DNA of 64,000 nt from Candidatus Woesearchaeota archaeon (GTDB lineage Archaea; Nanobdellota; Nanobdellia; Woesearchaeales; JAAOYA01): NCBI GenBank assembly GCA_018221105.1, contig JAAOYA010000008.1:128648-192647 (forward strand). The letters are read 5' to 3'. Under the pieces are notes generated by a model that saw only the letters and a list, made by a program, of their open reading frames with translations, had not been told where the DNA came from and made no database searches. The stretch's first letter is position 1; each line of letters begins with the position of its first letter. The position numbers and the translations under genes are program-made. This document shows, in pieces, positions 1 through 64,000 of the stretch.

Positions 1-174
1 TAGTTCTAAGTTAGAGTCTGATATTTGTGAAGCGTGGGCTAAATCATAGCATTGCAGTATTGTATAAAAGTTTTCTTCATCAATTATGAGTAATTCTCCA
101 ATTTCTATAGGACTGTCTTTTTTTTGTCTTGCAATTATTTTACCGGCTTGCCCGCCTATAACTTGTCCTCTCAT
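1..174 (-). CDS. HerA-type ATPase, N-terminal fragment (runs off window)
   Basis: The reverse strand opens at ATG 174 and reads without a stop to base 1, giving 58 codons. The start MRGQVIGGQAGKII, followed by SPIEIGELL and a CYDLAHASQI stretch, has the pattern of the HAS-barrel that begins archaeal HerA-family hexameric ATPases (DUF87). The ATPase core would lie outside the window, so this is a family call from the N-terminus only. An AT-rich TATA-like stretch (196-205) sits about 26 bp upstream of the ATG, so the transcript is probably leaderless. HerA proteins act in DNA end processing or as translocating motors; which applies here cannot be seen. Confidence 0.7.
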   Translation of the reverse strand, partial: MRGQVIGGQAGKIIARQKKDSPIEIGELLIIDEENFYTILQCYDLAHASQISDSNLEL

Positions 175-226
175 AAACAATGTTGTATTATTTTTTTATT
201 TAAGAATTATTGTTGTCAAAACTAAC

Positions 227-256
227 AAAAAAAAAATAGAAAAAAAAAGAAAAAAC
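227..256 (-). terminator. T-run terminator after the repeat protein
   Basis: On the minus strand, three T-runs separated by single other bases lie 15 bases past the stop codon of the gene at 271-504. Runs of T are the usual archaeal intrinsic termination signal. No hairpin is present. Confidence 0.5.
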
Positions 257-270
257 TATTGTTTTAAGCT

Positions 271-504
271 TTATTTTCTTCCGCGTGCCATTTGTGCACG
301 TGAAATATCGCCTTCTTTATCTACAAAATATAAGTACCCGCCTTCTTTTTTAACTCCGGCTTTTGCAACTTTTTCTACCTGTGTTGCTCCTTTTTTGCGA
401 CCGCCACGAGCCATTACTGCACGTGAAACATCACCTTGCTTATCGACAAAGTACAAATATCCACCCTCTTTTTTAACTCCTACTTTTGCTACTTTTTCAG
501 CCAT
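271..504 (-). CDS. Small basic two-repeat protein
   Basis: A 77-residue protein made almost entirely of two copies of a ~32-residue unit: KVAKVGVKKEGGYLYFVDK, then QGDVSRAVMARG, repeated as KVAKAGVKKEGGYLYFVDK, then EGDISRAQMARG. Each unit reads as two or three short beta-strands. The start is ATG 504 because a strong ribosome-binding site (GGGAGG on the minus strand, complement of 513-518) lies just upstream; the longer reading from 540 has no such site. I do not recognise a named family, although similar small proteins seem familiar from DPANN genomes. The strong site and basic composition suggest an abundant, possibly nucleic-acid-binding, protein; that is inference. A perfect palindrome lies over its probable transcription start (539-564). 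Confidence 0.75.
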   Translation of the reverse strand: MAEKVAKVGVKKEGGYLYFVDKQGDVSRAVMARGGRKKGATQVEKVAKAGVKKEGGYLYFVDKEGDISRAQMARGRK

Positions 505-538
505 GTGTATAACCTCCCTTGTTATTTGGTTAGCATGC

Positions 539-564
539 AAAAACTCTTATACTCGAGAGTTTTT
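539..564 (-). promoter_or_regulatory. Operator-like 9-bp inverted repeat over the transcription start
   Basis: AAAAACTCT (539-547) and AGAGTTTTT (556-564) are perfect reverse complements with an 8-base loop. On the minus strand a TATA box, TACTATATAATTC, lies at 568-580, which puts transcription start near 548, inside the repeat. The position fits a repressor site or a 5' hairpin in the ~45-base leader. Confidence 0.5.
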
Positions 565-614
565 GATGAATTATATAGTATTTTGACACTGCCACTATAA
601 AAGCTTTTCTCTTA

Positions 615-1331
615 TTATCGTCTAAAAACGCCTTTTTTTAGCTCTATTTGCACTATTTTATCAATGTCTTTTTTTCTTACTGCGCAACCATTTAACTTAA
701 TACCCCACAGTACTGATTCAAGCAATGCTTTTTTTGGCCTGTCAATGATTGACGTGTGCGGTAAGTACTTGTCTAAAAATCCGTGCTCGTAAGCCATTGT
801 TGCAAGCTCTACTGAGCGCAAAATTCCAATGTTTTTTATCAATTGTCGCATTTCTTTTAATTGAACATTGTCAACAAGTATTTTAGTGTGAAGTTTTCTT
901 TGAAGATGCTCGTGCAATTGTGCTGGGTCTTCGACTAGTTTTCTGGTTGTGCGCTCATCAACAACTAATGCTAGCGAGCCTTTCACTATTGCTGTGGCTA
1001 ATGCTTCCATTTCTCCAAAGTGCACTATTTTTATGCTTGTGCCGTGAGCTGAAAATATTGAGTTGGCAACTGTCAATAAATGAAAGGTTTTTTTTCTGAT
1101 TTGATCGTCATCAAGAACCACTAATGTTTTGTTTTTTATTTGTTCTAAAACTTGCAATGCTTCAAACTTGAATTGTTTAGTGTGAAATGGTTTGTCTACT
1201 AATTCTTTTTTTACTGATTCTGGAATGTAGAATTCTCCACCGAACAATTCTTTTAATGGTTTTAGTAGCCAAAGTAAATTATTTGTTGTCAAGCTTATTA
1301 TTGGTCCAGTATCAAAAACTATTGATTTCAT
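615..1331 (-). CDS. PIN-domain protein
   Basis: A 238-residue protein that begins with the PIN-fold signature IVFDTGPIISLT, with the first metal-binding Asp at residue 7. A later acidic patch, LVVDERTTRKLV near residue 125, matches the second acidic position of PIN nucleases. The C-terminal ~80 residues are an added helical region. PIN domains are metal-dependent RNases used in toxins, rRNA maturation and RNA quality control. It is far longer than VapC toxins (about 130 aa) and its upstream partner does not look like an antitoxin, so a housekeeping RNA role is more likely. It lies 12 bp after the gene at 1344-1889 on the same strand, so the two are probably co-transcribed. Confidence 0.75.
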   Translation of the reverse strand: MKSIVFDTGPIISLTTNNLLWLLKPLKELFGGEFYIPESVKKELVDKPFHTKQFKFEALQVLEQIKNKTLVVLDDDQIRKKTFHLLTVANSIFSAHGTSIKIVHFGEMEALATAIVKGSLALVVDERTTRKLVEDPAQLHEHLQRKLHTKILVDNVQLKEMRQLIKNIGILRSVELATMAYEHGFLDKYLPHTSIIDRPKKALLESVLWGIKLNGCAVRKKDIDKIVQIELKKGVFRR

Positions 1332-1343
1332 TTAATTTTTACC

Positions 1344-1889
1344 TTAACTTTTTCTGAATATTTTTCTTGCAAGTTTTAATCGTGCCAGCAAGCCAGTGTC
1401 TTTTTCACGCTCTATAAAACTTGTTTTTCCAACATAATTCATCAATTCCCACTGGTTAACATCAAGCACTGTTGCTGTTTGCGCCAGGCTTATTCCATGT
1501 TCGTAAATGCGACTGCCTTTTTTTATTCCTGATTGCTCTAGAACATGTTGAATATACATTGTTGTTTTACTATCGATTTTTTTTATTATGGTAAACAGGC
1601 TTTTGAGTGTTTTTAGAAATCCTCTGGAGTCTTGGTGTTCTAATTTTTTTATTGCTTGGTTTACTTCACCGTTAATGAGATGCAGGTTAATGTTCGGGTA
1701 ACGCTCTAACAGTTTTGCAAGAGCGTACACTATTACTCCAACACTGATACTGTCTTCATCTTGAAAAATACTGCTATTGTGCAATGTGTGATCTGATAAT
1801 TCTTTGATTCTCCTAAAATCCTGATGTGCAAGGGCTATTTTTAAATCTTTTAATAATTGCAATATATCTTTTCGTATTAATGATTTCAT
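1344..1889 (-). CDS. Hypothetical helical protein upstream of PIN gene
   Basis: A 181-residue protein with no recognised family. It is mostly helical: an N-terminal amphipathic part (MKSLIRKDILQLLKDLKIAL), a middle region with repeated Leu/Ile heptads, and a C-terminal part containing ELMNYVGKTSFIERE that could be a small helix-turn-helix-like element. No signal peptide or membrane segment is seen. It is the first gene of a two-gene unit with the PIN protein and reads divergently from the GTPase at 1943, with only 53 bp between. It may be a PIN partner; this is inferred from position only. Confidence 0.7.
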   Translation of the reverse strand: MKSLIRKDILQLLKDLKIALAHQDFRRIKELSDHTLHNSSIFQDEDSISVGVIVYALAKLLERYPNINLHLINGEVNQAIKKLEHQDSRGFLKTLKSLFTIIKKIDSKTTMYIQHVLEQSGIKKGSRIYEHGISLAQTATVLDVNQWELMNYVGKTSFIEREKDTGLLARLKLARKIFRKS

Positions 1890-1942
1890 AACTATATTCT
1901 AAACCATAAAGTATATAAACATTGAGGCTTGACTAACTTACA

Positions 1943-2581
1943 ATGTTAAAACGCTTAAAAAATGCTTTTAAAGGAGTTGGCGGATTATTTAATATTTTCA
2001 AACGACGTCGCCAATTAAAGCTTGGATTATACGGCCCGCCAAATGGTGGCAAGACAACACTTGCTAATCGTTTATGCGAAGAATGGCTTGGTGAAACTAT
2101 GGGATCAACTTCTAAGGTTGCTCACGAGACCCGTACTATTCAACAAAAAGAAAATGTTATAATAAAAAAGGGCAGCAAAACTATTAATTTTAATCTTGTT
2201 GACACACCAGGAATTGCAACAAAGATTGATTATGAAGATTTTGTAAAAGCCGGCATGAAAGAAAAGGAAGCTAAAAAGCGCGCTAAAGAAGCTACTAAAG
2301 GAGTTATTGACGCTATTAAATGGCTTGATGAAATGGATGTTGTCATAGTGGTCTTGGATGCTACTAAAGATCCTTACTCTCAAGTTAATATTACTATTAT
2401 TGGCAATTTGCAAGCTCGTGATATACCAGTACTTTTGGTTGGCAACAAAGTTGACTTAAAAAAGGCTAGTCTTAAAAAGATTCAATCTGCTTTTCCACAA
2501 TATGATGTTGTTGGCATTAGCGCGCTAAAAGGTAAGAACATTAATAAATTTTATGAGGCATTATTCAAGATTGCAAAATGA
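1943..2581 (+). CDS. Era-like GTP-binding protein
   Basis: A 212-residue small GTPase with all G motifs: G1 GPPNGGKT (31-38), G3 LVDTPG (~88), G4 VGNKVD (~165) and G5 GISAL (~193). It lacks the KH domain of bacterial Era. A basic N-terminus (KRLKNAFK, FKRRRQ) may bind RNA or membrane. Archaea conserve this GTPase next to DUF2073 and a zinc-ribbon protein, exactly as here: its stop overlaps the DUF2073 start by 4 bp and the ribbon gene follows 27 bp later. The function of the trio is not established; a ribosome-related role is often supposed. A TATA box (AGTATATAAAC, ~1909-1919) lies about 27 bp before the ATG, so the mRNA is leaderless. Confidence 0.9.
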   Translation: MLKRLKNAFKGVGGLFNIFKRRRQLKLGLYGPPNGGKTTLANRLCEEWLGETMGSTSKVAHETRTIQQKENVIIKKGSKTINFNLVDTPGIATKIDYEDFVKAGMKEKEAKKRAKEATKGVIDAIKWLDEMDVVIVVLDATKDPYSQVNITIIGNLQARDIPVLLVGNKVDLKKASLKKIQSAFPQYDVVGISALKGKNINKFYEALFKIAK

Positions 2582-2982
2582 GTGCAGATAAAACATTAAC
2601 ATTACAATTTGTTCCATACACTGAAATTGAGAGTTTAAGCTCTATTGGACGTATTAAAAAATTGTTGAAGATTGCAAAGGAGAATAAAATTGTAGTGCTT
2701 CTTGGAAGACTTAAAAAAGAAGAAGAAGCAGAGCTTATCAAAACTACTATGGAAGAGATTAATGAAGAGTTTAAAGGAATTGAACTTGCAGTTATTAACC
2801 CACAACAATCAAAGCAAGACTTATGGCGTCGAGTTCGCGGACAACTGGCCGACTTTTTGGTTCGCAATAGAGGTGGCTTCACAATTATTGGTCCTGCAAC
2901 TTTAGTCAAAGAAATAAAACGTGATCCTAATAAGATTCAATTACTTATGGCTGATAAGCCACTTAGCAAAAAGAAAAAGTAA
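2578..2982 (+). CDS. DUF2073 protein
   Basis: A 134-residue protein, the usual archaeal partner of the Era-like GTPase. It begins TLQFVPYTEIESLSSIGRIKKLL and has a central IVVLLGRLKKEEEAELIKTT stretch and a GGFTIIGPATLV segment near residue 100, with an alternating strand-helix pattern and a basic Lys-rich end. It starts inside the stop of the GTPase gene (ATGA overlap), so the two are translationally coupled. No catalytic motif is visible. The assignment rests on sequence pattern plus the conserved GTPase/DUF2073/zinc-ribbon gene order; the molecular role is unknown. Confidence 0.85.
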   Translation: MSADKTLTLQFVPYTEIESLSSIGRIKKLLKIAKENKIVVLLGRLKKEEEAELIKTTMEEINEEFKGIELAVINPQQSKQDLWRRVRGQLADFLVRNRGGFTIIGPATLVKEIKRDPNKIQLLMADKPLSKKKK

Positions 2983-3009
2983 TTAAATACTAACGGTTTT
3001 GTTCTCAGT

Positions 3010-3405
3010 ATGCCACACCAATGTGTTCGTTGCAATAAATTTTATGAAGATGGAGCTAAAGAGATCTTAAAAGGTTGTTCTTGTGGCGCCAGACTATTTT
3101 TTTATATTAAAAAAGAAAAATTAAAACAGGCTGAAGAAGTAATAGAACAATTAAAGCCTGAAGAGAAAAAACAGATTGAAAAGGATGTTTTTGATATTGT
3201 TGAAATTAAGCGTGATGACATGAGTCCTGTGGTTTTAGATTTTGAGGCTATTAATGTTCGAAAACCAGGAAAGTTTGAGATTGATTTAGTGCACTTGTTT
3301 AAAAAAGATCCTTTAGTTTTTAAGTTTGGTGATGGAAAATATGTTATTGATTTGGCAGAAACTTTCAAAACTGCTAAGAATGCTAGTTCTAAGAGAAGAA
3401 AATAA
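3010..3405 (+). CDS. Zinc-ribbon protein (DUF2072 type)
   Basis: A 131-residue protein with an N-terminal zinc ribbon: CVRC at residues 5-8 and a CSC pair at about 23-25, next to a hydrophobic LFFYIKKE strand. The middle is charged and helical; the C-terminal half (KPGKFEIDLVHLF, GKYVIDLAETF) looks like a small beta-rich domain. It closes the conserved archaeal trio with the Era-like GTPase and DUF2073. The CxxC/CxC spacing suggests zinc binding for RNA or protein contact. No function is established, and the rest of the protein shows no catalytic motif. Confidence 0.85.
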   Translation: MPHQCVRCNKFYEDGAKEILKGCSCGARLFFYIKKEKLKQAEEVIEQLKPEEKKQIEKDVFDIVEIKRDDMSPVVLDFEAINVRKPGKFEIDLVHLFKKDPLVFKFGDGKYVIDLAETFKTAKNASSKRRK

Positions 3406-3480
3406 AATTTTGCATACATAATTCGCACACATATATTTGTTAAGCAGTATTGTCTAAGAAGAGCTATTTTTGTATATCTT

Positions 3481-3497
3481 ACCGAAACATTTATATA
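3481..3497 (+). promoter_or_regulatory. BRE/TATA promoter of first exported paralog
   Basis: ACCGAAACATTTATATA combines an archaeal BRE-like element with a TATA box. Transcription should start near 3517, leaving a ~60-base leader that ends in a GAGGTG ribosome-binding site (3567-3572). The ten bases TATCTTACCG overlapping its upstream edge (3475-3484) recur at 8211-8220 beside the fifth paralog. Confidence 0.55.
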
Positions 3498-3577
3498 TGA
3501 GTATACACAATCGTATATTAATTTACGTTAGGCGTCATCCTGACATAAATTATTGCGATAGACGAAGAGGTGCTATA

Positions 3578-4348
3578 ATGAAAAACCTAAAAACAATAAT
3601 AATATTGACGCTTATAACTATAAGTGCGGCTATTGTTTTTGCAGGTGAGCCAGTAGGACCATCAACAAGCACAATTTTAACAGATAAGCTTGATGAAGGA
3701 GCCTACCCATCACTAAACATATCTACAATAGCCGGTAATGTATCAGAAGTAAACATGACCACTTGGGCAATTACAAGATCCTGGGCTGGTTTTTACGGTG
3801 ACGTTTCAGGTACCATAGTGCTTGCAAACAGCCTAAACCAAACACTATATGATTGGTCAGTAGCAGATCCCTCAGGTCAAATTTATGCTGCAAGAGTTGA
3901 CAGCATTACTTGGACAGATGTACTATGCGCATCATGGGACACTCTACAAACTGAAGGTCATTGGATGGGCGTAAACTATACAGACACCAATGGTAACTTT
4001 CCAGAAGACCACATCAATAACACGTTCTTTAATGGAACAGCAAACCCTAACAGTGGAAATGTTGAAAAACACCCAACATTCTATGTCAGTTCAGTAGAAA
4101 TACTAAACGACACTTGCTATAGGACAACATTACATAATAGCTCAGAAGAGAGCGAAGCAGATGTCTTTAGAGAAGTACTACTAGCCGACAGTTCAGGAAC
4201 AGGCAATGTGATATATACTGCGTTGTTAGAGCAAAGCGAAGACGGCTTCAACGGAGCAAACTGGGATTTTGAAATGCTAGTTGCTGAAGACGGCCACGGA
4301 ACAGACACCAGCGTAACACAGTATTATTTTTGGGTAGCAATCGAGTAA
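3578..4348 (+). CDS. Exported PxGP-module protein 1
   Basis: First of five tandem paralogs. ATG 3578 follows a GAGGTG site, and the 256-residue product has a classical signal peptide (KNLKTIIILTLITISAAIVFA). The mature chain would start near EPVGPS. It carries the shared module: WAGFYGDVSGTIVL, TLYDW, GQIYAARVD, a Trp-rich strand with Cys (VLCAS), a second Cys (NDTCYR), FREVLL and a final DFEMLV...YYFWVAIE. The two Cys could form a disulfide, and several N-x-S/T sequons suggest glycosylation. It belongs to subgroup A with the paralog at 7452. No known Pfam family is recognised. The same module ends the two giant surface proteins and starts the HerA-type ATPase, so a structural surface role is inferred. 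Confidence 0.8.
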   Translation: MKNLKTIIILTLITISAAIVFAGEPVGPSTSTILTDKLDEGAYPSLNISTIAGNVSEVNMTTWAITRSWAGFYGDVSGTIVLANSLNQTLYDWSVADPSGQIYAARVDSITWTDVLCASWDTLQTEGHWMGVNYTDTNGNFPEDHINNTFFNGTANPNSGNVEKHPTFYVSSVEILNDTCYRTTLHNSSEESEADVFREVLLADSSGTGNVIYTALLEQSEDGFNGANWDFEMLVAEDGHGTDTSVTQYYFWVAIE

Positions 4349-4398
4349 AGCAATAATGCTTTACTGCAAGTCCCAATGTTTTGCTGGGGAAAAAAGAG

Positions 4399-5136
4399 AT
4401 GACAATGAAAAAAAATAGTGCTTCCAAATCACTGCTGCTCTTTGTTAGTCTATTAGCAATAGCAAGCTTTGTATTGGCTGTGCCATCGGGACCAACCATC
4501 ACTTATATCTCTAACTCAACAAGCCCCTCTTCAGGTATTGGTTCGGAGCGTAGCAGTGATGAAGGAGGCACTATAACAATCCTTACACTAAACACCACTC
4601 AGCAAAACTATGGTTGGAAAGCGTACGTTGGAAATGTTTCAGGAAAACTAAGTTTAGATGATGTTAACAATTGGACTATTTATGACTGGTCAACATCCAT
4701 TACTACTGGAGAAGTTTATGTTAGTCGCAACCAAACAGTTGACTGGTTTAGCGTAAACTGCACTAATTATACTGAAAAACTCGCTGAAGATACATTTTTT
4801 TCAAACAATCAACAAGCAGAAGATAGTATTAACGTAACGTTTGCTTCAACAATACACAAACCTTTTATTGTTGCTGGGCGACCAATACAAAACAGCAGTT
4901 GTTATTCAACTGCAACTTATGTCAATGATACTGCGCAAATTCTTAACGAAACAACATCAATGTTTCAAGAGCTGCTATTAAGCGATGATGATGGCAATAT
5001 GGCCTACACCACTATTATGGAAATTGATCAGACAGGCTACGATAATAAAACTCATGATTTTCAATTAATTGTTGCTGAAACCCAAGCAAGCCAGATACCA
5101 ACACTATATTATTTTTATGTAGAACTAGGAAGCTAA
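4399..5136 (+). CDS. Exported PxGP-module protein 2
   Basis: Subgroup B paralog of about 245 residues. The start is ATG 4399 or ATG 4405; a TTG at 4381 is also open but less likely. Signal peptide ending in SFVLA, mature start VPSGPT. Module landmarks: WKAYVGNVSGKLSLDD, TIYDW, GEVYVSRN, first Cys in SVNCTN, second Cys in NSSCYS, FQELLLSDDDGN, and the closing HDFQLIV...YYFYVEL. It has many N-x-S/T sequons. It lies 50 bp after paralog 1 with no clear promoter between, so they are probably co-transcribed. Function unknown; see paralog 1 for the inferred role. Confidence 0.8.
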   Translation: MTMKKNSASKSLLLFVSLLAIASFVLAVPSGPTITYISNSTSPSSGIGSERSSDEGGTITILTLNTTQQNYGWKAYVGNVSGKLSLDDVNNWTIYDWSTSITTGEVYVSRNQTVDWFSVNCTNYTEKLAEDTFFSNNQQAEDSINVTFASTIHKPFIVAGRPIQNSSCYSTATYVNDTAQILNETTSMFQELLLSDDDGNMAYTTIMEIDQTGYDNKTHDFQLIVAETQASQIPTLYYFYVELGS

Positions 5137-5312
5137 AAGTTTTAGCTACCAGTTCTTATTTTTCTACTTAAAGCAATCCCAATTTTTAATTCTTTTTTTA
5201 AAAAACATATTTTCTTACAAATTAAGTATAAAAGAAACCATTTTTTTAGAAAGATATATAAAGAAGTTCCTACAAATTAAGTAATAACGGGTTTTTAGGC
5301 AGAGGGTTTTAA

Positions 5313-5801
5313 TTGCAACAAGAAAACATAGAAATAACAAGTGATAACGAGTTCTTACAACTACAGAGTAATCTATCAAAACTTCTAAAAAAGTACAACT
5401 TAACCCCCAATCAAGTACTAGCAATTAAACCTCTGCAAATACCCATTAGCATATTCTCAAACAATCAAAGCCCTCTAGAATCAGTTTGCTTACACCTTTT
5501 TACAGCTCACAACCTAAACTTAAAAACAATTGGCAAACTATTAAACAGAGATCAAAGAACAATCTGGTTAACTTTGCACAATGCTAAGAAAAAACTTTCA
5601 AAGCCACTAAAGCAGTCAAAATATTCAATCCCTATTTACTTACTTTCTAACAGAAAATATTCAATACTAGAGACTGTTGTAGCGTTTTTAAAAGAAAACA
5701 AAAGCCTTACCCTGACCCAAATAGGCGTTGTTCTAAACAAAAACCCCAAGACAGTTTGGACAGTATACAACCGTTATAAGCAAAAGGAGGTGAAAAAGTG
5801 A
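5313..5801 (+). CDS. Tandem helix-turn-helix regulator coupled to exported protein 3
   Basis: A 162-residue cytoplasmic protein with two copies of a helix-turn-helix resembling sigma-70 region 4: LNLKTIGKLLNRDQRTIWLTL (~72-92) and LTLTQIGVVLNKNPKTVWTVY (~135-155), each preceded by a helix with SxLE(S/T)V (SPLESV, SILETV). The start is TTG 5313, supported by AGAGGG seven bases upstream; no ATG is near. A TATA-like AGATATATAAAG lies at about 5247-5258. The stop overlaps the GTG start of the exported paralog at 5798 by 4 bp, so the regulator and surface protein are translationally coupled. It probably controls this locus; the target is not shown by the sequence. Confidence 0.7.
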   Translation: MQQENIEITSDNEFLQLQSNLSKLLKKYNLTPNQVLAIKPLQIPISIFSNNQSPLESVCLHLFTAHNLNLKTIGKLLNRDQRTIWLTLHNAKKKLSKPLKQSKYSIPIYLLSNRKYSILETVVAFLKENKSLTLTQIGVVLNKNPKTVWTVYNRYKQKEVKK

Positions 5802-6517
5802 AATTCAAAAACACCTCTAGCATTTTAGCAATCATAATGTTACTATTGATTGCAAGCTTAACAGCAGCCATACCAGCAGGCCCTCAAATATTATATAATA
5901 GCACAGAAACCGCTCCAGTTACGCCTGGAACATATTTGAACACTAGTGGCGGCACTTTCACAACATTACTAATTAATGGCACTACTCAAACTCCTCGCTG
6001 GAAAGCATACGCTGGTAATGTAACAGGCAAACTAACACTTGATGACTCGACTAATCAAACAATTTATGACTGGTCACTTGCAACTATAACTGGAGAAGTA
6101 TATGTTTCAAGAAACGACACAAACATTAACTGGAATGATTTAAAGTGTGCAAATCAATCAACTATCGGAGCTGAACAAAGCTATCTTAACATCAACAATA
6201 GCAATGCTGACAGTATTAACAACACATTCTTTAACAAAACCCACAAAACATTCTTTGCAGCTGGCAATTCAATAACTAATAGCACTTGTCAAGCAATAGC
6301 AACTTATGTCAACGATCAAGCCCAAGCAAGTAGTGAAGCATCGCTATTCCAAGAAGTATTATTGCAAGATTCAACAGGTAACCTGATATTTACTACTTTA
6401 ATCGAGGAAGACCAGCAAGGCTTTGATACTAGCACTTATGATTTCCAAATTATTATTCCTGAAGATGAGACCAGTCAAACACCTACACCGTACTATTTCT
6501 ATGTAGAATTAACATAA
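5798..6517 (+). CDS. Exported PxGP-module protein 3
   Basis: Subgroup B paralog of 239 residues starting at GTG 5798, behind an AAAGGAGG site inside the preceding regulator gene. Signal peptide LAIIMLLLIASLTAA, mature start near IPAGPQ. Module landmarks: WKAYAGNVTGKLTLDD, TIYDW, GEVYVSRND, Cys in DLKCAN and NSTCQA, FQEVLLQDSTGN, then YDFQIII...YYFYVEL. The module is intact and the frame is open throughout. Translational coupling to the tandem helix-turn-helix protein sets it apart from paralogs 1, 2 and 5. Confidence 0.8.
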   Translation: MKFKNTSSILAIIMLLLIASLTAAIPAGPQILYNSTETAPVTPGTYLNTSGGTFTTLLINGTTQTPRWKAYAGNVTGKLTLDDSTNQTIYDWSLATITGEVYVSRNDTNINWNDLKCANQSTIGAEQSYLNINNSNADSINNTFFNKTHKTFFAAGNSITNSTCQAIATYVNDQAQASSEASLFQEVLLQDSTGNLIFTTLIEEDQQGFDTSTYDFQIIIPEDETSQTPTPYYFYVELT

Positions 6518-6834
6518 GTTAGAAAAACAAAATATGCCAAATTCTATAGTTTGAAGGCCTAAAACCTTATAATTCATAAATTAATTAATCATTGAAATAA
6601 AAAATATAGAAAAATATATTAATGAAAGAATAAAAAATAATACAGAAAACAATTAAACTAAGTAAATAAAAAATAACAAAAATAAATGAATCACAAAAAA
6701 TAATTTAATAAAATAAATACTCTAATATAAATAATAAAATATTAAATTTTTTACAGTAATTAACAATAAAACGAAATATTTATATACTAGTTCTCTCCTA
6801 AGATATCTCAATATACAAAAAGGTATACCTGAAC
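6518..6834 (+). promoter_or_regulatory. AT-rich intergenic region with promoter and paired palindromes
   Basis: A 317-bp gap of extreme A/T content with no credible ORF. Its right end holds a strong promoter: CGAAATATTTATATAC (6773-6788), BRE plus TATA. Between the TATA box and the start codon at 6835 lie two perfect palindromes, AGATATCT (6801-6808) and AGGTATACCT (6821-6830), centres 21 bp apart. They cover the expected start site (~6810) and leader, so they may be the operator of the winged-helix regulator that follows. Confidence 0.5.
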
Positions 6835-7455
6835 ATGCAAGAAGAAAGTCTTTATTCAGCAACAAAATGGGACATCATACTCGAACTATCTAAAAAGCGC
6901 AGCTCGCCATTGGAGCTTTCTAAAAGCACCTCCACGTCTATCGCAAACGTAAGCCAGCAGCTGCGCTTTTTAGAACTTGCAGGAATTGTAAAAAGCCAGA
7001 GAATCTCAAACCGTGATAAAGGACAGCCAAGATTGCTTTACAGCCTTGCAGGAAATCAATCATTTCTAATAGCCACTATGCCAGGCTTTGCAGCAAAAAA
7101 ACGTTGTGAACTATCAACGCGCCAACGAATAATAATGAGTTCTTGGTTTTTGCAAGATCCGAGAATTCACAAACCGCTAGAAAAATTTGCAATAGCTATT
7201 GAAGATCAATTAAGCGATATTTTGTTTATTGGAATAAAAGAAGGTTATGAAAACGAACTAATCATTTTTAGCTCAAGCGCTACTGCTGCTGAAAAAATAC
7301 GCTCAACAAGCAGCAAAGTTAGTGACTTAAAATCTCAAAAAATCAAAGTAATTGCAAAGAAAGACAATCCAACAAATGCAGACTTTGAGAAATATCACGT
7401 TCTTCACATAGAAAATAAGATTCATCAAACACTCGGAGAGGAGGTTAAAAAATGA
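6835..7455 (+). CDS. ArsR-like winged-helix regulator coupled to exported protein 4
   Basis: A 206-residue protein with an N-terminal winged helix: KWDIILELSKKRSSPLELSK, then STSIANVSQQLRFLELAGIV as the recognition-helix region (~32-51), then the wing QPRLLYSLAG. The C-terminal half (DILFIGIKEGYENELIIFSS) looks like a small alpha/beta sensing or oligomerisation domain of unknown type. The stop overlaps the start of the exported paralog at 7452 by 4 bp, after a GGAGAGGAGG site. Palindromes at 6801-6830 suggest autoregulation. It is the second regulator in this cluster to be coupled to an exported paralog. Confidence 0.75.
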   Translation: MQEESLYSATKWDIILELSKKRSSPLELSKSTSTSIANVSQQLRFLELAGIVKSQRISNRDKGQPRLLYSLAGNQSFLIATMPGFAAKKRCELSTRQRIIMSSWFLQDPRIHKPLEKFAIAIEDQLSDILFIGIKEGYENELIIFSSSATAAEKIRSTSSKVSDLKSQKIKVIAKKDNPTNADFEKYHVLHIENKIHQTLGEEVKK

Positions 7456-8180
7456 AGCAGAAAGAAACAACAAAAACAACGACTATTGTAATTGCACTAT
7501 TGACAGTGATTGCACTAATGGCGATGACAGTACTGGCGGCAGATCCTGTAGGCCCTGAAGGGACCCAACAATCTACAAGCACAAGACCTGTAGAAGATTA
7601 CTACAACGCGACTGCAGAAGCCGGCAATGTCACAGAGATAAACTTTACCGCAATATCAGTAACAGCTAATTGGGCTGGTTTTTACGGTAATGTTTCAGGT
7701 ACCATAGTGCTTGCAAACAGTCTAAACGAGACATTGTATGATTGGAGTGCTGCAACACCAAGCGGTCAAATCTACGCGTCAAGAGACAATGCAGTTACAT
7801 GGACAAGTATTGGTTGTGCAAACCTTGCCCAGCTTACCACAGAGCAAACAAATCTTAACATGCCTGCAGGAGGTTCGGACAATATAACCAACACTTTTTC
7901 GAACGTGACAGACAACCACCCACAGTTCACTGCAGCAGGAGCAACAATTCCAGCAGGAGGTTGCTATGAAACAAACCTGCACAACAGCACTGAAGAAAAA
8001 CAAGCAAGTCTTTTCAACGAAGTACTATTGTATGAAGGATCAGACATAGTATACACTTCGCTTCTCGAAGACAGCGCAGCGGGTTTTGATACTCGAACGT
8101 ATGATTTTGAGATGATGGTTGGAGAAGACGGTAGAGCAGCAGCTGTAACTAACTATTATTTTTACGTCGAAATCCAATAA
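7452..8180 (+). CDS. Exported PxGP-module protein 4
   Basis: Subgroup A paralog of 242 residues, with signal peptide TIVIALLTVIALMAMTVLAA and mature start near DPVGPE. Module landmarks: WAGFYGNVSGTIVLANSLN, TLYDW, GQIYASRD, Cys in SIGCAN and GGCYET, FNEVLL, YTSLLED, and closing YDFEMMV...YYFYVEI. A 57-bp stretch (7671-7727) matches paralog 1 (3782-3838) at all but three bases, while the rest of the two genes has diverged. Coupled to the winged-helix regulator upstream and followed by a long T-run. Confidence 0.8.
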   Translation: MKQKETTKTTTIVIALLTVIALMAMTVLAADPVGPEGTQQSTSTRPVEDYYNATAEAGNVTEINFTAISVTANWAGFYGNVSGTIVLANSLNETLYDWSAATPSGQIYASRDNAVTWTSIGCANLAQLTTEQTNLNMPAGGSDNITNTFSNVTDNHPQFTAAGATIPAGGCYETNLHNSTEEKQASLFNEVLLYEGSDIVYTSLLEDSAAGFDTRTYDFEMMVGEDGRAAAVTNYYFYVEIQ

Positions 8181-8188
8181 GCCGGGAC

Positions 8189-8204
8189 TTTTTTAATTTT
8201 TTTT
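8189..8204 (+). terminator. T-run terminator after exported protein 4
   Basis: Six T, two A, then eight T, beginning eight bases after the stop codon. It fits an archaeal T-run terminator separating this gene from paralog 5. Confidence 0.5.
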
Positions 8205-8209
8205 CCGGT

Positions 8210-8231
8210 TTATCTTACCGGCGTAAGATAA
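8210..8231. promoter_or_regulatory. Perfect 9-bp palindrome upstream of exported protein 5
   Basis: TTATCTTAC and GTAAGATAA are exact reverse complements around the loop CGGC. It lies after the T-run and 67 bp before the next gene, so an operator is more likely than a terminator. No convincing TATA box is seen between it and the gene at 8299. Confidence 0.45.
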
Positions 8232-8298
8232 TAGTGAAACAGTGAATTGTAAGCAATAGTACACATTTGAGGAAAACACGAAAGAATAGTGATAAAAA

Positions 8299-9033
8299 AT
8301 GAGACAACGAAAACAAAACAACGTAGTAAAACACTTGTTAGTAGTGTTAATAGTGGCTTTTTTAGCCTTGACAGTTAATGGATTGCCTTCAGGGCCAACG
8401 CTAACACATGTTGAAAACAGTACTAGTCCAAATTCTGGTACTGGAACCGAACGCTTGGCAGACCCAGGAGGTTACATTACAACACTATTGTTAAACACTT
8501 CACAACAAGTACAGAATTGGAAAGCGTACGTTGGAAACGTGACTGGAAAACTAACACTTGATGATAGCGATAACTGGACAATTTATGATTGGACAGGCAT
8601 TACTATTGTTGGAGAAGTCTACATAAGTCGCAACCAAACAGTACAGTGGACTACAGTAAATTGCACAAACACTACAGAAAAAGAAACAGAAGACACATTT
8701 ATTGGCAACAACGCGGCAAATGATGATAGTATCAACAAAACATTTTCAGCAACTACACACGCATCACTTACCGTAGCAGGAAGGCCAATACAAAACAGCA
8801 GTTGCTACTCAATAGCAACATACCTCATCGACAACGCGCAAACAATTAGTGAAGCATCACTATACCAAGAAATATTATTAAGCGATAATCTTGGAAATTT
8901 AGTGTACACAACACTACTTAACGACGACACCACTGGTTATAACAACGAATCGTACGACTTTCAAGCAATGGTTGCTGACTCACAAGCAGCAACAGCGATA
9001 ACGTACTATTTTTATGTTGAGTTAGGAAGTTAA
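8299..9033 (+). CDS. Exported PxGP-module protein 5
   Basis: Subgroup B paralog of 244 residues, closest to paralog 2. Signal peptide LLVVLIVAFLALTVNG, mature start near LPSGPT. Module landmarks: WKAYVGNVTGKLTLDD, TIYDW, GEVYISRN, Cys in TVNCTN and NSSCYS, YQEILLSDNLGN, and YDFQAMV...YYFYVEL. It ends 14 bp from the convergent signal peptidase-like gene. Role as for the other paralogs: probably a secreted or surface structural subunit, inferred from the module's presence in the giant surface proteins. Confidence 0.8.
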   Translation: MRQRKQNNVVKHLLVVLIVAFLALTVNGLPSGPTLTHVENSTSPNSGTGTERLADPGGYITTLLLNTSQQVQNWKAYVGNVTGKLTLDDSDNWTIYDWTGITIVGEVYISRNQTVQWTTVNCTNTTEKETEDTFIGNNAANDDSINKTFSATTHASLTVAGRPIQNSSCYSIATYLIDNAQTISEASLYQEILLSDNLGNLVYTTLLNDDTTGYNNESYDFQAMVADSQAATAITYYFYVELGS

Positions 9034-9047
9034 GGTACTGGTCGGTT

Positions 9048-9620
9048 TTAATATATTATGCCGATTAGTACCCGCCTAACACTTTCAAATCGCACTTTTT
9101 TTGGATCTGGCTGAGGGTTATTATCACCTTTGGTTATCGCATACCAACCATTCTCGTCTTGGCCGATTTTTATAACCCTGTGAATTATTATACTGTTCTT
9201 GTACTCGTAAGAAATAATGTCTCCTAATTGAATGTCAGACTCATTTTTTGGCACTATTTGCAGTGCGTTTGCTCCAATATCAATTACTGGATCCATTGAA
9301 TTAGTGTTTGAAAATGTTGACCATTGAGCGTTTGGCACGTCAATTATTATTTTGTCGTTTAAAACATGTATTTGGCCTTCGTTTACTCTATCGTGCGGAC
9401 TGATTTTTTCTTTTGCTGCTAATATTCCATCAAACAATATGCTTTTGCTTTGTTCTTGCAGGTTTTCCGCGTTCTCTATTGCTAGATAATCGGTAGTTAA
9501 TTGATCTTGATTTATGCTGTTTTGATGGTATAGTTCTTGACCTAATGCGCCAATTAATAGTCCTGTAACTAAAAAAAAGATTGCTAGTGCTAACTTTTCT
9601 ATTAAATTACCCCCAAACAT
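9048..9620 (-). CDS. Signal peptidase I-like protein (Sec11/S26 type)
   Basis: A 190-residue membrane protein with one N-terminal membrane segment (KLALAIFFLVTGLLIGALG). Its S26 core includes NSMDPVIDIGA with the putative catalytic Ser, LGDIISYEY, IIIHRVIKIG with a His in place of the bacterial Lys (as in archaeal and ER enzymes), and KGDNNPQPDP with acidic residues. The ~90-residue spacer between membrane segment and catalytic box is longer than usual. A TATA box (AGTATATAAAA, ~9641-9651) lies ~26 bp before the ATG, so it is leaderless. Lying convergent to five exported paralogs, it could process them; that is inference. A general signal peptidase elsewhere is equally possible. Confidence 0.75.
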   Translation of the reverse strand: MFGGNLIEKLALAIFFLVTGLLIGALGQELYHQNSINQDQLTTDYLAIENAENLQEQSKSILFDGILAAKEKISPHDRVNEGQIHVLNDKIIIDVPNAQWSTFSNTNSMDPVIDIGANALQIVPKNESDIQLGDIISYEYKNSIIIHRVIKIGQDENGWYAITKGDNNPQPDPKKVRFESVRRVLIGIIY

Positions 9621-9661
9621 ACGATTGGTAATGCTGTTTTAGTATATAAAACTATCTATAA

Positions 9662-9683
9662 TTAACTACTAATCAGTGGTTAA
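9662..9683. promoter_or_regulatory. Inverted repeat between divergent promoters
   Basis: TTAACTAC (9662-9669) and GTGGTTAA (9676-9683) form an inverted repeat with one mismatch and a 6-base spacer; a third half-site, GTAGTTAA, lies at 9708-9715. They sit just upstream of the signal peptidase TATA box (~9646) and the receiver-gene TATA box (~9722-9732). Confidence 0.4.
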
Positions 9684-9755
9684 TTATTACTTGATATTGG
9701 CGCAGTGGTAGTTAATACAGTAAAATATTTAAAGGACAATACCAAAACACAACAT

Positions 9756-10124
9756 ATGACAACAATACTAATAGTTGATGACGAACCACACATGGTAGAA
9801 CTAGAAAAAGGAATCCTGGAAACAAACAATTACACAGTACTGTCGGCAACGAGCGGCGAAGAAGCACTAAAAGTTCTAGAAAAACAAACGCCAGATCTTA
9901 CAATACTTGACATGATGATGCCAGGAATGAGCGGACGCGAACTAGCAGAAAAAATACGCGCAAACACAAAAACAAAAAATCTGAAAATAATATTTGTCAC
10001 AGTTGCACGTTTTTCAGAAATCGGCAAAGAACTATTAAATGATTTAAGCGTACTAGATTATATAACAAAACCATTTGATAATCAAGACTTCTTAAAAAGG
10101 GTTAAAAAAGCACTAGCAAAGTAA
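9756..10124 (+). CDS. Single-domain response regulator (CheY-like)
   Basis: A 122-residue stand-alone receiver domain. Visible hallmarks are the acidic pair VDDEPH near the start, the phosphoacceptor Asp in TILDMMMPGMSG (~52), a Thr at the switch position in IIFVTVA, and Lys in ITKPFD. No output domain follows. ATG 9756 is chosen because a TATA-like AAAATATTTAAAG lies ~27 bp upstream (leaderless) and it aligns with receiver N-termini; the longer reading from GTG 9705 adds a non-homologous tail. Partner kinases may be the Cache kinase at 18895 or the one at 55710; neither is adjacent. Confidence 0.85.
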   Translation: MTTILIVDDEPHMVELEKGILETNNYTVLSATSGEEALKVLEKQTPDLTILDMMMPGMSGRELAEKIRANTKTKNLKIIFVTVARFSEIGKELLNDLSVLDYITKPFDNQDFLKRVKKALAK

Positions 10125-10274
10125 CGCTCTTTCTTTAATCAACACCATTCTCATTCTATAATTAAACCAATCGTTATCTTAGCAACAATGTTAATTCTAT
10201 TATAAACCAGAAAATATCGAAAAAAGAAGAAAAAGACAAGAAAATAAAAAATATTATGCCGAAAGTAGAAGTTA

Positions 10275-10303
10275 TTTATCCGAAAATAAAAATAAAGGAT
10301 AAA
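10275..10303. promoter_or_regulatory. Inverted repeat TTTATCC-N15-GGATAAA, copy 1
   Basis: TTTATCC (10275-10281) and GGATAAA (10297-10303) are exact reverse complements 15 bases apart, 22 bp centre to centre, which is two helical turns. It lies just upstream of the methyltransferase-acetyltransferase gene. An identical repeat with the same spacing lies at 14812-14840, so a common DNA-binding protein is likely. The surrounding 200-bp gap (10125-10324) holds no gene. Confidence 0.55.
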
Positions 10304-10324
10304 ACTTTAAGATAAATTTAAATA

Positions 10325-11605
10325 ATGTCAATTCATAAAACAAATAGAAAAGAGGCGACATTAACATTGATTTTAAAAACACTCAGCGAAAATAGTCATA
10401 CAAATTTTAAAGAACAAATACTAGAAGCTTACGAAAGAATTCTTTTTCCGACAAAAATATACCAAAACTCAATTGATGACATACTATCAAAACTACCGCC
10501 ATCTTGCGATTCACTACTAGAAATTGGTTGTGGCACAGGATCACTATTAACAAAAGCAAGCAAAAAAAAAATCAATAATTTATACGGTATTGACGAAAAT
10601 CCACTAGTAATAAAACTAGCACGACAAAAAAATCCTACAAAAACAAACATTATTTGTGGCGACTTTCTTAAATATCAATTTCAACAAAAGTTTTCAACAA
10701 TAATAGCAAATAATTTGTTAAATGTTGTCCAAAGACCTCTGGATGTCCTAGAAAAAGCCTATAGTTTGTTGCAAGATGGCGGTCGTCTGCTGGTGTCAAC
10801 TCCAAAAAAAGATTTTTCACTTGACGAATTAACCCATCAATTAACAATCGAATTGCAAACAAAAAACTTAAGTCAATCAGAAAAAGAAGATTTTGAACTG
10901 ATAAAAAGATTTAATGAAAATCTTTCAAAAACTATGAATGTCTACTCTAAAGAAGAGTTAGAGAAAATACTATTGCAATTTATAGGATTTGAAAACGTTT
11001 CAGTGACACCAACATACGGTGACCAAAACAACTTATTTATTGCACTAAAAGAAAGTTGCAATCCAAAAATAAACTATTTTTGGGATAATCAAAATGAACA
11101 TTTAGAAAATATTAAAGAGCTTAGAAACTATTGTTTGCGAAACTTGCTTAGTGATTCTGAAAATATTCACTCTGAATATGATGATTCAGCACATCACTTT
11201 ATAGCCATCAAAGACGGCACAAAAACATTAGCGGGTGTTGTAAGCTTTATCGATTACACAATGTCAAAACAATTACCTATAGAAGAAATAGTGCGCATAG
11301 CTGATTTCATAAAATATGACAAAGCACTTATTGGAACATTATACAGCTGGTACGTGCTACCAACACACCAGCATTTAAAAATAGGTTCTCAACTAACAAA
11401 AGAAGGATTCCTACACGCAAAAAGAAAAGGATTAAAACAGCTCTTTTTGACTGGCAATCCTGAAGTGAGCAGTTACCTGGTAAACATTGGGTGTGAACAA
11501 ATAGGCAATCAGCAGAAATACAAACACTTAAACGCTGACTTCGTGCCTTTCATGCTAGAACTTGATAAATTAAAAGTTGAGGTATTGCAAAGATACGCTG
11601 CTTGA
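10325..11605 (+). CDS. SAM methyltransferase fused to GNAT acetyltransferase
   Basis: A 426-residue two-domain enzyme. Residues ~40-170 are a class I methyltransferase: motif I LLEIGCGTGSLL (~58-69), acidic end of strand 2 in YGIDENPLV, motif II region CGDFLKYQF and the LLQDGGRLLVSTP segment. Residues ~260-426 resemble a GNAT acyltransferase: IAIKDGTKTLAGVVSFIDY, then SWYVLPTHQHLKIGSQL (acyl-CoA binding motif A, weakly conserved) and KGLKQLFLTG. The substrate is unknown. Its stop overlaps the start of the E1-like gene by 4 bp, which suggests a shared pathway modifying a small molecule or peptide. An inverted repeat shared with the sensory operon lies upstream. Confidence 0.75.
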   Translation: MSIHKTNRKEATLTLILKTLSENSHTNFKEQILEAYERILFPTKIYQNSIDDILSKLPPSCDSLLEIGCGTGSLLTKASKKKINNLYGIDENPLVIKLARQKNPTKTNIICGDFLKYQFQQKFSTIIANNLLNVVQRPLDVLEKAYSLLQDGGRLLVSTPKKDFSLDELTHQLTIELQTKNLSQSEKEDFELIKRFNENLSKTMNVYSKEELEKILLQFIGFENVSVTPTYGDQNNLFIALKESCNPKINYFWDNQNEHLENIKELRNYCLRNLLSDSENIHSEYDDSAHHFIAIKDGTKTLAGVVSFIDYTMSKQLPIEEIVRIADFIKYDKALIGTLYSWYVLPTHQHLKIGSQLTKEGFLHAKRKGLKQLFLTGNPEVSSYLVNIGCEQIGNQQKYKHLNADFVPFMLELDKLKVEVLQRYAA

Positions 11606-12405
11606 AAATGATTCTTTCATATGAAGAAGCCTACTCTAGAAACTATCCACTTATAAATCTAGAGGAACAAGAAATCCTAAAAGAATCAACAGTAGCTATT
11701 ATGGGCCTTGGGGGTGTTGGCGGCATTCAAGCGGTCTCCCTCGCGAGAACAGGTATTGAAAACTTTAGAATCGCAGACCCTCAAAGTTTTCAGGCCAGTG
11801 ATCTTAACCGCCAGTACGGTGCAAAAAAAAGTACTTTAGAAAAAAATAAAGCTTTGGTTATGAAGAAATTGTTAGAAGATATTAACCCTTTTGCCAATGT
11901 AATCGCTTTTTGCGAGTCCGACTATTCGTTAGATGATTTGCTTGAAGAAGCTGATGTGGTGATTGATGCGATGGAATACTTTGGTTTTGACAAAAAAATG
12001 GAGCTATTTAGAAAAGCCAGAGAAAAAAACTTGTACACGCTCTCAGGCCCCATACCGCTCACAAGCGCGGCATTATTTATTTTTTCACCTAATGGTATGA
12101 CTGCCCAAGACTATTTTAGGGCGCCAAAAGACCTAAGCGGATGGCCTGATTATAAAATACCAATTGAAAGATTTTATCCACAAAAAATGTCTCCCGCGCT
12201 TGAAAAAAGATTTGAACAAGTCGTGCAAGGAAAAGCTTCCATTCCCACGCTTTCAACAACAGCAACAATTTCAAGCGGCCTGCTAGCATATAACACCATC
12301 AAAATACTCATTGGAAAAACTGATGACTTGATTGTCGTACCTGACATGACATTGATTGATTTAGAAAATCCTAACTTAAAAAGCGTTGTTCACAATCCTC
12401 CATAA
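11602..12405 (+). CDS. ThiF/HesA-type E1-like adenylating enzyme
   Basis: A 267-residue Rossmann-fold protein with the nucleotide motif IMGLGGVGGIQAV (~33-45), the conserved Arg in DLNRQYGA (~67-74) and the acidic VVIDAMEYF (~119-127). These are E1-superfamily features for ATP-dependent adenylation of a C-terminal carboxylate. It departs from MoeB/ThiF: no CxxC zinc pairs are seen, and a long segment (GPIPLTSAALFIFSP onward) replaces the usual second half. It resembles ThiF-like enzymes found in bacterial biosynthetic clusters more than sulfur-carrier E1s. No ubiquitin-like partner lies nearby. Translational coupling to the methyltransferase-GNAT gene suggests the substrate is first adenylated, then methylated or acylated; this is inference. 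Confidence 0.75.
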   Translation: MKMILSYEEAYSRNYPLINLEEQEILKESTVAIMGLGGVGGIQAVSLARTGIENFRIADPQSFQASDLNRQYGAKKSTLEKNKALVMKKLLEDINPFANVIAFCESDYSLDDLLEEADVVIDAMEYFGFDKKMELFRKAREKNLYTLSGPIPLTSAALFIFSPNGMTAQDYFRAPKDLSGWPDYKIPIERFYPQKMSPALEKRFEQVVQGKASIPTLSTTATISSGLLAYNTIKILIGKTDDLIVVPDMTLIDLENPNLKSVVHNPP

Positions 12406-12410
12406 AACTA

Positions 12411-13058
12411 TTATTTTTTTGTAAACCACTTGCTAAGCTCAATCTCTGTTGGCCGAAGCGATACATTAGGAAGTTGCGCTTTTATAAAATCATCATCAGT
12501 AGAAAACTTTTCTCTTTCTTTTATTTCAATAACACATTTATTCTTGCCCATTACCACGCAAGTCCTTTCGACTGCTACCATATCAGCATTGAATAATTCT
12601 CTGGCCACACCGCCCAAAAGTCCTCGCAAGTACATGTCAACAGGCATTTTTTGAATGCCAAATATTTGACGGTAATTCAAAGCAAAAGGGCTTGTAGGAT
12701 TTTCTATAATCATAACTTTTCTTTTTTCATCAAGTCTAGTAAGTATTAATTGGCCAAGCCCTAATAATGGTCCTTGGTTAATTAAAGGATCAATTATTTT
12801 TTTAGAGTCTATTTTATAACCAAACTTCTTTGAGAGTAATCTAACAGACTGTATTCCCTGATTTTCTCCGACAAAATAAAGAATGCTATCAGAATCTTTT
12901 TTACCAATTTTTTCTTCAAATAATTTAATTAAAAAACCCCAAGTGACTAATGGCAAAAAAATACCGCTAATGCCCATAAGTTTAATTTCTCCACTGTCCA
13001 AAAATTGTAATTGTTTGAGTCCTACAACCCTTTGTATCATACTCGTGTGTTTGTCCAT
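12411..13058 (-). CDS. V4R-domain protein
   Basis: A 215-residue protein whose C-terminal ~120 residues have the V4R pattern: IENPTSPFALNYR, then PVDMYLRGLLGGVARELF, then VERTCVVMGKNKCVIEI with the paired Cys. V4R domains bind small ligands in bacterial regulators and archaeal signalling proteins. The N-terminal ~90 residues (VTWGFLIKLFEEKIGKKDSDSILYFVG) are the usual helical lead-in. ATG 13058 is preferred over TTG 13061. It is convergent with the E1-like gene, 5 bp away, and stands among sensory genes. No DNA-binding domain is present, so it probably senses a ligand and acts through a partner. Confidence 0.75.
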   Translation of the reverse strand: MDKHTSMIQRVVGLKQLQFLDSGEIKLMGISGIFLPLVTWGFLIKLFEEKIGKKDSDSILYFVGENQGIQSVRLLSKKFGYKIDSKKIIDPLINQGPLLGLGQLILTRLDEKRKVMIIENPTSPFALNYRQIFGIQKMPVDMYLRGLLGGVARELFNADMVAVERTCVVMGKNKCVIEIKEREKFSTDDDFIKAQLPNVSLRPTEIELSKWFTKK

Positions 13059-13134
13059 CAAAAAAACCCTTTATAAAAACAATAAGAAAATTAGATGTGT
13101 TATATTTAAACCTTGCTTATACTAGTAAAAAAAA

Positions 13135-13833
13135 CTATTTTAGTGTATGAACTGTCAAACCAGTTTTAGAAATTTCTAGAGGGTGAATATCTTCATCGTT
13201 TTTTACTTTTCTCATTTTCCTGATTATAAGACTTCTAGAGTAATCCCTGCCAAGCGATTCGTAAAGTATGTGTATTATTCCATCAGCAATGAACTCTGAA
13301 ACTTCATCAGTTGACAAGTGCTTCTCACTTGTAGTCTGGCCTATAAGCAAAGTTGTAGTATCTGCAAAATCTCGCAAGTCTTCTAAAAACTGGTGCAAAA
13401 ATCTTTTGATTGCGAAATCAGTAATTTCTGTTACCTTATTATGAATTGTTGGAATCGATAAGGCTAAAGTCGATATTGAATCAATCACTAAACGCTTAAT
13501 TTTTTCTTTTTTTACAAAATTAACAATTTCTTTTAATGTAGCATTAGTTATTGTTTTTGAAGAAATGTGTTGTATGTGCAAAATGTTTTTTTTCTCAAGC
13601 TTTTCAAGGTCCCAACCAAACTGCATAGCTTGTTCGGCAATATTAGATTTTGGCTCTTCAAAAGTTATGAAAAGACCTTTTTCATCATTAAGAGCTCCCC
13701 TATATAAGTATTCCAGCCCAAAAATTGTTTTTCCAGTACCTGGAGTTCCGCTAACCAATACAATCGAACCTGTTGGAATCCCACCATTTAATAAATCATC
13801 AAAACCTTTAATTCCTGTTTTTGTTTTATTCAT
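13135..13833 (-). CDS. KaiC/RAD55-family ATPase
   Basis: A 232-residue single-domain KaiC-like ATPase. It starts with the typical KTGIKGFDDLLNGGIPTGS, then Walker A GTPGTGKT (~30-37), the Glu pair FITFEEP (~56-62) and Walker B RLVIDSIS (~118-125), ending in a strand-rich part (RSLIIRKMRKVKN). These proteins are widespread archaeal signalling ATPases; partners are usually adjacent genes. Its start overlaps the stop of the 98-aa gene at 13826 by 8 bp, so they are coupled. Its role is unknown beyond ATP-dependent signalling. Confidence 0.9.
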   Translation of the reverse strand: MNKTKTGIKGFDDLLNGGIPTGSIVLVSGTPGTGKTIFGLEYLYRGALNDEKGLFITFEEPKSNIAEQAMQFGWDLEKLEKKNILHIQHISSKTITNATLKEIVNFVKKEKIKRLVIDSISTLALSIPTIHNKVTEITDFAIKRFLHQFLEDLRDFADTTTLLIGQTTSEKHLSTDEVSEFIADGIIHILYESLGRDYSRSLIIRKMRKVKNDEDIHPLEISKTGLTVHTLK

Positions 13834-14122
13834 TTTTTACAGTATAAACGTACATTGTTTTATCTTTTGAATCTATTTTCTGAAATTTTGCCTTTGAAGT
13901 ATTTTTAAGCTTTGAGCGCATATTTTTAGGTATTAGAAAGTACATCGTCGCTTCATTTTTTCCTCTTTGGACTACATTGGTTTCTATTTGCTCAGCATTA
14001 TCAGACAGTAAGTATATGTTATCGACTAAACCTTTAAGTTGTAGTGCTTCTTCTTGGTCAACACATATCTCAAAAATTATTTTTCTGTCATCACGAACTT
14101 TTGAACTGATTATTGATCCCAT
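13826..14122 (-). CDS. Small protein coupled to KaiC ATPase
   Basis: A 98-residue cytoplasmic protein of no recognised family. It has a strand-helix-strand pattern (KIIFEICVDQEEALQLKGL, then NVVQRGKNEATMYFLIP) and a basic C-terminal half (RSKLKNTSKAKFQ). It overlaps the KaiC ATPase start by 8 bp and lies 82 bp downstream of the degenerate KaiC-like gene at 14205. Its size and position suggest an adaptor or regulator of the ATPase; the sequence alone does not prove this. Confidence 0.65.
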   Translation of the reverse strand: MGSIISSKVRDDRKIIFEICVDQEEALQLKGLVDNIYLLSDNAEQIETNVVQRGKNEATMYFLIPKNMRSKLKNTSKAKFQKIDSKDKTMYVYTVKNE

Positions 14123-14204
14123 TTTATTTCCTTCAATCCTTTTTTCAAAATCTATTTATAAGCTTTTGTGTAATTATAATATTTCTCGTGCATCCAAGTA
14201 CTTT

Positions 14205-14744
14205 CTAATTATAAAACAATTCTTCATCGGCAAGCATTCGCAAATCATTAACTAAACACCTGTTTTCTTCTTCTTTTATTCCTAAATCTTTTATTACAAT
14301 ATATATATTGACTGTATTTTCAAACTCATCTTTAGATAATAAATTGTGAGTGAATTTTAGAATATCCTGTTTTTTTTCATACATTAATAAAACTGATACG
14401 GTATCAAATAATAGCATAGAACATTTTTTTTCCTTGATAGCTTTTTTTATAGACTTTTCTAAAGCAATGACTGTTGGAGAGGATATTAAGGTAGCATTCT
14501 CTGTTGAAACCATGCTTTTTTGAATCTTTGTTACAGCATCAATAAAATAAAAATTTTTAGTTGATACTCCTTCACTTTTGAAATCCTCAATCACTTCCAT
14601 GTAAGGTCTTGCCAGACAAACATAACAAATTATGTGTTTTTGATTAAATTTTTGCACTATTTTGTTCAAATGCTTATAGTAATTTTTTTCAGAAGTCATA
14701 AGTAATGAAAATTTTTTAGTATTATTGATTTGTACCAATGCCAT
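14205..14744 (-). CDS. Degenerate KaiC/RecA-fold protein (MEDS/DUF835-like), copy 1
   Basis: A 179-residue protein with the strand order of a RecA-fold but no Walker A. The stretches FYFIDAVTK, ATLISSPTVIALE and MLLFDTVSVLLMYEKKQDIL correspond to the region around Walker B of KaiC-type ATPases. It is therefore probably an inactivated KaiC relative used for sensing or binding; the family name is a guess from pattern. A paralog lies at 22550-23071, so the sensory operon is bracketed by the two. It reads divergently from that operon, with the shared 227-bp gap containing the second TTTATCC-N15-GGATAAA repeat. A GAGGTTA site precedes its ATG. Confidence 0.6.
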   Translation of the reverse strand: MALVQINNTKKFSLLMTSEKNYYKHLNKIVQKFNQKHIICYVCLARPYMEVIEDFKSEGVSTKNFYFIDAVTKIQKSMVSTENATLISSPTVIALEKSIKKAIKEKKCSMLLFDTVSVLLMYEKKQDILKFTHNLLSKDEFENTVNIYIVIKDLGIKEEENRCLVNDLRMLADEELFYN

Positions 14745-14811
14745 AAATTAACCTCTAAAATATATCAGTGTAGTAGTAGACAAAAATCTAGTATTTATAG
14801 TTTTGCAATCA

Positions 14812-14840
14812 TTTATCCTAGAAAAAAAATAATGGATAAA
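14812..14840. promoter_or_regulatory. Inverted repeat TTTATCC-N15-GGATAAA, copy 2
   Basis: TTTATCC (14812-14818) and GGATAAA (14834-14840), same arms and same 15-base spacer as at 10275-10303. It lies in the divergent region between the degenerate KaiC-like gene and the sensory operon, 51 bp upstream of the plus-strand TATA box. Confidence 0.55.
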
Positions 14841-14885
14841 AAAAGATGTTTCTGTGCAATATATACTTAAGATAATTTTAAAGCA

Positions 14886-14899
14886 AAAAGTTTATATAC
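14886..14899 (+). promoter_or_regulatory. TATA promoter of the sensory operon
   Basis: AAAAGTTTATATAC, an A/T-rich BRE-like start followed by a strong TATA box, 74-87 bp before the ATG at 14972. Transcription should start near 14920, giving a ~50-base leader that ends in an AGAGGG ribosome-binding site. Confidence 0.6.
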
Positions 14900-14971
14900 G
14901 CGTTTTTCGAATAATAATGTAATTATTGCATAAATGGTTGTTTGCAAATAAAAAAGTAAAAAGAGGGCATC

Positions 14972-16630
14972 ATGGTAAAAGAATTTTTAAAAAACCATAT
15001 AGATAATAAAATACAACAATACCTCGACATTGTAGAAGTAATGATTCTTGTTCTTGACAAAAAAGGAAAAATAGAATTTATTAACAAAAAAGGCTGTCAA
15101 ATTCTTGGCTACAGTGAAAAAAAACTTCTTGGCCATGATTGGTTTTTGTTAATCCCAAAAAAACAACGCTCAATGATAAAATCAACTTTTAATAAAATAA
15201 TCAATAAACAGGTTAAACCTTACGAATATTTTGAAAATCAAGTATTAACAAAAAATGGTAAAGAAAAAACCATCAAATGGCACAACTCAGTATTGTATGA
15301 TGAAAAGAATAATGTTATTGGAACTTTAAGCGCTGGCGAGGATATTACAAAGAAAAAAAATTCAGAAAAAAAATGGATGGAAAGTCAAACAAACTATCAC
15401 ATACTATTGCAAACAGCCAATGACGCAATATTTATTGCAGACGCAAAAACAGGAATCATTTTAGAAATTAATAAAAAAGCAGAAGAACTCACAGGCAAAA
15501 CTAGAGAAGAACTCATAGGGCTTCACCAATCAAAACTACACTCTAAAACTGATGCAAAAAATGTCATAAAACAATTTAAAGCATCAATAGAACACAAAAA
15601 AAACATTGTAACAGGTATTTACGTAAAGCACGAAAATGGTTCTTTAATTCCTGTTGAAATTAGCTCAAGCATAACAACTTATAACGGCAAACAAGTAGCG
15701 CAAGGAATTTTTCGAGATATTAGTGAAAGAAAAAAAACAGAAAAACAATTGATTGAAAGTGAAAAAAACTTGAAGCGAGCACAGGAACTAACGCACATTG
15801 GAAGTTGGCAGTTGGATATAGTGCATGATAAACTTATATGGTCTGATGAAATTTATCGCATATTTGGACTTAAACCGCAAGAGTTTAAAGCAACTTACAA
15901 AGAGTTTTTGGAAAGAATACATCCAGAAGACAGGGGAAAAGTTAACAAAGCTTACTCTGATTCTCTGAAAAACAAGACCTCTTACCAAATTGATCATAGA
16001 ATAGTCTTGGCAAACGGAAAAGAACGTATTGTGCTCGAAAGGTGTGAGACAGAATATGATAAAGCAGGAAAACCGTATATTTCCACAGGAACTGTTCAAG
16101 ATATAACAGAACAAAAAAAAGCAGAATTAAAAGTAAAAGAAAGTGAAGAAAAACTCGCAGGATTATTCGAAAATATGACTAATGGTTTTGCCTATCATAA
16201 AATAATTGTTGATGAAAAAAATAGTCCTGTAGACTATGTCTTTTTGGAAGCTAACAAAGCTTTCGAAAATCAAACAGGCCTCAAAAGAAAAAAAATAATT
16301 GGTAAAACTGTTACAAAAGTTATTCCAGGAATAAAAAATGCAAACCCAGACCTTATCAGCATTTATGGTAATGTTGCATTGACAGGCAACGATGAAAAAC
16401 TAGAAGTTTATTTTGCTCCATTTAAAAGATGGTATTCAATTACAGTTTACTCTCCAAGAAAGAATTATTTTGCAACAGTTTTTGATGATATAACAAAAAG
16501 AAAAATAGCTGAAGAAAGTTTGAAACTCAAAGTAAAAGAATTAGAAGAATTCAACAAAATAGTTGTTGACAGAGAATTAAAAATGATGGAATTAAAAGAT
16601 CAACTTACAAAAATGAAAAATGAAAAATGA
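14972..16630 (+). CDS. Soluble four-PAS sensor without kinase domain
   Basis: A 552-residue cytoplasmic protein with four PAS-like domains at about 15-125, 135-255, 265-385 (PAS/PAC with SWQLDIVHDKLIWSDEIYRIF) and 390-515. PAC closings such as GTLSAGEDITKKK, QGIFRDISERKK and STGTVQDITEQKK mark the repeats. No HisKA, HATPase, GGDEF or other output domain follows. It ends in a coiled coil with the motif VVDRELKMMELKDQL, which is also found at the end of the Cache protein at 17643. It is the first gene of the sensory operon and overlaps the substrate-binding protein gene by 11 bp. It probably docks on the operon's kinase through this tail. Confidence 0.85.
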   Translation: MVKEFLKNHIDNKIQQYLDIVEVMILVLDKKGKIEFINKKGCQILGYSEKKLLGHDWFLLIPKKQRSMIKSTFNKIINKQVKPYEYFENQVLTKNGKEKTIKWHNSVLYDEKNNVIGTLSAGEDITKKKNSEKKWMESQTNYHILLQTANDAIFIADAKTGIILEINKKAEELTGKTREELIGLHQSKLHSKTDAKNVIKQFKASIEHKKNIVTGIYVKHENGSLIPVEISSSITTYNGKQVAQGIFRDISERKKTEKQLIESEKNLKRAQELTHIGSWQLDIVHDKLIWSDEIYRIFGLKPQEFKATYKEFLERIHPEDRGKVNKAYSDSLKNKTSYQIDHRIVLANGKERIVLERCETEYDKAGKPYISTGTVQDITEQKKAELKVKESEEKLAGLFENMTNGFAYHKIIVDEKNSPVDYVFLEANKAFENQTGLKRKKIIGKTVTKVIPGIKNANPDLISIYGNVALTGNDEKLEVYFAPFKRWYSITVYSPRKNYFATVFDDITKRKIAEESLKLKVKELEEFNKIVVDRELKMMELKDQLTKMKNEK

Positions 16631-17618
16631 AAACAAAAAAATAACAATATGTGTTGGGCTTTTGCTGATTAGTTTTATGTTGACAGCTTGTGCAGTGCAA
16701 GAAAAACAAACAGAATTACAAGATGTCAATTTAAAGCTTAAATGGTTGCACCAATCACAGTTTGCAGGAAATTATGTTGCCAAAAACAAGGGTTTTTATG
16801 AGCAAGAAGGTTTGAATGTGACAATAGAACCTTTTTCTTTTGAAAATCCGACAATTGAAACTGTAATAACAGGTAATGCTGATTTTGGCATTACATCAGC
16901 TAATGAATTAATGCTGGCAAAAGCACAAGGGTTGCCTTTAAAAGCATTCGCAGTTATTTTTAAGATTTCTCCTGATTGCGCATACTCTTTAAAAGATAGT
17001 AATATTACAAAGCCACAAGACTTTGTAGGAAAAACAATCGGTATAGAACCAGGTGTTAGTGGAGAAAAACTATACTATCTTATGACAAAAAGATTAAACA
17101 TTGATAGAACCAATATAAAAGAAGTATACATTGGTTATGATGCAACAGAGTTACTTAATGGCACTACGGATGTATCATTAGGATATATTATTAATGAACC
17201 GCACCAAGTAATAGAAAGCGGTCATGAAGTAAACACGATTTTATTTGCAGATTACGGTATTAACACTTATGCTGATGTTTTGTTTGCGACAGAAGAAACA
17301 ATCAATGATAAACCTGAACTTGTTGAAAAGTTCTTAAGAGCGACTTTAGAAGGGTGGCGCTATGCAATTGAAAATGAGGGTGAAACTGTTGACATTGTTC
17401 TGCAGTACGCGACTGATAGAACTAAAAGTCACGAAGCATACATGTTAAATCAAGCGATTCCATTGATACATACAGGAAAATCACCAATTGGAGTCATGGA
17501 AAAAAAAGAATGGGAAAATGTACAAAATATTTTGTTAGAACAGAATATGTTAACAGAAAAAATTTTCATAGAAGAAATTTACACTAATGAATTTGTGCTA
17601 AAAATTTATGAACAATAA
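16620..17618 (+). CDS. NMT1/THI5-like substrate-binding lipoprotein
   Basis: A 332-residue exported binding protein. The signal peptide ends in the lipobox LTAC (Cys ~24). The mature part starts with VNLKLKWLHQSQFAGNYVAK and has GFYEQEGLNVTIEPF, GNADFGITSANELMLA and KTIGIEPGVSGEKLYYL, the hallmarks of the NMT1/THI5 family that binds pyrimidine precursors, sulfonates and related small molecules. No permease or ABC ATPase gene is in the window; its neighbours are a PAS protein and two Cache-type membrane sensors. It therefore more likely delivers a ligand signal to those sensors than feeds a transporter. The ligand is unknown. Confidence 0.85.
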   Translation: MKNENKKITICVGLLLISFMLTACAVQEKQTELQDVNLKLKWLHQSQFAGNYVAKNKGFYEQEGLNVTIEPFSFENPTIETVITGNADFGITSANELMLAKAQGLPLKAFAVIFKISPDCAYSLKDSNITKPQDFVGKTIGIEPGVSGEKLYYLMTKRLNIDRTNIKEVYIGYDATELLNGTTDVSLGYIINEPHQVIESGHEVNTILFADYGINTYADVLFATEETINDKPELVEKFLRATLEGWRYAIENEGETVDIVLQYATDRTKSHEAYMLNQAIPLIHTGKSPIGVMEKKEWENVQNILLEQNMLTEKIFIEEIYTNEFVLKIYEQ

Positions 17619-17642
17619 TAAGAGTTATAAGGGTTTGATAAA

Positions 17643-18923
17643 TTGAAAATAGGAACTAAACTACTCATTTTTTTTAGCGTCATTGCAATAATTGCTGTTC
17701 TATTTACTAGCATAGTGCTTTTTTTTACGGCAAGTAATGCAATGCAAGAGCGTGCTATCGCACAATTAGAGAGTATTGTAGTATTAAAAGAATCTCACTT
17801 AACAAGTTTTATCGAAGAAGAAATTGGCGATCTGGAAAGCATTGCGTTAGATGATCTTTTTGTTAACGAGTATAAAATAATGCTGGACGACCATTTAATA
17901 CACCAATATGAAAAGACACAACTTCACAACGAATTCAGAAAGCGGTTGAATGTCAAACTTACCACTATGGGACAAGATTTTATTGAATTATATATTATAA
18001 ATTTTGATGGTCACGTGCACATATCAACAGACCAAAATCAAGAAGGAAAAATAAAAACAAAAGATGAATACTTTATTAAGGGCCTTACTCAATCATTTGT
18101 TCAAAAATTCCACTATTCATTGACTTTAAGGCAACCGGCAATTACTATTGCAACACCTATAAAAGACTCAAAAAATAATGTCATTGCAGTATTAGCAGGT
18201 AACGTGAACTTGCGAGAAATTAATAATTTAATGCAAGAACGTCACGGTCTGGGAGAAACTGGCGAAACATATCTTGTTAATAGTTTTAATTATATGATCA
18301 CTGATTCACGATTTGAAAAAGGTTATGCATTAAAAAAAACTATTTATACTGAAGGCGTGAAGGATTGCTTGAATAAAAATAATGGTTTTGGGGTTTATGA
18401 TAATTATAGAGACAATGTAGTAATTGGTGTTTACAAATGGTTGTCAGAACATAATGTTTGTTTGATTGCAGAAATTGATCAAGAAGAAGCTTTGCGACCT
18501 GTAAAAGATTTGAGAAATACAATAATCATTTTGAACTTTGTGATTATGTCATTGATAATCTTTTTTGGTTATATGTTCTCTAAAACAATTACAAATCCTA
18601 TATTAGAACTGACAAATGCTGCAGATCAGATAGCAAAAGATGATTTTGATATTAACATAAAAGCACAATCCAACGATGAATTAGGAAAGCTCAGTCGATC
18701 ATTCAATACAATGGCTAATGACCTTCAAAAATCCAAATTAAATCTTGAAGAAATAGTTAGAGATAGAACAAAAGAATTAACAAAAAAAATCACTCAATTA
18801 GAAAAATTTCACAAGTATGTAGTGGATCGCGAACTAAAAATGTTAGAACAAAAAAAGAAAATAAAAGAATTAACATCACAGCTAAAAAAAGAAAATGATA
18901 AGAAAAAAAAGAACACAATATAA
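17643..18923 (+). CDS. Cache-HAMP membrane sensor without kinase domain
   Basis: A 426-residue protein: membrane segment (KLLIFFSVIAIIAVLFTSIVL, ~6-27), extracellular Cache-type sensor (~30-290, with ITIATPIKDSKNNVIAVLAG and GETGETYLVN), second membrane segment (~297-317), HAMP (~318-370, TNPILELTNAADQIA and ELGKLSRSFNTMAN) and a C-terminal coiled coil ending in VVDRELKMLEQKKKI. There is no catalytic output domain. It starts at TTG 17643, with AAGGG about ten bases upstream, and overlaps the kinase gene by 29 bp. It shares its last motif with the PAS protein, suggesting both feed the same kinase. Confidence 0.85.
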   Translation: MKIGTKLLIFFSVIAIIAVLFTSIVLFFTASNAMQERAIAQLESIVVLKESHLTSFIEEEIGDLESIALDDLFVNEYKIMLDDHLIHQYEKTQLHNEFRKRLNVKLTTMGQDFIELYIINFDGHVHISTDQNQEGKIKTKDEYFIKGLTQSFVQKFHYSLTLRQPAITIATPIKDSKNNVIAVLAGNVNLREINNLMQERHGLGETGETYLVNSFNYMITDSRFEKGYALKKTIYTEGVKDCLNKNNGFGVYDNYRDNVVIGVYKWLSEHNVCLIAEIDQEEALRPVKDLRNTIIILNFVIMSLIIFFGYMFSKTITNPILELTNAADQIAKDDFDINIKAQSNDELGKLSRSFNTMANDLQKSKLNLEEIVRDRTKELTKKITQLEKFHKYVVDRELKMLEQKKKIKELTSQLKKENDKKKKNTI

Positions 18924-21495
18924 TTCAAAGTTATCAATCAAAATATTTTCTGTTTTGTTACTTATACTACTCGTTTTCTCTTTTATAGCAATAAATTCTT
19001 CAGTGCGAAATGCTAAAAATCTAGCAGCATCAATCAAGAAAAATTCTGAAGATGTTGTCAAACTATCTGTGATTGAAAGTTCCAAAGTTTTAAACGATCA
19101 AGCCAAAGAATACTTGATAGAAATCGTTGAGCAAAAAGCCTACAATATTAAAAATCATATAATTAAAATCAGAGAAAATGTGCTTGCACTTACCACAATA
19201 GAAAAAAATTCAGAGTCATACTTAACATTTTATAATTTACATAAAGCAAAAATTCACAATAAACTGGATAGTGCGCCAAAGGAAAGTGTATCTTTTCCAA
19301 ACGAGCAAGATATTCTAGATATTGAAGTTGTTTCAGCTTTTAAGGCCTTAACCTATATTGATGAATTCGGAATGGAACAAATAAAAGTTGAAAATAGCAA
19401 GATAGTTGCCAAATCAGATTTACAAAATGTTAAAAACACTCAATATTATATCGCAACAAAAAATCTTGCTAATGGAAAAATTTATGTTCAGAAAAAAGAA
19501 TATGTTATTTGGGATTGCACTAAAAGAGAGTCAACAATTATTGGAGAGCCATTATACAAAAATACTGAAGAATGTCCTGATACAAACATACTAGCACTCA
19601 ATGTTACAGATTATAAAAGATTTACTCAAGGTTATATTCGTTATGCAACACCTGTTTACGCAAATGATTCTTTCAAAGGAATTGTTGTTGCAGACGTAGA
19701 CTTCTTGTCATTAATGAAACTAATTAACAATGTAAAAATTAAAGATACTGGTTATGCATACTTGCAGCAAACAATACTTGACAGTGAATATTATATTGCA
19801 GGTCAAGGAATAACACTAGCACATCCCAGTCATCAATTCGTTCTCAACATGGACCCTGCAACTTTATACAAAATAGACGTTGACGGACTTGAAGAGTTAA
19901 GAATATTGTCTGAGAAACAACAAATAGGAGAAACCGGCATTGGACAGTACGTTTTTAGAGGTATAGACAAGTACACAGCTTATGCAAGTTATGTAGAAGA
20001 TAATAATATTATTTGGAGTGTCGGTATTACAAGTCCAGTATCTGAGTTTACGGCAACTTCAAAAACAGTAGAACAAAAAGTTGATGAGTTGTTAATAAAG
20101 CTTAAAAGTGAAATTGATCAAAGAAATGCCAAATCACTATTCACATTATTAAATATTCTAATAATATTAATGGTAGTAATTTTCTTTTCAATAATAGTGC
20201 TATTAAACACTTTCGTTATCAAACCAATAGTTAAACTTCGCTCAGCCACTGAAAAGATTAGTAAGGGACAATATGAAACAATAGATGTAAAATCACAAGA
20301 TGAAATTGGATTACTTAGCGATTCATTAAATAACATGATTGAGGATTTAAAGATTGCCCATGTAAAAAGCGAAGAGCACTCTAAGATACTGGCAATGGAA
20401 GTGACAAAAAGCACTGCAACATTACGAACAAAAATCACTGATTTAGAAAATTCTCGCTCAGCAATGCTCAACATATTAGAAGACGTTAGTGAAGAAAAAG
20501 AAATAGTACAACAAGCACGCGAATCAGTAGAAAGCTTGAACAACCAATTAGAAGAAGCTAACAAAGAATTAATGGCTCTCGATAGGCAAAAAGATCAGTT
20601 TACTTCAATAACAGCACACGAGCTAAAAACGCCTCTTGCATCGATCCATGGTTTTATACAATTATTGCAGGACAAAAAAGTTTTTAGTGATGAAAAGAAA
20701 AGAACTAATTATATGAGTATAATATTGCAAGACACTGAACGCTTGTCAAGACTTATCACAGATATTCTTGATGTTTCACGTTTGGATCTTGGAACACTAA
20801 AGTTTTACTTTGAAAAAATAAACTTACGAAACGTTTTTGATACTATTAAAAGAGAAATGTCTTCTTTGGCAAAAACAAAAAATATGACAATACAGTATAA
20901 TGTCAAAAAAAATATTCCTAAAACAATCATCGGTGATAAAGCGCGCATAGCACAAGTTCTTATTAACTTGATAAGCAACGCCATACATTACACCCCCCAA
21001 AATGGCAAGATATTAGTCAATGTTAAAAAACAAGGTGCAGACATTATTTTTAGTGTTGCGGATAGCGGAATTGGAATTGAAAAAGAACAACAAACAAAAA
21101 TCTTTGATCGATTTTATCAGGTAGACTCTTGGCTTACAAGAAAAATCAGCGGTTCAGGTCTTGGTCTTGCAATTTGCAAAGGTTTAGTCACTGCAATGAA
21201 CGGTAAAATAAGTGTAAAATCAAAAAAAGGCAAAGGTTCAACATTCTACTTTGTACTTCCAACAAAAGGAAAAATCAAGCATGTTGATCGCTACGAAAAA
21301 TATTTGAAAGTATTCGATACTACTTTGAAACATCGAGGCTTAAAACTCAAAAAAGGAGGTCATGAAGAATTAAGAAAGGAACTTGGAAAATCTCATCAGA
21401 AGAAAAAACTTGATATTGCGAGAGCTGTTAGGAGACTTCACAAAAAAGAATTAATCGAACCTATTAATGAAAAAGTTGCTGGTTTTTTCGAATAA
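18895..21495 (+). CDS. Cache-HAMP sensor histidine kinase
   Basis: An 866-residue membrane kinase: first membrane segment (~16-36), double Cache extracellular sensor (~50-385, with GQGITLAHPSHQFV and GETGIGQYVF), second membrane segment (~420-445), HAMP (~446-500), coiled coil, HisKA with phospho-His in ITAHELKTPLASIHG (~580), then the ATPase domain with N box NLISNAIHYTP, G1 ADSGIGI and G2 GSGLGLAICKG. After the kinase comes an unusual basic ~75-residue tail (KYLKVFDTTLKHRGLKLKKGG, HKKELIEPINEK). No response regulator is in the operon; single receivers lie at 9756 and 56898. It is probably the signalling output for the PAS, lipoprotein and Cache proteins upstream. Confidence 0.9.
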   Translation: MIRKKRTQYNSKLSIKIFSVLLLILLVFSFIAINSSVRNAKNLAASIKKNSEDVVKLSVIESSKVLNDQAKEYLIEIVEQKAYNIKNHIIKIRENVLALTTIEKNSESYLTFYNLHKAKIHNKLDSAPKESVSFPNEQDILDIEVVSAFKALTYIDEFGMEQIKVENSKIVAKSDLQNVKNTQYYIATKNLANGKIYVQKKEYVIWDCTKRESTIIGEPLYKNTEECPDTNILALNVTDYKRFTQGYIRYATPVYANDSFKGIVVADVDFLSLMKLINNVKIKDTGYAYLQQTILDSEYYIAGQGITLAHPSHQFVLNMDPATLYKIDVDGLEELRILSEKQQIGETGIGQYVFRGIDKYTAYASYVEDNNIIWSVGITSPVSEFTATSKTVEQKVDELLIKLKSEIDQRNAKSLFTLLNILIILMVVIFFSIIVLLNTFVIKPIVKLRSATEKISKGQYETIDVKSQDEIGLLSDSLNNMIEDLKIAHVKSEEHSKILAMEVTKSTATLRTKITDLENSRSAMLNILEDVSEEKEIVQQARESVESLNNQLEEANKELMALDRQKDQFTSITAHELKTPLASIHGFIQLLQDKKVFSDEKKRTNYMSIILQDTERLSRLITDILDVSRLDLGTLKFYFEKINLRNVFDTIKREMSSLAKTKNMTIQYNVKKNIPKTIIGDKARIAQVLINLISNAIHYTPQNGKILVNVKKQGADIIFSVADSGIGIEKEQQTKIFDRFYQVDSWLTRKISGSGLGLAICKGLVTAMNGKISVKSKKGKGSTFYFVLPTKGKIKHVDRYEKYLKVFDTTLKHRGLKLKKGGHEELRKELGKSHQKKKLDIARAVRRLHKKELIEPINEKVAGFFE

Positions 21496-21551
21496 ATTAT
21501 CAAAAACTATTTAAAGCATGAAAATCAAAACGGTAAACAAAGAGGCAACAT

Positions 21552-21815
21552 ATGGAAAACTATTTATTATTAAACCTTGTAGAAATAATAACTCTCGCAA
21601 CTATAACATTCTTAACACTAAAATCATATTTTGCAACAAAAAATAAAAAAATATTATTGGGCTCTATCGCTTTTGGTTTGTTTTTTGTATCAGCTGTAGC
21701 AATTTTTTTAAGAAACCTTTTGGATATTGAAGGCTTTTTAAGAATCATTTTTTACTTTTTGGATTTTGGATATCTAACAGGGATGATACTCTTGCTCGGG
21801 GTGTATAAAAAGTGA
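21552..21815 (+). CDS. Small membrane protein 1 of sensory operon
   Basis: An 87-residue protein with three predicted membrane helices (LLLNLVEIITLATITFLTL; ILLGSIAFGLFFVSAVAIF; IIFYFLDFGYLTGMILLLG). Start ATG 21552 has AAGAGG upstream. It is the first of three tiny membrane proteins overlapping each other by 4 bp, 56 bp after the kinase gene. No family is recognised. The three may form one membrane complex, perhaps an accessory to the sensors; this is inferred from coupling only. Confidence 0.65.
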   Translation: MENYLLLNLVEIITLATITFLTLKSYFATKNKKILLGSIAFGLFFVSAVAIFLRNLLDIEGFLRIIFYFLDFGYLTGMILLLGVYKK

Positions 21816-22090
21816 GTGCTCTTTATGGAGAATCAATATTAATTACAGGAGGAATATTCCATATTATCGGAGGATATATTAGTTTTTTACTAACAAAAGT
21901 GTTATTAAAAAAGTATCGTGAAAACCCAAAATTTTATCATGCTTTTATAGGTTTTGCATTGTACACTATAGTGTTTAGTAGTACAGGACTACTTTTTTTA
22001 ACAGGATTATATACTGAAAACATAAACTATGTCACCCACACTTTACGCTCTATTGCAGCAACACTAATAGCATTTTCACTAATAAAATGA
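21812..22090 (+). CDS. Small membrane protein 2 of sensory operon
   Basis: A 92-residue protein from GTG 21812, overlapping both neighbours by 4 bp. It has about three membrane helices and a His-Gly pair early on (GGIFHIIGGYISFLL), then FYHAFIGFALYTIVFSST and a final hydrophobic segment. No family is recognised. The His residues within the helices could bind a metal or haem, but the evidence is weak. Confidence 0.6.
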   Translation: MSALYGESILITGGIFHIIGGYISFLLTKVLLKKYRENPKFYHAFIGFALYTIVFSSTGLLFLTGLYTENINYVTHTLRSIAATLIAFSLIK

Positions 22091-22533
22091 CAACAACAAA
22101 AAAATCAGTAAAAAACATCAGCTTTGAAGATGTTATAATAATAATTGCTTTAATCGGTGTTACAACAGCTTTAATTTTGGGAATGCAAATGTCATACCAC
22201 TTATCTAGTGGAGAGTATGATTATACTGAAACAAAGCCAGGTGACAAAATAAAAAGTGCTCACGTGCACTTGCTGGGCGATAGTACAATAGTAATTTTTA
22301 TGGCTTTCTTGTTCAAAAAACGCACAATGCGAGGACTTGGACAAATAAAACAATTAGGCTTTTTCTTATTAGTTTTAGGAATGATTTTTCACCCTGCAGG
22401 TCTTGCACTAGGACTAGGCTATGACATAGAATTTTTTAGAAAATTCTTATCACCTGCAGAATACACTTTTATTGGCGGTATGATAATATTAATAATCTCT
22501 TTTTTAATATCAAAAAATACTGAATGTTGTTAG
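22087..22533 (+). CDS. Small membrane protein 3 of sensory operon
   Basis: A 148-residue protein with four predicted membrane helices: an N-terminal one (VIIIIALIGVTTALILGMQM), then SAHVHLLGDSTIVIFMAFL, GFFLLVLGMIFHPAGLALGL and a C-terminal helix. The HxHLLG and FHP motifs recall haem- or metal-binding membrane proteins, in which His pairs sit at helix ends, but I cannot name a family. It is the last plus-strand gene of the operon and converges with the degenerate KaiC-like gene 16 bp away. Confidence 0.6.
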   Translation: MTTTKKSVKNISFEDVIIIIALIGVTTALILGMQMSYHLSSGEYDYTETKPGDKIKSAHVHLLGDSTIVIFMAFLFKKRTMRGLGQIKQLGFFLLVLGMIFHPAGLALGLGYDIEFFRKFLSPAEYTFIGGMIILIISFLISKNTECC

Positions 22534-22549
22534 AAATTAAAACAAAATA

Positions 22550-23071
22550 CTAAAGTTTTACTGCTTTATCTACAAACATGTGTAAATCTTTGACTAATTG
22601 TTTATTATCATCTTCAAAGACTAGTATACTGACCTTTATGTTTGACACTCGCACTTTAGTGATAAGGTTTTGTGCAAATTGTAATACCTTATTAATATCC
22701 TGATACACTAGCAAAGCCGATAATGGTTCTACCAAGCAATTATCACAATTAAAATTGACTACTGTATCAGAAAAAGTCATGCTAAGCTCTGTAAGTGCTG
22801 TTGGCGATGATACAAAAGAACATTGATCAGTATTTTCAGCTGATTTAACAGTTTTAGTTATTGCATCAATAAAATGAAACTTTTGAGATTTTAACTTTAA
22901 TTTATCGAGCTCTTCAATCAAAGAATCAGCAGGCTTGCTTAGTGTAACATAACAAGTCATAGTTGAAGCCTTTGAAAATGCTTTTAAGAGTAAAAAGTGC
23001 TTTTTTGGATAATCACTTTTTTTCATTGTCAAGAGTAGTACTTGTGATTTTTTTATTTCGTTTTCTAACAT
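22550..23071 (-). CDS. Degenerate KaiC/RecA-fold protein, copy 2
   Basis: A 173-residue paralog of the gene at 14205-14744. Shared stretches are FHFIDAITK, SFVSSPTALTELS and PLSALLVYQDINKVLQFAQNL. There is no Walker A and the Walker B acidic position is altered (CLVEPLSALLVY). It is the last gene of the long minus-strand surface array, 25 bp after the gene at 23097. Its position next to both the surface array and the sensory operon makes it a candidate link between them; that is speculative. Confidence 0.6.
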   Translation of the reverse strand: MLENEIKKSQVLLLTMKKSDYPKKHFLLLKAFSKASTMTCYVTLSKPADSLIEELDKLKLKSQKFHFIDAITKTVKSAENTDQCSFVSSPTALTELSMTFSDTVVNFNCDNCLVEPLSALLVYQDINKVLQFAQNLITKVRVSNIKVSILVFEDDNKQLVKDLHMFVDKAVKL

Positions 23072-23096
23072 ACTAGTAGTTTAAAGGTTTTGTTTT

Positions 23097-24401
23097 TTAT
23101 TTCTTTCTATTTCTATCGAACATTACTAGTTTTTCCTCTAAAACAGCCTTTTTTTGCTCAAAGTCATCAAGCAAAGTATCATAATCAGAACGTGATAATG
23201 ATCGATCTTTAAAATATTCGCGCTGTAATTTTTTAACACTATCAGTTAAAGCATCAATTTTTCTAAGGTACAATTTTTCTAATTGTGTGCGAGCGTGTTT
23301 TCTAAAAAATACTTGTCCAATAACTATTATCACCAAAAGAATTACAAAAAGTGCTACACTAATTAATTTATTGTTAGCTACCAAAATCGCAAGATTGTTT
23401 GAGCGATCACCATCAATTAGTCCTACAAGCCCTTCTGTTCTTCTTTGCTCTAAAGAGTTATGAAGTGTTGTTAATTCTTGGCTAGCGCTCTCATAGTTTT
23501 GAGCTCTAAACTCTTCAAGAGCTTTTTGATAAGTTAAAAAATCTTCAGTGATTGTTTTGCCATCATTTTTTAGTGCTTGCAGACTAGTATTTGTTTTTGA
23601 TAAAATATTTTTAGTGCTCAAAAAAAGCTCGTAAACATTGATTGTTTGCATTGCAAAGTCTTTTGCTGCTAGAATTTGACCATTATTGTATTGTACTACT
23701 GCCAAATAATATGTGTCTTCTAAGCGACTAGTAGACACGTTGTTACCTGAAAGGCCATCAATATAATATTTTGAAGTGTTCAAAAGTAACAAAGTATTAG
23801 TTGTTTGCTTGTAATCTTGATATGCTATTTTAATTCTTTGATAGTCAAAAGACGCAAAAACTGTTTTGTAATTAGCAATGCTGCCAGCAATAATAGGCTG
23901 CAAACCTAAACTAGTTTCAGCCTTTTGCAATTTTAAAAGTTCAAGCTTAGTTGTTGAAGGACTGATAAAAGTTTGTCCAAGCAAATCATTGCTTGCAACT
24001 TCTAAAACAGTTACAGTTTGTTCAAAGTTTTCAAAATAATATTCTTGCTTAGCAATTGTCAAAAACTGATTAAAAGACTCGTTTTGCGGTTTGATAATAT
24101 TCAAATTATCCTCATAACTTAAAAGAAGTCTATTGGCTTTAAGCCCCGCATCATAAATCTTTTGCGTTTGAAAAAAGTATTGTGCTACTGCATCATAATT
24201 TTGTTGTTGGTGCTCTAGTTTAGCTTGCGATTCTAAATCACTAATTCTTTGCGCGGGAATGTTTAAAACTGTTATTTTTTCTTTCAAGTCACTGATTTGC
24301 TCTAAATATAGTAATGATTGTATACTTGTATACTCTGCGACAACACTAAAACAAACTAGTGCCAAGAGCAAAATTATTAAAATAGTTTTTTTCAAAGTCA
24401 T
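23097..24401 (-). CDS. Exported helical membrane protein with cytoplasmic tail
   Basis: A 434-residue protein: signal peptide or anchor (KTILIILLLALVCFSVVAE), a ~310-residue extracellular region that is nearly all helix (YDAVAQYFFQTQKIYDAGL and similar tetratricopeptide-like stretches), one membrane segment (ISVALFVILLVIIVIGQVFF, ~348-367) and a ~65-residue basic cytoplasmic coiled-coil tail. The tail contains YFKDRSLSRSDYDTLLDDF, matching two sites in the tail of the 1276-aa neighbour. It overlaps that gene's stop by 4 bp. I do not recognise the family. It probably partners the 1276-aa protein in the membrane. Confidence 0.7.
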   Translation of the reverse strand: MTLKKTILIILLLALVCFSVVAEYTSIQSLLYLEQISDLKEKITVLNIPAQRISDLESQAKLEHQQQNYDAVAQYFFQTQKIYDAGLKANRLLLSYEDNLNIIKPQNESFNQFLTIAKQEYYFENFEQTVTVLEVASNDLLGQTFISPSTTKLELLKLQKAETSLGLQPIIAGSIANYKTVFASFDYQRIKIAYQDYKQTTNTLLLLNTSKYYIDGLSGNNVSTSRLEDTYYLAVVQYNNGQILAAKDFAMQTINVYELFLSTKNILSKTNTSLQALKNDGKTITEDFLTYQKALEEFRAQNYESASQELTTLHNSLEQRRTEGLVGLIDGDRSNNLAILVANNKLISVALFVILLVIIVIGQVFFRKHARTQLEKLYLRKIDALTDSVKKLQREYFKDRSLSRSDYDTLLDDFEQKKAVLEEKLVMFDRNRKK

Positions 24402-27400
24402 TTTTTCTTCAATAACCCTAATTCTTGTTCAATACGAGCTTTCATATTATTGTGTTCTTTTATTAATTGCATGAAAGTCTTGCGATCTAATAATTTTTGA
24501 ACATAATATTTTTCTTGCAAGTACTTTTTATGATTTTGAAGTGTTTTTTGCTGCTCTAAAAGAGCGTGCTTTTTGTTCTGGCCTTTTAGGCGTGCAGCTT
24601 TTAAAATAAGTTTTTGTCTTGAAAGCTCCAAAAGACCTAGTTGTTCGCGATGTTTTTGCATTATTTGCTCGTAAAAACGTCCGCTGATAACACGATCTTT
24701 AAAATGTTTTTTTTGCGAGCGACCAATAAGATCATGAATTCTTTCTTTCTTTGTTTGCAAACTGTTAAGTTGTTTGTTAACATATGCTAGGCTCGTTTTT
24801 GCATAAACTGTAAAAACTACGAGAACACTAGCTATTAACGCTAAAATTGCTTGCCACCAGTAATTTTCTAAAAGTCCAAAAAAGTAAGCAGGACTTCTTT
24901 TATAGTTGCGCTCTTGGCTTTCAATCATTAATTCAACATCATTAATTCTTTTGACAGCTAATTGTAAGTTACCTTCAACATACGCTTGCCTAACCAAATC
25001 TAAAGCATTATTAAGTGCTTGTGAATTGCTGCCTTGACGTTGCATGTTAGTTTTAATGTTTTCAATACTTTCTTCAATAGTTAACGCAGTATCAAGAATT
25101 TGCACAAGCTCATCACATTCTTGCTCAAACAATAAATAGTTTTTATTGCTAAGCAAGCTTGTTAATGTATCAATCTGCTCAAGTGTGATTGTTGGATCAA
25201 CACCAATTGATTGTAAAATACCGATTTTTTCTTTTGTCAAAAACAAACATTGCGTGTGATTAGCAACACCTTCGCTTACAACTAAAAGATTAAATGGCTC
25301 AACAAAACTTCGCAATTTACCACTGCCAATAGCCTCTACTGTAAAATTTAGTGGGTAGTTGCCTTCTCCTAAAAAATAAGGTGTTTTTATTGTTGTAAAA
25401 AAACTTGTTGAATTTCTATAGCCTAATAATTCAACACCTGAAATGCTAAAATTGTAATATACTGGCAGTAAACCTTCAATTTTAAAAGTAATATTTTTTA
25501 ACTCTGTTGTTGGCTCTGGATTAAAAAGTGTCACTTCAAAACTTGTTATTGTTCCCCTAACTACTTCAACCCAAAAAGGTATTGTTATGTTTAAATTGTA
25601 AGATTTGCTTGCGAATCCTCCGCTGGCTTGTGAACTACTAGAACCACCGCTCGGAGGTGGACTAACTATTAGGGCATTGACAGTTACGGCTTTTGACTGT
25701 GTAGAGTCAATACCTGCAGAATTATTACTTATCAAACGAATTGTTGTAGCTCCAGTTGGAGCAGTTGAAGAAATGTCAACGACAATGTTGTGAGTTGTTG
25801 AACCACCATCTGCCACTAGACTACTAACGTTTTTTGTAAGGTTGTCACGTGCACTCCAACCTACGGGTAAAACCCAAATTATTGTGTTATTGTAAGATGT
25901 TTCATTGCCGACGTTAGTTATGCTTGCTTGCAAACTAATTCTTGTATCGCTTTGTGTAACTGTAGGATCATAGCTTATAATTTCACTATACAAGTATGGT
26001 CCTGAAACATAAGATACTAGTGTAAAATTAATTTGTTCTTGTTGTGGGTTAGCACTAGCATTTAATGCTTTTAATAAATTGCTGACTTTATTAGTGCTTT
26101 CACTAGATAACCCTGTAGTTTTTACTTGCACGCTAACATTTTTGTGTGCATAAATTACGAATTGGTAATACTCTGAATTATTATAGTAAACTGTTGGCAC
26201 ACTACTAGCAGTTTTGTTTAAACTAAAAGTTAATGGTATGTCGGCATTGCTTGTAATTGTAATATTGTCAATTGTTTTGTTAGTGTTTAAAAAAGCGCTT
26301 TTTGAACCTAAATCTGTTGATGTGACGCTCCAATTATATTCATAGTAAACATTTAGTGGCTGAACTGTGCTGTTTGCAGTATAGTTTGAAGGGTCTATTG
26401 CAAAAACTCTAAAATGCCACACTCCAGTATTTGTTGGAATAAAACTAGCGTTGTAAATGCTTGAAATATTGCTCATGCTAGCATTATTCCATGTTGACTC
26501 GTTTGACTGCTTGTATTGTAACAACGCATTCGCAACAATACTATTATCGGTGATTTTTGCTGTTACATTGATAGCCCTGCCAGGATCAATATCTTGAGCG
26601 ATTGTTGGCACGTAACTAACTTGTGATATTTGGGGGTCATCACCATCTAAATAAACTGTCAAAAGAGCCGATCTTATAATGCTTGATGTAATATTTGCGT
26701 AAGCGCGAAACAAGTTAGTGCTTGGCAATAATGTGATGCTTGTTTGATAATTATAATAATCATAAATTTTAAAGAGCAGGTCATAAGAATTGTTTTGCAA
26801 AAAGTCTCCGCGTGAGTAAGTATTGTTGCTTGCTTGCCACTCAAAATAATCAGTACTGCCTGCCGCTGGCAATAACACAATCCAATAAACAGTATCTTCT
26901 TGTAAAAGTAAAGTTTCGTTTAAAGTGTAAGCATACCATGAGAAACTATTATTAGAAATCATCAAAGGATTAATACTGGCATTTGCTAGCACTACATTTG
27001 ACGGTTGGCCACTATTGTCTGTTCGCAATTGTACTTGCGCGCCACTAACACCACTGCCACTTTTTTTAAGTCGTAGCACGACTTGTCTGGCAAAAATAGT
27101 GCTTGAAAGATTAAAAGATTGTGACAAGTTCAAATCAGTATTGTTAAAAGAATTGCTTGCTAGTGACTCATTAATATTTCCGTACTCAACACCATTTGAC
27201 AAACTATAATTTTGGTAGTTATGCTCATAAGATACGCTTTCAATGACTGTGTTATTTTGTATACTAAACTGAATTATTTGTTCGCTTGTTGGGTAAACTG
27301 TTTGGTGCACAGGATTGTCGATTGTTATATTCGAATTATCAACAATTAAAAAATACGTTTTTTCAGTATTGTTGGTGTTACTATTTGTGTCATTTGCTAG

Positions 27401-28228
27401 TATTGTAATATTATAGCGTCCAACAGTGCTGGTGTTAATGAATTGTCTTTCGTAAGAACCTCCAACTTCAAGAATTAAATCTTGTGTTTTTGTGCCCCCA
27501 GGCCAATCAACTTGCGCTCTCACACTGTCCACTTGTGTGTCATCACTAACATCAACAATCAATTGCACGTATTGTGGCACTATAAGCTCGTAAGTATTTG
27601 CTATTGTCGGGCTGATTATTTGATTAACGCTTGGAGGGTTAAACTCTATTGATGAATTAACAAAAAATGTTATGTCATCACTATCAGAATAAGTGTTATC
27701 ACCAGTAGCGCTACAAAGCAAGCTAACATGAGAGCCGTAAGCGATAGCTCCTCTTACAGAATGATTATCTTTTACGTCATCAAGAGTGAAATTAACTGTT
27801 CTTGGTTGTTTTGCGCTAACAACACAACTTGCTAAATATTTATTAGTCCATGCTGTACCATTATGATAGTTTATTGCTATTGTATCGCCTTCTTCGTCAC
27901 AGTCAAAAACTACTGTTACTTCTACATTGTCGCCCCCTCTAAAAGAGTTATTATCAAGGTTTGTAATATTGATATCTTCAATATACTCATAAGATGGATT
28001 GTTACCGTCTTTGCAATCATCAATAGTTCTGTAACAATCTTGTGGATTGTTCTGACAATATAGTTCAGTGTGACCTTCAAGCTCGTAGCCACCATTACAA
28101 ATGCTACCACAACCAAAGGGGCTTGTTATCGAATAATTCCCCGATGTTGCAATAATCAATAATGTAGAAAAAAGAGTGCTGATTACTAATAAGATTATTA
28201 AAAACTGTTGTGATTTAATATTTTTCAA
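24398..28228 (-). CDS. Large surface protein (1276 aa) with Ig-like/NEW3-like domains and cytoplasmic tail
   Basis: Signal peptide (FLIILLVISTLFSTLLIIATS), a Cys-rich N-terminal patch (residues ~40-70), then a chain of beta-rich domains with many N-x-S/T sequons, a NEW3-like domain around 800-895, a Ser/Gly linker (~900-915), a further beta domain (~920-1010), a helical extracellular region (~1020-1130), one membrane segment (WWQAILALIASVLVVFTVY, ~1145-1165) and a ~110-residue cytoplasmic tail. The tail has two motif copies, HFKDRVISGRFYEQIM and LLDRKTFMQLI, also found in the 434-aa neighbour. It resembles archaeal surface receptors or adhesins; ligand unknown. Coupled to 23097 by 4-bp overlap; 13 bp after the KaiC gene. 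Confidence 0.75.
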   Translation of the reverse strand: MKNIKSQQFLIILLVISTLFSTLLIIATSGNYSITSPFGCGSICNGGYELEGHTELYCQNNPQDCYRTIDDCKDGNNPSYEYIEDINITNLDNNSFRGGDNVEVTVVFDCDEEGDTIAINYHNGTAWTNKYLASCVVSAKQPRTVNFTLDDVKDNHSVRGAIAYGSHVSLLCSATGDNTYSDSDDITFFVNSSIEFNPPSVNQIISPTIANTYELIVPQYVQLIVDVSDDTQVDSVRAQVDWPGGTKTQDLILEVGGSYERQFINTSTVGRYNITILANDTNSNTNNTEKTYFLIVDNSNITIDNPVHQTVYPTSEQIIQFSIQNNTVIESVSYEHNYQNYSLSNGVEYGNINESLASNSFNNTDLNLSQSFNLSSTIFARQVVLRLKKSGSGVSGAQVQLRTDNSGQPSNVVLANASINPLMISNNSFSWYAYTLNETLLLQEDTVYWIVLLPAAGSTDYFEWQASNNTYSRGDFLQNNSYDLLFKIYDYYNYQTSITLLPSTNLFRAYANITSSIIRSALLTVYLDGDDPQISQVSYVPTIAQDIDPGRAINVTAKITDNSIVANALLQYKQSNESTWNNASMSNISSIYNASFIPTNTGVWHFRVFAIDPSNYTANSTVQPLNVYYEYNWSVTSTDLGSKSAFLNTNKTIDNITITSNADIPLTFSLNKTASSVPTVYYNNSEYYQFVIYAHKNVSVQVKTTGLSSESTNKVSNLLKALNASANPQQEQINFTLVSYVSGPYLYSEIISYDPTVTQSDTRISLQASITNVGNETSYNNTIIWVLPVGWSARDNLTKNVSSLVADGGSTTHNIVVDISSTAPTGATTIRLISNNSAGIDSTQSKAVTVNALIVSPPPSGGSSSSQASGGFASKSYNLNITIPFWVEVVRGTITSFEVTLFNPEPTTELKNITFKIEGLLPVYYNFSISGVELLGYRNSTSFFTTIKTPYFLGEGNYPLNFTVEAIGSGKLRSFVEPFNLLVVSEGVANHTQCLFLTKEKIGILQSIGVDPTITLEQIDTLTSLLSNKNYLLFEQECDELVQILDTALTIEESIENIKTNMQRQGSNSQALNNALDLVRQAYVEGNLQLAVKRINDVELMIESQERNYKRSPAYFFGLLENYWWQAILALIASVLVVFTVYAKTSLAYVNKQLNSLQTKKERIHDLIGRSQKKHFKDRVISGRFYEQIMQKHREQLGLLELSRQKLILKAARLKGQNKKHALLEQQKTLQNHKKYLQEKYYVQKLLDRKTFMQLIKEHNNMKARIEQELGLLKKK

Positions 28229-28240
28229 CTACTACCCACC

Positions 28241-29191
28241 CTACTCTGTAAATACTTCCTCTAAAGGGTAAACTATTATGCCACTACCAGTTTGTATTCT
28301 AAATGGAACAATCTTTTTTTGGTGTGGCGAACCACGTAATTTTATGATTTCTAAGGCGTTAACACGAGCGCTTTTTTGTCTAATATTATAAAAAACGAAC
28401 ACTCCATCTGCTAAAAATTCTTCTACTCCACTACGACTAAATCTTGTTGTGTCTTCATCAATTTCTGATATGAAAAAACTTGTGGCACCAACGCGCTTGA
28501 ACAAATCAAATAATTGTTGTAAGTAAACTCTATAGCCTTGTTCTTTGCCAAAAAAAGCTGCTGCAACAGCTGATAAACTATCAACAACTATTCTATCTGG
28601 TTTGAAGCCTTTAGGTATTATTCCTTCAACTTCGTCTAATTCTATCATTAATTCGCCGCTAGCTTTTGCTAGTAAAGCTTCAACTGAACGATTAAGATCG
28701 AACGCATCAAACTTTTTTATTCTGAACAAATCTTTTTTTTGCAACTCTGTTGGTTTAAAACCGTAATCTTGCATGTGACTTAATAGTTTTTCTGGCTCTT
28801 CTTCAAAAGTAAGATACAAGCATTTCTCACCTTTTTTTGCCGATACGGCCAGTGTTTGCAAAGCAAAAGTTGTTTTGCCAGTTCCCGGACCGCCACATAA
28901 AAGTATCGCTGCACCTTTTGTTATCCCACGCTCTACTAAACCGTCAAAGCCAGGAATTCCTGTCTGTAAAAAAGAACCTGTTGTCTTTTGCTGTTTTGGC
29001 CTTACAACTTTTTGAGCGGAAATGATTTTTTTTGGTGCTGCTTTTTTGATAATTTTTTTAATTGTTTTCTTAACTATTTTTTTTATTATTGGCTTTGCTA
29101 ACTTTTTATTTTGCTTAGCCTTTTTCAATTTTTTAGCAGGCTGTTTGTTTTTAGAACTATTTCGCCTCTTTTTACTAGTTTTTTTTACCAT
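28241..29191 (-). CDS. KaiC-family ATPase with long basic N-terminal tail
   Basis: A 316-residue protein. Residues 1-70 are an extreme Lys-rich tail (KKTSKKRRNSSKNKQPAKK and onward). The KaiC core follows: TGIPGFDGLVERGITKG, Walker A GGPGTGKTT (~99-107), Glu pair LTFEEEPE, Walker B PDRIVVDSLSAV (~199-210) and a final strand region with ALEIIKLRGSPHQKK. An AAGAGGTGGG site precedes the ATG. Its location inside the surface array, between the giant protein and the 1276-aa protein, suggests it signals to or energises that system, as the KaiC-like FlaH does for the archaellum; no archaellum genes are present. The basic tail may bind nucleic acid or acidic lipids. Confidence 0.85.
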   Translation of the reverse strand: MVKKTSKKRRNSSKNKQPAKKLKKAKQNKKLAKPIIKKIVKKTIKKIIKKAAPKKIISAQKVVRPKQQKTTGSFLQTGIPGFDGLVERGITKGAAILLCGGPGTGKTTFALQTLAVSAKKGEKCLYLTFEEEPEKLLSHMQDYGFKPTELQKKDLFRIKKFDAFDLNRSVEALLAKASGELMIELDEVEGIIPKGFKPDRIVVDSLSAVAAAFFGKEQGYRVYLQQLFDLFKRVGATSFFISEIDEDTTRFSRSGVEEFLADGVFVFYNIRQKSARVNALEIIKLRGSPHQKKIVPFRIQTGSGIIVYPLEEVFTE

Positions 29192-29250
29192 TGCCCACCT
29201 CTTATAGTAAATTTCGTGTTTTTTCTTTATAAATGTTGCTTTAAAAAGCT

Positions 29251-32200
29251 TTATTTTAACTCGTAATAAAAGTCTACAGTATCATAACTGCCTTCTAAGT
29301 TGTCACGCAAGTTTGTTGGAAACCTTATTTCATAGTCTACAATACCATATTTTCCTTGTTTTGACTGGTTAATTTTCGTTACAAAAACAACGTCTTGCGC
29401 ACCATTATATTGTGTTCCGCCATCACCATAATCCCATAATATTCCCGTGACAAAGTTTGTGTTGTTAGTGCTCTCAACGTATGGAACGTTATTGATTGTC
29501 GCTCCAAAAACATCAAAGCTAACAGTATTTTTTGGGGCTCCGCCAACAGTGTAAGTGTAGTTTACACTGTCATTATAAGCTGTTGAGCTTAGTGCAGTGT
29601 CTAGATCTTCAAAATCGTTTTGTGCAAAAGAATCACTTATTGTTCTACTAAGCGCTTGTAACTGCGTCCAACCAATATTTCTGCCTGTTTCTAAAACATA
29701 AATATTACCTGTTATTTGTTGTGCTAACCAATCATCTATTGATTTATTGTTAAACTTTGCAAGCACTAAAGTATTATTGATTTTTCCATAAGTATAATGC
29801 CAGCTTGGCACGTTTAATACTCTATTTTGTTTATTGTTAGTCTCATCAGTCTCATCAACACTGCCATTAGTTTGTAATGGTATGTCTACTGCTACAAAAA
29901 AGTTAAAAGGTCCTGGGCCTGTAACTATCCAAGTGGTATTGACTGTGATATTTTGTTCAATGTTCAACTCGCTTATTGTTGTATTGCCATCTATTTGTAC
30001 TCCTCCAAGCTCGGGGTCTCCAAGATAGAACCCTACCTTGAAAGCTTCTGTGTTGTTGACATTTCCAATGTTTGTAATTGTCGCGTTAATACTAATATTT
30101 TGATTTTCAGTTGGACTCACATCACTAAATCGTAAACTACTAGAACGAATTACGATGTCTGGATTTGTAATGTTTAATGTATAACTTTGCAGTGCGAAAT
30201 CATTGTTTGTTGCAACGTCATAACATTGCACATTCCAATTATAGTAGCCTTCAGTTAAGTACATCCAAAAACTATTAGTTTGTTCACTATTGACAGTATT
30301 ATTTGTCTGGTTTTTCGCCCAAGTGCCATTAAAATCTCCCCACAAACTACAATTGACTAGATTGTTGTCGCTTGGCTCGTATGTAAAAGTTACAGTTCCC
30401 TTGTTCAAGTATGCTCCAAAAGTTGGCGTTACCAAATCTACTGTTGGCGGCGTAACATCTTCAGTGTATTTTAGGTAAACTTGTATGAAATTAGTACCAT
30501 AATATTTATTTGAAGCATCTCCACCACTATAATACCATCGTGCTCTAAGCTGCAATCCATCATTTATTTGTGTAACTGTTGGAAAATTATCTTGTGTTGT
30601 ATTAAAATTACATATTACAGGATCATAGCTTGGAGGAGTAGTAAGTGTCGGGCTTGTCTGCTGACATAAATTACTCCAAGTTCCGCTTGTTATATTGTAC
30701 CAGTCCATTTCATAAAACCCATCAGAGCTATCATATTCTTGATATTTTTGGTGTGTGAAGTTTATCCAGTGAATTGTTGCTCCTACTGGAATGTTAGGAT
30801 TTGTAAAATTAAAGTATGCATAATTATCACGGTCTTGACGATCAACCCAACTATGCTCTTCGTATTGCGCGTCACTAACATTTACTAGTGTCACATCACA
30901 AGTTCCTGTTTCTTGAGAGCAAAGCACTGGATAAATTTGAGGATAGAACTCGTTGATAAAAACTGTGAAATTACGTGTTTGTGAAATACCGTTATTGCCT
31001 GCAGTATCATTACATTCAATACGCCAGTCGTAAGCACCGTTTACCATGTTGTTTGCTGAAAAACTATTTATTCCTTGTGTCGCTATACTTTTTGTTTTGT
31101 TAAAAGTATCATTGATAAAGAGCGAACAATTAGTAACTACTCCAGTGTCTGTGACATTAAAGTAAAAAGTTAAATCTCCATCAACATCCTGCTCTCCTTC
31201 AATAGGTGTTGTCAAGTTAACTTCTGGAGCTATAACATCATTGACAGTTAGCGTGTGAACACTTGAATTAAAACTATAGTTTTGCGTTGTGCGATAAGTA
31301 ACATTAACAACATAGTTTCCAGGGGTGTTAAATTGTGAAATATTAATCAATGGGCTGCTACCATTAGCTATTAACGAGTCATCAACATATAATGTAATGT
31401 TGCCTTGTCCAGTGAGTAACAATCCTGTAATATTAGCCCATTGTGTTTCATTAATAATATAATTGCCATCAGTATTGTTTAAAAGTAATTGTATGCTTGC
31501 AGGAATTTTTTGCACTTGATAACTAAACTGTCCAGTAACGCCAGTATTGTCCTCGCTGTCATTTGCGTACATTTTCCAAGAATAACTGCCAGCTGCTAAA
31601 CTTCCAATGTTATAATAGTATTCACTGCTAACATTGCCACTAATCGAATAATTATCTAGTACTCCAAAAAAGTCATGCTCTATTTGGACAACATCAAGCT
31701 GGCCGTTATCAGTCCATGTAACATTAAACTGATAGCTACCCGCAGGGTCATAATTTGTTGGTGTCGTAGGATAAGTTGTAACATCGGACCATTGAGGAGC
31801 TGTAGCGTCAGCCAATGTGCTAAAAGAGTATTCTATGCTTTGATTGCTATTGCCTGCTTGGTCAGTGCTGTTGACAATGTAGTAATAAGTTGTTGAAGGC
31901 AGTAAACTACTCAAATAAATATTATGTTGTGTAACAAAAGATATATCTGTAATATTATTATTATAGACTCCGCTTTGAGTACCATAAAATACTATTGAAT
32001 CGGCGTTCTCATCAGTATCCCATGTGAGGTTAGCACTACTATCAGTTATTGAAATATTTGTAATATTTTGAATGCTTGGCGGTGTCACGTCAGCGCTTGC
32101 TAGTGTTGTAGCATTGTCTTTAGTCCAATAACCAATATTACCAACACTATCAACAGGACGCAATTGTAATTCGTACTGTGTCTCTGACGCTAGGTCTGTA

Positions 32201-34494
32201 GCATTATACGAGCTTGTAGTATTAGTGATGTTTTCTTGAAAGACTCCATCAATCCAAACTTCAATGTGTGCAAAATCATCGTCTATTGGATTGGTCCAAG
32301 TCCAATTAATCCATGTTTGCCCAACTGATTGTTCTGCTAAGTTTGTGATATTGCCTGGGGCCAAAACATCATCGACTTGTAACCAGTGAGTCTCGTGAAT
32401 ACTTGTGTAATTTTGTGTTGCAAAATATTTTAGTGTTATGTTGTAAAGTCCGTCATCATTAAACTGTGTTAGATTTTCAACACTTAGCGTATTGTTGTTG
32501 TACAAAACACCATCAACATATAATACAATGTTGCCTTCTCCGCTAACACGAATTCCTGTCATATTGACCCATTGTGTTTCATTAATTGTATAATCTCCAT
32601 CAGTACCATTTAATAATAAATTCGCTGAAGGTGTTGCTTCTGTTATAGTATAAGTTTGTACACTAGTCCAATTATTGTTTGGAACACTATCATTTGCATA
32701 AGTACGCCACTGGTAAGTTCCAACAGCAAGCGTTGTAACATCATAAAAGTATTCACTGCTAGTATTGCCTGTTACACTATAATTATTTAATGGAGCCCAA
32801 AAATTATGCTCAAATTGCACGGCGTCTACTAATTCATTATCAGTCCAGGTGGTGTTAAACTGGTGTTTTTTAGCAGACCCGTAAACTGTTGGAGTAGCAT
32901 AAAGTGTTTCAATAAGACTATAAGTTGGTGCTTGTTGATCTAAAAGGGAGTAATTTATTGTTACTTTTACAGCATCAATGTAAGAACCTGTAGCCCCTTT
33001 ACCAGTATCGGCTGATGCTATTCTAACTCCAAAATCATTAAAATTTTCTAAATCATTGCCTGTTGCAAAATATGATAAACAATCCCAATACACCCAATTT
33101 TCTATTGTTGGAGCTGACTGCCCGCTTGCACTACCCCAAGTGTTTTCTGTATAATTTCCAAGCTGCAAATTCCACGTGTTACCTTCAGTGTCCAATCCTT
33201 TAACTTCTACAGTGCACTCTACAATTTGATCCATAAAATCACTAACATCTGCAAAACTAACCCTTATTGGCGTGTTTGTATTTTTGTAAAAAGGATAGTA
33301 ATTATTGTCATCAGTTTGAATTGCTGTTAGTTCGCCGCTTGTGCATGTTGCTCCTGCTTGTTCGTTAAAGCAAGCGTCAGCATCTTTTGTTATTTCAACA
33401 TATGCTGGATCGTTTGGCGTAATATTAAAATTATAGACTTGTCCAGCAATCAAATCCATTTGTTTGACCCATAAGCCATCACAGCGTTGCTCGCTAAAAT
33501 TCCACTCTGCGCATTTGTAAAGCTCAAAACCCTTAGCTACAGCGCTAACTGTAGCACTAACAAATTCTAAACGTGTAGGATCTATCGCGTAAGCACTAAC
33601 TATTTTTGTGCTTAAACTATTAAACATTGAAGTGTTTAAGTCTTCAACTCCCAAGTCAAAACTATTGCTTATGTTTAATCCAACAAACTCAATACTTTCA
33701 ATAGTGTTAGTTGGTTGCTCAAGTGTTGCAATAATTTCTGTCACATTAGTTAATTGTGAAAAATTAACTGTTTGTTCAATATTTAAAGTTATTAGTCTAA
33801 GATTGCCGTTATGGTCTCGCAGGTAATGGCCAAAACTATTGCCATTAATTGTTTGATTGTTTGTGCTGTTTTGGTTGTCTGGGCGCACTTGTATTCTTTG
33901 CTCTTCAACTAAAGTGTTATTCTCATCTAATAATTGTATTGTGTAAGGGCCTGGTATTTGAGGATAAAATGATATTGTGTTATTAATTATTCCTAAATAT
34001 TCATAATTGCTGGCCTCGCTGTTAATAACAAGTTTTTGGCCAGGGGTTAGGTTATAAAAAGTTATTATAACCCTTTCCCCTACCAAATAACTTGTTTTGT
34101 CGGTCGCGAAATGACTATAAGGTTGAGTACTACTTGTAGCGTTTTGATTGCTTAAAACTTCAAAGATTGTACTGTTAACAAGCGAACTATTAATATCATG
34201 CAAGCTAATGGTGTATTCTCCTGCGTGGCGCGGAGTGAACAAAAACTCTGTTGAAGTTATTGAACCATAATATTGGTTTAGCCCATGACCGCTCAAGCTC
34301 AGAGAGTAAGTTGTTAAATCTGCTGACTCGTTTTCAAAAGTAGTGATTATTGAAACAAGTACAAGCTCTGATTGCGAATACTGTGTTTTATCAGTAGTTA
34401 CTGCAAGCGAATAAACTTGTGTAATACACACTAACAGAAATAGCGTGCTAATTATTAAAAACTTCCAACTTATTTTTTTGTTAACTTGCTTCAT
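29251..34494 (-). CDS. Giant surface protein (1747 aa) with C-terminal PxGP-type module
   Basis: Signal peptide (FLIISTLFLLVCITQVYS), two N-terminal beta domains, a shared giant-protein region (YAIDPTRLEFVSATV, ELYKCAEWNF, MDLIAGQVYNFNITPNDP), then Ig-like and fibronectin-III domains, a CARDB-like domain (~1430-1540) and the C-terminal module (~1560-1747: YGKINNTLVLAKF, GNIYVLETGRNIGW, GILWDYGDGG, VDYEIRFP). The module lacks the two Cys of the small paralogs. There is no membrane segment at the C-terminus, so it must be held on the surface by other contacts. Its start overlaps the 2460-aa gene's stop by 4 bp. It has very many glycosylation sequons. Probably an S-layer, adhesin or appendage component. 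Confidence 0.8.
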   Translation of the reverse strand: MKQVNKKISWKFLIISTLFLLVCITQVYSLAVTTDKTQYSQSELVLVSIITTFENESADLTTYSLSLSGHGLNQYYGSITSTEFLFTPRHAGEYTISLHDINSSLVNSTIFEVLSNQNATSSTQPYSHFATDKTSYLVGERVIITFYNLTPGQKLVINSEASNYEYLGIINNTISFYPQIPGPYTIQLLDENNTLVEEQRIQVRPDNQNSTNNQTINGNSFGHYLRDHNGNLRLITLNIEQTVNFSQLTNVTEIIATLEQPTNTIESIEFVGLNISNSFDLGVEDLNTSMFNSLSTKIVSAYAIDPTRLEFVSATVSAVAKGFELYKCAEWNFSEQRCDGLWVKQMDLIAGQVYNFNITPNDPAYVEITKDADACFNEQAGATCTSGELTAIQTDDNNYYPFYKNTNTPIRVSFADVSDFMDQIVECTVEVKGLDTEGNTWNLQLGNYTENTWGSASGQSAPTIENWVYWDCLSYFATGNDLENFNDFGVRIASADTGKGATGSYIDAVKVTINYSLLDQQAPTYSLIETLYATPTVYGSAKKHQFNTTWTDNELVDAVQFEHNFWAPLNNYSVTGNTSSEYFYDVTTLAVGTYQWRTYANDSVPNNNWTSVQTYTITEATPSANLLLNGTDGDYTINETQWVNMTGIRVSGEGNIVLYVDGVLYNNNTLSVENLTQFNDDGLYNITLKYFATQNYTSIHETHWLQVDDVLAPGNITNLAEQSVGQTWINWTWTNPIDDDFAHIEVWIDGVFQENITNTTSSYNATDLASETQYELQLRPVDSVGNIGYWTKDNATTLASADVTPPSIQNITNISITDSSANLTWDTDENADSIVFYGTQSGVYNNNITDISFVTQHNIYLSSLLPSTTYYYIVNSTDQAGNSNQSIEYSFSTLADATAPQWSDVTTYPTTPTNYDPAGSYQFNVTWTDNGQLDVVQIEHDFFGVLDNYSISGNVSSEYYYNIGSLAAGSYSWKMYANDSEDNTGVTGQFSYQVQKIPASIQLLLNNTDGNYIINETQWANITGLLLTGQGNITLYVDDSLIANGSSPLINISQFNTPGNYVVNVTYRTTQNYSFNSSVHTLTVNDVIAPEVNLTTPIEGEQDVDGDLTFYFNVTDTGVVTNCSLFINDTFNKTKSIATQGINSFSANNMVNGAYDWRIECNDTAGNNGISQTRNFTVFINEFYPQIYPVLCSQETGTCDVTLVNVSDAQYEEHSWVDRQDRDNYAYFNFTNPNIPVGATIHWINFTHQKYQEYDSSDGFYEMDWYNITSGTWSNLCQQTSPTLTTPPSYDPVICNFNTTQDNFPTVTQINDGLQLRARWYYSGGDASNKYYGTNFIQVYLKYTEDVTPPTVDLVTPTFGAYLNKGTVTFTYEPSDNNLVNCSLWGDFNGTWAKNQTNNTVNSEQTNSFWMYLTEGYYNWNVQCYDVATNNDFALQSYTLNITNPDIVIRSSSLRFSDVSPTENQNISINATITNIGNVNNTEAFKVGFYLGDPELGGVQIDGNTTISELNIEQNITVNTTWIVTGPGPFNFFVAVDIPLQTNGSVDETDETNNKQNRVLNVPSWHYTYGKINNTLVLAKFNNKSIDDWLAQQITGNIYVLETGRNIGWTQLQALSRTISDSFAQNDFEDLDTALSSTAYNDSVNYTYTVGGAPKNTVSFDVFGATINNVPYVESTNNTNFVTGILWDYGDGGTQYNGAQDVVFVTKINQSKQGKYGIVDYEIRFPTNLRDNLEGSYDTVDFYYELK
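29254..29805 (-). other. C-terminal surface module of the 1747-aa protein
   Basis: Approximate extent of the ~185-residue module homologous to the five exported proteins. Matching landmarks are G-K/N-I-x-x-x-L-V-L, the N-I-Y/V-Y strand, the N-I-G-W Trp, the acidic-Gly turn DYGDGG, and the final strand pair ending FYYELK. Confidence 0.6.
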
Positions 34495-37400
34495 TTTATT
34501 TCTGCATAAAACGCTACTGTTTGAGTGTTAGGCCCTAAATATAATCGTAAGTTTGCAGGTATTTTAAACTCGAAATCATAATTTCCATATTGTCCTGTTG
34601 TATTAACATTTATTTCAGTTACAAATACCAAATCTTGTGTATTGTTGTACTGCACTCCCCCGTCACCATAATCCCATAGTATTCCTGTAACAAAATTATT
34701 GTTTATTGTACTGTTAACTATTGAAACATTTGTTATTGGATTGTTGAAAACTTCAAAAGTTTTGATATCTCGTGGTGCAAAGTTTTGAGTGTATGATGCG
34801 TTAATGCTATCACTAAAATTACTCATTAGTATTGCCTCATCGATTTCTTGCCAGTCATCAACTGCAAAGTTTTGAGTTGTACTAACCCCTATGGCTTGTA
34901 GGCTAGGCCAGTTTATTGAGCTGTCATAGTCTGTTGCATACAAGTTATCACCTGTACTGTTTAACTTGTTCCAAGCAAAAACAGAATTGTAATCTTGATC
35001 GCCAATTACTAACTCTCCACTGATATTACCTGCTACTAAATGATAACCCGCTATTGTCACTATAATTGACGCGTTATTATCTGACTCGTTAACCTCTCCA
35101 ATAGCATTTAATGGGTCTACTAAAACCCATATTGTGTTGCTGCCAATTTTTACCGTCCAATTAACACTTGTGTTGATTGTTTGAGTGCTTGTAATATTAA
35201 AGTATTGGTCGCTGCCTATTTGGTTTGGCGCTACAATAGCGTTTTCGTAAAATCTTACTAGAACGTTTTGCGCATCACTACCACCAGCATTTGTAATATT
35301 TGCGTAAAGCGTGACATTTTGACCTTCTTGAGAAAGTGTTTGATTAAACCATAGCATTGAATTATTGATGTAAAGGTTCGGGTTTGGAACACTAAAATTG
35401 TAAGTATTACTAGTGTTAGTGTTTCCAGCAATATCTGTACATGTGACGTTCCAATAGTGCAGTCCTGTATCAACGATTAATGTTTTATTCCAATAACTGT
35501 TGTTTGTTAAGTTCATAGTCTGATTTATGCTACCATCGAATGTTAAATAACAAGTCAAATTTGTTGCAAGGTTATCAGTAGCAGTAAAATTGAACAGTAC
35601 ACTTTTGTTAAAAGTTACATTACCATTTAGTGGTGTTGTCAAGTTAATGTTTGGCGGTGTCCAATCAGTGTAAAACCATCGAATTGGTGGCTGATAATAA
35701 TTATTGTATGTTCCATTATCATAACAGCCTACTGTCCAATTAAAAATCCCTTGATTAAAACCTGTTACACTAAAATTATCAATTCCTGTAATATTTTCAT
35801 CATAAGCAGTGTCATTTAATGCATCATTGATTATTAGAGAACAATTGCCAAAACCATCATTGTCACTTGCATTGTAGAAAAATGTCACGCTACTGTCATT
35901 GTACCAGTCATCATCTGGCGCTCCAAGAGTGACTGTTGGAGTAATATTTACTGTAAAACTACGAGTGTCACTAGTATTATAATTTGTTGCATTATCAACA
36001 CAAGTCACGTTCCAATAATGCACTTCATCACCAAAACCATTTAATGTTGTGTTATAATAAGTGTTATTTGCTATTGGAACATTTTCTGCTCGCACAATAT
36101 TGTCAACTGTTAAGTTACAACTCAAATAATCATCAAAATCATCAGTCACACTAAAATTAAACAATACACTATCAACAGTAAAGTTATCGCCGTTAACTGG
36201 TGTTACTAAGTTAATAGTTGGTTCTATAACATCAACGTAAAACCATTGTACTGGCGGCTGATAATAATTATTGTCAACATCATAACAACCAACAGTCCAA
36301 TTATAATATCCGCTTGCAAGGTTTTCAAAAGTGTAATAGTTCGGCAATCCCTGGTTGATAGTTGAAGTATTATAGTCTAAATTATCGTTTAAGTACATTG
36401 AACAATTACGAATAAAAAATGGGTCATAAGGAGTGTATGTAATGCTTACATTTCCAGTGTTGTTCCAATGATTGTTTGGTGGATAATCAAGGCTGACATT
36501 TGGCGGTGCGTAAATAGTAAAATTGTATGTAAAACTTGTGCCGTTAACGCCTGCTAAATCCCAACAAGTTACATTCCACACAAATTGTCCGTCATGGTAT
36601 AATTTTGTAATGTTTTGCTCTGTATCATTAAATGTTATAATGTTGTAAGGTGTTTCAACATATGCTCCTCCACCATCATCTATTGTTAAGTTACAAGTGC
36701 CGTTTGGTGCCATGTTATCAATAAAAGTCCAGTTCAAATCAACATAATTATCATACCACATGCTATCATTGGAAGGGTTTGTCAAATTGACTGTTGGCAG
36801 TGTCCAATCAATGTTTAAATTCCAAACTTCACTATAGCCTGTCACATTACCATTATCAGTGCAGCTAACACTCCAATTGTAAAATTCTTCTTGAGCAAAT
36901 ACTATATCAAAACTGTTAAAGTCTTTGTTTGCAGGTGTGCTATTTGAATCATTATACAAGTCATCAATGTATAATGTGCAATTTTGCAATGGATCATTAG
37001 CATCTACATAATAGTAAAGTGTTTGGTCAAGATAATAATCCCAAAATTCTGGTGGCGGGCTGTCAAGATTTACTGTTGGCGGCACTGTTATGTTAAACCA
37101 GTAAGTATCACTTATGTTAAAGTTTCCAGCGTCATCAATACAAGTCACACTCCAGTTATATTCGCCGTTAGTAAAGTTTCCAACTGTCCAATTAGTTGGC
37201 ACTCCATCAGGGCTAGCAATGTCTGTTTTGTTAACAATATCATTGATTGTTAAGTTACAATAAGGTGTCAGGTCTTGATCATCATCAGCTGTCCAGTTAA
37301 AGTTCACATATGAAAAGTTTACTACATTAAACGGTCCTGGAAAGTTAAGTTGCACATTAGGTTTTTGCATGTCAACATAAAATAACCGCAGCCCCGAAGA

Positions 37401-40400
37401 ACCAATACTACTATGAGTTCCATTGTCAGTACAATTAACCTGCCAAGTGTGACTTCCAGCGCCAATATAGTTAATAGTCCAACTTGTCAGTCCACCATTT
37501 GTTATATTGGCTGATGGCAAAGTATCATTAATAACTCCATCAATTATTAAATCACAACTGCTAAAACCATCATTATCTGTTGGCGTAAAAGTAAAAGTCA
37601 CGTTTTCTTGACGGTAAGCGTTTGGTGGTGGATTATTAAGCGCTACTGTTGGAGCTTGACTAACATTAAACCATGGTATTAAACTTGTGTTAGTATTGCC
37701 TGCAAAATCAACACATGTAGCATTCCAGTAATGCACTCCGTCACTGATTCCTGGCTCTGCAAAGTTAGTGTTCGCACCGTTGTTTGCATTAACATTTGTC
37801 AAGTATTGACCATCAAGCGTTATATTACAATTAATTATTGGTGCGAGATTATCTGTTGCGTTTATTGTAAAACTAACATCTCCGCTTGCAAGTTGTGATT
37901 CATTAGCAGGATTTACTAAACGAGCATTAGGCTGGGTCGTGTCAATGTATAATGTTCTAACAGTATCACTGTCATATAATCCTCCACCATCATAACATTC
38001 AACAGTCCAATTATACTGGTTATCACCAAGTGTTACACTAAAATTATTAATGTCATTGTTAGTGACATTATCACCAAAAGTAGTGTTATAAATTGAGCCA
38101 TTGATTAAAAGCGAACAATTTTGTGCTCCGTTATTATCACTGAAATTGTAATATAAAAATAGCGTGCTTTCATTGCTCCAAAAAGGGTCAGACGGATTAT
38201 ACAAGGTCACTATTGGTGGGGTGTTACTGACATTAAACCACCAAGTTGAAGTACTGTTTAAATTATTAGCTTCATCCCAACAGTTAAGGCTCCAATTATG
38301 CAATCCTTCACTAAATCCTGCAACTGTACGATTGTAAGGGTTGCCTGTTGGCACTGTCAAACCACTAGCATTGATTGAACCATCAACATATAAGTCACAC
38401 GAAGAATTAACTGCCATGTTGTCTTGTACTGTCCAATTAAAATTAATCCAGTTAAAACTAATATTCTCATCAGGCCCTGGATAATATCGCGTAACATTAG
38501 GAGGTGCAGTGTCAACGTACACTAACCATGATCCGTCATTTGCAGCACCCTCATAAAATCCGGTGTCAGTACAATTAACAGTCCAATTGTACCAACCATT
38601 AGAAAATCCTAAAGCTGTAAGATTATTGCTGCCACCATTATTTAACTCTGAAGTATTTTTTGAAGTATTAAAAGTATTATTGATATACAATGAACAATTA
38701 TTTAGTCCTGAAGCGTCATATGCATCAAAGTAAAAAGTAATGTTTGTTGTGTTAATCCAACCAGTATTTGGTGGTGCTGTTAAGTTAATGTCAGGTGCCG
38801 CAGCATCAGTTACTATTACTTGTTGTAATTGTGGTGCTAAATAATTTTCAAATCTTGAGCTTGCATAACATCGAATGTTATTTGTTGAGCCAGTACTGCC
38901 ATTCATTAGTATTGTAGCTAACGCACCACCAGTGAAATTTCCAATTAGTGCTGGATTAACTTCTCCGCCAGCAAGCACTAAATTACCAGAGGTCGTAATG
39001 TTTTGCCAAGCTGTAACCGAAGTATTGTATTGTGCGTAAATGTAAGTGTTAATACAATAGCCAAGAGTGCATGTCACGTTACAAGTGAAATTAAAAGTCT
39101 CGCCTTGTTGTACTATTACTGTATCGTTTGGTTGTGTCATATTAGCGCTTAAAGTTCCAAGCATGTAAAAATTGCTAAAATTCATCCAAGAATCAGCGTG
39201 ATCAAAAGCATGAGTAAAATCTCTTGTTTGTGATGCGTGAGTGTTTGAGATGTTTGAAAATAAAACAAGCTTTTCTGAACTTCCAATAGTAACATCACTA
39301 GAAAAAGTACAAATTTCTTCAACGTAAGTGTCATCACCTGGAACCGCGCTAGTGTCACTAGCAAAGCAATAATCTGTTCTTGCACCACTATCTGATTCTG
39401 TTAAAAAAGTCCAGTCGGTAAAAAGATTTGCTTCTGCTAGTGTAAAATAACTTCTAAAAGTTACTGTTGAACCAGAAGGTATAAATGCTCCGTTATTGCC
39501 AATGTACGGGCTTGTAGCATTTACTAAATCAACAGTTGTTCCTGATAGTAAACTGTTGTTTACTGTGTTTTGTGTTCCATCAGTTTGATTTGCTAGCGCA
39601 ATATTAGCAATTGTATAATTATAATTTATGGCCCCAGTTTCATACCATAAACCTCCCCATAATATTATTGGTGCTTGAACTGTAAGATTACGAGTTACTG
39701 AAACATTACTATTACTTGCAATATCATAGCATTCTACATACCAGTTATAAGCACCATTTGATAGCGCGTAATTAAAAGTTGTTGGAGTATCTTGTGAAAC
39801 ATCAGTCGCAGTATCTGCGTATGACCCGTTAATATATAATGAACAATTTGTTAGTGGTTGTCCAGAATTATCACTAGCATTAAAAATAAAATCTACTACA
39901 CTAGAACTCGTCCAAGTATCGCTCTCATTAGGAGTCATCAAGTTAATATTCGGGTCTTGACGGTCAAGCGTAAAAGTATAATTTGCTGGAGCCCACGAAC
40001 TACTACTATCTGTTGAATTGCACCATACATTCCAACTATATGTTCCATCAGCACTAATAGTATCATTCAAGTAAGTTGGCGTGTTATTTTGTGGACTAGT
40101 ATTAGTGTTTTTTTCGCTCCAACCACCATCATCATTGTACAATCCACAATAATCTAATGTTGAAGCAGTAAGAGATGTAAAATTAAAAAACATATTAGGG
40201 TTATTTGTGTAATCATTGTTTTCTGGCCAGTTAAGAACTACCGAAGTAGCTCCTTGTCCTGTAAAATTCCATGTTACTTCAACATTGTCGAGGGTTATTT
40301 GCGTTGTCAGATACTTTACTGAGCGTCCACTTGTTGAAAAATCAACAATTGATGCTACACGAGTGTACCAAGTACAATTGTCAGGCCAGTTACCACAGTC

Positions 40401-41873
40401 AAGCCAAGTAAAACTGGTGTTGCCTGTATCATTCAAATTACTTTGAGTCCAACTAACTGTTGTTGAAGTAGTACTCGTTGATAAGCCAACACGCAACTCG
40501 TTACTATTAAGATATGTTTGATCATGATCAAAATGCCCACGATGATCAGCACTATTGACAGTAACCCCTCCGTCAGGGGTTATTGTTATTGTAGCATTAA
40601 AAATTATCTCAAAAAGGTAACCATCTTGTGCTCCTGGCGGGACATCAACTGTTATCGGACAATAAGTGTTGCAAGTTGCTTGGCCAGGATTATCTTTTAT
40701 TGCTGAATCTGTACCAGAACAATTACAACCTGAAGAAATAACTTGAGTGTACAAAGGATCTAATCTTGTAAAATTGAAAGTATAAACTTGTCCTATAACC
40801 AAATCCATTATTTTTGTTTGGTTGCCATAACAACTTTGTGTTGTAAAATTATAATCTGTACACTTATATAATTCTTCGCCTTGTGCAGTGAAAGTCACTG
40901 TCGCTGTTTGAAAATCTATGCGCGTTGGATCTATTGCAAAGGCTCTGGTGTTGACCTTACCATAAATTTTGTTTTTGTAAAGCGGTACTTCTTCAAATCC
41001 AAGGCTTTCATTTTGATTATAAGCAATGTTTTTGAATTCTATAAGCTCAATATTGTGCGATGGATTAAAATAGTATAATTTTGATTCAGTAGTGTTTTCT
41101 AATAGCACAACATTTTCTTCTCTAAACTCTGAAAGACTATTCATTATTTTTAATTGTTTGTTGCTGGAACTTTCTAATTGTAAAATGTCAGATTGTCTAA
41201 TTGTCACACTTCGACGGTCATTAGTTTGGCCATTATCAGCGTAATTATTGTTTTGCGAGCGTTGTACTACACTAAAAGTTAAAGTATTAATTAAATTGCC
41301 AAAAGCATCATATAAGTAAATAGTATAATTTCCAACTCTTGTTGGTCTGAATAATAGTTCTGTATCAACTCCTTGATAGCTTGTCCTAAAACCATTTGTT
41401 TCAATTACTAAATTATAGTTTTGTGTGTTGTTAGTGTTGACAATTATTTGTATTAGTTCATCATCATAAAAATTTCTTTTGTTCAAAAATAATAATTGTT
41501 CATTTGCACCGTTGTTGTTCGGTTGATTATTGTGAGTTACTACGAAACTTTCTTGTTCATACACACTACTATTTGTTGTATCAACAAGTCTTACCGTATA
41601 AGAACCAAGGTTATTTGCGGAAAATAATATTCTGTCAAGCAATTCTCCTTGATAAGTGTATCTTCGACCTTGAGAATCAATAATAAGGTTTGCAGAATTG
41701 AGTCCTAATAGTGTTTTGTTAACATCAATAATTACTGTTTCACCAACCGCAAAATCGTGCTTGTTTAATTCTAAATAGTTTGCACTTACAAAAACACTTA
41801 AGCTTATCAAAAAGCTCAGTACTACTATGCTTGCCGCTTTCGCGCGGCTTTGTTTGTCTTTCGCGACCGACAT
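34491..41873 (-). CDS. Giant surface protein (2460 aa) with Ig-repeat array
   Basis: The largest gene of the window. Signal peptide (AASIVVLSFLISLSVFVSA), two N-terminal beta domains, the region shared with the other giant (RAFAIDPTRIDFQTATVTF, MDLVIGQVYTFNFT), a central beta region, twelve consecutive ~95-residue Ig-like repeats (~1020-2160), a CARDB-like domain (~2165-2265) and the C-terminal module (~2273-2460: AGNISGELVIGD, NLYATDYDSSINW, GILWDYGDGG, YDFEFKIP). Each repeat has a Cys pair in the pattern NCSLxI then WxVxCxD, fitting one disulfide per domain. No membrane anchor. Dense in N-x-S/T sequons, so probably heavily glycosylated. Likely a long rod on the cell surface; adhesin, stalk or S-layer-linked fibre are all possible. 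Confidence 0.8.
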   Translation of the reverse strand: MSVAKDKQSRAKAASIVVLSFLISLSVFVSANYLELNKHDFAVGETVIIDVNKTLLGLNSANLIIDSQGRRYTYQGELLDRILFSANNLGSYTVRLVDTTNSSVYEQESFVVTHNNQPNNNGANEQLLFLNKRNFYDDELIQIIVNTNNTQNYNLVIETNGFRTSYQGVDTELLFRPTRVGNYTIYLYDAFGNLINTLTFSVVQRSQNNNYADNGQTNDRRSVTIRQSDILQLESSSNKQLKIMNSLSEFREENVVLLENTTESKLYYFNPSHNIELIEFKNIAYNQNESLGFEEVPLYKNKIYGKVNTRAFAIDPTRIDFQTATVTFTAQGEELYKCTDYNFTTQSCYGNQTKIMDLVIGQVYTFNFTRLDPLYTQVISSGCNCSGTDSAIKDNPGQATCNTYCPITVDVPPGAQDGYLFEIIFNATITITPDGGVTVNSADHRGHFDHDQTYLNSNELRVGLSTSTTSTTVSWTQSNLNDTGNTSFTWLDCGNWPDNCTWYTRVASIVDFSTSGRSVKYLTTQITLDNVEVTWNFTGQGATSVVLNWPENNDYTNNPNMFFNFTSLTASTLDYCGLYNDDGGWSEKNTNTSPQNNTPTYLNDTISADGTYSWNVWCNSTDSSSSWAPANYTFTLDRQDPNINLMTPNESDTWTSSSVVDFIFNASDNSGQPLTNCSLYINGSYADTATDVSQDTPTTFNYALSNGAYNWYVECYDIASNSNVSVTRNLTVQAPIILWGGLWYETGAINYNYTIANIALANQTDGTQNTVNNSLLSGTTVDLVNATSPYIGNNGAFIPSGSTVTFRSYFTLAEANLFTDWTFLTESDSGARTDYCFASDTSAVPGDDTYVEEICTFSSDVTIGSSEKLVLFSNISNTHASQTRDFTHAFDHADSWMNFSNFYMLGTLSANMTQPNDTVIVQQGETFNFTCNVTCTLGYCINTYIYAQYNTSVTAWQNITTSGNLVLAGGEVNPALIGNFTGGALATILMNGSTGSTNNIRCYASSRFENYLAPQLQQVIVTDAAAPDINLTAPPNTGWINTTNITFYFDAYDASGLNNCSLYINNTFNTSKNTSELNNGGSNNLTALGFSNGWYNWTVNCTDTGFYEGAANDGSWLVYVDTAPPNVTRYYPGPDENISFNWINFNWTVQDNMAVNSSCDLYVDGSINASGLTVPTGNPYNRTVAGFSEGLHNWSLNCWDEANNLNSTSTWWFNVSNTPPIVTLYNPSDPFWSNESTLFLYYNFSDNNGAQNCSLLINGSIYNTTFGDNVTNNDINNFSVTLGDNQYNWTVECYDGGGLYDSDTVRTLYIDTTQPNARLVNPANESQLASGDVSFTINATDNLAPIINCNITLDGQYLTNVNANNGANTNFAEPGISDGVHYWNATCVDFAGNTNTSLIPWFNVSQAPTVALNNPPPNAYRQENVTFTFTPTDNDGFSSCDLIIDGVINDTLPSANITNGGLTSWTINYIGAGSHTWQVNCTDNGTHSSIGSSGLRLFYVDMQKPNVQLNFPGPFNVVNFSYVNFNWTADDDQDLTPYCNLTINDIVNKTDIASPDGVPTNWTVGNFTNGEYNWSVTCIDDAGNFNISDTYWFNITVPPTVNLDSPPPEFWDYYLDQTLYYYVDANDPLQNCTLYIDDLYNDSNSTPANKDFNSFDIVFAQEEFYNWSVSCTDNGNVTGYSEVWNLNIDWTLPTVNLTNPSNDSMWYDNYVDLNWTFIDNMAPNGTCNLTIDDGGGAYVETPYNIITFNDTEQNITKLYHDGQFVWNVTCWDLAGVNGTSFTYNFTIYAPPNVSLDYPPNNHWNNTGNVSITYTPYDPFFIRNCSMYLNDNLDYNTSTINQGLPNYYTFENLASGYYNWTVGCYDVDNNYYQPPVQWFYVDVIEPTINLVTPVNGDNFTVDSVLFNFSVTDDFDDYLSCNLTVDNIVRAENVPIANNTYYNTTLNGFGDEVHYWNVTCVDNATNYNTSDTRSFTVNITPTVTLGAPDDDWYNDSSVTFFYNASDNDGFGNCSLIINDALNDTAYDENITGIDNFSVTGFNQGIFNWTVGCYDNGTYNNYYQPPIRWFYTDWTPPNINLTTPLNGNVTFNKSVLFNFTATDNLATNLTCYLTFDGSINQTMNLTNNSYWNKTLIVDTGLHYWNVTCTDIAGNTNTSNTYNFSVPNPNLYINNSMLWFNQTLSQEGQNVTLYANITNAGGSDAQNVLVRFYENAIVAPNQIGSDQYFNITSTQTINTSVNWTVKIGSNTIWVLVDPLNAIGEVNESDNNASIIVTIAGYHLVAGNISGELVIGDQDYNSVFAWNKLNSTGDNLYATDYDSSINWPSLQAIGVSTTQNFAVDDWQEIDEAILMSNFSDSINASYTQNFAPRDIKTFEVFNNPITNVSIVNSTINNNFVTGILWDYGDGGVQYNNTQDLVFVTEINVNTTGQYGNYDFEFKIPANLRLYLGPNTQTVAFYAEIK
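34494..35055 (-). other. C-terminal surface module of the 2460-aa protein
   Basis: Approximate extent of the ~187-residue module homologous to the exported small proteins and to the end of the 1747-aa protein. The opening AGNISGELVIGD is very close to AGNVTGKLTLDD of exported protein 3, and it ends VAFYAEIK like the small proteins' YYFYVEL. Confidence 0.65.
35385..38815 (-). repeat. Twelve Ig-like repeats in alternating A/B order
   Basis: About 95 codons per unit. Units begin with PxVxLxxP, have a Trp or Phe strand, NCSL, a short loop, YNWTVxCxD and a closing aromatic strand. Two types alternate: A units end in a YVD or LYID strand, B units in WFNV or WFNI. Six A-B pairs of about 190 residues result. 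Confidence 0.7.
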
Positions 41874-41931
41874 GTTAAGCGTGAATTATTGAGTTGCTAA
41901 ATGATCAATTAGTTTGTAATTGTTCTTTGTA

Positions 41932-43044
41932 CTATTCTTTTTTATCTTCAGGTTTCTCTGCTTGATTTTCTTGACCTTCAGAATTTTTTCCTTCTTGGTT
42001 TTCTTCTTTGGTCTCTTGTGCTGGTTCTTCTTTGTTTTCGTCTAATGATTTATTCACAATATCGACAGATTCTTCTTTTTCTTTTTGGTCGTCTGTTACT
42101 TCTTTTGCACCGGATTGCTCTTCTTCGCCTTCTTCTTTTTTGCCTTTTAGTTTGTCAATCATTTTAGAGAGCAAATTCTTTTTTTCGCGCTTTTTAATAT
42201 TAAATTTTACATCAAATTTATCGCTTAATTGCTCTTGCAATTGATCGAACTTATCATCTAATTCTTTGTCTGTACGTTTTGCTTTTTTGTCAATAAGCTT
42301 TAAAATGTTAGTGGTGTGCTTTTCAAAATCATTAAATTTGTTAACTAAGCTAACAACTTCTTTTTTGTCACTTTTTTCATTAGCAGTTACTTTCATCTTG
42401 TCAAAATCATTTTGTATTCTTTGAAAACTCTTATTGAGATCTTTTAGTGAATCGTTAAACTTATCAAAATCACTAAATCGCTTGTTAAACTCTATAAATA
42501 TTGTTTCTACCTTGTCAGCATGACGGTCAACAGTTCCTTCAATTCGTTGCATGTTCAAAACTTCTTTTTTGATATCATCAGCAAGTTTTACTATTTGATC
42601 AATTCCCCTGAAAACGTTCATTTGATGACGCATTTTTTTTAGCTCTTCCATAATGTTTTTCATCATGGTCTCGTTTGATTCAATATTTGCATGTAACGCT
42701 TCAACTTTTCCTTCGCTTTTTCTGACTGCAATCATCAGTTTTTCTGGTTGGACACTACTAACAAGATCTGATGATTTTGTTGCTTTGACCTCTATACCAC
42801 CTACTGCCTTGTTAGTATCCATTATCATACCACGTAGCTCTCCAACTTGCTCTCCAATACGACTAAAGCGTTCACTATTAGCTTTTCGAATCTCGCCAAA
42901 ACTTTCTAGTTGAGCTTTTATTTTTGTCAGCTCAATGTCTAATTTTGGGTTTCCAGTGTCTGCTGATTCAGACTTTTTTTCTTCTTGTACAGTGCCATCA
43001 TCTTGCTCTTCTGACTCTTGTTCTTTCTTTTTTTTGCCAAACAT
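41932..43044 (-). CDS. Cytoplasmic coiled-coil protein
   Basis: A 370-residue, highly charged protein. The acidic N-terminus (~1-30) precedes a long coiled coil (~35-290) with regular heptads (KLDIELTKIKAQLESFGEI, LKDLNKSFQRIQNDFDKM), a basic patch KKREKKNLLSKMIDKLKGKK (~280-300) and an acidic, disordered Glu/Lys tail. No signal peptide or membrane segment. The heptad region recalls archaellum accessory FlaC/D/E-type coiled coils, but the other archaellum genes are absent, so this is only a resemblance. It lies 16 bp after the DUF5752 gene and 58 bp before the 2460-aa gene. It may be a cytoplasmic scaffold for the HerA-type ATPase. Confidence 0.7.
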   Translation of the reverse strand: MFGKKKKEQESEEQDDGTVQEEKKSESADTGNPKLDIELTKIKAQLESFGEIRKANSERFSRIGEQVGELRGMIMDTNKAVGGIEVKATKSSDLVSSVQPEKLMIAVRKSEGKVEALHANIESNETMMKNIMEELKKMRHQMNVFRGIDQIVKLADDIKKEVLNMQRIEGTVDRHADKVETIFIEFNKRFSDFDKFNDSLKDLNKSFQRIQNDFDKMKVTANEKSDKKEVVSLVNKFNDFEKHTTNILKLIDKKAKRTDKELDDKFDQLQEQLSDKFDVKFNIKKREKKNLLSKMIDKLKGKKEEGEEEQSGAKEVTDDQKEKEESVDIVNKSLDENKEEPAQETKEENQEGKNSEGQENQAEKPEDKKE

Positions 43045-43060
43045 TTTCTAGCCTCTTTTT

Positions 43061-43756
43061 TTATGAATCTAATTGTATGCTTTGTTTTTTTTCTTGCGGA
43101 CCAAGCTTTACCCCATCTAACAATTCTTTCTCATCTGCTTTTATGACTTCTTGTATTTCTTTTTCTAAATCATCAAGCAAAATTTTGACTTTTTGCCAGT
43201 CACCACGTTCTTGTGTTGCTTGAGCAATTTGCATTTTTGCTTGAACGTTCTGGCTCAAAAGTTGTGGAACCCACATATCATAGTCTTGCTTTCTTAAATT
43301 ACTCATTTTTTGTTTTATGCCCTCAAAACGATCGTTTAGTGCAAAACTATCAATCCCTCCACCAAAAGCTTGTTCTACTTCTTGAGCCATCTCTTGTATT
43401 CTTTTTTCTTTAGCGCTAAGCTCTTTTGCAGGCTCTTGAGTAGTTTTGGGAATTGTTGGTTGTAAAGATTCATCACCATTATTTATTTGAACCTTTACAT
43501 CACTGTCTTTTAAAATCTCTAGCAGTTCTTCACTATTTTTTGCGCTTTGCAACCGAGCATTCACTATATCCATCTTGAAAACATCCTTTAACCATTTTGC
43601 AAAATCATTTCTTTTGTGTGACAAATGATATTTCACGTTTTTTTCATCAGTTTTTTTCAAGTATTCAACTAGCTCTGTAATACTTTTAAGATTCTTTCCA
43701 TCGACTGTTTTGAAAAACAATCGTTCATCTTCTAAAACCATTTCTTGCGATGTCAT
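43061..43756 (-). CDS. DUF5752-domain protein
   Basis: A 231-residue cytoplasmic protein. Residues ~10-90 are a DUF5752-type helical domain (LFFKTVDGKNLKSITELVEYL, YHLSHKRNDFAKWLKDVF). The rest is helical: residues ~115-225 form a coiled-coil-like region (EKRIQEMAQEVEQAFGGG, KILLDDLEKEIQEVIKA). The same domain occurs twice at the C-terminus of the ATPase encoded directly upstream, whose stop overlaps this start by 4 bp. The two proteins could assemble through like-like domain contacts. Function of DUF5752 is not known to me. Confidence 0.75.
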   Translation of the reverse strand: MTSQEMVLEDERLFFKTVDGKNLKSITELVEYLKKTDEKNVKYHLSHKRNDFAKWLKDVFKMDIVNARLQSAKNSEELLEILKDSDVKVQINNGDESLQPTIPKTTQEPAKELSAKEKRIQEMAQEVEQAFGGGIDSFALNDRFEGIKQKMSNLRKQDYDMWVPQLLSQNVQAKMQIAQATQERGDWQKVKILLDDLEKEIQEVIKADEKELLDGVKLGPQEKKQSIQLDS

Positions 43757-46700
43757 GCTGTTGATTCCTCTAAAACTTTTTTCATCGAACCCTTATCATG
43801 TGCTCCTCGAAGTTTTTCTGCTAAGTCAACATATCCAAAAACTCCTTCAATCCAACTAGCAAAATCATTTTTTTGCTCTGTCACATGATTGTCAAAAATT
43901 CCATCGTCTAAACCGTCGATGTTTTTGTACAGTTCATTGATGCTTTTTAGTTCTTGTCCATTTTCTAGTTTGAAATATTGGTCTGCTGGTGCTTGTTTTT
44001 CAAAGTCCAGCTTTACAAGTTGTGCAGTTTGTTGCGACTGATCTCTTTGTTGATCTACTTTATCATCAAGGCTTTCATTTTTTGGAATTGTTGGCTGTTC
44101 AACATTCTCGCCTTCAGGCGTTTTCATTTCAGGATGTTCTTGTTTTGCTTGATCGAAAGATTTTTCATTCATTGATTCCATTTGGTGCATTAATTTTTCG
44201 CCCTCAGCCATTGCTTTTTGTTTTTCTTCTTGCAAGGGCTCGGCTTGAGGGATTTCTATTTTTGATTCATCTTTTTTCTCCTCAGCTTTCTCTTCTGCTT
44301 TAGGTTCTTCTTTTGGAGCTTCAACTTTTGTTGGGTGTTGCGATTCTTCCATTAGCCGTGCTAACAATTCGTCTTTTATTTTTTCAGCCTTGACTTTCTC
44401 TGTAAGTTTTGGTGTTTGAAAGTTTGCTTCAATCCAATCAGCAATCTCATTTTTTTCATCATTTACGTGTTGCACAAAAATATCTTGACTCATACCTCCT
44501 AAAGCATCAATCAATTCTTGCAATGCTGTAACAGTAGCACCATTGTTAAAATTTAGTGCTTTATCAAAAGGCACAACAAGGTCCATAGTAGTAACCTCTT
44601 TTTGTACTTCTGTTTCTTTTTGTTTTTGAGCTTCTTTTTTTGCCTCTTCAGATTCGTATTTTTCGCGAGCTTCTTTTGCTTTGTCAAGCTCTTGTTTTAA
44701 TTCACTAACATCCACAAGTTTTTTCTCAAGCTTTTTTGGTTTTTTGCCAATCTTATCCCATAACTTTTTTATTCTAGGAGTCAATCCTTCCAAATAAATT
44801 TCTACCATGTTGAAATTGCCACTTTTTACTTTGTCAAGCGCTAGTTTTAATTCTAATTTCATATCAAAAACATCTTGTCCTTCTTCTTTTTCTAATTGTT
44901 CAAGTTCAAAACTTACTTGATCGATTATTTCATTGTACTGGTTGTACTTTTCGAGCTCTTCATCAGTAAGTCTTTGAACAGAATGAAGTAATGGTCTAAA
45001 GGCTACAAAGTATGGTTTGCCCCTATTGTACGCAGGGTTTTCTACCATTCCACTACCAACTTGTGCTTTTACAAGCGATTGTAATACTTCTTTACCGTAC
45101 TTTGTTGCAATACGCTCAAGGTCTCCTTCATCGCGAGTTCTCATCTGAATTTCTGTGTTAATGTTAGCTTTGATTTGTCCTACGAAGTCACTAAGTACTT
45201 GACTGATAAGCATTATTCCAATGCCCCATTTTCGAAACTCCCTACACCCACGTTCTATTTGTAAAAATCCTTCTCCACTGCCGCCAAACTTTGGCAGTAA
45301 TCGGTGCACCTCATCAAAGACTACCATCAAGCGTAATTCTTGAAACTCATCAAAGTTTGCGTGAAATACTTCTCTGATAGCGTTTGCAACGTAAATGTCC
45401 ATGTCTTTAGGGTCAAGCTTGTGACAGGCAAAAATTTGTATTTCGCCGGGCTTGATGTATTTTTTGATATCTATTATTTCTCTAGCGTCAGTGATTTGTC
45501 GAATGTTACCGTTAAATGCTTTCGCGTCAGTTTTTTTAAGTCCGAAAGTTGGATACAATTCTATCATGCTTTTAGTAGTACACTTTCTAAGCATCCCACT
45601 CCATTGCGCTGTAGGATCAAAAACTATTACTGCAACATCTTTGTTGAGCATTTCTTCAATGATTACTTGAGCGCTGACCGATTTTCCGCCACCAGTACTT
45701 CCCGCAATAATGGTGTGTGTTTTGAAGTTCTCCATGTTAAAATAAGTTTTATGATCTGTCTCTGCGATTTTTCCGCCAAAAATACTTCGCGGTCCTGGTC
45801 CTGGTAAAGTATCATATTCGACTCTTAGGTGATACCGTTTTTTTGCTTCAATTCGACGCTTTACAATAAAATAAGTTACTAGCCCTGCTAAAATCAAAAA
45901 TAGTAACAGGAGTATTTTCCAAACTTCTATAAGACCAAAAATTCGTACTTTGTAAAATGGTAGTGTCACTTGAAATAAAACGTCAGCAGTACTTGCCAAG
46001 TCTAAGTAATTAGCTTGCACTCGCAAAATATAATCTCCTGTTTTTAGGTCTTTTGGCAATCGATGATTTTTTAGTAGTGTTATAGAAGTTTTCAAAAATA
46101 CATTATGTGCTTCAGTGTGCATTATGTTACCTTGACGATCGGTGATAGTATAAAATAAGTATATAGGATATTGTTTGTCACTTAGAAGGTTTCTTAGTAC
46201 TGTCTTATACTCTAATATTTTGCCTGCTATTAATTTTTCATCTGTAAGCTCTAATTCTAAAAGTAGTGCTTGAACATCTAATCGTTCTTTGTCTGAAACT
46301 TCAATGTATATTGGTATTTCTCCGTTTACTGCTCCTTCAACGTAAAGTGTTCCGTTGTAAATGCCAAGTGGTTTTTGACCGAATATTGTCAGATTTAATT
46401 CTCTTTTAGACTTTGCAGGTATTGTTATTTGCGTTGTTGACAAGTCGATAATGCTTGAAGCATTGCCAAGAATTCTAAAAGATATTGTTGTAGGCTCGTT
46501 TTTAAGATTGTAAAGCAGTATTGTGTCATGCATAAATTGTCCTTCGTGCAAGAATCTGTTAAGTTGTGCAATACTTATCACAAAGTCTTGACCTTCTAAC
46601 TCTTTTGGCTCTTCAAAAAATGGTCCAAAGTTTGGTCCTATATTATCGTTTTTTCCAGGGCCTGTGTAGTCTGTTTGACCAGGTCCAGAAAAATTTGTTT

Positions 46701-47676
46701 GTCCTGGTCCTATATTGTTCTGTTCTGGAAGTAAAATTATATTATGATATGTTGTGTTAGTATTGTTTATTGTTACGTTTGCGTAATAGACTTCAAAGCC
46801 TGTTTTTAATGCTACTAGTACGTGCTCTCCAGCGTCTAAATTATCAATGTGATAGTGTCCTTGCAAGTCTGTGCTATCGGCCTGTCCTCGAACCATGATT
46901 ATTACAGTGTCGATAGGTAGCCCTATTGAAGTTGTAACATTACCATCTATTGAACCTGTACCATTTGATACTCCAATGCCTGATGGACAATTATCGTTTG
47001 GGTCTGCAAAAAAGTAATATGTTGCGTTAGTATTATTTTTAACTGGCAGTATATACTGGTAATTATATATCCTATCATTGAAGCCTTCTTGAAAGTCTGT
47101 TTTTTGTACAACATATACTATATTATTGCTGCCATCGCGTAGAACGCCTACTAAAAAATCTTGGCCTGTACCGTACTTGTAAAGTCTTGCTGCCGGAATA
47201 TTGTTGATTGTTTGTGTCCCTAATTCTATGCTTGGAATAACTTGTGTGAATGTGTTAGCTGCGGAAGTTATTTCTGTCCCATCATAGCCCATGTATAGAT
47301 CTACTAATTGAGGAGTTCCAGCGCTTATAGTGTTCCAATCAATGTTTTGTGTTTGCGAGGCATAAACTTCGTGCTGTATCTTAGGTTCTAAACACTCAAA
47401 AATAAGGTTTTGCTCAACCATATCACCGCCGCCGACCGTGGTCCATTGTTGGTTAGTATACGCGGGGTCCATAACCATCGCACCATAAGCCCCTGCCCAA
47501 TCAGTACTATCATAGCGAAATTCAAGGTTTACTTCATAAACTCTTCCGGCGAGTACTTGACTTACTGCATGACCAACAAATTGTGATACTATAAGTAATC
47601 CTTTAACACTAAGAATTGCTAGCAGTATAACAACTAGGTAAAACACTGCCTTTTTGAAATTGTGCTGTTGTGTCAT
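43753..47676 (-). CDS. Membrane-anchored HerA/FtsK-type ATPase with extracellular surface module
   Basis: A 1307-residue protein. Signal anchor (AVFYLVVILLAILSVKGLLI); extracellular surface module (~45-235: STDWAGAYGA, HEVYASQTQNIDW, VLRDGSNNIVYVV, ATYYFFADP); carboxypeptidase-regulatory-like beta domain (~245-315); Gly/Pro linker with GPGQT-type repeats (~330-350); two beta domains; membrane segment (ILLLLFLILAGLVTYFIV, ~587-605); ATPase with Walker A AGSTGGGKS (~657) and Walker B LRLMVVFDEVHRLLP (~780); helical tail with two DUF5752-type domains (~1060-1140, ~1225-1307). The core is a HerA/DUF87 hexameric motor. The fusion to an extracellular module shared with the exported proteins suggests a transmembrane machine; whether it moves DNA or protein, or only reorganises the surface, is unknown. 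Confidence 0.85.
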   Translation of the reverse strand: MTQQHNFKKAVFYLVVILLAILSVKGLLIVSQFVGHAVSQVLAGRVYEVNLEFRYDSTDWAGAYGAMVMDPAYTNQQWTTVGGGDMVEQNLIFECLEPKIQHEVYASQTQNIDWNTISAGTPQLVDLYMGYDGTEITSAANTFTQVIPSIELGTQTINNIPAARLYKYGTGQDFLVGVLRDGSNNIVYVVQKTDFQEGFNDRIYNYQYILPVKNNTNATYYFFADPNDNCPSGIGVSNGTGSIDGNVTTSIGLPIDTVIIMVRGQADSTDLQGHYHIDNLDAGEHVLVALKTGFEVYYANVTINNTNTTYHNIILLPEQNNIGPGQTNFSGPGQTDYTGPGKNDNIGPNFGPFFEEPKELEGQDFVISIAQLNRFLHEGQFMHDTILLYNLKNEPTTISFRILGNASSIIDLSTTQITIPAKSKRELNLTIFGQKPLGIYNGTLYVEGAVNGEIPIYIEVSDKERLDVQALLLELELTDEKLIAGKILEYKTVLRNLLSDKQYPIYLFYTITDRQGNIMHTEAHNVFLKTSITLLKNHRLPKDLKTGDYILRVQANYLDLASTADVLFQVTLPFYKVRIFGLIEVWKILLLLFLILAGLVTYFIVKRRIEAKKRYHLRVEYDTLPGPGPRSIFGGKIAETDHKTYFNMENFKTHTIIAGSTGGGKSVSAQVIIEEMLNKDVAVIVFDPTAQWSGMLRKCTTKSMIELYPTFGLKKTDAKAFNGNIRQITDAREIIDIKKYIKPGEIQIFACHKLDPKDMDIYVANAIREVFHANFDEFQELRLMVVFDEVHRLLPKFGGSGEGFLQIERGCREFRKWGIGIMLISQVLSDFVGQIKANINTEIQMRTRDEGDLERIATKYGKEVLQSLVKAQVGSGMVENPAYNRGKPYFVAFRPLLHSVQRLTDEELEKYNQYNEIIDQVSFELEQLEKEEGQDVFDMKLELKLALDKVKSGNFNMVEIYLEGLTPRIKKLWDKIGKKPKKLEKKLVDVSELKQELDKAKEAREKYESEEAKKEAQKQKETEVQKEVTTMDLVVPFDKALNFNNGATVTALQELIDALGGMSQDIFVQHVNDEKNEIADWIEANFQTPKLTEKVKAEKIKDELLARLMEESQHPTKVEAPKEEPKAEEKAEEKKDESKIEIPQAEPLQEEKQKAMAEGEKLMHQMESMNEKSFDQAKQEHPEMKTPEGENVEQPTIPKNESLDDKVDQQRDQSQQTAQLVKLDFEKQAPADQYFKLENGQELKSINELYKNIDGLDDGIFDNHVTEQKNDFASWIEGVFGYVDLAEKLRGAHDKGSMKKVLEESTA
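46971..47544 (-). other. Extracellular surface module of the HerA-type ATPase
   Basis: Approximate extent of the ~190-residue N-terminal module homologous to exported proteins 1-5. Shared order: Trp-Ala-Gly-x-Tyr-Gly, then VYAS strand with IDW, then a Gly-Asn turn before IVYVV, EGF(N/D)xRxYNYQ, and YYFF. Confidence 0.65.
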
Positions 47677-50414
47677 TGTTTCAGTTCACCTGTTGTTTTT
47701 TCGCCTAGCAAAGCTGTTATTTCAGTTATTGAATTGATAATTTCTTCTTTGTTTTTTTCTGGTAGTTTTTGATAAACAAGATTTAATTTAGAGTAAGTTT
47801 TTTCTAATTCTGTTATTTGATTTTTGTTAGCTTGGGCCTTTGCAATAACAACTAGTTTTTTTGCATAAACAATATCTAATTGTGCGCAAAGTCCTCTAAT
47901 AGAATCGTACAATTCATTTTTTAGAACTCTCGGGTATTGTTCGTAGGTTAGTTTTATTTCACGATATATCAAACCGGCTTTTTGAGTGTCGTCTTGTTTT
48001 AGATAATCTAGAGCGTCATTTATTAGAACATTAACATAGCTTACTCTTTTGTCATGACCTATTAATAATGTTTTAAGTATTGCTAGCTTATCAAGAATAT
48101 CATGATTGTAAACTAGGTAAGCTATTGATGCAATTACTACTAATAGTATTAACACTAAAACTTTTTTATTTTGTGAACCATCAAATATTGCAAATCCTGT
48201 AATAGAATTTTTTGCTGGCTGCTCGGTTGTCAAAAGATATGTTTGTGATTTTTCAACGTCACTAGCGCTCAAAGCAGTTATAGTATAATATGTGATCGTT
48301 TTTTGATCTATTTCATACTCTACTAGATTATCATCTAAAATTTTGATTGGCTCATCTACAAATACAATGTTGGAGCGTGTTAGTTTTTCTGGTAAAAATT
48401 CCACTATTTTTGTTTTTTTAGGAGTGTTATTACCTACACTCAATTCTTTCGATATTATAGTTATTTCTTCAGTTAAACCATTCAAGTAAGTGATTCTTGC
48501 TTTGAAGTGCTTTTTTGTAGTGCTAAGTTTTGATTGTAATTTTTCATTTGCACTTAAAAGTTTTTTGAAAGCTTTTGAGCTAATATCAATAGATTTTTGG
48601 TTTAGATAATTTTGTAGTGTTGTCTCTAATTCTTTATCGCTCGGATACTTTACGTATTTATCATCACTGATAATTTGTAGGCGCAACACTGTGTACTTTG
48701 AAAGATTTTCAATTTTTTCTTCTACTTCGCGCAAATAATCTTGTTTTACTTCACTTGCAATATTACAGTATCGTCCTGGACACATCGGATTTTCAATGTT
48801 ATAAATATCACTGTTGTAAGTTCCTAACTGTCTTTTGGCAGCGTATAATTTTTGATCAATATTTAATAATTGTATTACTTGTCCGTCTTTGCCACTGACA
48901 GTTTTTGTTACTTCTATCGCATTATCTATTTGTTGATTATAGTCTTGAGTACTTATGCTTTGATAATTCTCTTCTCCAATAATTTTATAGTTTTCAGTAT
49001 TGCTAGTGGTTTTTTGATTGTTTACATCTGTGCATTCTATTTTGTAATAATAATTTCCTAGTTCTTGGTTTTGTAATGTAAATGTTAACTTGCTGTTTGT
49101 TGTGATGGTTTTTTGTTCAGCTTTACTAGACCACCAATTATTATCAGTACTTGTTAAAAGTTCACAATCAACTGTATGATCAGAAATTACTGAGTACTCT
49201 AATGATATTGTGTTAGTGTTTGATCGTGCATTAGTTGAGTGTAGTGTTAGTTGTGGCGCGCTATTGGTTGTTGGCTCTAATTTCACATTTATTGTTTTGT
49301 TTTTGTCAAGTGTTACGTCTACAAAAGAGTGTTTATATCCTGCGTTGTAAGCGTGTACTTCATAAGTTCCTTGTTCTAATATGAATTCTACTCTTCCTTG
49401 GTTAATAGCTGTTTTTGTTGTGTCATCGACTTCTACTTTTGCGTCTTCAACATAATGGTTTGTTGTGCTGTCTAACACATTGACTATTAGTTTGTACTTG
49501 TTAACAACTTTTATTGTGAAATCTTCAATCAATGTATTGTTTTCTGAGTCTGTGATTGTTAGCTTTACAGTCTCGCTTCCTAATTCATCAAAAGTGTGTG
49601 TTATTTCACTGCCAGTTTTTGAAACTCCATCAAGGTTCCACCTGTAATTAACAGTTCCTATTCCTCCGCTTGCTGTTGCTTTTAGTGTTGTTTCTTTTTT
49701 TCTTTGTACTTTTCTATCATAATCAATGTCTGCTGCTAGATTATTTGTTACTTCGAATGTTTTAGTGGTGCTTGTTGAGGCGCCACCATAAGTTATTTGT
49801 GCTACTAGAGTGTATGTTCCGACTTTTCTTATGTATGGCATTATTTCTGTTACAGGATATGTTTGGTTGAAATAGTTCCACTCGTAGTAAAAACTGTTTG
49901 GCGCTAGAATGCTGATTGTCATGTCAGCGCCGTTATTTGCTATTGCTGTAAAACTACCGCCATCACCTAAACTGTATGTTTGCTTGTTTGTTATGACTTC
50001 AAGTAGCAATGTGTCTGGCGTTGCACCATTGCAATCATCATCAACTCCATTATCAAGTATTTCGACAGTACCTGGGTGTACTGCAGGGTTGTTGTCATTG
50101 CAGTCCGCGCCGCCAGCTTGTAGTGCGTCATAACCGTCACCATCTACATCTGTTAAATCACCATTTTGACAGTCTTGGTCTATTGAGTCATAAGGTATTT
50201 CAGTAGCGGATGGGTTAATGCTTGCATCATTGTCATCGCAGTCTTCTGGTGGCGAGTAAGCGTCCCCGTCATTGTCAATTATTGTAGTATTGTTTGATGA
50301 ATTGTCTGCTAAAACTATTGTTGGATTAGTAGCTAGAATTGCTGTCAGAATTAACAATGTTAACAGTACTAAAAAGTTATTGCTTTCTTTTTTAGTTTTT
50401 TGACTATTCATCAT
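47673..50414 (-). CDS. Surface protein (913 aa) with MopE-like metal-binding and PKD domains, membrane segment and helical tail
   Basis: Signal peptide (NFLVLLTLLILTAILATNP); two putative metal-binding repeats of the MopE type (DNDGDAYSPPEDCDDNDASI ~45-64, and DVDGDGYDALQAGGADCNDN ~90-110) rich in Asp and Cys; a beta domain; a PKD-like domain (~225-310, with LDGVSKTGSEITHTFDELG); a carboxypeptidase-regulatory or PEGA-like domain (~315-385); further beta and helical parts; one membrane segment (LVLILLVVIASIAYLVY, ~746-768); and a ~145-residue cytoplasmic helical tail. It overlaps the ATPase start by 4 bp and the ribbon-helix-helix gene by 11 bp. Probably a surface receptor or anchor that links the exterior to the motor and binds calcium or similar ions. 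Confidence 0.75.
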   Translation of the reverse strand: MMNSQKTKKESNNFLVLLTLLILTAILATNPTIVLADNSSNNTTIIDNDGDAYSPPEDCDDNDASINPSATEIPYDSIDQDCQNGDLTDVDGDGYDALQAGGADCNDNNPAVHPGTVEILDNGVDDDCNGATPDTLLLEVITNKQTYSLGDGGSFTAIANNGADMTISILAPNSFYYEWNYFNQTYPVTEIMPYIRKVGTYTLVAQITYGGASTSTTKTFEVTNNLAADIDYDRKVQRKKETTLKATASGGIGTVNYRWNLDGVSKTGSEITHTFDELGSETVKLTITDSENNTLIEDFTIKVVNKYKLIVNVLDSTTNHYVEDAKVEVDDTTKTAINQGRVEFILEQGTYEVHAYNAGYKHSFVDVTLDKNKTINVKLEPTTNSAPQLTLHSTNARSNTNTISLEYSVISDHTVDCELLTSTDNNWWSSKAEQKTITTNSKLTFTLQNQELGNYYYKIECTDVNNQKTTSNTENYKIIGEENYQSISTQDYNQQIDNAIEVTKTVSGKDGQVIQLLNIDQKLYAAKRQLGTYNSDIYNIENPMCPGRYCNIASEVKQDYLREVEEKIENLSKYTVLRLQIISDDKYVKYPSDKELETTLQNYLNQKSIDISSKAFKKLLSANEKLQSKLSTTKKHFKARITYLNGLTEEITIISKELSVGNNTPKKTKIVEFLPEKLTRSNIVFVDEPIKILDDNLVEYEIDQKTITYYTITALSASDVEKSQTYLLTTEQPAKNSITGFAIFDGSQNKKVLVLILLVVIASIAYLVYNHDILDKLAILKTLLIGHDKRVSYVNVLINDALDYLKQDDTQKAGLIYREIKLTYEQYPRVLKNELYDSIRGLCAQLDIVYAKKLVVIAKAQANKNQITELEKTYSKLNLVYQKLPEKNKEEIINSITEITALLGEKTTGELKQ

Positions 50415-50673
50415 TTAGTTCTCCAAGTAATTCTTTTAGGTTCAGTAGTAAGTCTCGTTGTTTTCGCATTTGTTCGTTTTTGACTTTTGATGTTAAATCA
50501 TGGCGTATTTGTTGCAACTCTGCAGCTATTGGTTCTTTTTGTTGTAAGTATTTTTTTCTTGAGATTGAGCGAAGTAATTCTGATAAGTCCATGTAATGAT
50601 TATTTTTTGCCAGTCTTTTAAGTTCTAGAACTAGTGAGGCGGGCACCCGTATGCTTACTATTTGATCTGTAAT
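50404..50673 (-). CDS. Ribbon-helix-helix protein with probable ATT start
   Basis: An 89-residue protein whose first ~45 residues are a ribbon-helix-helix: strand QIVSIRVPASLVL, helix LELKRLAKNNHY, turn MDLSELLRSI. A charged helical tail of ~40 residues follows (QKEPIAAELQQIRHDLTSKV). The GTG at 50646 would cut off half of the DNA-binding strand, and no ATG lies between it and the in-frame stop. ATT 50673 sits 7 bases after AGGTGA and restores the whole fold, so an ATT start is proposed. Second gene of the surface array, 12 bp after another ribbon-helix-helix gene. Probably controls the array through the 11-bp repeats upstream. Confidence 0.65.
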   Translation of the reverse strand: MTDQIVSIRVPASLVLELKRLAKNNHYMDLSELLRSISRKKYLQQKEPIAAELQQIRHDLTSKVKNEQMRKQRDLLLNLKELLGELNDE

Positions 50674-50685
50674 TTTTTGTTCACC

Positions 50686-50844
50686 TTAGGTTTTTTTGTG
50701 TTCTTGCCCCTCCACGTATTCTCTCGCAAACTCTCGTAATGCCTCTGATCTACTGGAATATTGATTTTTTTTAATTAGAGAATCTAACCAACTGACTATT
50801 TCTTTTGGCAGTCGTACGTTAATAACAGCTACTTCTTTTTTCAT
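50686..50844 (-). CDS. CopG-like ribbon-helix-helix protein (52 aa)
   Basis: A short gene: 52 codons from ATG 50844 to TAA. The whole product is a ribbon-helix-helix: strand EVAVINVRLPKE, helix 1 IVSWLDSLIKKNQYS, turn and helix 2 SRSEALREFAREYVEG. Such proteins bind DNA as dimers of dimers on short repeated sites. It is the first gene of the twelve-gene minus-strand surface array. Two pairs of 11-bp direct repeats lie over and upstream of its promoter (50872-50893 and 50947-50968), so autoregulation is likely. The next gene, also ribbon-helix-helix, starts 12 bp later. Confidence 0.85.
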   Translation of the reverse strand: MKKEVAVINVRLPKEIVSWLDSLIKKNQYSSRSEALREFAREYVEGQEHKKT

Positions 50845-50871
50845 GGTACCAATATACAATTAGATATACTA

Positions 50872-50893
50872 TTGTATGACATTTGTGTGATAT
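50872..50893. promoter_or_regulatory. Operator candidate, 11-bp direct repeat pair (proximal)
   Basis: TTGTATGACAT (50872-50882) followed directly by TTGTGTGATAT (50883-50893), imperfect copies of the distal pair. They cover the expected transcription start of the array (near 50876, from the TATA box at 50898-50908). Confidence 0.6.
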
Positions 50894-50897
50894 TATT

Positions 50898-50908
50898 CTT
50901 ATATAAAG
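50898..50908 (-). promoter_or_regulatory. TATA box of the surface array
   Basis: On the minus strand CTTTATATAAG, lying between the two direct-repeat pairs, 54-64 bp before the first ATG. A second TATA-like AGTATATC (~50864-50871) could give a leaderless transcript. Confidence 0.5.
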
Positions 50909-50946
50909 GTTACTATTTTTAAATATGTATTTTAAATAACATATAT

Positions 50947-50968
50947 TTGTAAGACAATTGTAAGACAA
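50947..50968. promoter_or_regulatory. Operator candidate, perfect 11-bp direct repeat pair (distal)
   Basis: TTGTAAGACAA occurs twice in perfect tandem (50947-50957 and 50958-50968). The pair starts 75 bp from the proximal pair, close to seven helical turns, so both could face the same side of the DNA. Confidence 0.65.
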
Positions 50969-51036
50969 ATGATATATATGTTTTGTTTTTTCGTTAAAGA
51001 AAACTTTTTATAATACATAAGGACATAATATTAATC

Positions 51037-51225
51037 ATGAAAAGTTGGCTAACAGGTGACTTAGACGCAAACGCGGCACTGTAATTCTTTCATCGACCTA
51101 ATTTTAACAACTAAAAAAAACATAATCTATGGTGAAAAAATTGGATAAGACTAAGTTATACACTTGACGGTGAAAAAATAGAAGAATGGCTAAAAAGAAT
51201 AAAAAAGTATATCAATAACAACTAA
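51037..51225 (+). pseudogene. Possible remnant of a small gene
   Basis: An ATG at 51037 opens MKSWLTGDLDANAAL and stops. Frame changes then reveal FIDLILTTKKNIIYGEKI and finally IRLSYTLDGEKIEEW, KRIKKYINNN to a stop at 51225. The pieces join into one plausible ~60-residue protein if two frameshifts are allowed. No family is recognised. The rest of the 395-bp gap (50845-51239) holds the array promoter and repeats. Confidence 0.35.
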
Positions 51226-51239
51226 AAACAATTACTAAA

Positions 51240-53783
51240 ATGAGAACAGACAAGCAAATAAAAGCGGAATTTAAAAAAGAAGCTTCAAAAAATCCGCAAA
51301 AGTATTACGCAGTTAGCACACTAAAAAAATATGGTTTTGAAAGGAAAAAATGCGATTGCGGAATCTATTTTTGGACTACTAACAAAAACCAGAAAGTCTG
51401 TGGCGATTCAGCATGTAGTGGAGGCTTTCAATTCTTTGAAAATAATCCTGTAAAAAAAAGCATGAGCTTTATACAAGTATGGATTGAATTTGCAAAAATG
51501 TTCAAAAAATTAGGTTATACTCCGATAAAACGCTATCCTCTAGTCGCTCGCTGGCGCGATGATATGGAATTTACCATCGCTTCAATTGCAGCATTTCAAC
51601 CATATATAGTATCAGGCGAGGTTGAACCACCAGCAAATCCTTTAGTAATTCCACAATTCTGCTTACGCTTTGGCGATATAGACAATGTTGGAATCACAGG
51701 CAGCCACATGACATGTTTCAATATGATAGGACAACACATGTTCGTGCCGCCAAAAGATTGGAATCAAGAACGCGTTTTTGAAGATATTAAAAAATGGTTA
51801 AACGATGGTCTTGGACTGCCCGATAATGAAATAACATTTCACGAAGACGCCTGGGCAGGAGGCGGCAACTTCGGACCATGCATGGAATACTTTTCTCGAG
51901 GAGTGGAACTTGGAAACCAAGTTTATATGTTATTTGAAGAAACACCAAACGGTCCAAAAGACTTATCACTAAAAGTTTTGGATATGGGGATGGGAATGGA
52001 GCGCAACGCTTGGTTTAGTCAAGCAACACCAACAATTTATGATGCTACATTTCCACAAGTAATGAAAAAATTACGTGAACGAGTAAAAATAAAAGTTGAT
52101 GAACAACTATTAAAAAAGTATGTTCCACTAGCAGGCTACTTAAATATTGACGAAGTTGATGACATAACAAAAGCATGGAGTGCTGTCGCCAAAAAAGTTG
52201 GTGTTAGTGTTGACACTTTAAAACAAGTAGTTCAACCAAATGCAGCTCTTTTTAGTATCGCAGAGCACGCAAGAGGGTTACTTATCGCCCTAAGTGATGG
52301 TGCACTACCATCAAACACTGGAGGAGGTTATAATTTAAGAGTTCTTGCTCGTAGAGCTTTTAGTTTTATTGATAAATACGGTTGGAACATTGACCTTGCA
52401 GAGGTTTGCAAGTGGCACGCTGACGAACTAAAAGAAGTATTTAGTGAGCTTAGTGAAAATCTGGAGCAAGTCAAAACCATTATTGATGTTGAGCGCAAAA
52501 AGTATGAGCAGACTAAAGAGCGAGGATCACAGCTAGTAGCTCAAATGATTAAAAAAGAAAATATAACAGATCAAATGCTTTTGACGGCTTATGATTCTAG
52601 CGGCGTCACGCCAGATATTGTAAAAGAACAAGCATTAAGAGTAGGAGTTGAAGTGACAGTACCTGATGATTTTTATGCGAAAGTCAGTGCAATGCATGAA
52701 CAAAAAGAGCAGGCTGTAAAAACTGGCGTTGTAGAGCAAATAGTTTTGCCAAAAGATTTGCCAGAAACATCAGCATTATACTATGATGATTACACAAGTG
52801 TTGAATTTACAGGCAAAGTTTTGCACTCAAAAGATAATTATATTGTTTTAGATCGAACAAGTTTTTATCCTACAAGTGGTGGACAATTACACGATATTGG
52901 AACGCTTGGAGGTGTAGAAGTTGTTAATGTCATAAAACAAGGCCCTATAATAATCCACCAAGTAAAAGACGATAAAAAATTAAAATTCAAAAAAGGCGAT
53001 AAAATTAAAGGACTGGTAGATATTAATTGGCGCAAACAACTAGCACAACATCACACTAGCACTCACATCGTTAACGCTGCAGCACGCAAAGTACTGGGCA
53101 ATCACGTTTACCAAGCAGGAGCTAAAAAAACTGAACAAAAAGCACACTTAGACATCACGCATTTTGAAAGCTTGCCAGATGAAGTACTTAAAAAAATTGA
53201 AGTTGAAGCAAACATTATAGTTAATACCAATATTAAAGTAAAAAGCTTTTTTATGGCTCGAAGTGACGCTGAAAAAAAGTATGGAATGAAAATTTATCAA
53301 GGCGGCGCAGTGCCTGGCAAAATAATACGAATAATAGACATTGAAGGTGTTGACATTGAAGCCTGTGGAGGAACACATCTTAAAAAAACTGGTGAATCTG
53401 GAAAAATCACTATTTTAAAATCATCAAAAATTTCAGATTCGATCGTACGAATTGAATTTAGCGCTGGAGGTGCAGCAATAGCTTTCGAGAAAAGCAAAGG
53501 TGATGTGTTGCATGGCGCAGCAGAAATTTTAGGTGTTAGTGAGAGTCAAGTGCCAATTCGCGCTGGCGAATTGTTCGAAAAGTGGAAAAAAGCACGCAAA
53601 GCACTAAAAAGAAAACAAAGCATTACTCTTGAAGAATTAGACTTGACAACTACTGAAGAATTTGTTGGTGACGCATTAGTAGAAACAGCCAATATTTTAA
53701 AAACACAACCAGAACACGTCCCAAAAACAATTGAACGTTTCTTAAAAGATTTAGAAGAGTTTAAAACAAAATTAAAAAAATAA
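51240..53783 (+). CDS. alaS: Alanyl-tRNA synthetase
   Basis: An 847-residue archaeal-type enzyme, a little shorter than most (~900). It charges tRNA-Ala. The N-terminus has a Cys cluster (CDCGIYFWTTNKNQKVCGDS) typical of archaeal AlaRS, then the class II aminoacylation core (VARWRDDMEFTIASIAAF; CFRFGDID-type motif as FCLRFGDIDNVG; DMGMGMER motif 3), the helical tRNA-binding part, and an editing domain with HHTSTHIVNAAARKVLG (zinc His pair) and ACGGTH. The C-terminal oligomerisation part is present. A TATA-like AAGTATATC lies ~30 bp before the ATG. Reading frame intact. Confidence 0.95.
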   Translation: MRTDKQIKAEFKKEASKNPQKYYAVSTLKKYGFERKKCDCGIYFWTTNKNQKVCGDSACSGGFQFFENNPVKKSMSFIQVWIEFAKMFKKLGYTPIKRYPLVARWRDDMEFTIASIAAFQPYIVSGEVEPPANPLVIPQFCLRFGDIDNVGITGSHMTCFNMIGQHMFVPPKDWNQERVFEDIKKWLNDGLGLPDNEITFHEDAWAGGGNFGPCMEYFSRGVELGNQVYMLFEETPNGPKDLSLKVLDMGMGMERNAWFSQATPTIYDATFPQVMKKLRERVKIKVDEQLLKKYVPLAGYLNIDEVDDITKAWSAVAKKVGVSVDTLKQVVQPNAALFSIAEHARGLLIALSDGALPSNTGGGYNLRVLARRAFSFIDKYGWNIDLAEVCKWHADELKEVFSELSENLEQVKTIIDVERKKYEQTKERGSQLVAQMIKKENITDQMLLTAYDSSGVTPDIVKEQALRVGVEVTVPDDFYAKVSAMHEQKEQAVKTGVVEQIVLPKDLPETSALYYDDYTSVEFTGKVLHSKDNYIVLDRTSFYPTSGGQLHDIGTLGGVEVVNVIKQGPIIIHQVKDDKKLKFKKGDKIKGLVDINWRKQLAQHHTSTHIVNAAARKVLGNHVYQAGAKKTEQKAHLDITHFESLPDEVLKKIEVEANIIVNTNIKVKSFFMARSDAEKKYGMKIYQGGAVPGKIIRIIDIEGVDIEACGGTHLKKTGESGKITILKSSKISDSIVRIEFSAGGAAIAFEKSKGDVLHGAAEILGVSESQVPIRAGELFEKWKKARKALKRKQSITLEELDLTTTEEFVGDALVETANILKTQPEHVPKTIERFLKDLEEFKTKLKK

Positions 53784-53796
53784 AATTTTAAAGTTT

Positions 53797-53991
53797 TTAG
53801 TTTTCTGCTATAAGCTCAAACATGTGCTCTCTGATAGCTTCTGTTGGCGTCATTCGGTGTTTTTTGCACCAACGGAAAAAATCTTTTTTGAACTTTGTTG
53901 AACATTTAACACTAATATTAGTGTCCATCACGTCAAACTTATACTTGTCCTTTACAAACTTAACAGTGCCTTTTTTTGGCTTTTTTACCAT
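53797..53991 (-). CDS. Small ribbon-helix-helix-like protein
   Basis: A 64-residue protein from ATG 53991, chosen because AGAGGTGG lies seven bases upstream; the longer reading from 54057 has none. A basic N-terminus (KKPKKGTVKFVKDKYKFDV) precedes what looks like one strand (NISVKCSTKFKKDFF) and two helices (FRWCKKHRM; TPTEAIREHMFELIAE), the order of a ribbon-helix-helix fold. It may be a transcription regulator. A palindrome at 54011-54024 over its probable transcription start suggests autoregulation. Confidence 0.65.
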   Translation of the reverse strand: MVKKPKKGTVKFVKDKYKFDVMDTNISVKCSTKFKKDFFRWCKKHRMTPTEAIREHMFELIAEN

Positions 53992-54010
53992 TTTAGAACC
54001 ACCTCTTAGT

Positions 54011-54024
54011 ATGACAAAAGTCAT
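54011..54024 (-). promoter_or_regulatory. Palindrome over the start site of the small regulator gene
   Basis: ATGAC-AAAA-GTCAT, perfect arms. On the minus strand a TATA box (TTTATATATAA, ~54032-54042) lies ~20 bp upstream, placing the palindrome between TATA and transcription start. Confidence 0.4.
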
Positions 54025-54106
54025 GTTTTTATTATATATAAAATTGTAGCATAACAAAAAAGTATATAAAATACCGAAACAATAATATTAAAAAAGAGGT
54101 TTAAAT

Positions 54107-54901
54107 ATGCAAAACAAAGGTTTTCTAGTAAAAGTGTTATTAATAACGTTCATTATTCTCACCGTACTAGCTTACTCTACTAACGTGTTCTCTGAAAAAA
54201 ATTCTTATGTATTGCAAAATATTGTGTTTTTAACCGCTGCAGGTTTTGCAACATTTATGGGCTTTTTGGCAGTCAAAAAAAATAATGTTAAAACTAATAG
54301 AGGAAAAGCAATACTATTTATCACATTAGGTGTTGGCATGTGGTTTTTAGGAGAACTATCATGGGTAATATTAGAAATCTCAGGTATTGATGCTTTTCCT
54401 TCAATAGCAGACTTTTTTTACTTGATAGCATATCCTTTCTTTTTCGTGGGCGTACTTAAAGAATTTAAAGTTGAAAAAGTTCATTTGAAAACAAAAAAAT
54501 TCTTTTTCACTGTATTAGCCATGGTAGGATTAACAGCTTTAACAGCATACTTTACAATTTATACTAATTATGATATTACAATTCCACTTATTGAAAATAT
54601 TATAAGCTTATCATATGGTGTTGGCGACATAATATTATTAGTTATTGCAGCCATATTAATCATCAATTATAAAGGAGAATTATTCTCTGACCCGTGGGTT
54701 GTTTTTGCGACTGCAATGTTCTTGTCTTGGCTTGGAGATATTGAATATGCGATTTATTATGAGCCTTATGAAGCAGGTATTCACTTGTTTCGACAAATGG
54801 ATTATTTTTGGATAATCTCATACTTGTTAATATCATACTTTTTCTATGAACTATTAAAAAAAAATCTTCAAAAGCAGCCTCAAATTGTTAAAAATTATTA
54901 A
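54107..54901 (+). CDS. Polytopic membrane protein
   Basis: A 264-residue protein with about seven to eight predicted membrane helices, beginning LVKVLLITFIILTVLAYS and ending YFWIISYLLISYFFYELL. Polar loops carry GELSWVILEISGIDAFPSIADFFYL and SDPWVVFATAMFLSWLGDIEY, a pattern seen in integral membrane sensor regions of signalling proteins, but no soluble output domain follows. The GAGG site and a TATA box (~54063) mark its own promoter. Its last 14 bases overlap the convergent nucS gene. Function unknown; a ligand or light/energy sensor is one possibility. Confidence 0.65.
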   Translation: MQNKGFLVKVLLITFIILTVLAYSTNVFSEKNSYVLQNIVFLTAAGFATFMGFLAVKKNNVKTNRGKAILFITLGVGMWFLGELSWVILEISGIDAFPSIADFFYLIAYPFFFVGVLKEFKVEKVHLKTKKFFFTVLAMVGLTALTAYFTIYTNYDITIPLIENIISLSYGVGDIILLVIAAILIINYKGELFSDPWVVFATAMFLSWLGDIEYAIYYEPYEAGIHLFRQMDYFWIISYLLISYFFYELLKKNLQKQPQIVKNY

Positions 54902-55625
54902 GGTTTGTCTGACTCTTATCATACTTTTCTAAAAATCTTGGCGGTTTAACTTCAATCCACTTAAAACCCCAATCTTCAAGCATTTTTTTTGCATTAGCAG
55001 TTATTTTAGGACAAGCCAGGATTCCCTTAACTTTTTTTGTCCCTTTTGCAGCTTGCAATTTTTCTACATAACGACGAAGTTGTGTAACATCTTTCAATCC
55101 TCCAATGTAGCGTTTACACTCTACAACTATAAGATTTCCTTTACCGTCATGACCTAAAACATCAATAAACCCGTACTCTGTTTGTTCTTCTCGCGATACT
55201 GCCCTAAAATTATCACCTAAAAGTTTTGGCGTTGAGTATAACATATCACTCATATCTTTTTCACTACCTTCAAGAACAAGCTTTTGACCGTCTTCAAGTT
55301 TTTGTGATTGAAAAGCATGAATTTTATAAATGTGAATTTGCATAAAGTCTTTGTGGTTAAGATTTTGAACTTTCAAATGTAATGAATCTTTTTTTAGCGT
55401 CGTCTTAACACTGCTACCAGCTTTCATATAATTTACCGGAACATGACCTTCTGGACGGTGCACTTGCACAGTATTATCAGCTTTTATTACTATAAGCCTA
55501 TCACCTTGTGGCAGCATTGCTTCAGCACGACCAGAATAAACTACTTTGCAATTGCAAAAAAATGTTATTACTTCATTTTGCGAAATTGCGCTATCAAGGT
55601 TTTTTTGAAATTCAGCAAACTCCAT
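54888..55625 (-). CDS. nucS: Mismatch endonuclease NucS/EndoMS
   Basis: A 245-residue nuclease of the archaeal NucS family. The N-terminal ~115 residues form the DNA-binding beta domain (CNCKVVYSGRAEAMLPQGDRL, VQVHRPEGHVPVNYM). The C-terminal RecB-like nuclease has GFIDVLGHDGKGNLIVVECKR with the catalytic Asp, Glu and Lys, and QLRRYVEKL. NucS cuts both strands at mismatches. It ends with QTNLNNF, which matches a PCNA-binding PIP box (QxxLxxF). The TATA-like TTTTATAATT ~20 bp upstream suggests a leaderless mRNA. The 3' end overlaps the convergent membrane-protein gene by 14 bp. Confidence 0.92.
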   Translation of the reverse strand: MEFAEFQKNLDSAISQNEVITFFCNCKVVYSGRAEAMLPQGDRLIVIKADNTVQVHRPEGHVPVNYMKAGSSVKTTLKKDSLHLKVQNLNHKDFMQIHIYKIHAFQSQKLEDGQKLVLEGSEKDMSDMLYSTPKLLGDNFRAVSREEQTEYGFIDVLGHDGKGNLIVVECKRYIGGLKDVTQLRRYVEKLQAAKGTKKVKGILACPKITANAKKMLEDWGFKWIEVKPPRFLEKYDKSQTNLNNF

Positions 55626-55709
55626 TCAAACAAATTATAAAAGATTATTAATAAGAATTTTGGTATGTTTTAAAAAAGTTTATAAAGCTTTTACACTAAA
55701 CAAATAGTA

Positions 55710-56858
55710 ATGGAAATAGAGGGGAACAAGCTTATCTATATCTTAGGCTCTAGAATTTTTATCTTTTTGATAGTTTTAACAATCATTTTTGGCTCAGTGA
55801 ATCTTTTTTTTGATATGTTTTACTTATCAATGCAATTGAGTACTTTTTGGAATTATTTTCTACAAACAACCATAACAATACTTTTCGGTGTTGTAATACT
55901 AATACCTTTTTTGAGTCTTACAGTAAGAAAAAATATTTTGATTCCAATAAAAAAGATTGAACGAAATATTAATCAGGTTAGTAGTGGTAACTTAAACAAT
56001 GAACTAATGATCAAAAGCAATCAAGAGTTCGCAAACCTAGCTGATGATTTTAACAAGATGACATATTATTTGAAAGCCAATATTGATCAAAGAATGCAGT
56101 ATGCATTACAGTTAGAAAAAGCTAATAAGGAATTACGCCAAGCCAATGAAGAATTAAAACAACTAGATCAACTAAAATCGGATTTTATCGCAAATGTTTC
56201 TCACGAGCTTAGAACACCCCTAATTTCTATTGAAGGGTATGTTGAATATATTAACATGGGAAAATTAGGCAAAATCAATGACAAACAAAAAAAAGCACTA
56301 GCAACATCACTTGATAGTATCACACGATTAAAAAAACTCATTAACAGACTGTTACTATTCTCTAAAATGGACGCTAAACAAGAATTAGTAAACATTGGCG
56401 AAATCGATGTTAACAAATTAATGACCGAGATTATTAAAGAAGAAGCTCCAATATTTATGCAAAACAAGCCAGATGTTAGGTTATCATCAAAAATCGAAAA
56501 AGGATTGCCAAAAGTTTTAGGAGATTATGACAAAATAAAACAAGTACTTATCAATCTAATAGATAATGCTTTCAAATTCACTCACGAGGGTAGCATAACA
56601 GTTATTGCAAAAAAAGTTGCTGGGGGAGTAGAATTTGCAGTCCAAGATACTGGAATTGGAATACCAAAAGAAAAAATCGATCATATATTCAAACGTTTCG
56701 AGCAAGTTGACAGCACTTCAAAAAGAAAGTTTGGAGGCGTGGGATTAGGACTTGCAATTGTACGACAAATAGTTGAAATGCATGAAGCAGTAATAAAATG
56801 TACTAGTGGCGAGGGTAAAGGCACAACATTCAAATTCGTTTTAAAAACGAAAAATTAA
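55710..56858 (+). CDS. Membrane sensor histidine kinase
   Basis: A 382-residue kinase with two N-terminal membrane segments (IFIFLIVLTIIFGSVNLFF ~15-33; TTITILFGVVILIPFLSL ~48-66) and only a short extracellular loop, so it probably senses within the membrane or cytoplasm. HAMP (~72-125), coiled coil (EKANKELRQANEELKQLDQ), HisKA with phospho-His in NVSHELRTPLISIEG (~157-171), N box NLIDNAFKFTH, G1 DTGIGIP and G2 GVGLGLAIV. It is followed 39 bp later by a CheY-like receiver, its likely partner. A TATA box (AGTTTATAAAG) lies ~27 bp before the ATG: leaderless. Confidence 0.92.
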   Translation: MEIEGNKLIYILGSRIFIFLIVLTIIFGSVNLFFDMFYLSMQLSTFWNYFLQTTITILFGVVILIPFLSLTVRKNILIPIKKIERNINQVSSGNLNNELMIKSNQEFANLADDFNKMTYYLKANIDQRMQYALQLEKANKELRQANEELKQLDQLKSDFIANVSHELRTPLISIEGYVEYINMGKLGKINDKQKKALATSLDSITRLKKLINRLLLFSKMDAKQELVNIGEIDVNKLMTEIIKEEAPIFMQNKPDVRLSSKIEKGLPKVLGDYDKIKQVLINLIDNAFKFTHEGSITVIAKKVAGGVEFAVQDTGIGIPKEKIDHIFKRFEQVDSTSKRKFGGVGLGLAIVRQIVEMHEAVIKCTSGEGKGTTFKFVLKTKN

Positions 56859-56897
56859 TAAGCAAGACAAGCAATAAAGTCAAGAAGAGGTGAATAA

Positions 56898-57275
56898 ATG
56901 GGCAAAAAAACAATAATGGTCGTTGACGACGAACAAGTCACTATTGACATGTTAAATACTATCCTCACAAATGAAGGTTATGACGTTTTAAGCGTACTTA
57001 ACGGTAAAGAATGCATGGACCAATTAAAAAGCGGTGTGCGCCCAGATCTAATACTTTTAGATATTATGATGCCGGACATGGACGGTTGGGATGTTAGTGC
57101 TGCAATAAAAAGCGATCCAAAACTGAAAGAGATCCCTATAGCGTTCTTGACAGCAAAAACTGATTCTATTAGCAAGTCCATGGGAACACTTACAAGCGTA
57201 GAATACATCGAAAAACCTTTCGAAATACAGGCATTGCTTGACACAATAAAAAAAATTGTCAAGAAGGCACAATAA
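56898..57275 (+). CDS. CheY-like response regulator, partner of 55710 kinase
   Basis: A 125-residue single receiver domain: acidic VVDDEQ, phosphoacceptor Asp in LILLDIMMPDMDGWDV (~54), Thr in AFLTAKT and Lys in YIEKPFE. No output domain. An AAGAGGTG site precedes the ATG. Together with the upstream kinase it forms a complete two-component pair. Output must be by protein contact, possibly with the small gene 22 bp downstream. Confidence 0.92.
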   Translation: MGKKTIMVVDDEQVTIDMLNTILTNEGYDVLSVLNGKECMDQLKSGVRPDLILLDIMMPDMDGWDVSAAIKSDPKLKEIPIAFLTAKTDSISKSMGTLTSVEYIEKPFEIQALLDTIKKIVKKAQ

Positions 57276-57297
57276 AAACGTTTTGAGGTTTTCAAAA

Positions 57298-57564
57298 ATG
57301 CTAGTTAGGGACTTGTTAGGAGAACTGTTAAAAAAAGGAACAAAGTATACTTCTCAGCGATATTTTTTGCTGGCTTTAAAAATTATGATTGACCAGAACA
57401 AAGATAAATATGACTTTTTAGAAAAAATTATTGTCGAAGGTGGAAAAATAAAGTTTAAAATTCGAGAGTTTGATGACAAACAAACAAAAAAATTTTTACA
57501 TCTTATAAAAAAAACTTATGGAAGCGAATTCTATGATCGTTTAAAGTATGCTGATCAATATTAG
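57298..57564 (+). CDS. Small hypothetical protein after the two-component pair
   Basis: An 88-residue, basic, mostly helical protein starting at ATG 57298 (LVRDLLGELLKKGTKYTSQ; then KKFLHLIKKTYGSEFYDRL). The ATG follows a weak TGAGG site; a longer frame from 57256 would overlap the receiver gene and is less likely. No family is recognised. It probably shares the transcript of the kinase and receiver and could be their effector; this is positional inference. Confidence 0.6.
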   Translation: MLVRDLLGELLKKGTKYTSQRYFLLALKIMIDQNKDKYDFLEKIIVEGGKIKFKIREFDDKQTKKFLHLIKKTYGSEFYDRLKYADQY

Positions 57565-57600
57565 TAACTTTTTTAAACTTGTCAAGCTTTAGACCTTTTA

Positions 57601-57879
57601 ATGACACCGGAAGAATATATTCAAGAATTGGTAAATAGACTACAATTACCGCCTGATTCAGTGCTTTATGCTAAAAAATTTTTTGATAAAGCTTTAACTG
57701 ATGGAATAAATCGTGATCATTCAAAAGCAGCTATTGCTTGTGCGTGTCTTTACATTTACTGTCAACACCACAATATTTCAAAAGTTTTGTACGAGTTTGA
57801 AAGTGCTTCTTTTATTGAATCAGAAAGTATTGTCTCAGCACTTGGCGATATGCAATTTGCAGTTAAAGAAAAATTCTAG
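57601..57879 (+). CDS. Stand-alone TFIIB-like cyclin-fold protein
   Basis: A 92-residue protein that resembles one cyclin repeat of archaeal TFB: YIQELVNRLQLPPDSVLYAKK, then AAIACACLYIYCQHHNISKVL, which matches the helix 2-3 pattern of a TFB core. A full TFB would have a zinc ribbon, B-finger and two cyclin repeats; none of these others is present. It may be a remnant or a mini-factor that competes with TFB. A TATA-like ACTTTTTTAAACTT ~27 bp upstream suggests leaderless transcription. Moderate confidence in the family. Confidence 0.6.
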   Translation: MTPEEYIQELVNRLQLPPDSVLYAKKFFDKALTDGINRDHSKAAIACACLYIYCQHHNISKVLYEFESASFIESESIVSALGDMQFAVKEKF

Positions 57880-57930
57880 AAAGTTTTATAAATGCTCTAA
57901 TACATTATTTTACAAAAAGAGGAAAAGCAC

Positions 57931-58230
57931 ATGATTTTAATGATTTCTGTCTATACAGTGATTCCATCTATGATAGATAGTGCTATGACAAAAATTCGTC
58001 ATTATCACGCTCAAGAGGCAAAGCAAGATGGTTATGTTAGTGGTTATATCAAAAAGAGCTTAGCACACCAAAATCAGTTTATTGTTGTGAGTCAGTTTGA
58101 TAGTGCAGAAAATTATTTTACTGCTATGAAAAAATTAATGGAAGAAAAACAAACTAATCCAGAGGAATATAATGCTCTTTTATCAATGCTTGAAACTGAA
58201 CCTTTTATCGCAGCTTATGGCGATTTATGA
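57931..58230 (+). CDS. Small dimeric alpha/beta-barrel-like protein
   Basis: A 99-residue protein with the strand-helix-strand order of ABM/dimeric ferredoxin-like barrels: ILMISVYTVIPSMIDSAMTK, a His pair (RHYHAQ), NQFIVVSQFDSAENYFTAM, and a C-terminal helix. Such small proteins are monooxygenases or ligand binders; no catalytic residues can be assigned. AGAGG precedes the ATG and a TATA box (GTTTTATAAATG) lies at ~57882-57893. Its end overlaps the convergent Nre gene by 6 bp. Confidence 0.55.
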   Translation: MILMISVYTVIPSMIDSAMTKIRHYHAQEAKQDGYVSGYIKKSLAHQNQFIVVSQFDSAENYFTAMKKLMEEKQTNPEEYNALLSMLETEPFIAAYGDL

Positions 58231-59415
58231 ATAATTAAATAGTTTTTTTTGTTCTCGCTGATTTTTTAATAATTGACTTTTTTCAATTATTGTTTTTAAT
58301 TTATAATTGAAGTGTTTTTTCGCAATTTTTTTTGCGTATTCAAACATCAATGCTTTATCTGAAAAAATTATTGGTTTTGAACTCATTGCTTTGCGCACTG
58401 CTTCTCTGACGACCCACACTCCTAGCGGAGCCCAATAATCACTTGTTATAAAACGTAGTGCTAGCACGCTTGCAGTGCTTTTTTGTTTTTGCAGTCCTTC
58501 CAGTATTGCCAGTCTTGCTGCGTAATAGCCCCCAGCAGTGTTTTGAGCATAGTTTTTTCTGCCGTAAGGGCTCTCATAATCTGTAGTGTACTCTTTGCTT
58601 GTTGTAAGCATTTCAAAAAGCTCGTAGCTGAACACATCTGGAAATTGGAGTATTAAAAAATAGTTTCCCAAATGTCCTCCAAAATAAGCAGTGTGTTCTG
58701 AGAATTTGTTGTCATTGATTCTTTCTATTTGTTTTTTGGATATTGTATCATCAACTGCTGTTATCGACCAGCGTGTTGGCACTAGTCTGCGATCAGTTTT
58801 TACTCCTAAGGTTCCTGCTGATAATAGTTTTGTTAGGTAGTGCTCGTCAACGTCCTTGTTGTACAAATCAGTTAATGCCCTGCTTGCTTTGTGGTCGGTA
58901 TCACTGACTATTTTTTCTACTTTTGTTGGTATTTTAGGGTTTTCTGTTAACTTTGCTTTTTCTAGTTTTACGCTTGGACCATGAGGTGTGGCTTCTTGGT
59001 TTAAGCTTACTGTGAAAGTTGGAGGTTTTTGTAGGTTTATTTCTATTTCTGCTGGTTTTTTTGCCATTGCAACAAGTTGTGATAATTCTGTAAATTTATC
59101 TTTGAAGCTTTTAATGTTAGCTTGAAAATTAGAATTGACAAGTTGTGAACGCAAATCAATAATAGTATCTATATTATAATTTTCTTTAGACCATAATAAT
59201 GGGTTATCATGATTATTATATTGTTCAGTGCTCAACAATCCAACATTGACGTTCGGATAACCGTGACGGCCAACAAAAATGTTTGGTGCTTGGCCAAAAA
59301 AATCTTTTTTAGTTGTTAGCTTAATTTTTTGTTGTGCGTGAAGCTTTGCTTGCAATGGACAATTAACACGACCACAATACCCTCGACCTTTGCACGCTAC
59401 ACATTCAAAATTCAT
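58225..59415 (-). CDS. Nre-family DNA repair protein
   Basis: A 396-residue protein of the archaeal NreA/NreB family. The N-terminal Cys motif CVACKGRGYCGRVNCP looks like a zinc-binding site, followed by FVGRHGYPNVNVGLL, the family hallmark. The middle has TRWSITAVDDTISK and a GHLGNYF segment; then WAPLGVWVVREAVRKAM. Nre proteins act with PCNA in repair of DNA damage. The C-terminus ends QKKLFNYS, which fits a PIP box (QxxLxxY), as known for the family. TATA ~27 bp before the ATG; leaderless. Confidence 0.9.
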   Translation of the reverse strand: MNFECVACKGRGYCGRVNCPLQAKLHAQQKIKLTTKKDFFGQAPNIFVGRHGYPNVNVGLLSTEQYNNHDNPLLWSKENYNIDTIIDLRSQLVNSNFQANIKSFKDKFTELSQLVAMAKKPAEIEINLQKPPTFTVSLNQEATPHGPSVKLEKAKLTENPKIPTKVEKIVSDTDHKASRALTDLYNKDVDEHYLTKLLSAGTLGVKTDRRLVPTRWSITAVDDTISKKQIERINDNKFSEHTAYFGGHLGNYFLILQFPDVFSYELFEMLTTSKEYTTDYESPYGRKNYAQNTAGGYYAARLAILEGLQKQKSTASVLALRFITSDYWAPLGVWVVREAVRKAMSSKPIIFSDKALMFEYAKKIAKKHFNYKLKTIIEKSQLLKNQREQKKLFNYS

Positions 59416-59453
59416 AATATAGAAAAAATCTTGTTAAATAAAAAAGTGTTTGT

Positions 59454-60491
59454 TTAAGCTTCACCATCATAAGGAACAAAAACTGTTTGGCCTATATCCA
59501 AAACAGGATTTTTGTCTTCTTGAAGTGTTATAAGATTATAATGAGCTATTTTTTTCCAATCAACACCGTAAAGTCCTCCAATAACACTTAGACTTTCTCC
59601 TTTTTCTACTTCATGAGCTATAAACTGTGGAGGATCAATAGGAGTTAATTTTGGCAGTCCATAACTATCATAATTAAAAAGTATTTCATCTAATGCTTCT
59701 GTTCTCGCAACATATTGTTGTGTTTCTTTAGGAGTGAATCGTTTTAGTTTTTGCCAGTCAGTAGTTTTTTCTCGCCCTATCAAATTAAGCATAGTACCTA
59801 TACCACAATTATATGCTGCTTTTGCTAACAATACATCGCCTTTGAAAACACTTATCAACCAATCAAGGTATTCTGCGCCACCAATTATATTTTCAGGAGT
59901 ATGAATCTGCCAAGGCTCTCTGCCTAAATCTTTAGTCCATGTTGTAGGTAATGGTTGGGTATAACCTCTAGCATTACTGATTGATATTGCTAAAGCATCA
60001 GCTCCTGACTCTTGGCCAATTAATGATCCTATTTGATAAACATCTAAGTTTTCAGAGCTTTCTTCAGCTCTTTGTATTACTGGTTCTAACCCGGCAAGTT
60101 TTGCTTCTAGAATTTCTAATTCTTTTCTATCCCCAAAACGTTGTTTTTTTGCTTTTGTTAATGCTTTTTTATTATTACCGTAAAGCTTTTTTTGCAAATC
60201 TACTGGCAAGCTTGAATAATTAACATCTAAAAGATTGACTAATTCTCTAGAAACATCAACTGAAAACTCTTCAAGTTTTTCAAGAGTGTATTGCTCTGGG
60301 TGAATAAATGGTACTGTTACTTGGGCAGTTTGTATTGGTCTTTTATTTAATTGCGATATTGTAACATCTTTTATAATTGGACCGTATAATTGAAGGTTTA
60401 AAATTGCAAGAAGTGATAGTGCAGCTGAGGTTGCTACTTCTGTTAGCTGTCCAAAAGTGCTCTCTTTTTGTCCTGAATTTCTTTTTGTCAT
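59454..60491 (-). CDS. Lytic transglycosylase-like protein with LysM domain
   Basis: A 345-residue protein. A hydrophobic stretch (ATSAALSLLAILNLQLYGPII, ~20-40) can act as signal anchor. The SLT lysozyme fold (~150-260) has the catalytic Glu in IGQESGADALAISISNARG, TQPLPTTW and LAKAAYNCGIGTM. A LysM-type domain closes the protein (~290-340: HEVEKGESLSVIGGLYGVDW, then QTVFVPY). Bacteria use this pair to cut and bind peptidoglycan, which archaea lack, so the target may be a neighbouring or host cell, or a different glycan. A TATA box ~27 bp upstream; leaderless. Confidence 0.85.
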   Translation of the reverse strand: MTKRNSGQKESTFGQLTEVATSAALSLLAILNLQLYGPIIKDVTISQLNKRPIQTAQVTVPFIHPEQYTLEKLEEFSVDVSRELVNLLDVNYSSLPVDLQKKLYGNNKKALTKAKKQRFGDRKELEILEAKLAGLEPVIQRAEESSENLDVYQIGSLIGQESGADALAISISNARGYTQPLPTTWTKDLGREPWQIHTPENIIGGAEYLDWLISVFKGDVLLAKAAYNCGIGTMLNLIGREKTTDWQKLKRFTPKETQQYVARTEALDEILFNYDSYGLPKLTPIDPPQFIAHEVEKGESLSVIGGLYGVDWKKIAHYNLITLQEDKNPVLDIGQTVFVPYDGEA

Positions 60492-60601
60492 GGTGTTAGA
60501 ATTCTTGATGGCTTTATAAAACTACCTATTTTTTACTACCTAATAGTGGTATTTGTCTTTGTAGAGTAAAGTATATAAAAAACATATATAAATATATTGT
60601 T

Positions 60602-61261
60602 ATGCACCGCTACGACAGACAAATAACATTAATTGGTGATGAAAACCAGAAAAAACTAGAATCGAGCACTGTAACAATAGTTGGCACGGGAGCATTAGGC
60701 AGCGCTTGTGCAGAACTACTAGGGCGTGCAGGAATTGGAAACCTTCGCGTAATAGATGATGACATAGTGCATTTATCAAATTTGCAGCGACAACATTTAT
60801 TCTCAGAGAGCGACATTGCAAAAAACAAAGCGCGAATCGCCGCAATGAAACTAAAAAAAATCAATCCAACAATCACTATCACACCAATAGCAGAACGGTT
60901 AACAAAAGAAAACACTGGATTGTTAGAGGGCCTAATCATTGATTGCACAGACAATCACAAAACACGATTATTAATTGATGATTACTGCAAAGAAAACGAC
61001 CTATTATGGATTCACGGTGCTGCAGCAGGAGTAAACGGACAAGTACTAGTAGTTGACAAAAAAACCAATTATCAAAAACTACACCCAACAGACAAAGCAG
61101 AAAGAAAAGCAAGCGATGTCGGAATACTAAACACCATAACAACAATAATTGGAAGCCTACAAGCCAATGAAGCAATAAAAATATTAACTGGCAAACAACA
61201 CGAAAAAAAACTAGTCAGGGTGAACGTAAACACTCTCAAATTTGACAAGATTAAAGTTTAA
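60602..61261 (+). CDS. MoeB/ThiF-type E1-like enzyme without zinc or catalytic cysteines
   Basis: A 219-residue E1-like protein: HRYDRQITLIGDENQKKL start, nucleotide loop IVGTGALGSACAELLGRAG (~27-45), DLxxSNLQRQHLF-type motif as VHLSNLQRQHLFSE (~57-70) and LIIDCTDNHKTRLLI. It should adenylate the C-terminus of a ubiquitin-like or sulfur-carrier protein. Unlike MoeB it has no CxxC zinc pairs and the conserved Cys region near the C-terminus reads KASDVGIL instead of SCAEAGV. It may still adenylate but not form a Cys intermediate. A TATA box (TATATAAA) ~26 bp before the ATG; leaderless. Confidence 0.85.
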   Translation: MHRYDRQITLIGDENQKKLESSTVTIVGTGALGSACAELLGRAGIGNLRVIDDDIVHLSNLQRQHLFSESDIAKNKARIAAMKLKKINPTITITPIAERLTKENTGLLEGLIIDCTDNHKTRLLIDDYCKENDLLWIHGAAAGVNGQVLVVDKKTNYQKLHPTDKAERKASDVGILNTITTIIGSLQANEAIKILTGKQHEKKLVRVNVNTLKFDKIKV

Positions 61262-61311
61262 GATTGATCTTTTTCGAATACTTTAAAAATAGTTTCTAAT
61301 AATACTTTAAT

Positions 61312-61899
61312 ATGAAAGTTTTAGCTTTTGTCGACTTGCATGACTCGCTTGAAGATTTTAAAAAAGTTCAGGCTAAAGCCAAAAAGGCAGATATTATAAT
61401 CAACGTAGGAGATTTTACGTGGTTTGAAGCTTATCTTGAAAAATGGGGTGCTCGTTTTGAAAAATTAAATAAGACGATGCTTGTTGTTCACGGCAATCAC
61501 GAAAGTATTGAATCTATCGAACACTTAGCAAAAAAGCACAAAAACATTGTAAACATCCATAATAAGGCTTTTGAAATTGATGACGTTGTTTTTATTGGTT
61601 ATGGTGGTGGCGGTTTCGCAATGCATGATGAACAATTTGAAAAAGATATGAAAAAATTTGAAAAATATTATAAAAAAAATAAAAAAGTAGTTCTTATAGT
61701 CCACGGTCCTCCCTACGGAACTAAACTTGATGATTTAGGAGAACACGTTGGATGTCATTCAAGGCGCAAGTACATTGAAACTCACGATATTGAACTTTTT
61801 ATAACAGGTCACCTGCACGAGCACTTTGGCACAATGGACAAAATCGGCAAAGTGTTAGTGGTCAATGTTGGTCCTACTGGAAAAGTTTTCAAAATCTAA
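61312..61899 (+). CDS. Calcineurin-like metallophosphoesterase
   Basis: A 195-residue phosphoesterase with all five metal motifs: FVDLHDS (D-x-H), NVGDFTWFE (GD), VVHGNHES (GNHE), LIVHGPPYGT (H) and FITGHLHEHFG (GHxH). It belongs to the small single-domain archaeal type, acting on phosphodiesters or phosphoproteins; substrate unknown. A TATA-like ACTTTAAAAATAG ~26 bp upstream suggests leaderless transcription. Its stop abuts the stop of the convergent gene at 61900. Confidence 0.9.
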   Translation: MKVLAFVDLHDSLEDFKKVQAKAKKADIIINVGDFTWFEAYLEKWGARFEKLNKTMLVVHGNHESIESIEHLAKKHKNIVNIHNKAFEIDDVVFIGYGGGGFAMHDEQFEKDMKKFEKYYKKNKKVVLIVHGPPYGTKLDDLGEHVGCHSRRKYIETHDIELFITGHLHEHFGTMDKIGKVLVVNVGPTGKVFKI

Positions 61900-62391
61900 T
61901 TATTTCATTAGCATCTCTGTCAACCCATCTTCACGCTTACCATTTAACAAACTACTAAGCTCTAGAGCAGTTTCAAGTGTTGTTTCTAGTTGACTTTCTG
62001 GAATGCCGATGCTTTCAAGCGCGCTAAAGTAGATTTCTTCTGGCAGTGTTGCTTTTTTTACCAAACCAAATTCCAAAAAGCGTTTTTTTGTTTGTCGCGT
62101 CTCATCAATAATACCTTGCAATATGCGCCCATATTTAGGGTGTCGTTGTTTGAATTCCTTAATGCCTTCACTTTGCGTTCTTGCTTTATCTTTATCTTCA
62201 AAGCGATAATCTGCTGTTACAATTGCGTCTTTTGAAAATTTTTGTTTTGATTGTAGTCTGTCATAAACTTCTGTTGCTAAAGGTTTTAATCTTCTATCTG
62301 CGCGTTTAGTTATAGCATCAAAAGTTCTTTTTACGGTATCATAAGCCACCAGATTTTCTGTGGCAATTGTTACTTTTGTTTTGTACGCCAT
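61900..62391 (-). CDS. Hypothetical helical protein
   Basis: A 163-residue basic, mostly helical protein starting at ATG 62391, behind GGAGGTGA; the longer reading to 62550 runs through the divergent promoter and is rejected. It starts AYKTKVTIATENLVAYDTVKR and contains EFKQRHPKYGRILQGIIDETR. No family is recognised; the regular helices suggest a binding or structural protein. It is divergent from the TrmB regulator, with an operator-like palindrome between them, so it may be a target of that regulator. Confidence 0.65.
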   Translation of the reverse strand: MAYKTKVTIATENLVAYDTVKRTFDAITKRADRRLKPLATEVYDRLQSKQKFSKDAIVTADYRFEDKDKARTQSEGIKEFKQRHPKYGRILQGIIDETRQTKKRFLEFGLVKKATLPEEIYFSALESIGIPESQLETTLETALELSSLLNGKREDGLTEMLMK

Positions 62392-62446
62392 TTTTTCACC
62401 TCCAAAAGTGATAAAAGGAGTATGTTTTAAAACTATAAAACAAATA

Positions 62447-62466
62447 GTGGTGAAAATATTTACCAC
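62447..62466. promoter_or_regulatory. 20-bp near-palindrome, candidate TrmB operator
   Basis: GTGGTGAAAATATTTACCAC, matching arms GTGGT/ACCAC and mostly symmetric inside. It lies directly upstream of the TATA box (TTTATATA, 62471-62478) of the TrmB-family gene and 56 bp upstream of the divergent gene's ATG. Confidence 0.5.
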
Positions 62467-62470
62467 AATA

Positions 62471-62478
62471 TTTATATA
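62471..62478 (+). promoter_or_regulatory. TATA box of the TrmB-family gene
   Basis: TTTATATA, 23-30 bp before the ATG at 62501, so transcription should begin at or very near the start codon. Leaderless mRNA. Confidence 0.6.
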
Positions 62479-62500
62479 CTTGTTTTGTACCGAATAACTT

Positions 62501-63211
62501 ATGAGGGCAGTTCTTGAAAAACTAGGGTTAACAAAGAACGAAGCAACCATTTACTTAGCACTAATAGAACTCGGACCTAGTGTTGCAGGAGTGATTTCTA
62601 GAAAAAGCGGCATACACCGTCGAAGCGTCTACGACGCAATTGATAGACTAATAGAAAAAGGTCTTATAGGCTACATAGTGCAAAATAATAGAAAATATTT
62701 TGAAGCCGTAAACCCCCAACGGCTAATAGAACTATTAAAAGAAAAAGAAACAGACATCAACAACATACTGCCCTCTTTACTTCAAAAATATAAATTCGTA
62801 AAAGAAAAAAAAGAAACATTATTTTTTCGCGGCAAACGAGGCGTTAAATCAATCTTTGATGACCAACTTATTATTGGCAAAGAAATACTAATTTTTGGCG
62901 CTAGCAGTTCAGCCACTGAAATTCTAAAATATTATTTTGGTCATTTTGATCGTGAGAGAAAGAAAAAAAACATTCCAGTAAAAATTATTTTTGATGAAGG
63001 TGCAAGAGAAAAAATTCATAAGATTCCACTAGCAAATATTAAGTTTGTGCCAGAAGAATACTCCACCCCAACAGCTACAAATGTTTATGGCAATACTGTA
63101 AGCATCATCATTTGGTCGCAAAACCCTTATGCAATACTAATACGTGATAAAGAAGTAGCAGACAGTTATAGAAAATACTTTAATCTTATGTGGAGTATTG
63201 CAAAAAACTAG
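62501..63211 (+). CDS. TrmB-family transcriptional regulator
   Basis: A 236-residue regulator. Winged helix at residues ~5-70: LEKLGLTKNEATIYLALIEL, then AGVISRKSGIHRRSVYDAID as turn and recognition helix, and the wing KGLIGYIVQNNRKYFEAVN. Residues ~105-236 form the TrmB-type C-terminal domain (LFFRGKRGVKSIFDDQLI, ILIFGASSSATEILKYYF). Family members sense sugars or other small molecules. The palindrome just upstream suggests autoregulation and control of the divergent gene at 61900. Converges with the TYW1 gene. Confidence 0.9.
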   Translation: MRAVLEKLGLTKNEATIYLALIELGPSVAGVISRKSGIHRRSVYDAIDRLIEKGLIGYIVQNNRKYFEAVNPQRLIELLKEKETDINNILPSLLQKYKFVKEKKETLFFRGKRGVKSIFDDQLIIGKEILIFGASSSATEILKYYFGHFDRERKKKNIPVKIIFDEGAREKIHKIPLANIKFVPEEYSTPTATNVYGNTVSIIIWSQNPYAILIRDKEVADSYRKYFNLMWSIAKN

Positions 63212-63247
63212 AGTATCAAAATTGTAAATTTTGAGCAGGTTAGAAAT

Positions 63248-64000
63248 CTATGATTTCTCCCACTGCATTATTCTATTAGGCAAGTCTTCTTTCATCAAAA
63301 GTACTACTCGACTACTAACTTGTTCGTCAATAATTTTATAATCGCAATGCTCGCAGATTTGTTTTGCAAATTCAACAACTTCATGATGCCTGGGCATGTT
63401 ATCAATAGATAATCTTTGGCGCGAACTTCCAACAAACATGTAAGCTTTAACTTCGACATATGTTGGATTAGCGCGCTCTAAAAGAACAGCATAGTTTTGT
63501 GGCTCTACCATATTATAACCTTTAAGAGCGGTGATTCTAATAGTTGTCCTAGTCTTATCTTTTAAACGTTTTAAAACATCTAAAGATTTTAACAAGCAAT
63601 CCCAACCATTTCCTAATTTTGGTTGATCGACAAGCTCAAAAATTTCTTTGTTTGGAGCGTCAATTGATAAGTACAACTGTGTTGGCATTTCAACCTTTTC
63701 CAAAACATTAGGCACCATGCCATTAGTGACTAAAAAAGTACTCTTTCCAGCATTATGCAATTCTTTAATTAACTCTGAAAGTTGTGGGTATAGTGTTGGC
63801 TCTCCACTAAGACTTATCGCATAATGCATAGGCGTTTGCGCCTCTTCTAACTGTTCCTTATCGACCTTGTCTAAACCTCCAAACCCAGAAAGTAAACGTT
63901 TTTGCGCAATCACTGACTGTTCAATAATTTTTTTTGGCTCATCAAAACTTTTAATTTTTTGATTTTCGTCAAGTGAGCGCCAACAAAAAATACACTTATT
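63248..64000 (-). CDS. taw1: TYW1-type 4-demethylwyosine synthase, C-terminal part (start outside window)
   Basis: The frame reads from the right edge (NKCIFCWRSLDENQK) to the stop at 63248, about 250 residues; the true start is beyond 64000. CIFC supplies two of the three radical-SAM cluster Cys; the first lies outside. Further hallmarks are AISLSGEPTLYPQL, STFLVTNGM, QLYLSIDAPN, IRITALKGYN and EVKAYMFVG. TYW1 makes the imidazopurine tricycle of wyosine at G37 of archaeal tRNA-Phe from pyruvate. The GTG at 63913 is internal, not the start. Confidence 0.9.
   Translation of the reverse strand, partial: NKCIFCWRSLDENQKIKSFDEPKKIIEQSVIAQKRLLSGFGGLDKVDKEQLEEAQTPMHYAISLSGEPTLYPQLSELIKELHNAGKSTFLVTNGMVPNVLEKVEMPTQLYLSIDAPNKEIFELVDQPKLGNGWDCLLKSLDVLKRLKDKTRTTIRITALKGYNMVEPQNYAVLLERANPTYVEVKAYMFVGSSRQRLSIDNMPRHHEVVEFAKQICEHCDYKIIDEQVSSRVVLLMKEDLPNRIMQWEKS

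Follow-up and report, generated by a model that had tools for sequence, protein, structure and literature searches.

Twelve genes, g1 to g12, run on the minus strand between positions 22550 and 50844 of the window, the 64,000-nucleotide stretch of a Candidatus Woesearchaeota genome analyzed here (1.15 Mb, 11 contigs), with every open reading frame lying where the original prediction had placed it. Neighboring genes overlap by 4 bp (g3/g4, g4/g5, g7/g8, and g10/g11) or by 11 bp (g2/g3), or are separated by gaps of 12, 16, 25, 58, and 59 bp. The run is probably composed of two transcription units, the second opening with g9, as judged from a TATA-like box, ATTTATAAAG, at 29234-29225 (minus strand) in the 59-bp gap before g9, and from the detached or inverted position of the KaiC module in related genomes. 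The prediction of one twelve-gene array thus holds as to contiguity, but the core and the KaiC module are separable in the relatives. The ribbon-helix-helix (RHH), HerA, KaiC, and degenerate KaiC assignments (g1, g4, g9, and g12, respectively) all agree with Pfam.

Genes of the array and their putative operator

The head of the operon is g1 (50686..50844, minus strand), a CopG-type RHH regulator (Pfam RHH_1, E 5e-8) that also heads the cassette in the relatives. It is followed by g2 (50404..50673, minus strand), a second RHH-like protein whose homologues in the relatives, found in the same place, are 35-52% identical. Both of the predicted RHH proteins are therefore present, but g2 is devoid of an ATG start; it probably starts at an ATT codon at 50673, located behind a Shine-Dalgarno sequence, AAGGTGA, and in frame directly after the g1 stop, with a GTG codon at 50646 as the alternative. 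Upstream of g1, on the minus strand, three sites matching TGTCWTACAA (50872-50881, 50947-50956, and 50958-50967, spanning 50872..50967) flank a TATA box, TTTATATAAG (50907-50898), the latter two being spaced by 11 bp. These are the only three matches in the window, all in one 96-bp span upstream of g1, and the whole source genome contains five copies, of which the remaining two are inside open reading frames. Across 35 related loci, the window excluded, the 250 bp preceding the first RHH gene contain the nine-base core of the motif 16 times, whereas the remainder of these loci predicts 0.17 occurrences, a 94-fold enrichment to which 11 of the loci contribute. We read TGTCWTACAA as a putative autoregulatory operator of the RHH pair.

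The topology of the membrane proteins of the array rests on hydropathy, by which g3, g4 (HerA), g10, and g11 have a common layout of an N-terminal signal segment, a large outside part, one transmembrane segment, and a cytosolic tail. The product of g3 (47673..50414, minus strand) is a surface protein with MopE-type metal-binding repeats and PKD and PEGA-like domains (Pfam), its transmembrane segment being at residues 752-770. The product of g4 (43753..47676, minus strand) is the ATPase, and its original description as a membrane-anchored, HerA-type protein is borne out by a DUF87 match (41.9 bits versus a cut-off of 23.2), by Walker motifs, by the predicted HerA fold, and by a predicted transmembrane segment. 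A signal segment is followed by an ectodomain (residues 26-345) with a carboxypeptidase-regulatory-like domain (Pfam CarboxypepD_reg), a further beta-rich outside part, the transmembrane segment (587-605), the HerA core (635-910), and C-terminal DUF5752-like repeats (sub-threshold against Pfam DUF5752, E 0.0014). Both the Walker A (GSTGGGKS) and the Walker B (VVFDE) motifs are intact. The model of the core has a pLDDT of 89, and its top Foldseek matches are all HerA (the best being 4d2i, E 2e-12), followed by FtsK and TcpA, with modest TM-scores of 0.3-0.5. Among the NCBIfam models CedD, an ATPase of DNA import, matches best (E 8e-12), then HerA and TraD, all of them far below cut-off (44.6 bits versus 600 in the case of CedD). 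The N-terminal part of the ectodomain has no confident fold relative in structure searches, the clear matches being limited to the carboxypeptidase-regulatory/CnaB-like part. A viral origin of the HerA core was considered and rejected, with no relative found among the viral contigs searched.

Downstream of HerA, g5 (43061..43756, minus strand) encodes a DUF5752-like adaptor protein with the domain at residues 14-83. Its original DUF5752 label is not backed by Pfam, where the match is sub-threshold (E 0.0096), but a local profile recovers one coherent repeat family across the HerA tail, g5, and proteins of the relatives. The product of g6 (41932..43044, minus strand) is a cytosolic coiled-coil protein with a near-invariant IGELR motif, recognized from its alignment and from its co-occurrence with HerA. 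Its sole matches are the coils of Rad50/SMC proteins, and kinship with these was rejected, the matches being judged compositional.

Next come two paralogous giants, each with a signal segment and no transmembrane segment by hydropathy. One, g7 (34491..41873, minus strand), is a secreted protein of 2460 aa with an Ig-like/CARDB array (Pfam Big/CARDB), a conserved N-terminal head, and a C-terminal domain of about 330 aa, with no C-terminal transmembrane segment. The other, g8 (29251..34494, minus strand), is a secreted protein of 1747 aa with the same C-terminal domain (Pfam, hydropathy), and four relatives possess homologues of it in open frames of 1732-1766 aa.

The last four genes, also on the minus strand, make up the KaiC module: g9 (28241..29191), a KaiC-family ATPase with an intact Walker A motif (Pfam KaiC, E 2e-50); g10 (24398..28228), a surface protein of 1276 aa with a NEW3-like part, a transmembrane segment at 1125-1143, and a helical cytosolic tail; g11 (23097..24401), a membrane protein with a transmembrane segment at 346-364 and a cytosolic tail (both by Pfam and hydropathy); and g12 (22550..23071), a degenerate, DUF7504-like KaiC (Pfam DUF7504, E 4.5e-6) from which the Walker A motif is absent. 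No polytopic membrane protein is found in the array by hydropathy, each of the membrane proteins having a single transmembrane segment besides the signal segment.

A conserved core and a facultative module

The named relatives belong to Woesearchaeota, Pacearchaeota, and other Nanobdellota, along with one record titled Diapherotrites. Open reading frames in these relatives were called mechanically, and the statistics for the genome set carry no correction for phylogeny. Mapping of up to 40 kb at each of 22 loci shows the order RHH-RHH-g3-HerA-(DUF5752-like)-coiled coil preserved in nearly all of them, and giants with the common C-terminal domain often follow. The window type of HerA is represented in 47 of 77 named loci. 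Where the flank is sufficient, g3 is found upstream of HerA in 31 of 35 named loci and an RHH gene in 25 of 35, while downstream the coiled coil is present in 32 of 36 and a separate DUF5752-like gene in 20 of 36. Giants with the C-terminal domain are found downstream in 10 of 26 loci, a count to be read with the fetched flank often stopping inside the giants. In the 371 genomes of the phylum, HerA relatives are encoded by 72 and the coiled coil by 65, with both present in 62, HerA only in 10, and the coiled coil only in three (Fisher 7e-56, uncorrected for shared ancestry), and 51 of the 74 coiled-coil genes are located within 5 kb of HerA, with 20 of the others on contigs without HerA. Asked whether the set recurs beside the ATPase, we can answer that g3, HerA, the DUF5752-like gene, and the coiled coil do so, in order, in dozens of genomes, often with the giants following, but the KaiC module is facultative. 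Because the set recurs in order beside the ATPase across many species, the core (RHH-RHH-g3-HerA-DUF5752-like-coiled coil, with the giants) is well supported as a real system.

The four genes from KaiC to g12 are a separate module, often detached from the core. They are contiguous in the window and recognizably so in one relative (G280), g11 apart. In a second (G069) the module is inverted and distant, and in a third (G222) it lies past the coiled coil, at a distance of about 6 kb. These three relatives and a fourth, G187, possess full-length g10 homologues. The module is nevertheless linked to the core, through fusions of DUF5752-like domains with KaiC (G280, G069, and G156) or with g10 (G222). 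The UbiA, FAD, and KaiC genes adjoining the cassette in some relatives look unrelated.

A shared surface domain, fused forms, and known systems

The ectodomain of HerA has relatives beyond the ATPase. Five small secreted proteins are encoded in the window outside the array, on the plus strand (3470-4348, 4381-5136, 5798-6517, 7452-8180, and 8299-9033), and a profile built solely from HerA ectodomains matches them in hmmsearch with a best E of 1e-17. Two of the five were scanned against Pfam, with no family found. With separate profiles, from HerA only and from the giants only, hhalign gives probabilities of 98.7% for the HerA ectodomain versus the five small proteins, 97.4% for the C-terminal domain of the giants versus the same five, and 94.8% for the HerA ectodomain versus the domain of the giants. 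By these profile comparisons, the HerA ectodomain, the C-terminal domain of g7 and g8, and the five small surface proteins make up one candidate domain family, undescribed so far. The domain of the giants is present in 60 of the 371 genomes, 40 of them with HerA and about 20 without, and, as it also exists in genomes without the array-type HerA, its role is probably that of a general module of the surface or of anchoring, which the HerA machine uses.

At other loci, open frames of 2400 to more than 12000 aa have the HerA core as their C-terminal end, and a coiled-coil gene nearly always adjoins these fused genes. One such paralogue is encoded in the source genome itself, with at least 8189 aa up to the end of the contig and with FG-GAP, CBM96, and NEW3 domains, the first two being as expected for recognizing another surface. 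The coiled coil that follows it is 43% identical to g6 over the core. In a maximum-likelihood tree the fused HerA proteins all fall into a single clade (support 96, with one member on an incomplete contig), while the HerA of the window belongs in another (support 98), so two sister systems, one split and one fused, coexist in the source organism. The fusion also means that motor and giant are physically tied.

An architecture of this kind has been described in nanohaloarchaea, in the form of SPEARE proteins. These were reported to possess a giant ectodomain, a transmembrane segment close to the C-terminus, and, in the cytosol, a part at first labeled a restriction enzyme (PMC6642349), which was later described as an ATPase of VirB4/TraG-like type that ends in a coiled coil and was proposed to act as a secretion "straw" (PMC10266531). 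Giants of such layout in nanohaloarchaea have been proposed to serve in attaching to the host and in transport (PMC6642349; PMC10266531), and sequences similar to SPEARE have been noted in Woesearchaeota (PMC6642349). Compared by published layout, the likeness extends to the giant adhesive ectodomain, the one transmembrane segment near the end, the cytosolic ATPase of the HerA/VirB4 superfamily, and the coiled coil, and the fused paralogue of the source genome, followed by its coiled-coil gene, has the SPEARE layout. However, SPEARE is a single polypeptide, whereas in the window HerA, the giants, and the coiled coil are separate genes of one array, which adds the RHH regulators, the MopE/PKD protein, the DUF5752-like adaptors, and the KaiC module. 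In addition, the ATPase of the array is nearest HerA, while that of SPEARE is described as VirB4/TraG-like (PMC10266531). Laminin-G, a feature of SPEARE, is not matched by LamG in g7 or g8, nor in the 7532 aa scanned of the fused paralogue. On published layout, then, the array would represent a split, multi-gene variant of the partly known SPEARE-like architecture. The original claim of an undescribed system has to be narrowed: giants of the SPEARE type ending in an ATPase were already known, but the split operon form, the operator, and the adaptors appear to be new. In the literature searched we found no paper on the conserved operon, the operator, the split form, the adaptors, or the shared ectodomain, no work on DUF5752, and none on the HerA of Woesearchaeota.

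Other known systems share single parts with the array. Like the Ced and Ted systems of DNA import and type IV secretion (PMC9905601; PMC11868833), it has an ATPase of the HerA/VirB4 superfamily at the membrane, but its motor bears an ectodomain of its own and is tied to giant proteins. By hydropathy, a polytopic channel of the CedA/TedA/VirB6 type is absent from the array, and no small two-helix membrane protein, as in pilins of the VirB2/CedA1 type, is found among g1-g12; likewise, Pfam and hydropathy reveal no conjugative pilin, relaxase, or nuclease there. With the HerA-NurA pair of DNA end resection the array HerA shares the fold and the Walker motifs, but it is membrane anchored and has an ectodomain, and Pfam recognizes no NurA among the array genes; a NurA is encoded elsewhere in the source genome (G000:C2:216332), as is a separate HerA-like protein. 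Archaella and type IV pili are similar in having a KaiC-family ATPase (the KaiC-like ArlH) and, in general terms, surface fibers, but, as originally predicted, none of the GspE, GspF, or pilin families is matched in the array, so that the GspE-type ATPase, the GspF platform, and the prepilin of those systems are all missing from it. ATPases of the T2SSE family are present elsewhere in the source genome. A competence channel was also considered and rejected, ComEC not being found in that genome.

A proposed host-contact apparatus and its rivals

The conserved gene set and order and the operator motif are direct observations; on our reading, the core, g1-g8, would constitute a self-regulated, membrane-spanning host-contact apparatus. 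The HerA subunits, for which direct support extends to the hydropathy topology, the predicted fold, and the intact ATPase motifs, would assemble, through one transmembrane segment each, into a ring under the membrane with the ectodomains outside, and g3, of the same topology, would be a second membrane partner. Inside the cell the coiled coil g6 and the DUF5752-like adaptors would dock to the ring. The giants, for which the shared ectodomain family and the HerA-giant fusion in the sister clade are direct observations, would be long adhesive arms, attached at the surface via the C-terminal domain they have in common with the HerA ectodomains and the small surface proteins. At the site of contact, ATP hydrolysis by the ring would move a polymer through the membrane, DNA being likelier than protein, and the KaiC module would be an accessory that senses or regulates via a DUF5752-like adaptor. 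Ring assembly, docking of the giants, host contact, translocation, and its substrate are steps that we infer. That HerA, g3, the coiled coil, and the giants form one envelope complex seems to us on balance probable; for a host-contact apparatus as a whole, with a membrane HerA ring coupled to giant adhesins and moving a polymer, more likely DNA than protein, the case for and against is about evenly poised. Translocation of a polymer by the ring, taken by itself, falls somewhat short of that, and its being DNA is rather unlikely. Thus the original suggestion of a HerA-driven surface machine gains support for a system of conserved order, but HerA as its driver is a role that we can only propose. 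The C-terminal domain of the giants is not exclusive to genomes with HerA, and the KaiC module is frequently detached; both observations count against this explanation, as do the missing polytopic channel, conjugative pilin, relaxase, and nuclease.

The strongest rival has the HerA ring as an ATP-driven assembler or tether that oligomerizes and anchors the giant adhesins, with six arms to each ring, and governs whether they are displayed or retracted, serving attachment only. The main argument against transport is the absence of a polytopic channel: with a single transmembrane segment in each HerA subunit, the ring may not form a pore. A tether would do without a channel protein; it also accounts well for the adhesin of the sister clade having HerA as its own C-terminal domain, and for the HerA ectodomain belonging in one family with the C-terminal domain of the giants. 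However, an intact, highly conserved ATPase core exceeds the needs of an anchor, and those HerA/FtsK ATPases whose function is known mostly pass DNA or protein through the ring, a precedent that also argues against attachment alone. We regard a tether without transport as improbable, if worth keeping in mind.

The other rivals fare worse. As FtsK and HerA are of one superfamily, both match the fold, and the membrane anchoring resembles that of FtsK, the ATPase might pump the chromosome at division, its ectodomain linking to the surface layer; but a protein that no more than 72 of the 371 genomes encode is not a housekeeping one, the giants, the metal-binding/PKD protein, and the dedicated operator fit such a role poorly, and the source genome encodes a separate HerA-like protein and a NurA, all of which makes this very unlikely. 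Less likely still is an anti-phage defense of the HerA-effector type (SIR2-HerA or DUF4297-HerA). The HerA core does match the mad8 model (E 1.8e-18) and several models of defense HerA proteins, and defense HerA structures are among its best fold matches, but no partner effector (SIR2, DUF4297, or other nuclease) is found in the array, and the signal segment, the large ectodomain, and the giants point to the surface. Finally, in a compact genome unrelated surface and ATPase genes may be strung together by accident, as the KaiC module and the giants, which shift position between genomes, could be taken to indicate; with the core order kept in dozens of species, a conserved operator, the HerA-giant fusions, and the shared domains, this is the least credible of all, and only marginally behind defense.

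The array might tentatively, and with the odds somewhat against it, be assigned to a distinct class of surface machine. In such a machine a membrane HerA ring, separate or fused to the end of a giant adhesin, would work together with its near-obligate partner, the coiled coil, and with a dedicated surface domain to carry macromolecules, probably DNA, between DPANN archaea and their hosts, and the parts from which type IV pili, archaella, and type IV secretion systems are assembled would be lacking. The means by which DPANN archaea cling to their hosts and feed from them are a long-standing question, and what dozens of tiny, probably host-dependent archaea carry in this core looks like a largely undescribed machine for contacting another cell. 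The isolated SPEARE giants, our data suggest, may represent one version of a broader modular apparatus, the motor of which is akin to the DNA translocases of the HerA type, a kinship that makes the uptake of DNA or protein at the contact site directly testable. The gene set (HerA, g3, the coiled coil, the adaptors, and the giants), the operator, and the new surface domain family now offer targets for searches of any DPANN genome and for tests in the cultivated members.

A SPEARE-like giant in the same genome

The genome to which the window belongs encodes, in addition to the twelve-gene array, a SPEARE-like paralogue of it, SPEAREs being the nanohaloarchaeal giant surface proteins that end in a VirB4/HerA-like ATPase. 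The giant gene concerned reaches the contig end and encodes at least 8189 aa (G000:C2:302399-326968; loci L067 and L068), with FG-GAP, CBM96 and NEW3 domains, and with a transmembrane segment and HerA at its end, the next gene being one for a coiled-coil protein.

Features of the HerA and regulatory genes

Some families possess two HerAs close together (L088, L089, L065, L148 and related loci). The short one lacks the ectodomain and the long one has it, an arrangement that may represent a hetero-oligomeric version. At another locus (L045, genome G069), HerA is made up of two adjacent genes, one for the ectodomain and transmembrane part (587 aa) and one for the ATPase (729 aa), suggesting that the halves are able to work as separate chains. 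In the array itself, the second ribbon-helix-helix gene probably starts with ATT, directly 3' of the stop codon of the first and in the same frame (50671-50687).

Neighbourhood of the array

Adjoining the array is a signalling cluster (12411-21495) of a V4R protein, a KaiC, a 98-aa protein, a degenerate KaiC, a PAS protein, an NMT1-like binding protein, a Cache-HAMP protein and a Cache-HAMP histidine kinase. A pair of KaiC and a 100-aa protein, whose counterpart in the window lies at 13135-14122, is found about 30 kb or less from the HerA cassette in three relatives (L048 in G222, L049 in G068 and L053 in G349).

Elsewhere in the window, five small secreted proteins (3470-9033) share one domain family that has no Pfam entry. 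They are adjoined by a minus-strand gene (9048-9620) whose product resembles signal peptidase I by eye and has no Pfam match. The 3470-9620 region may represent a filament or surface-lattice cluster with its own dedicated peptidase.
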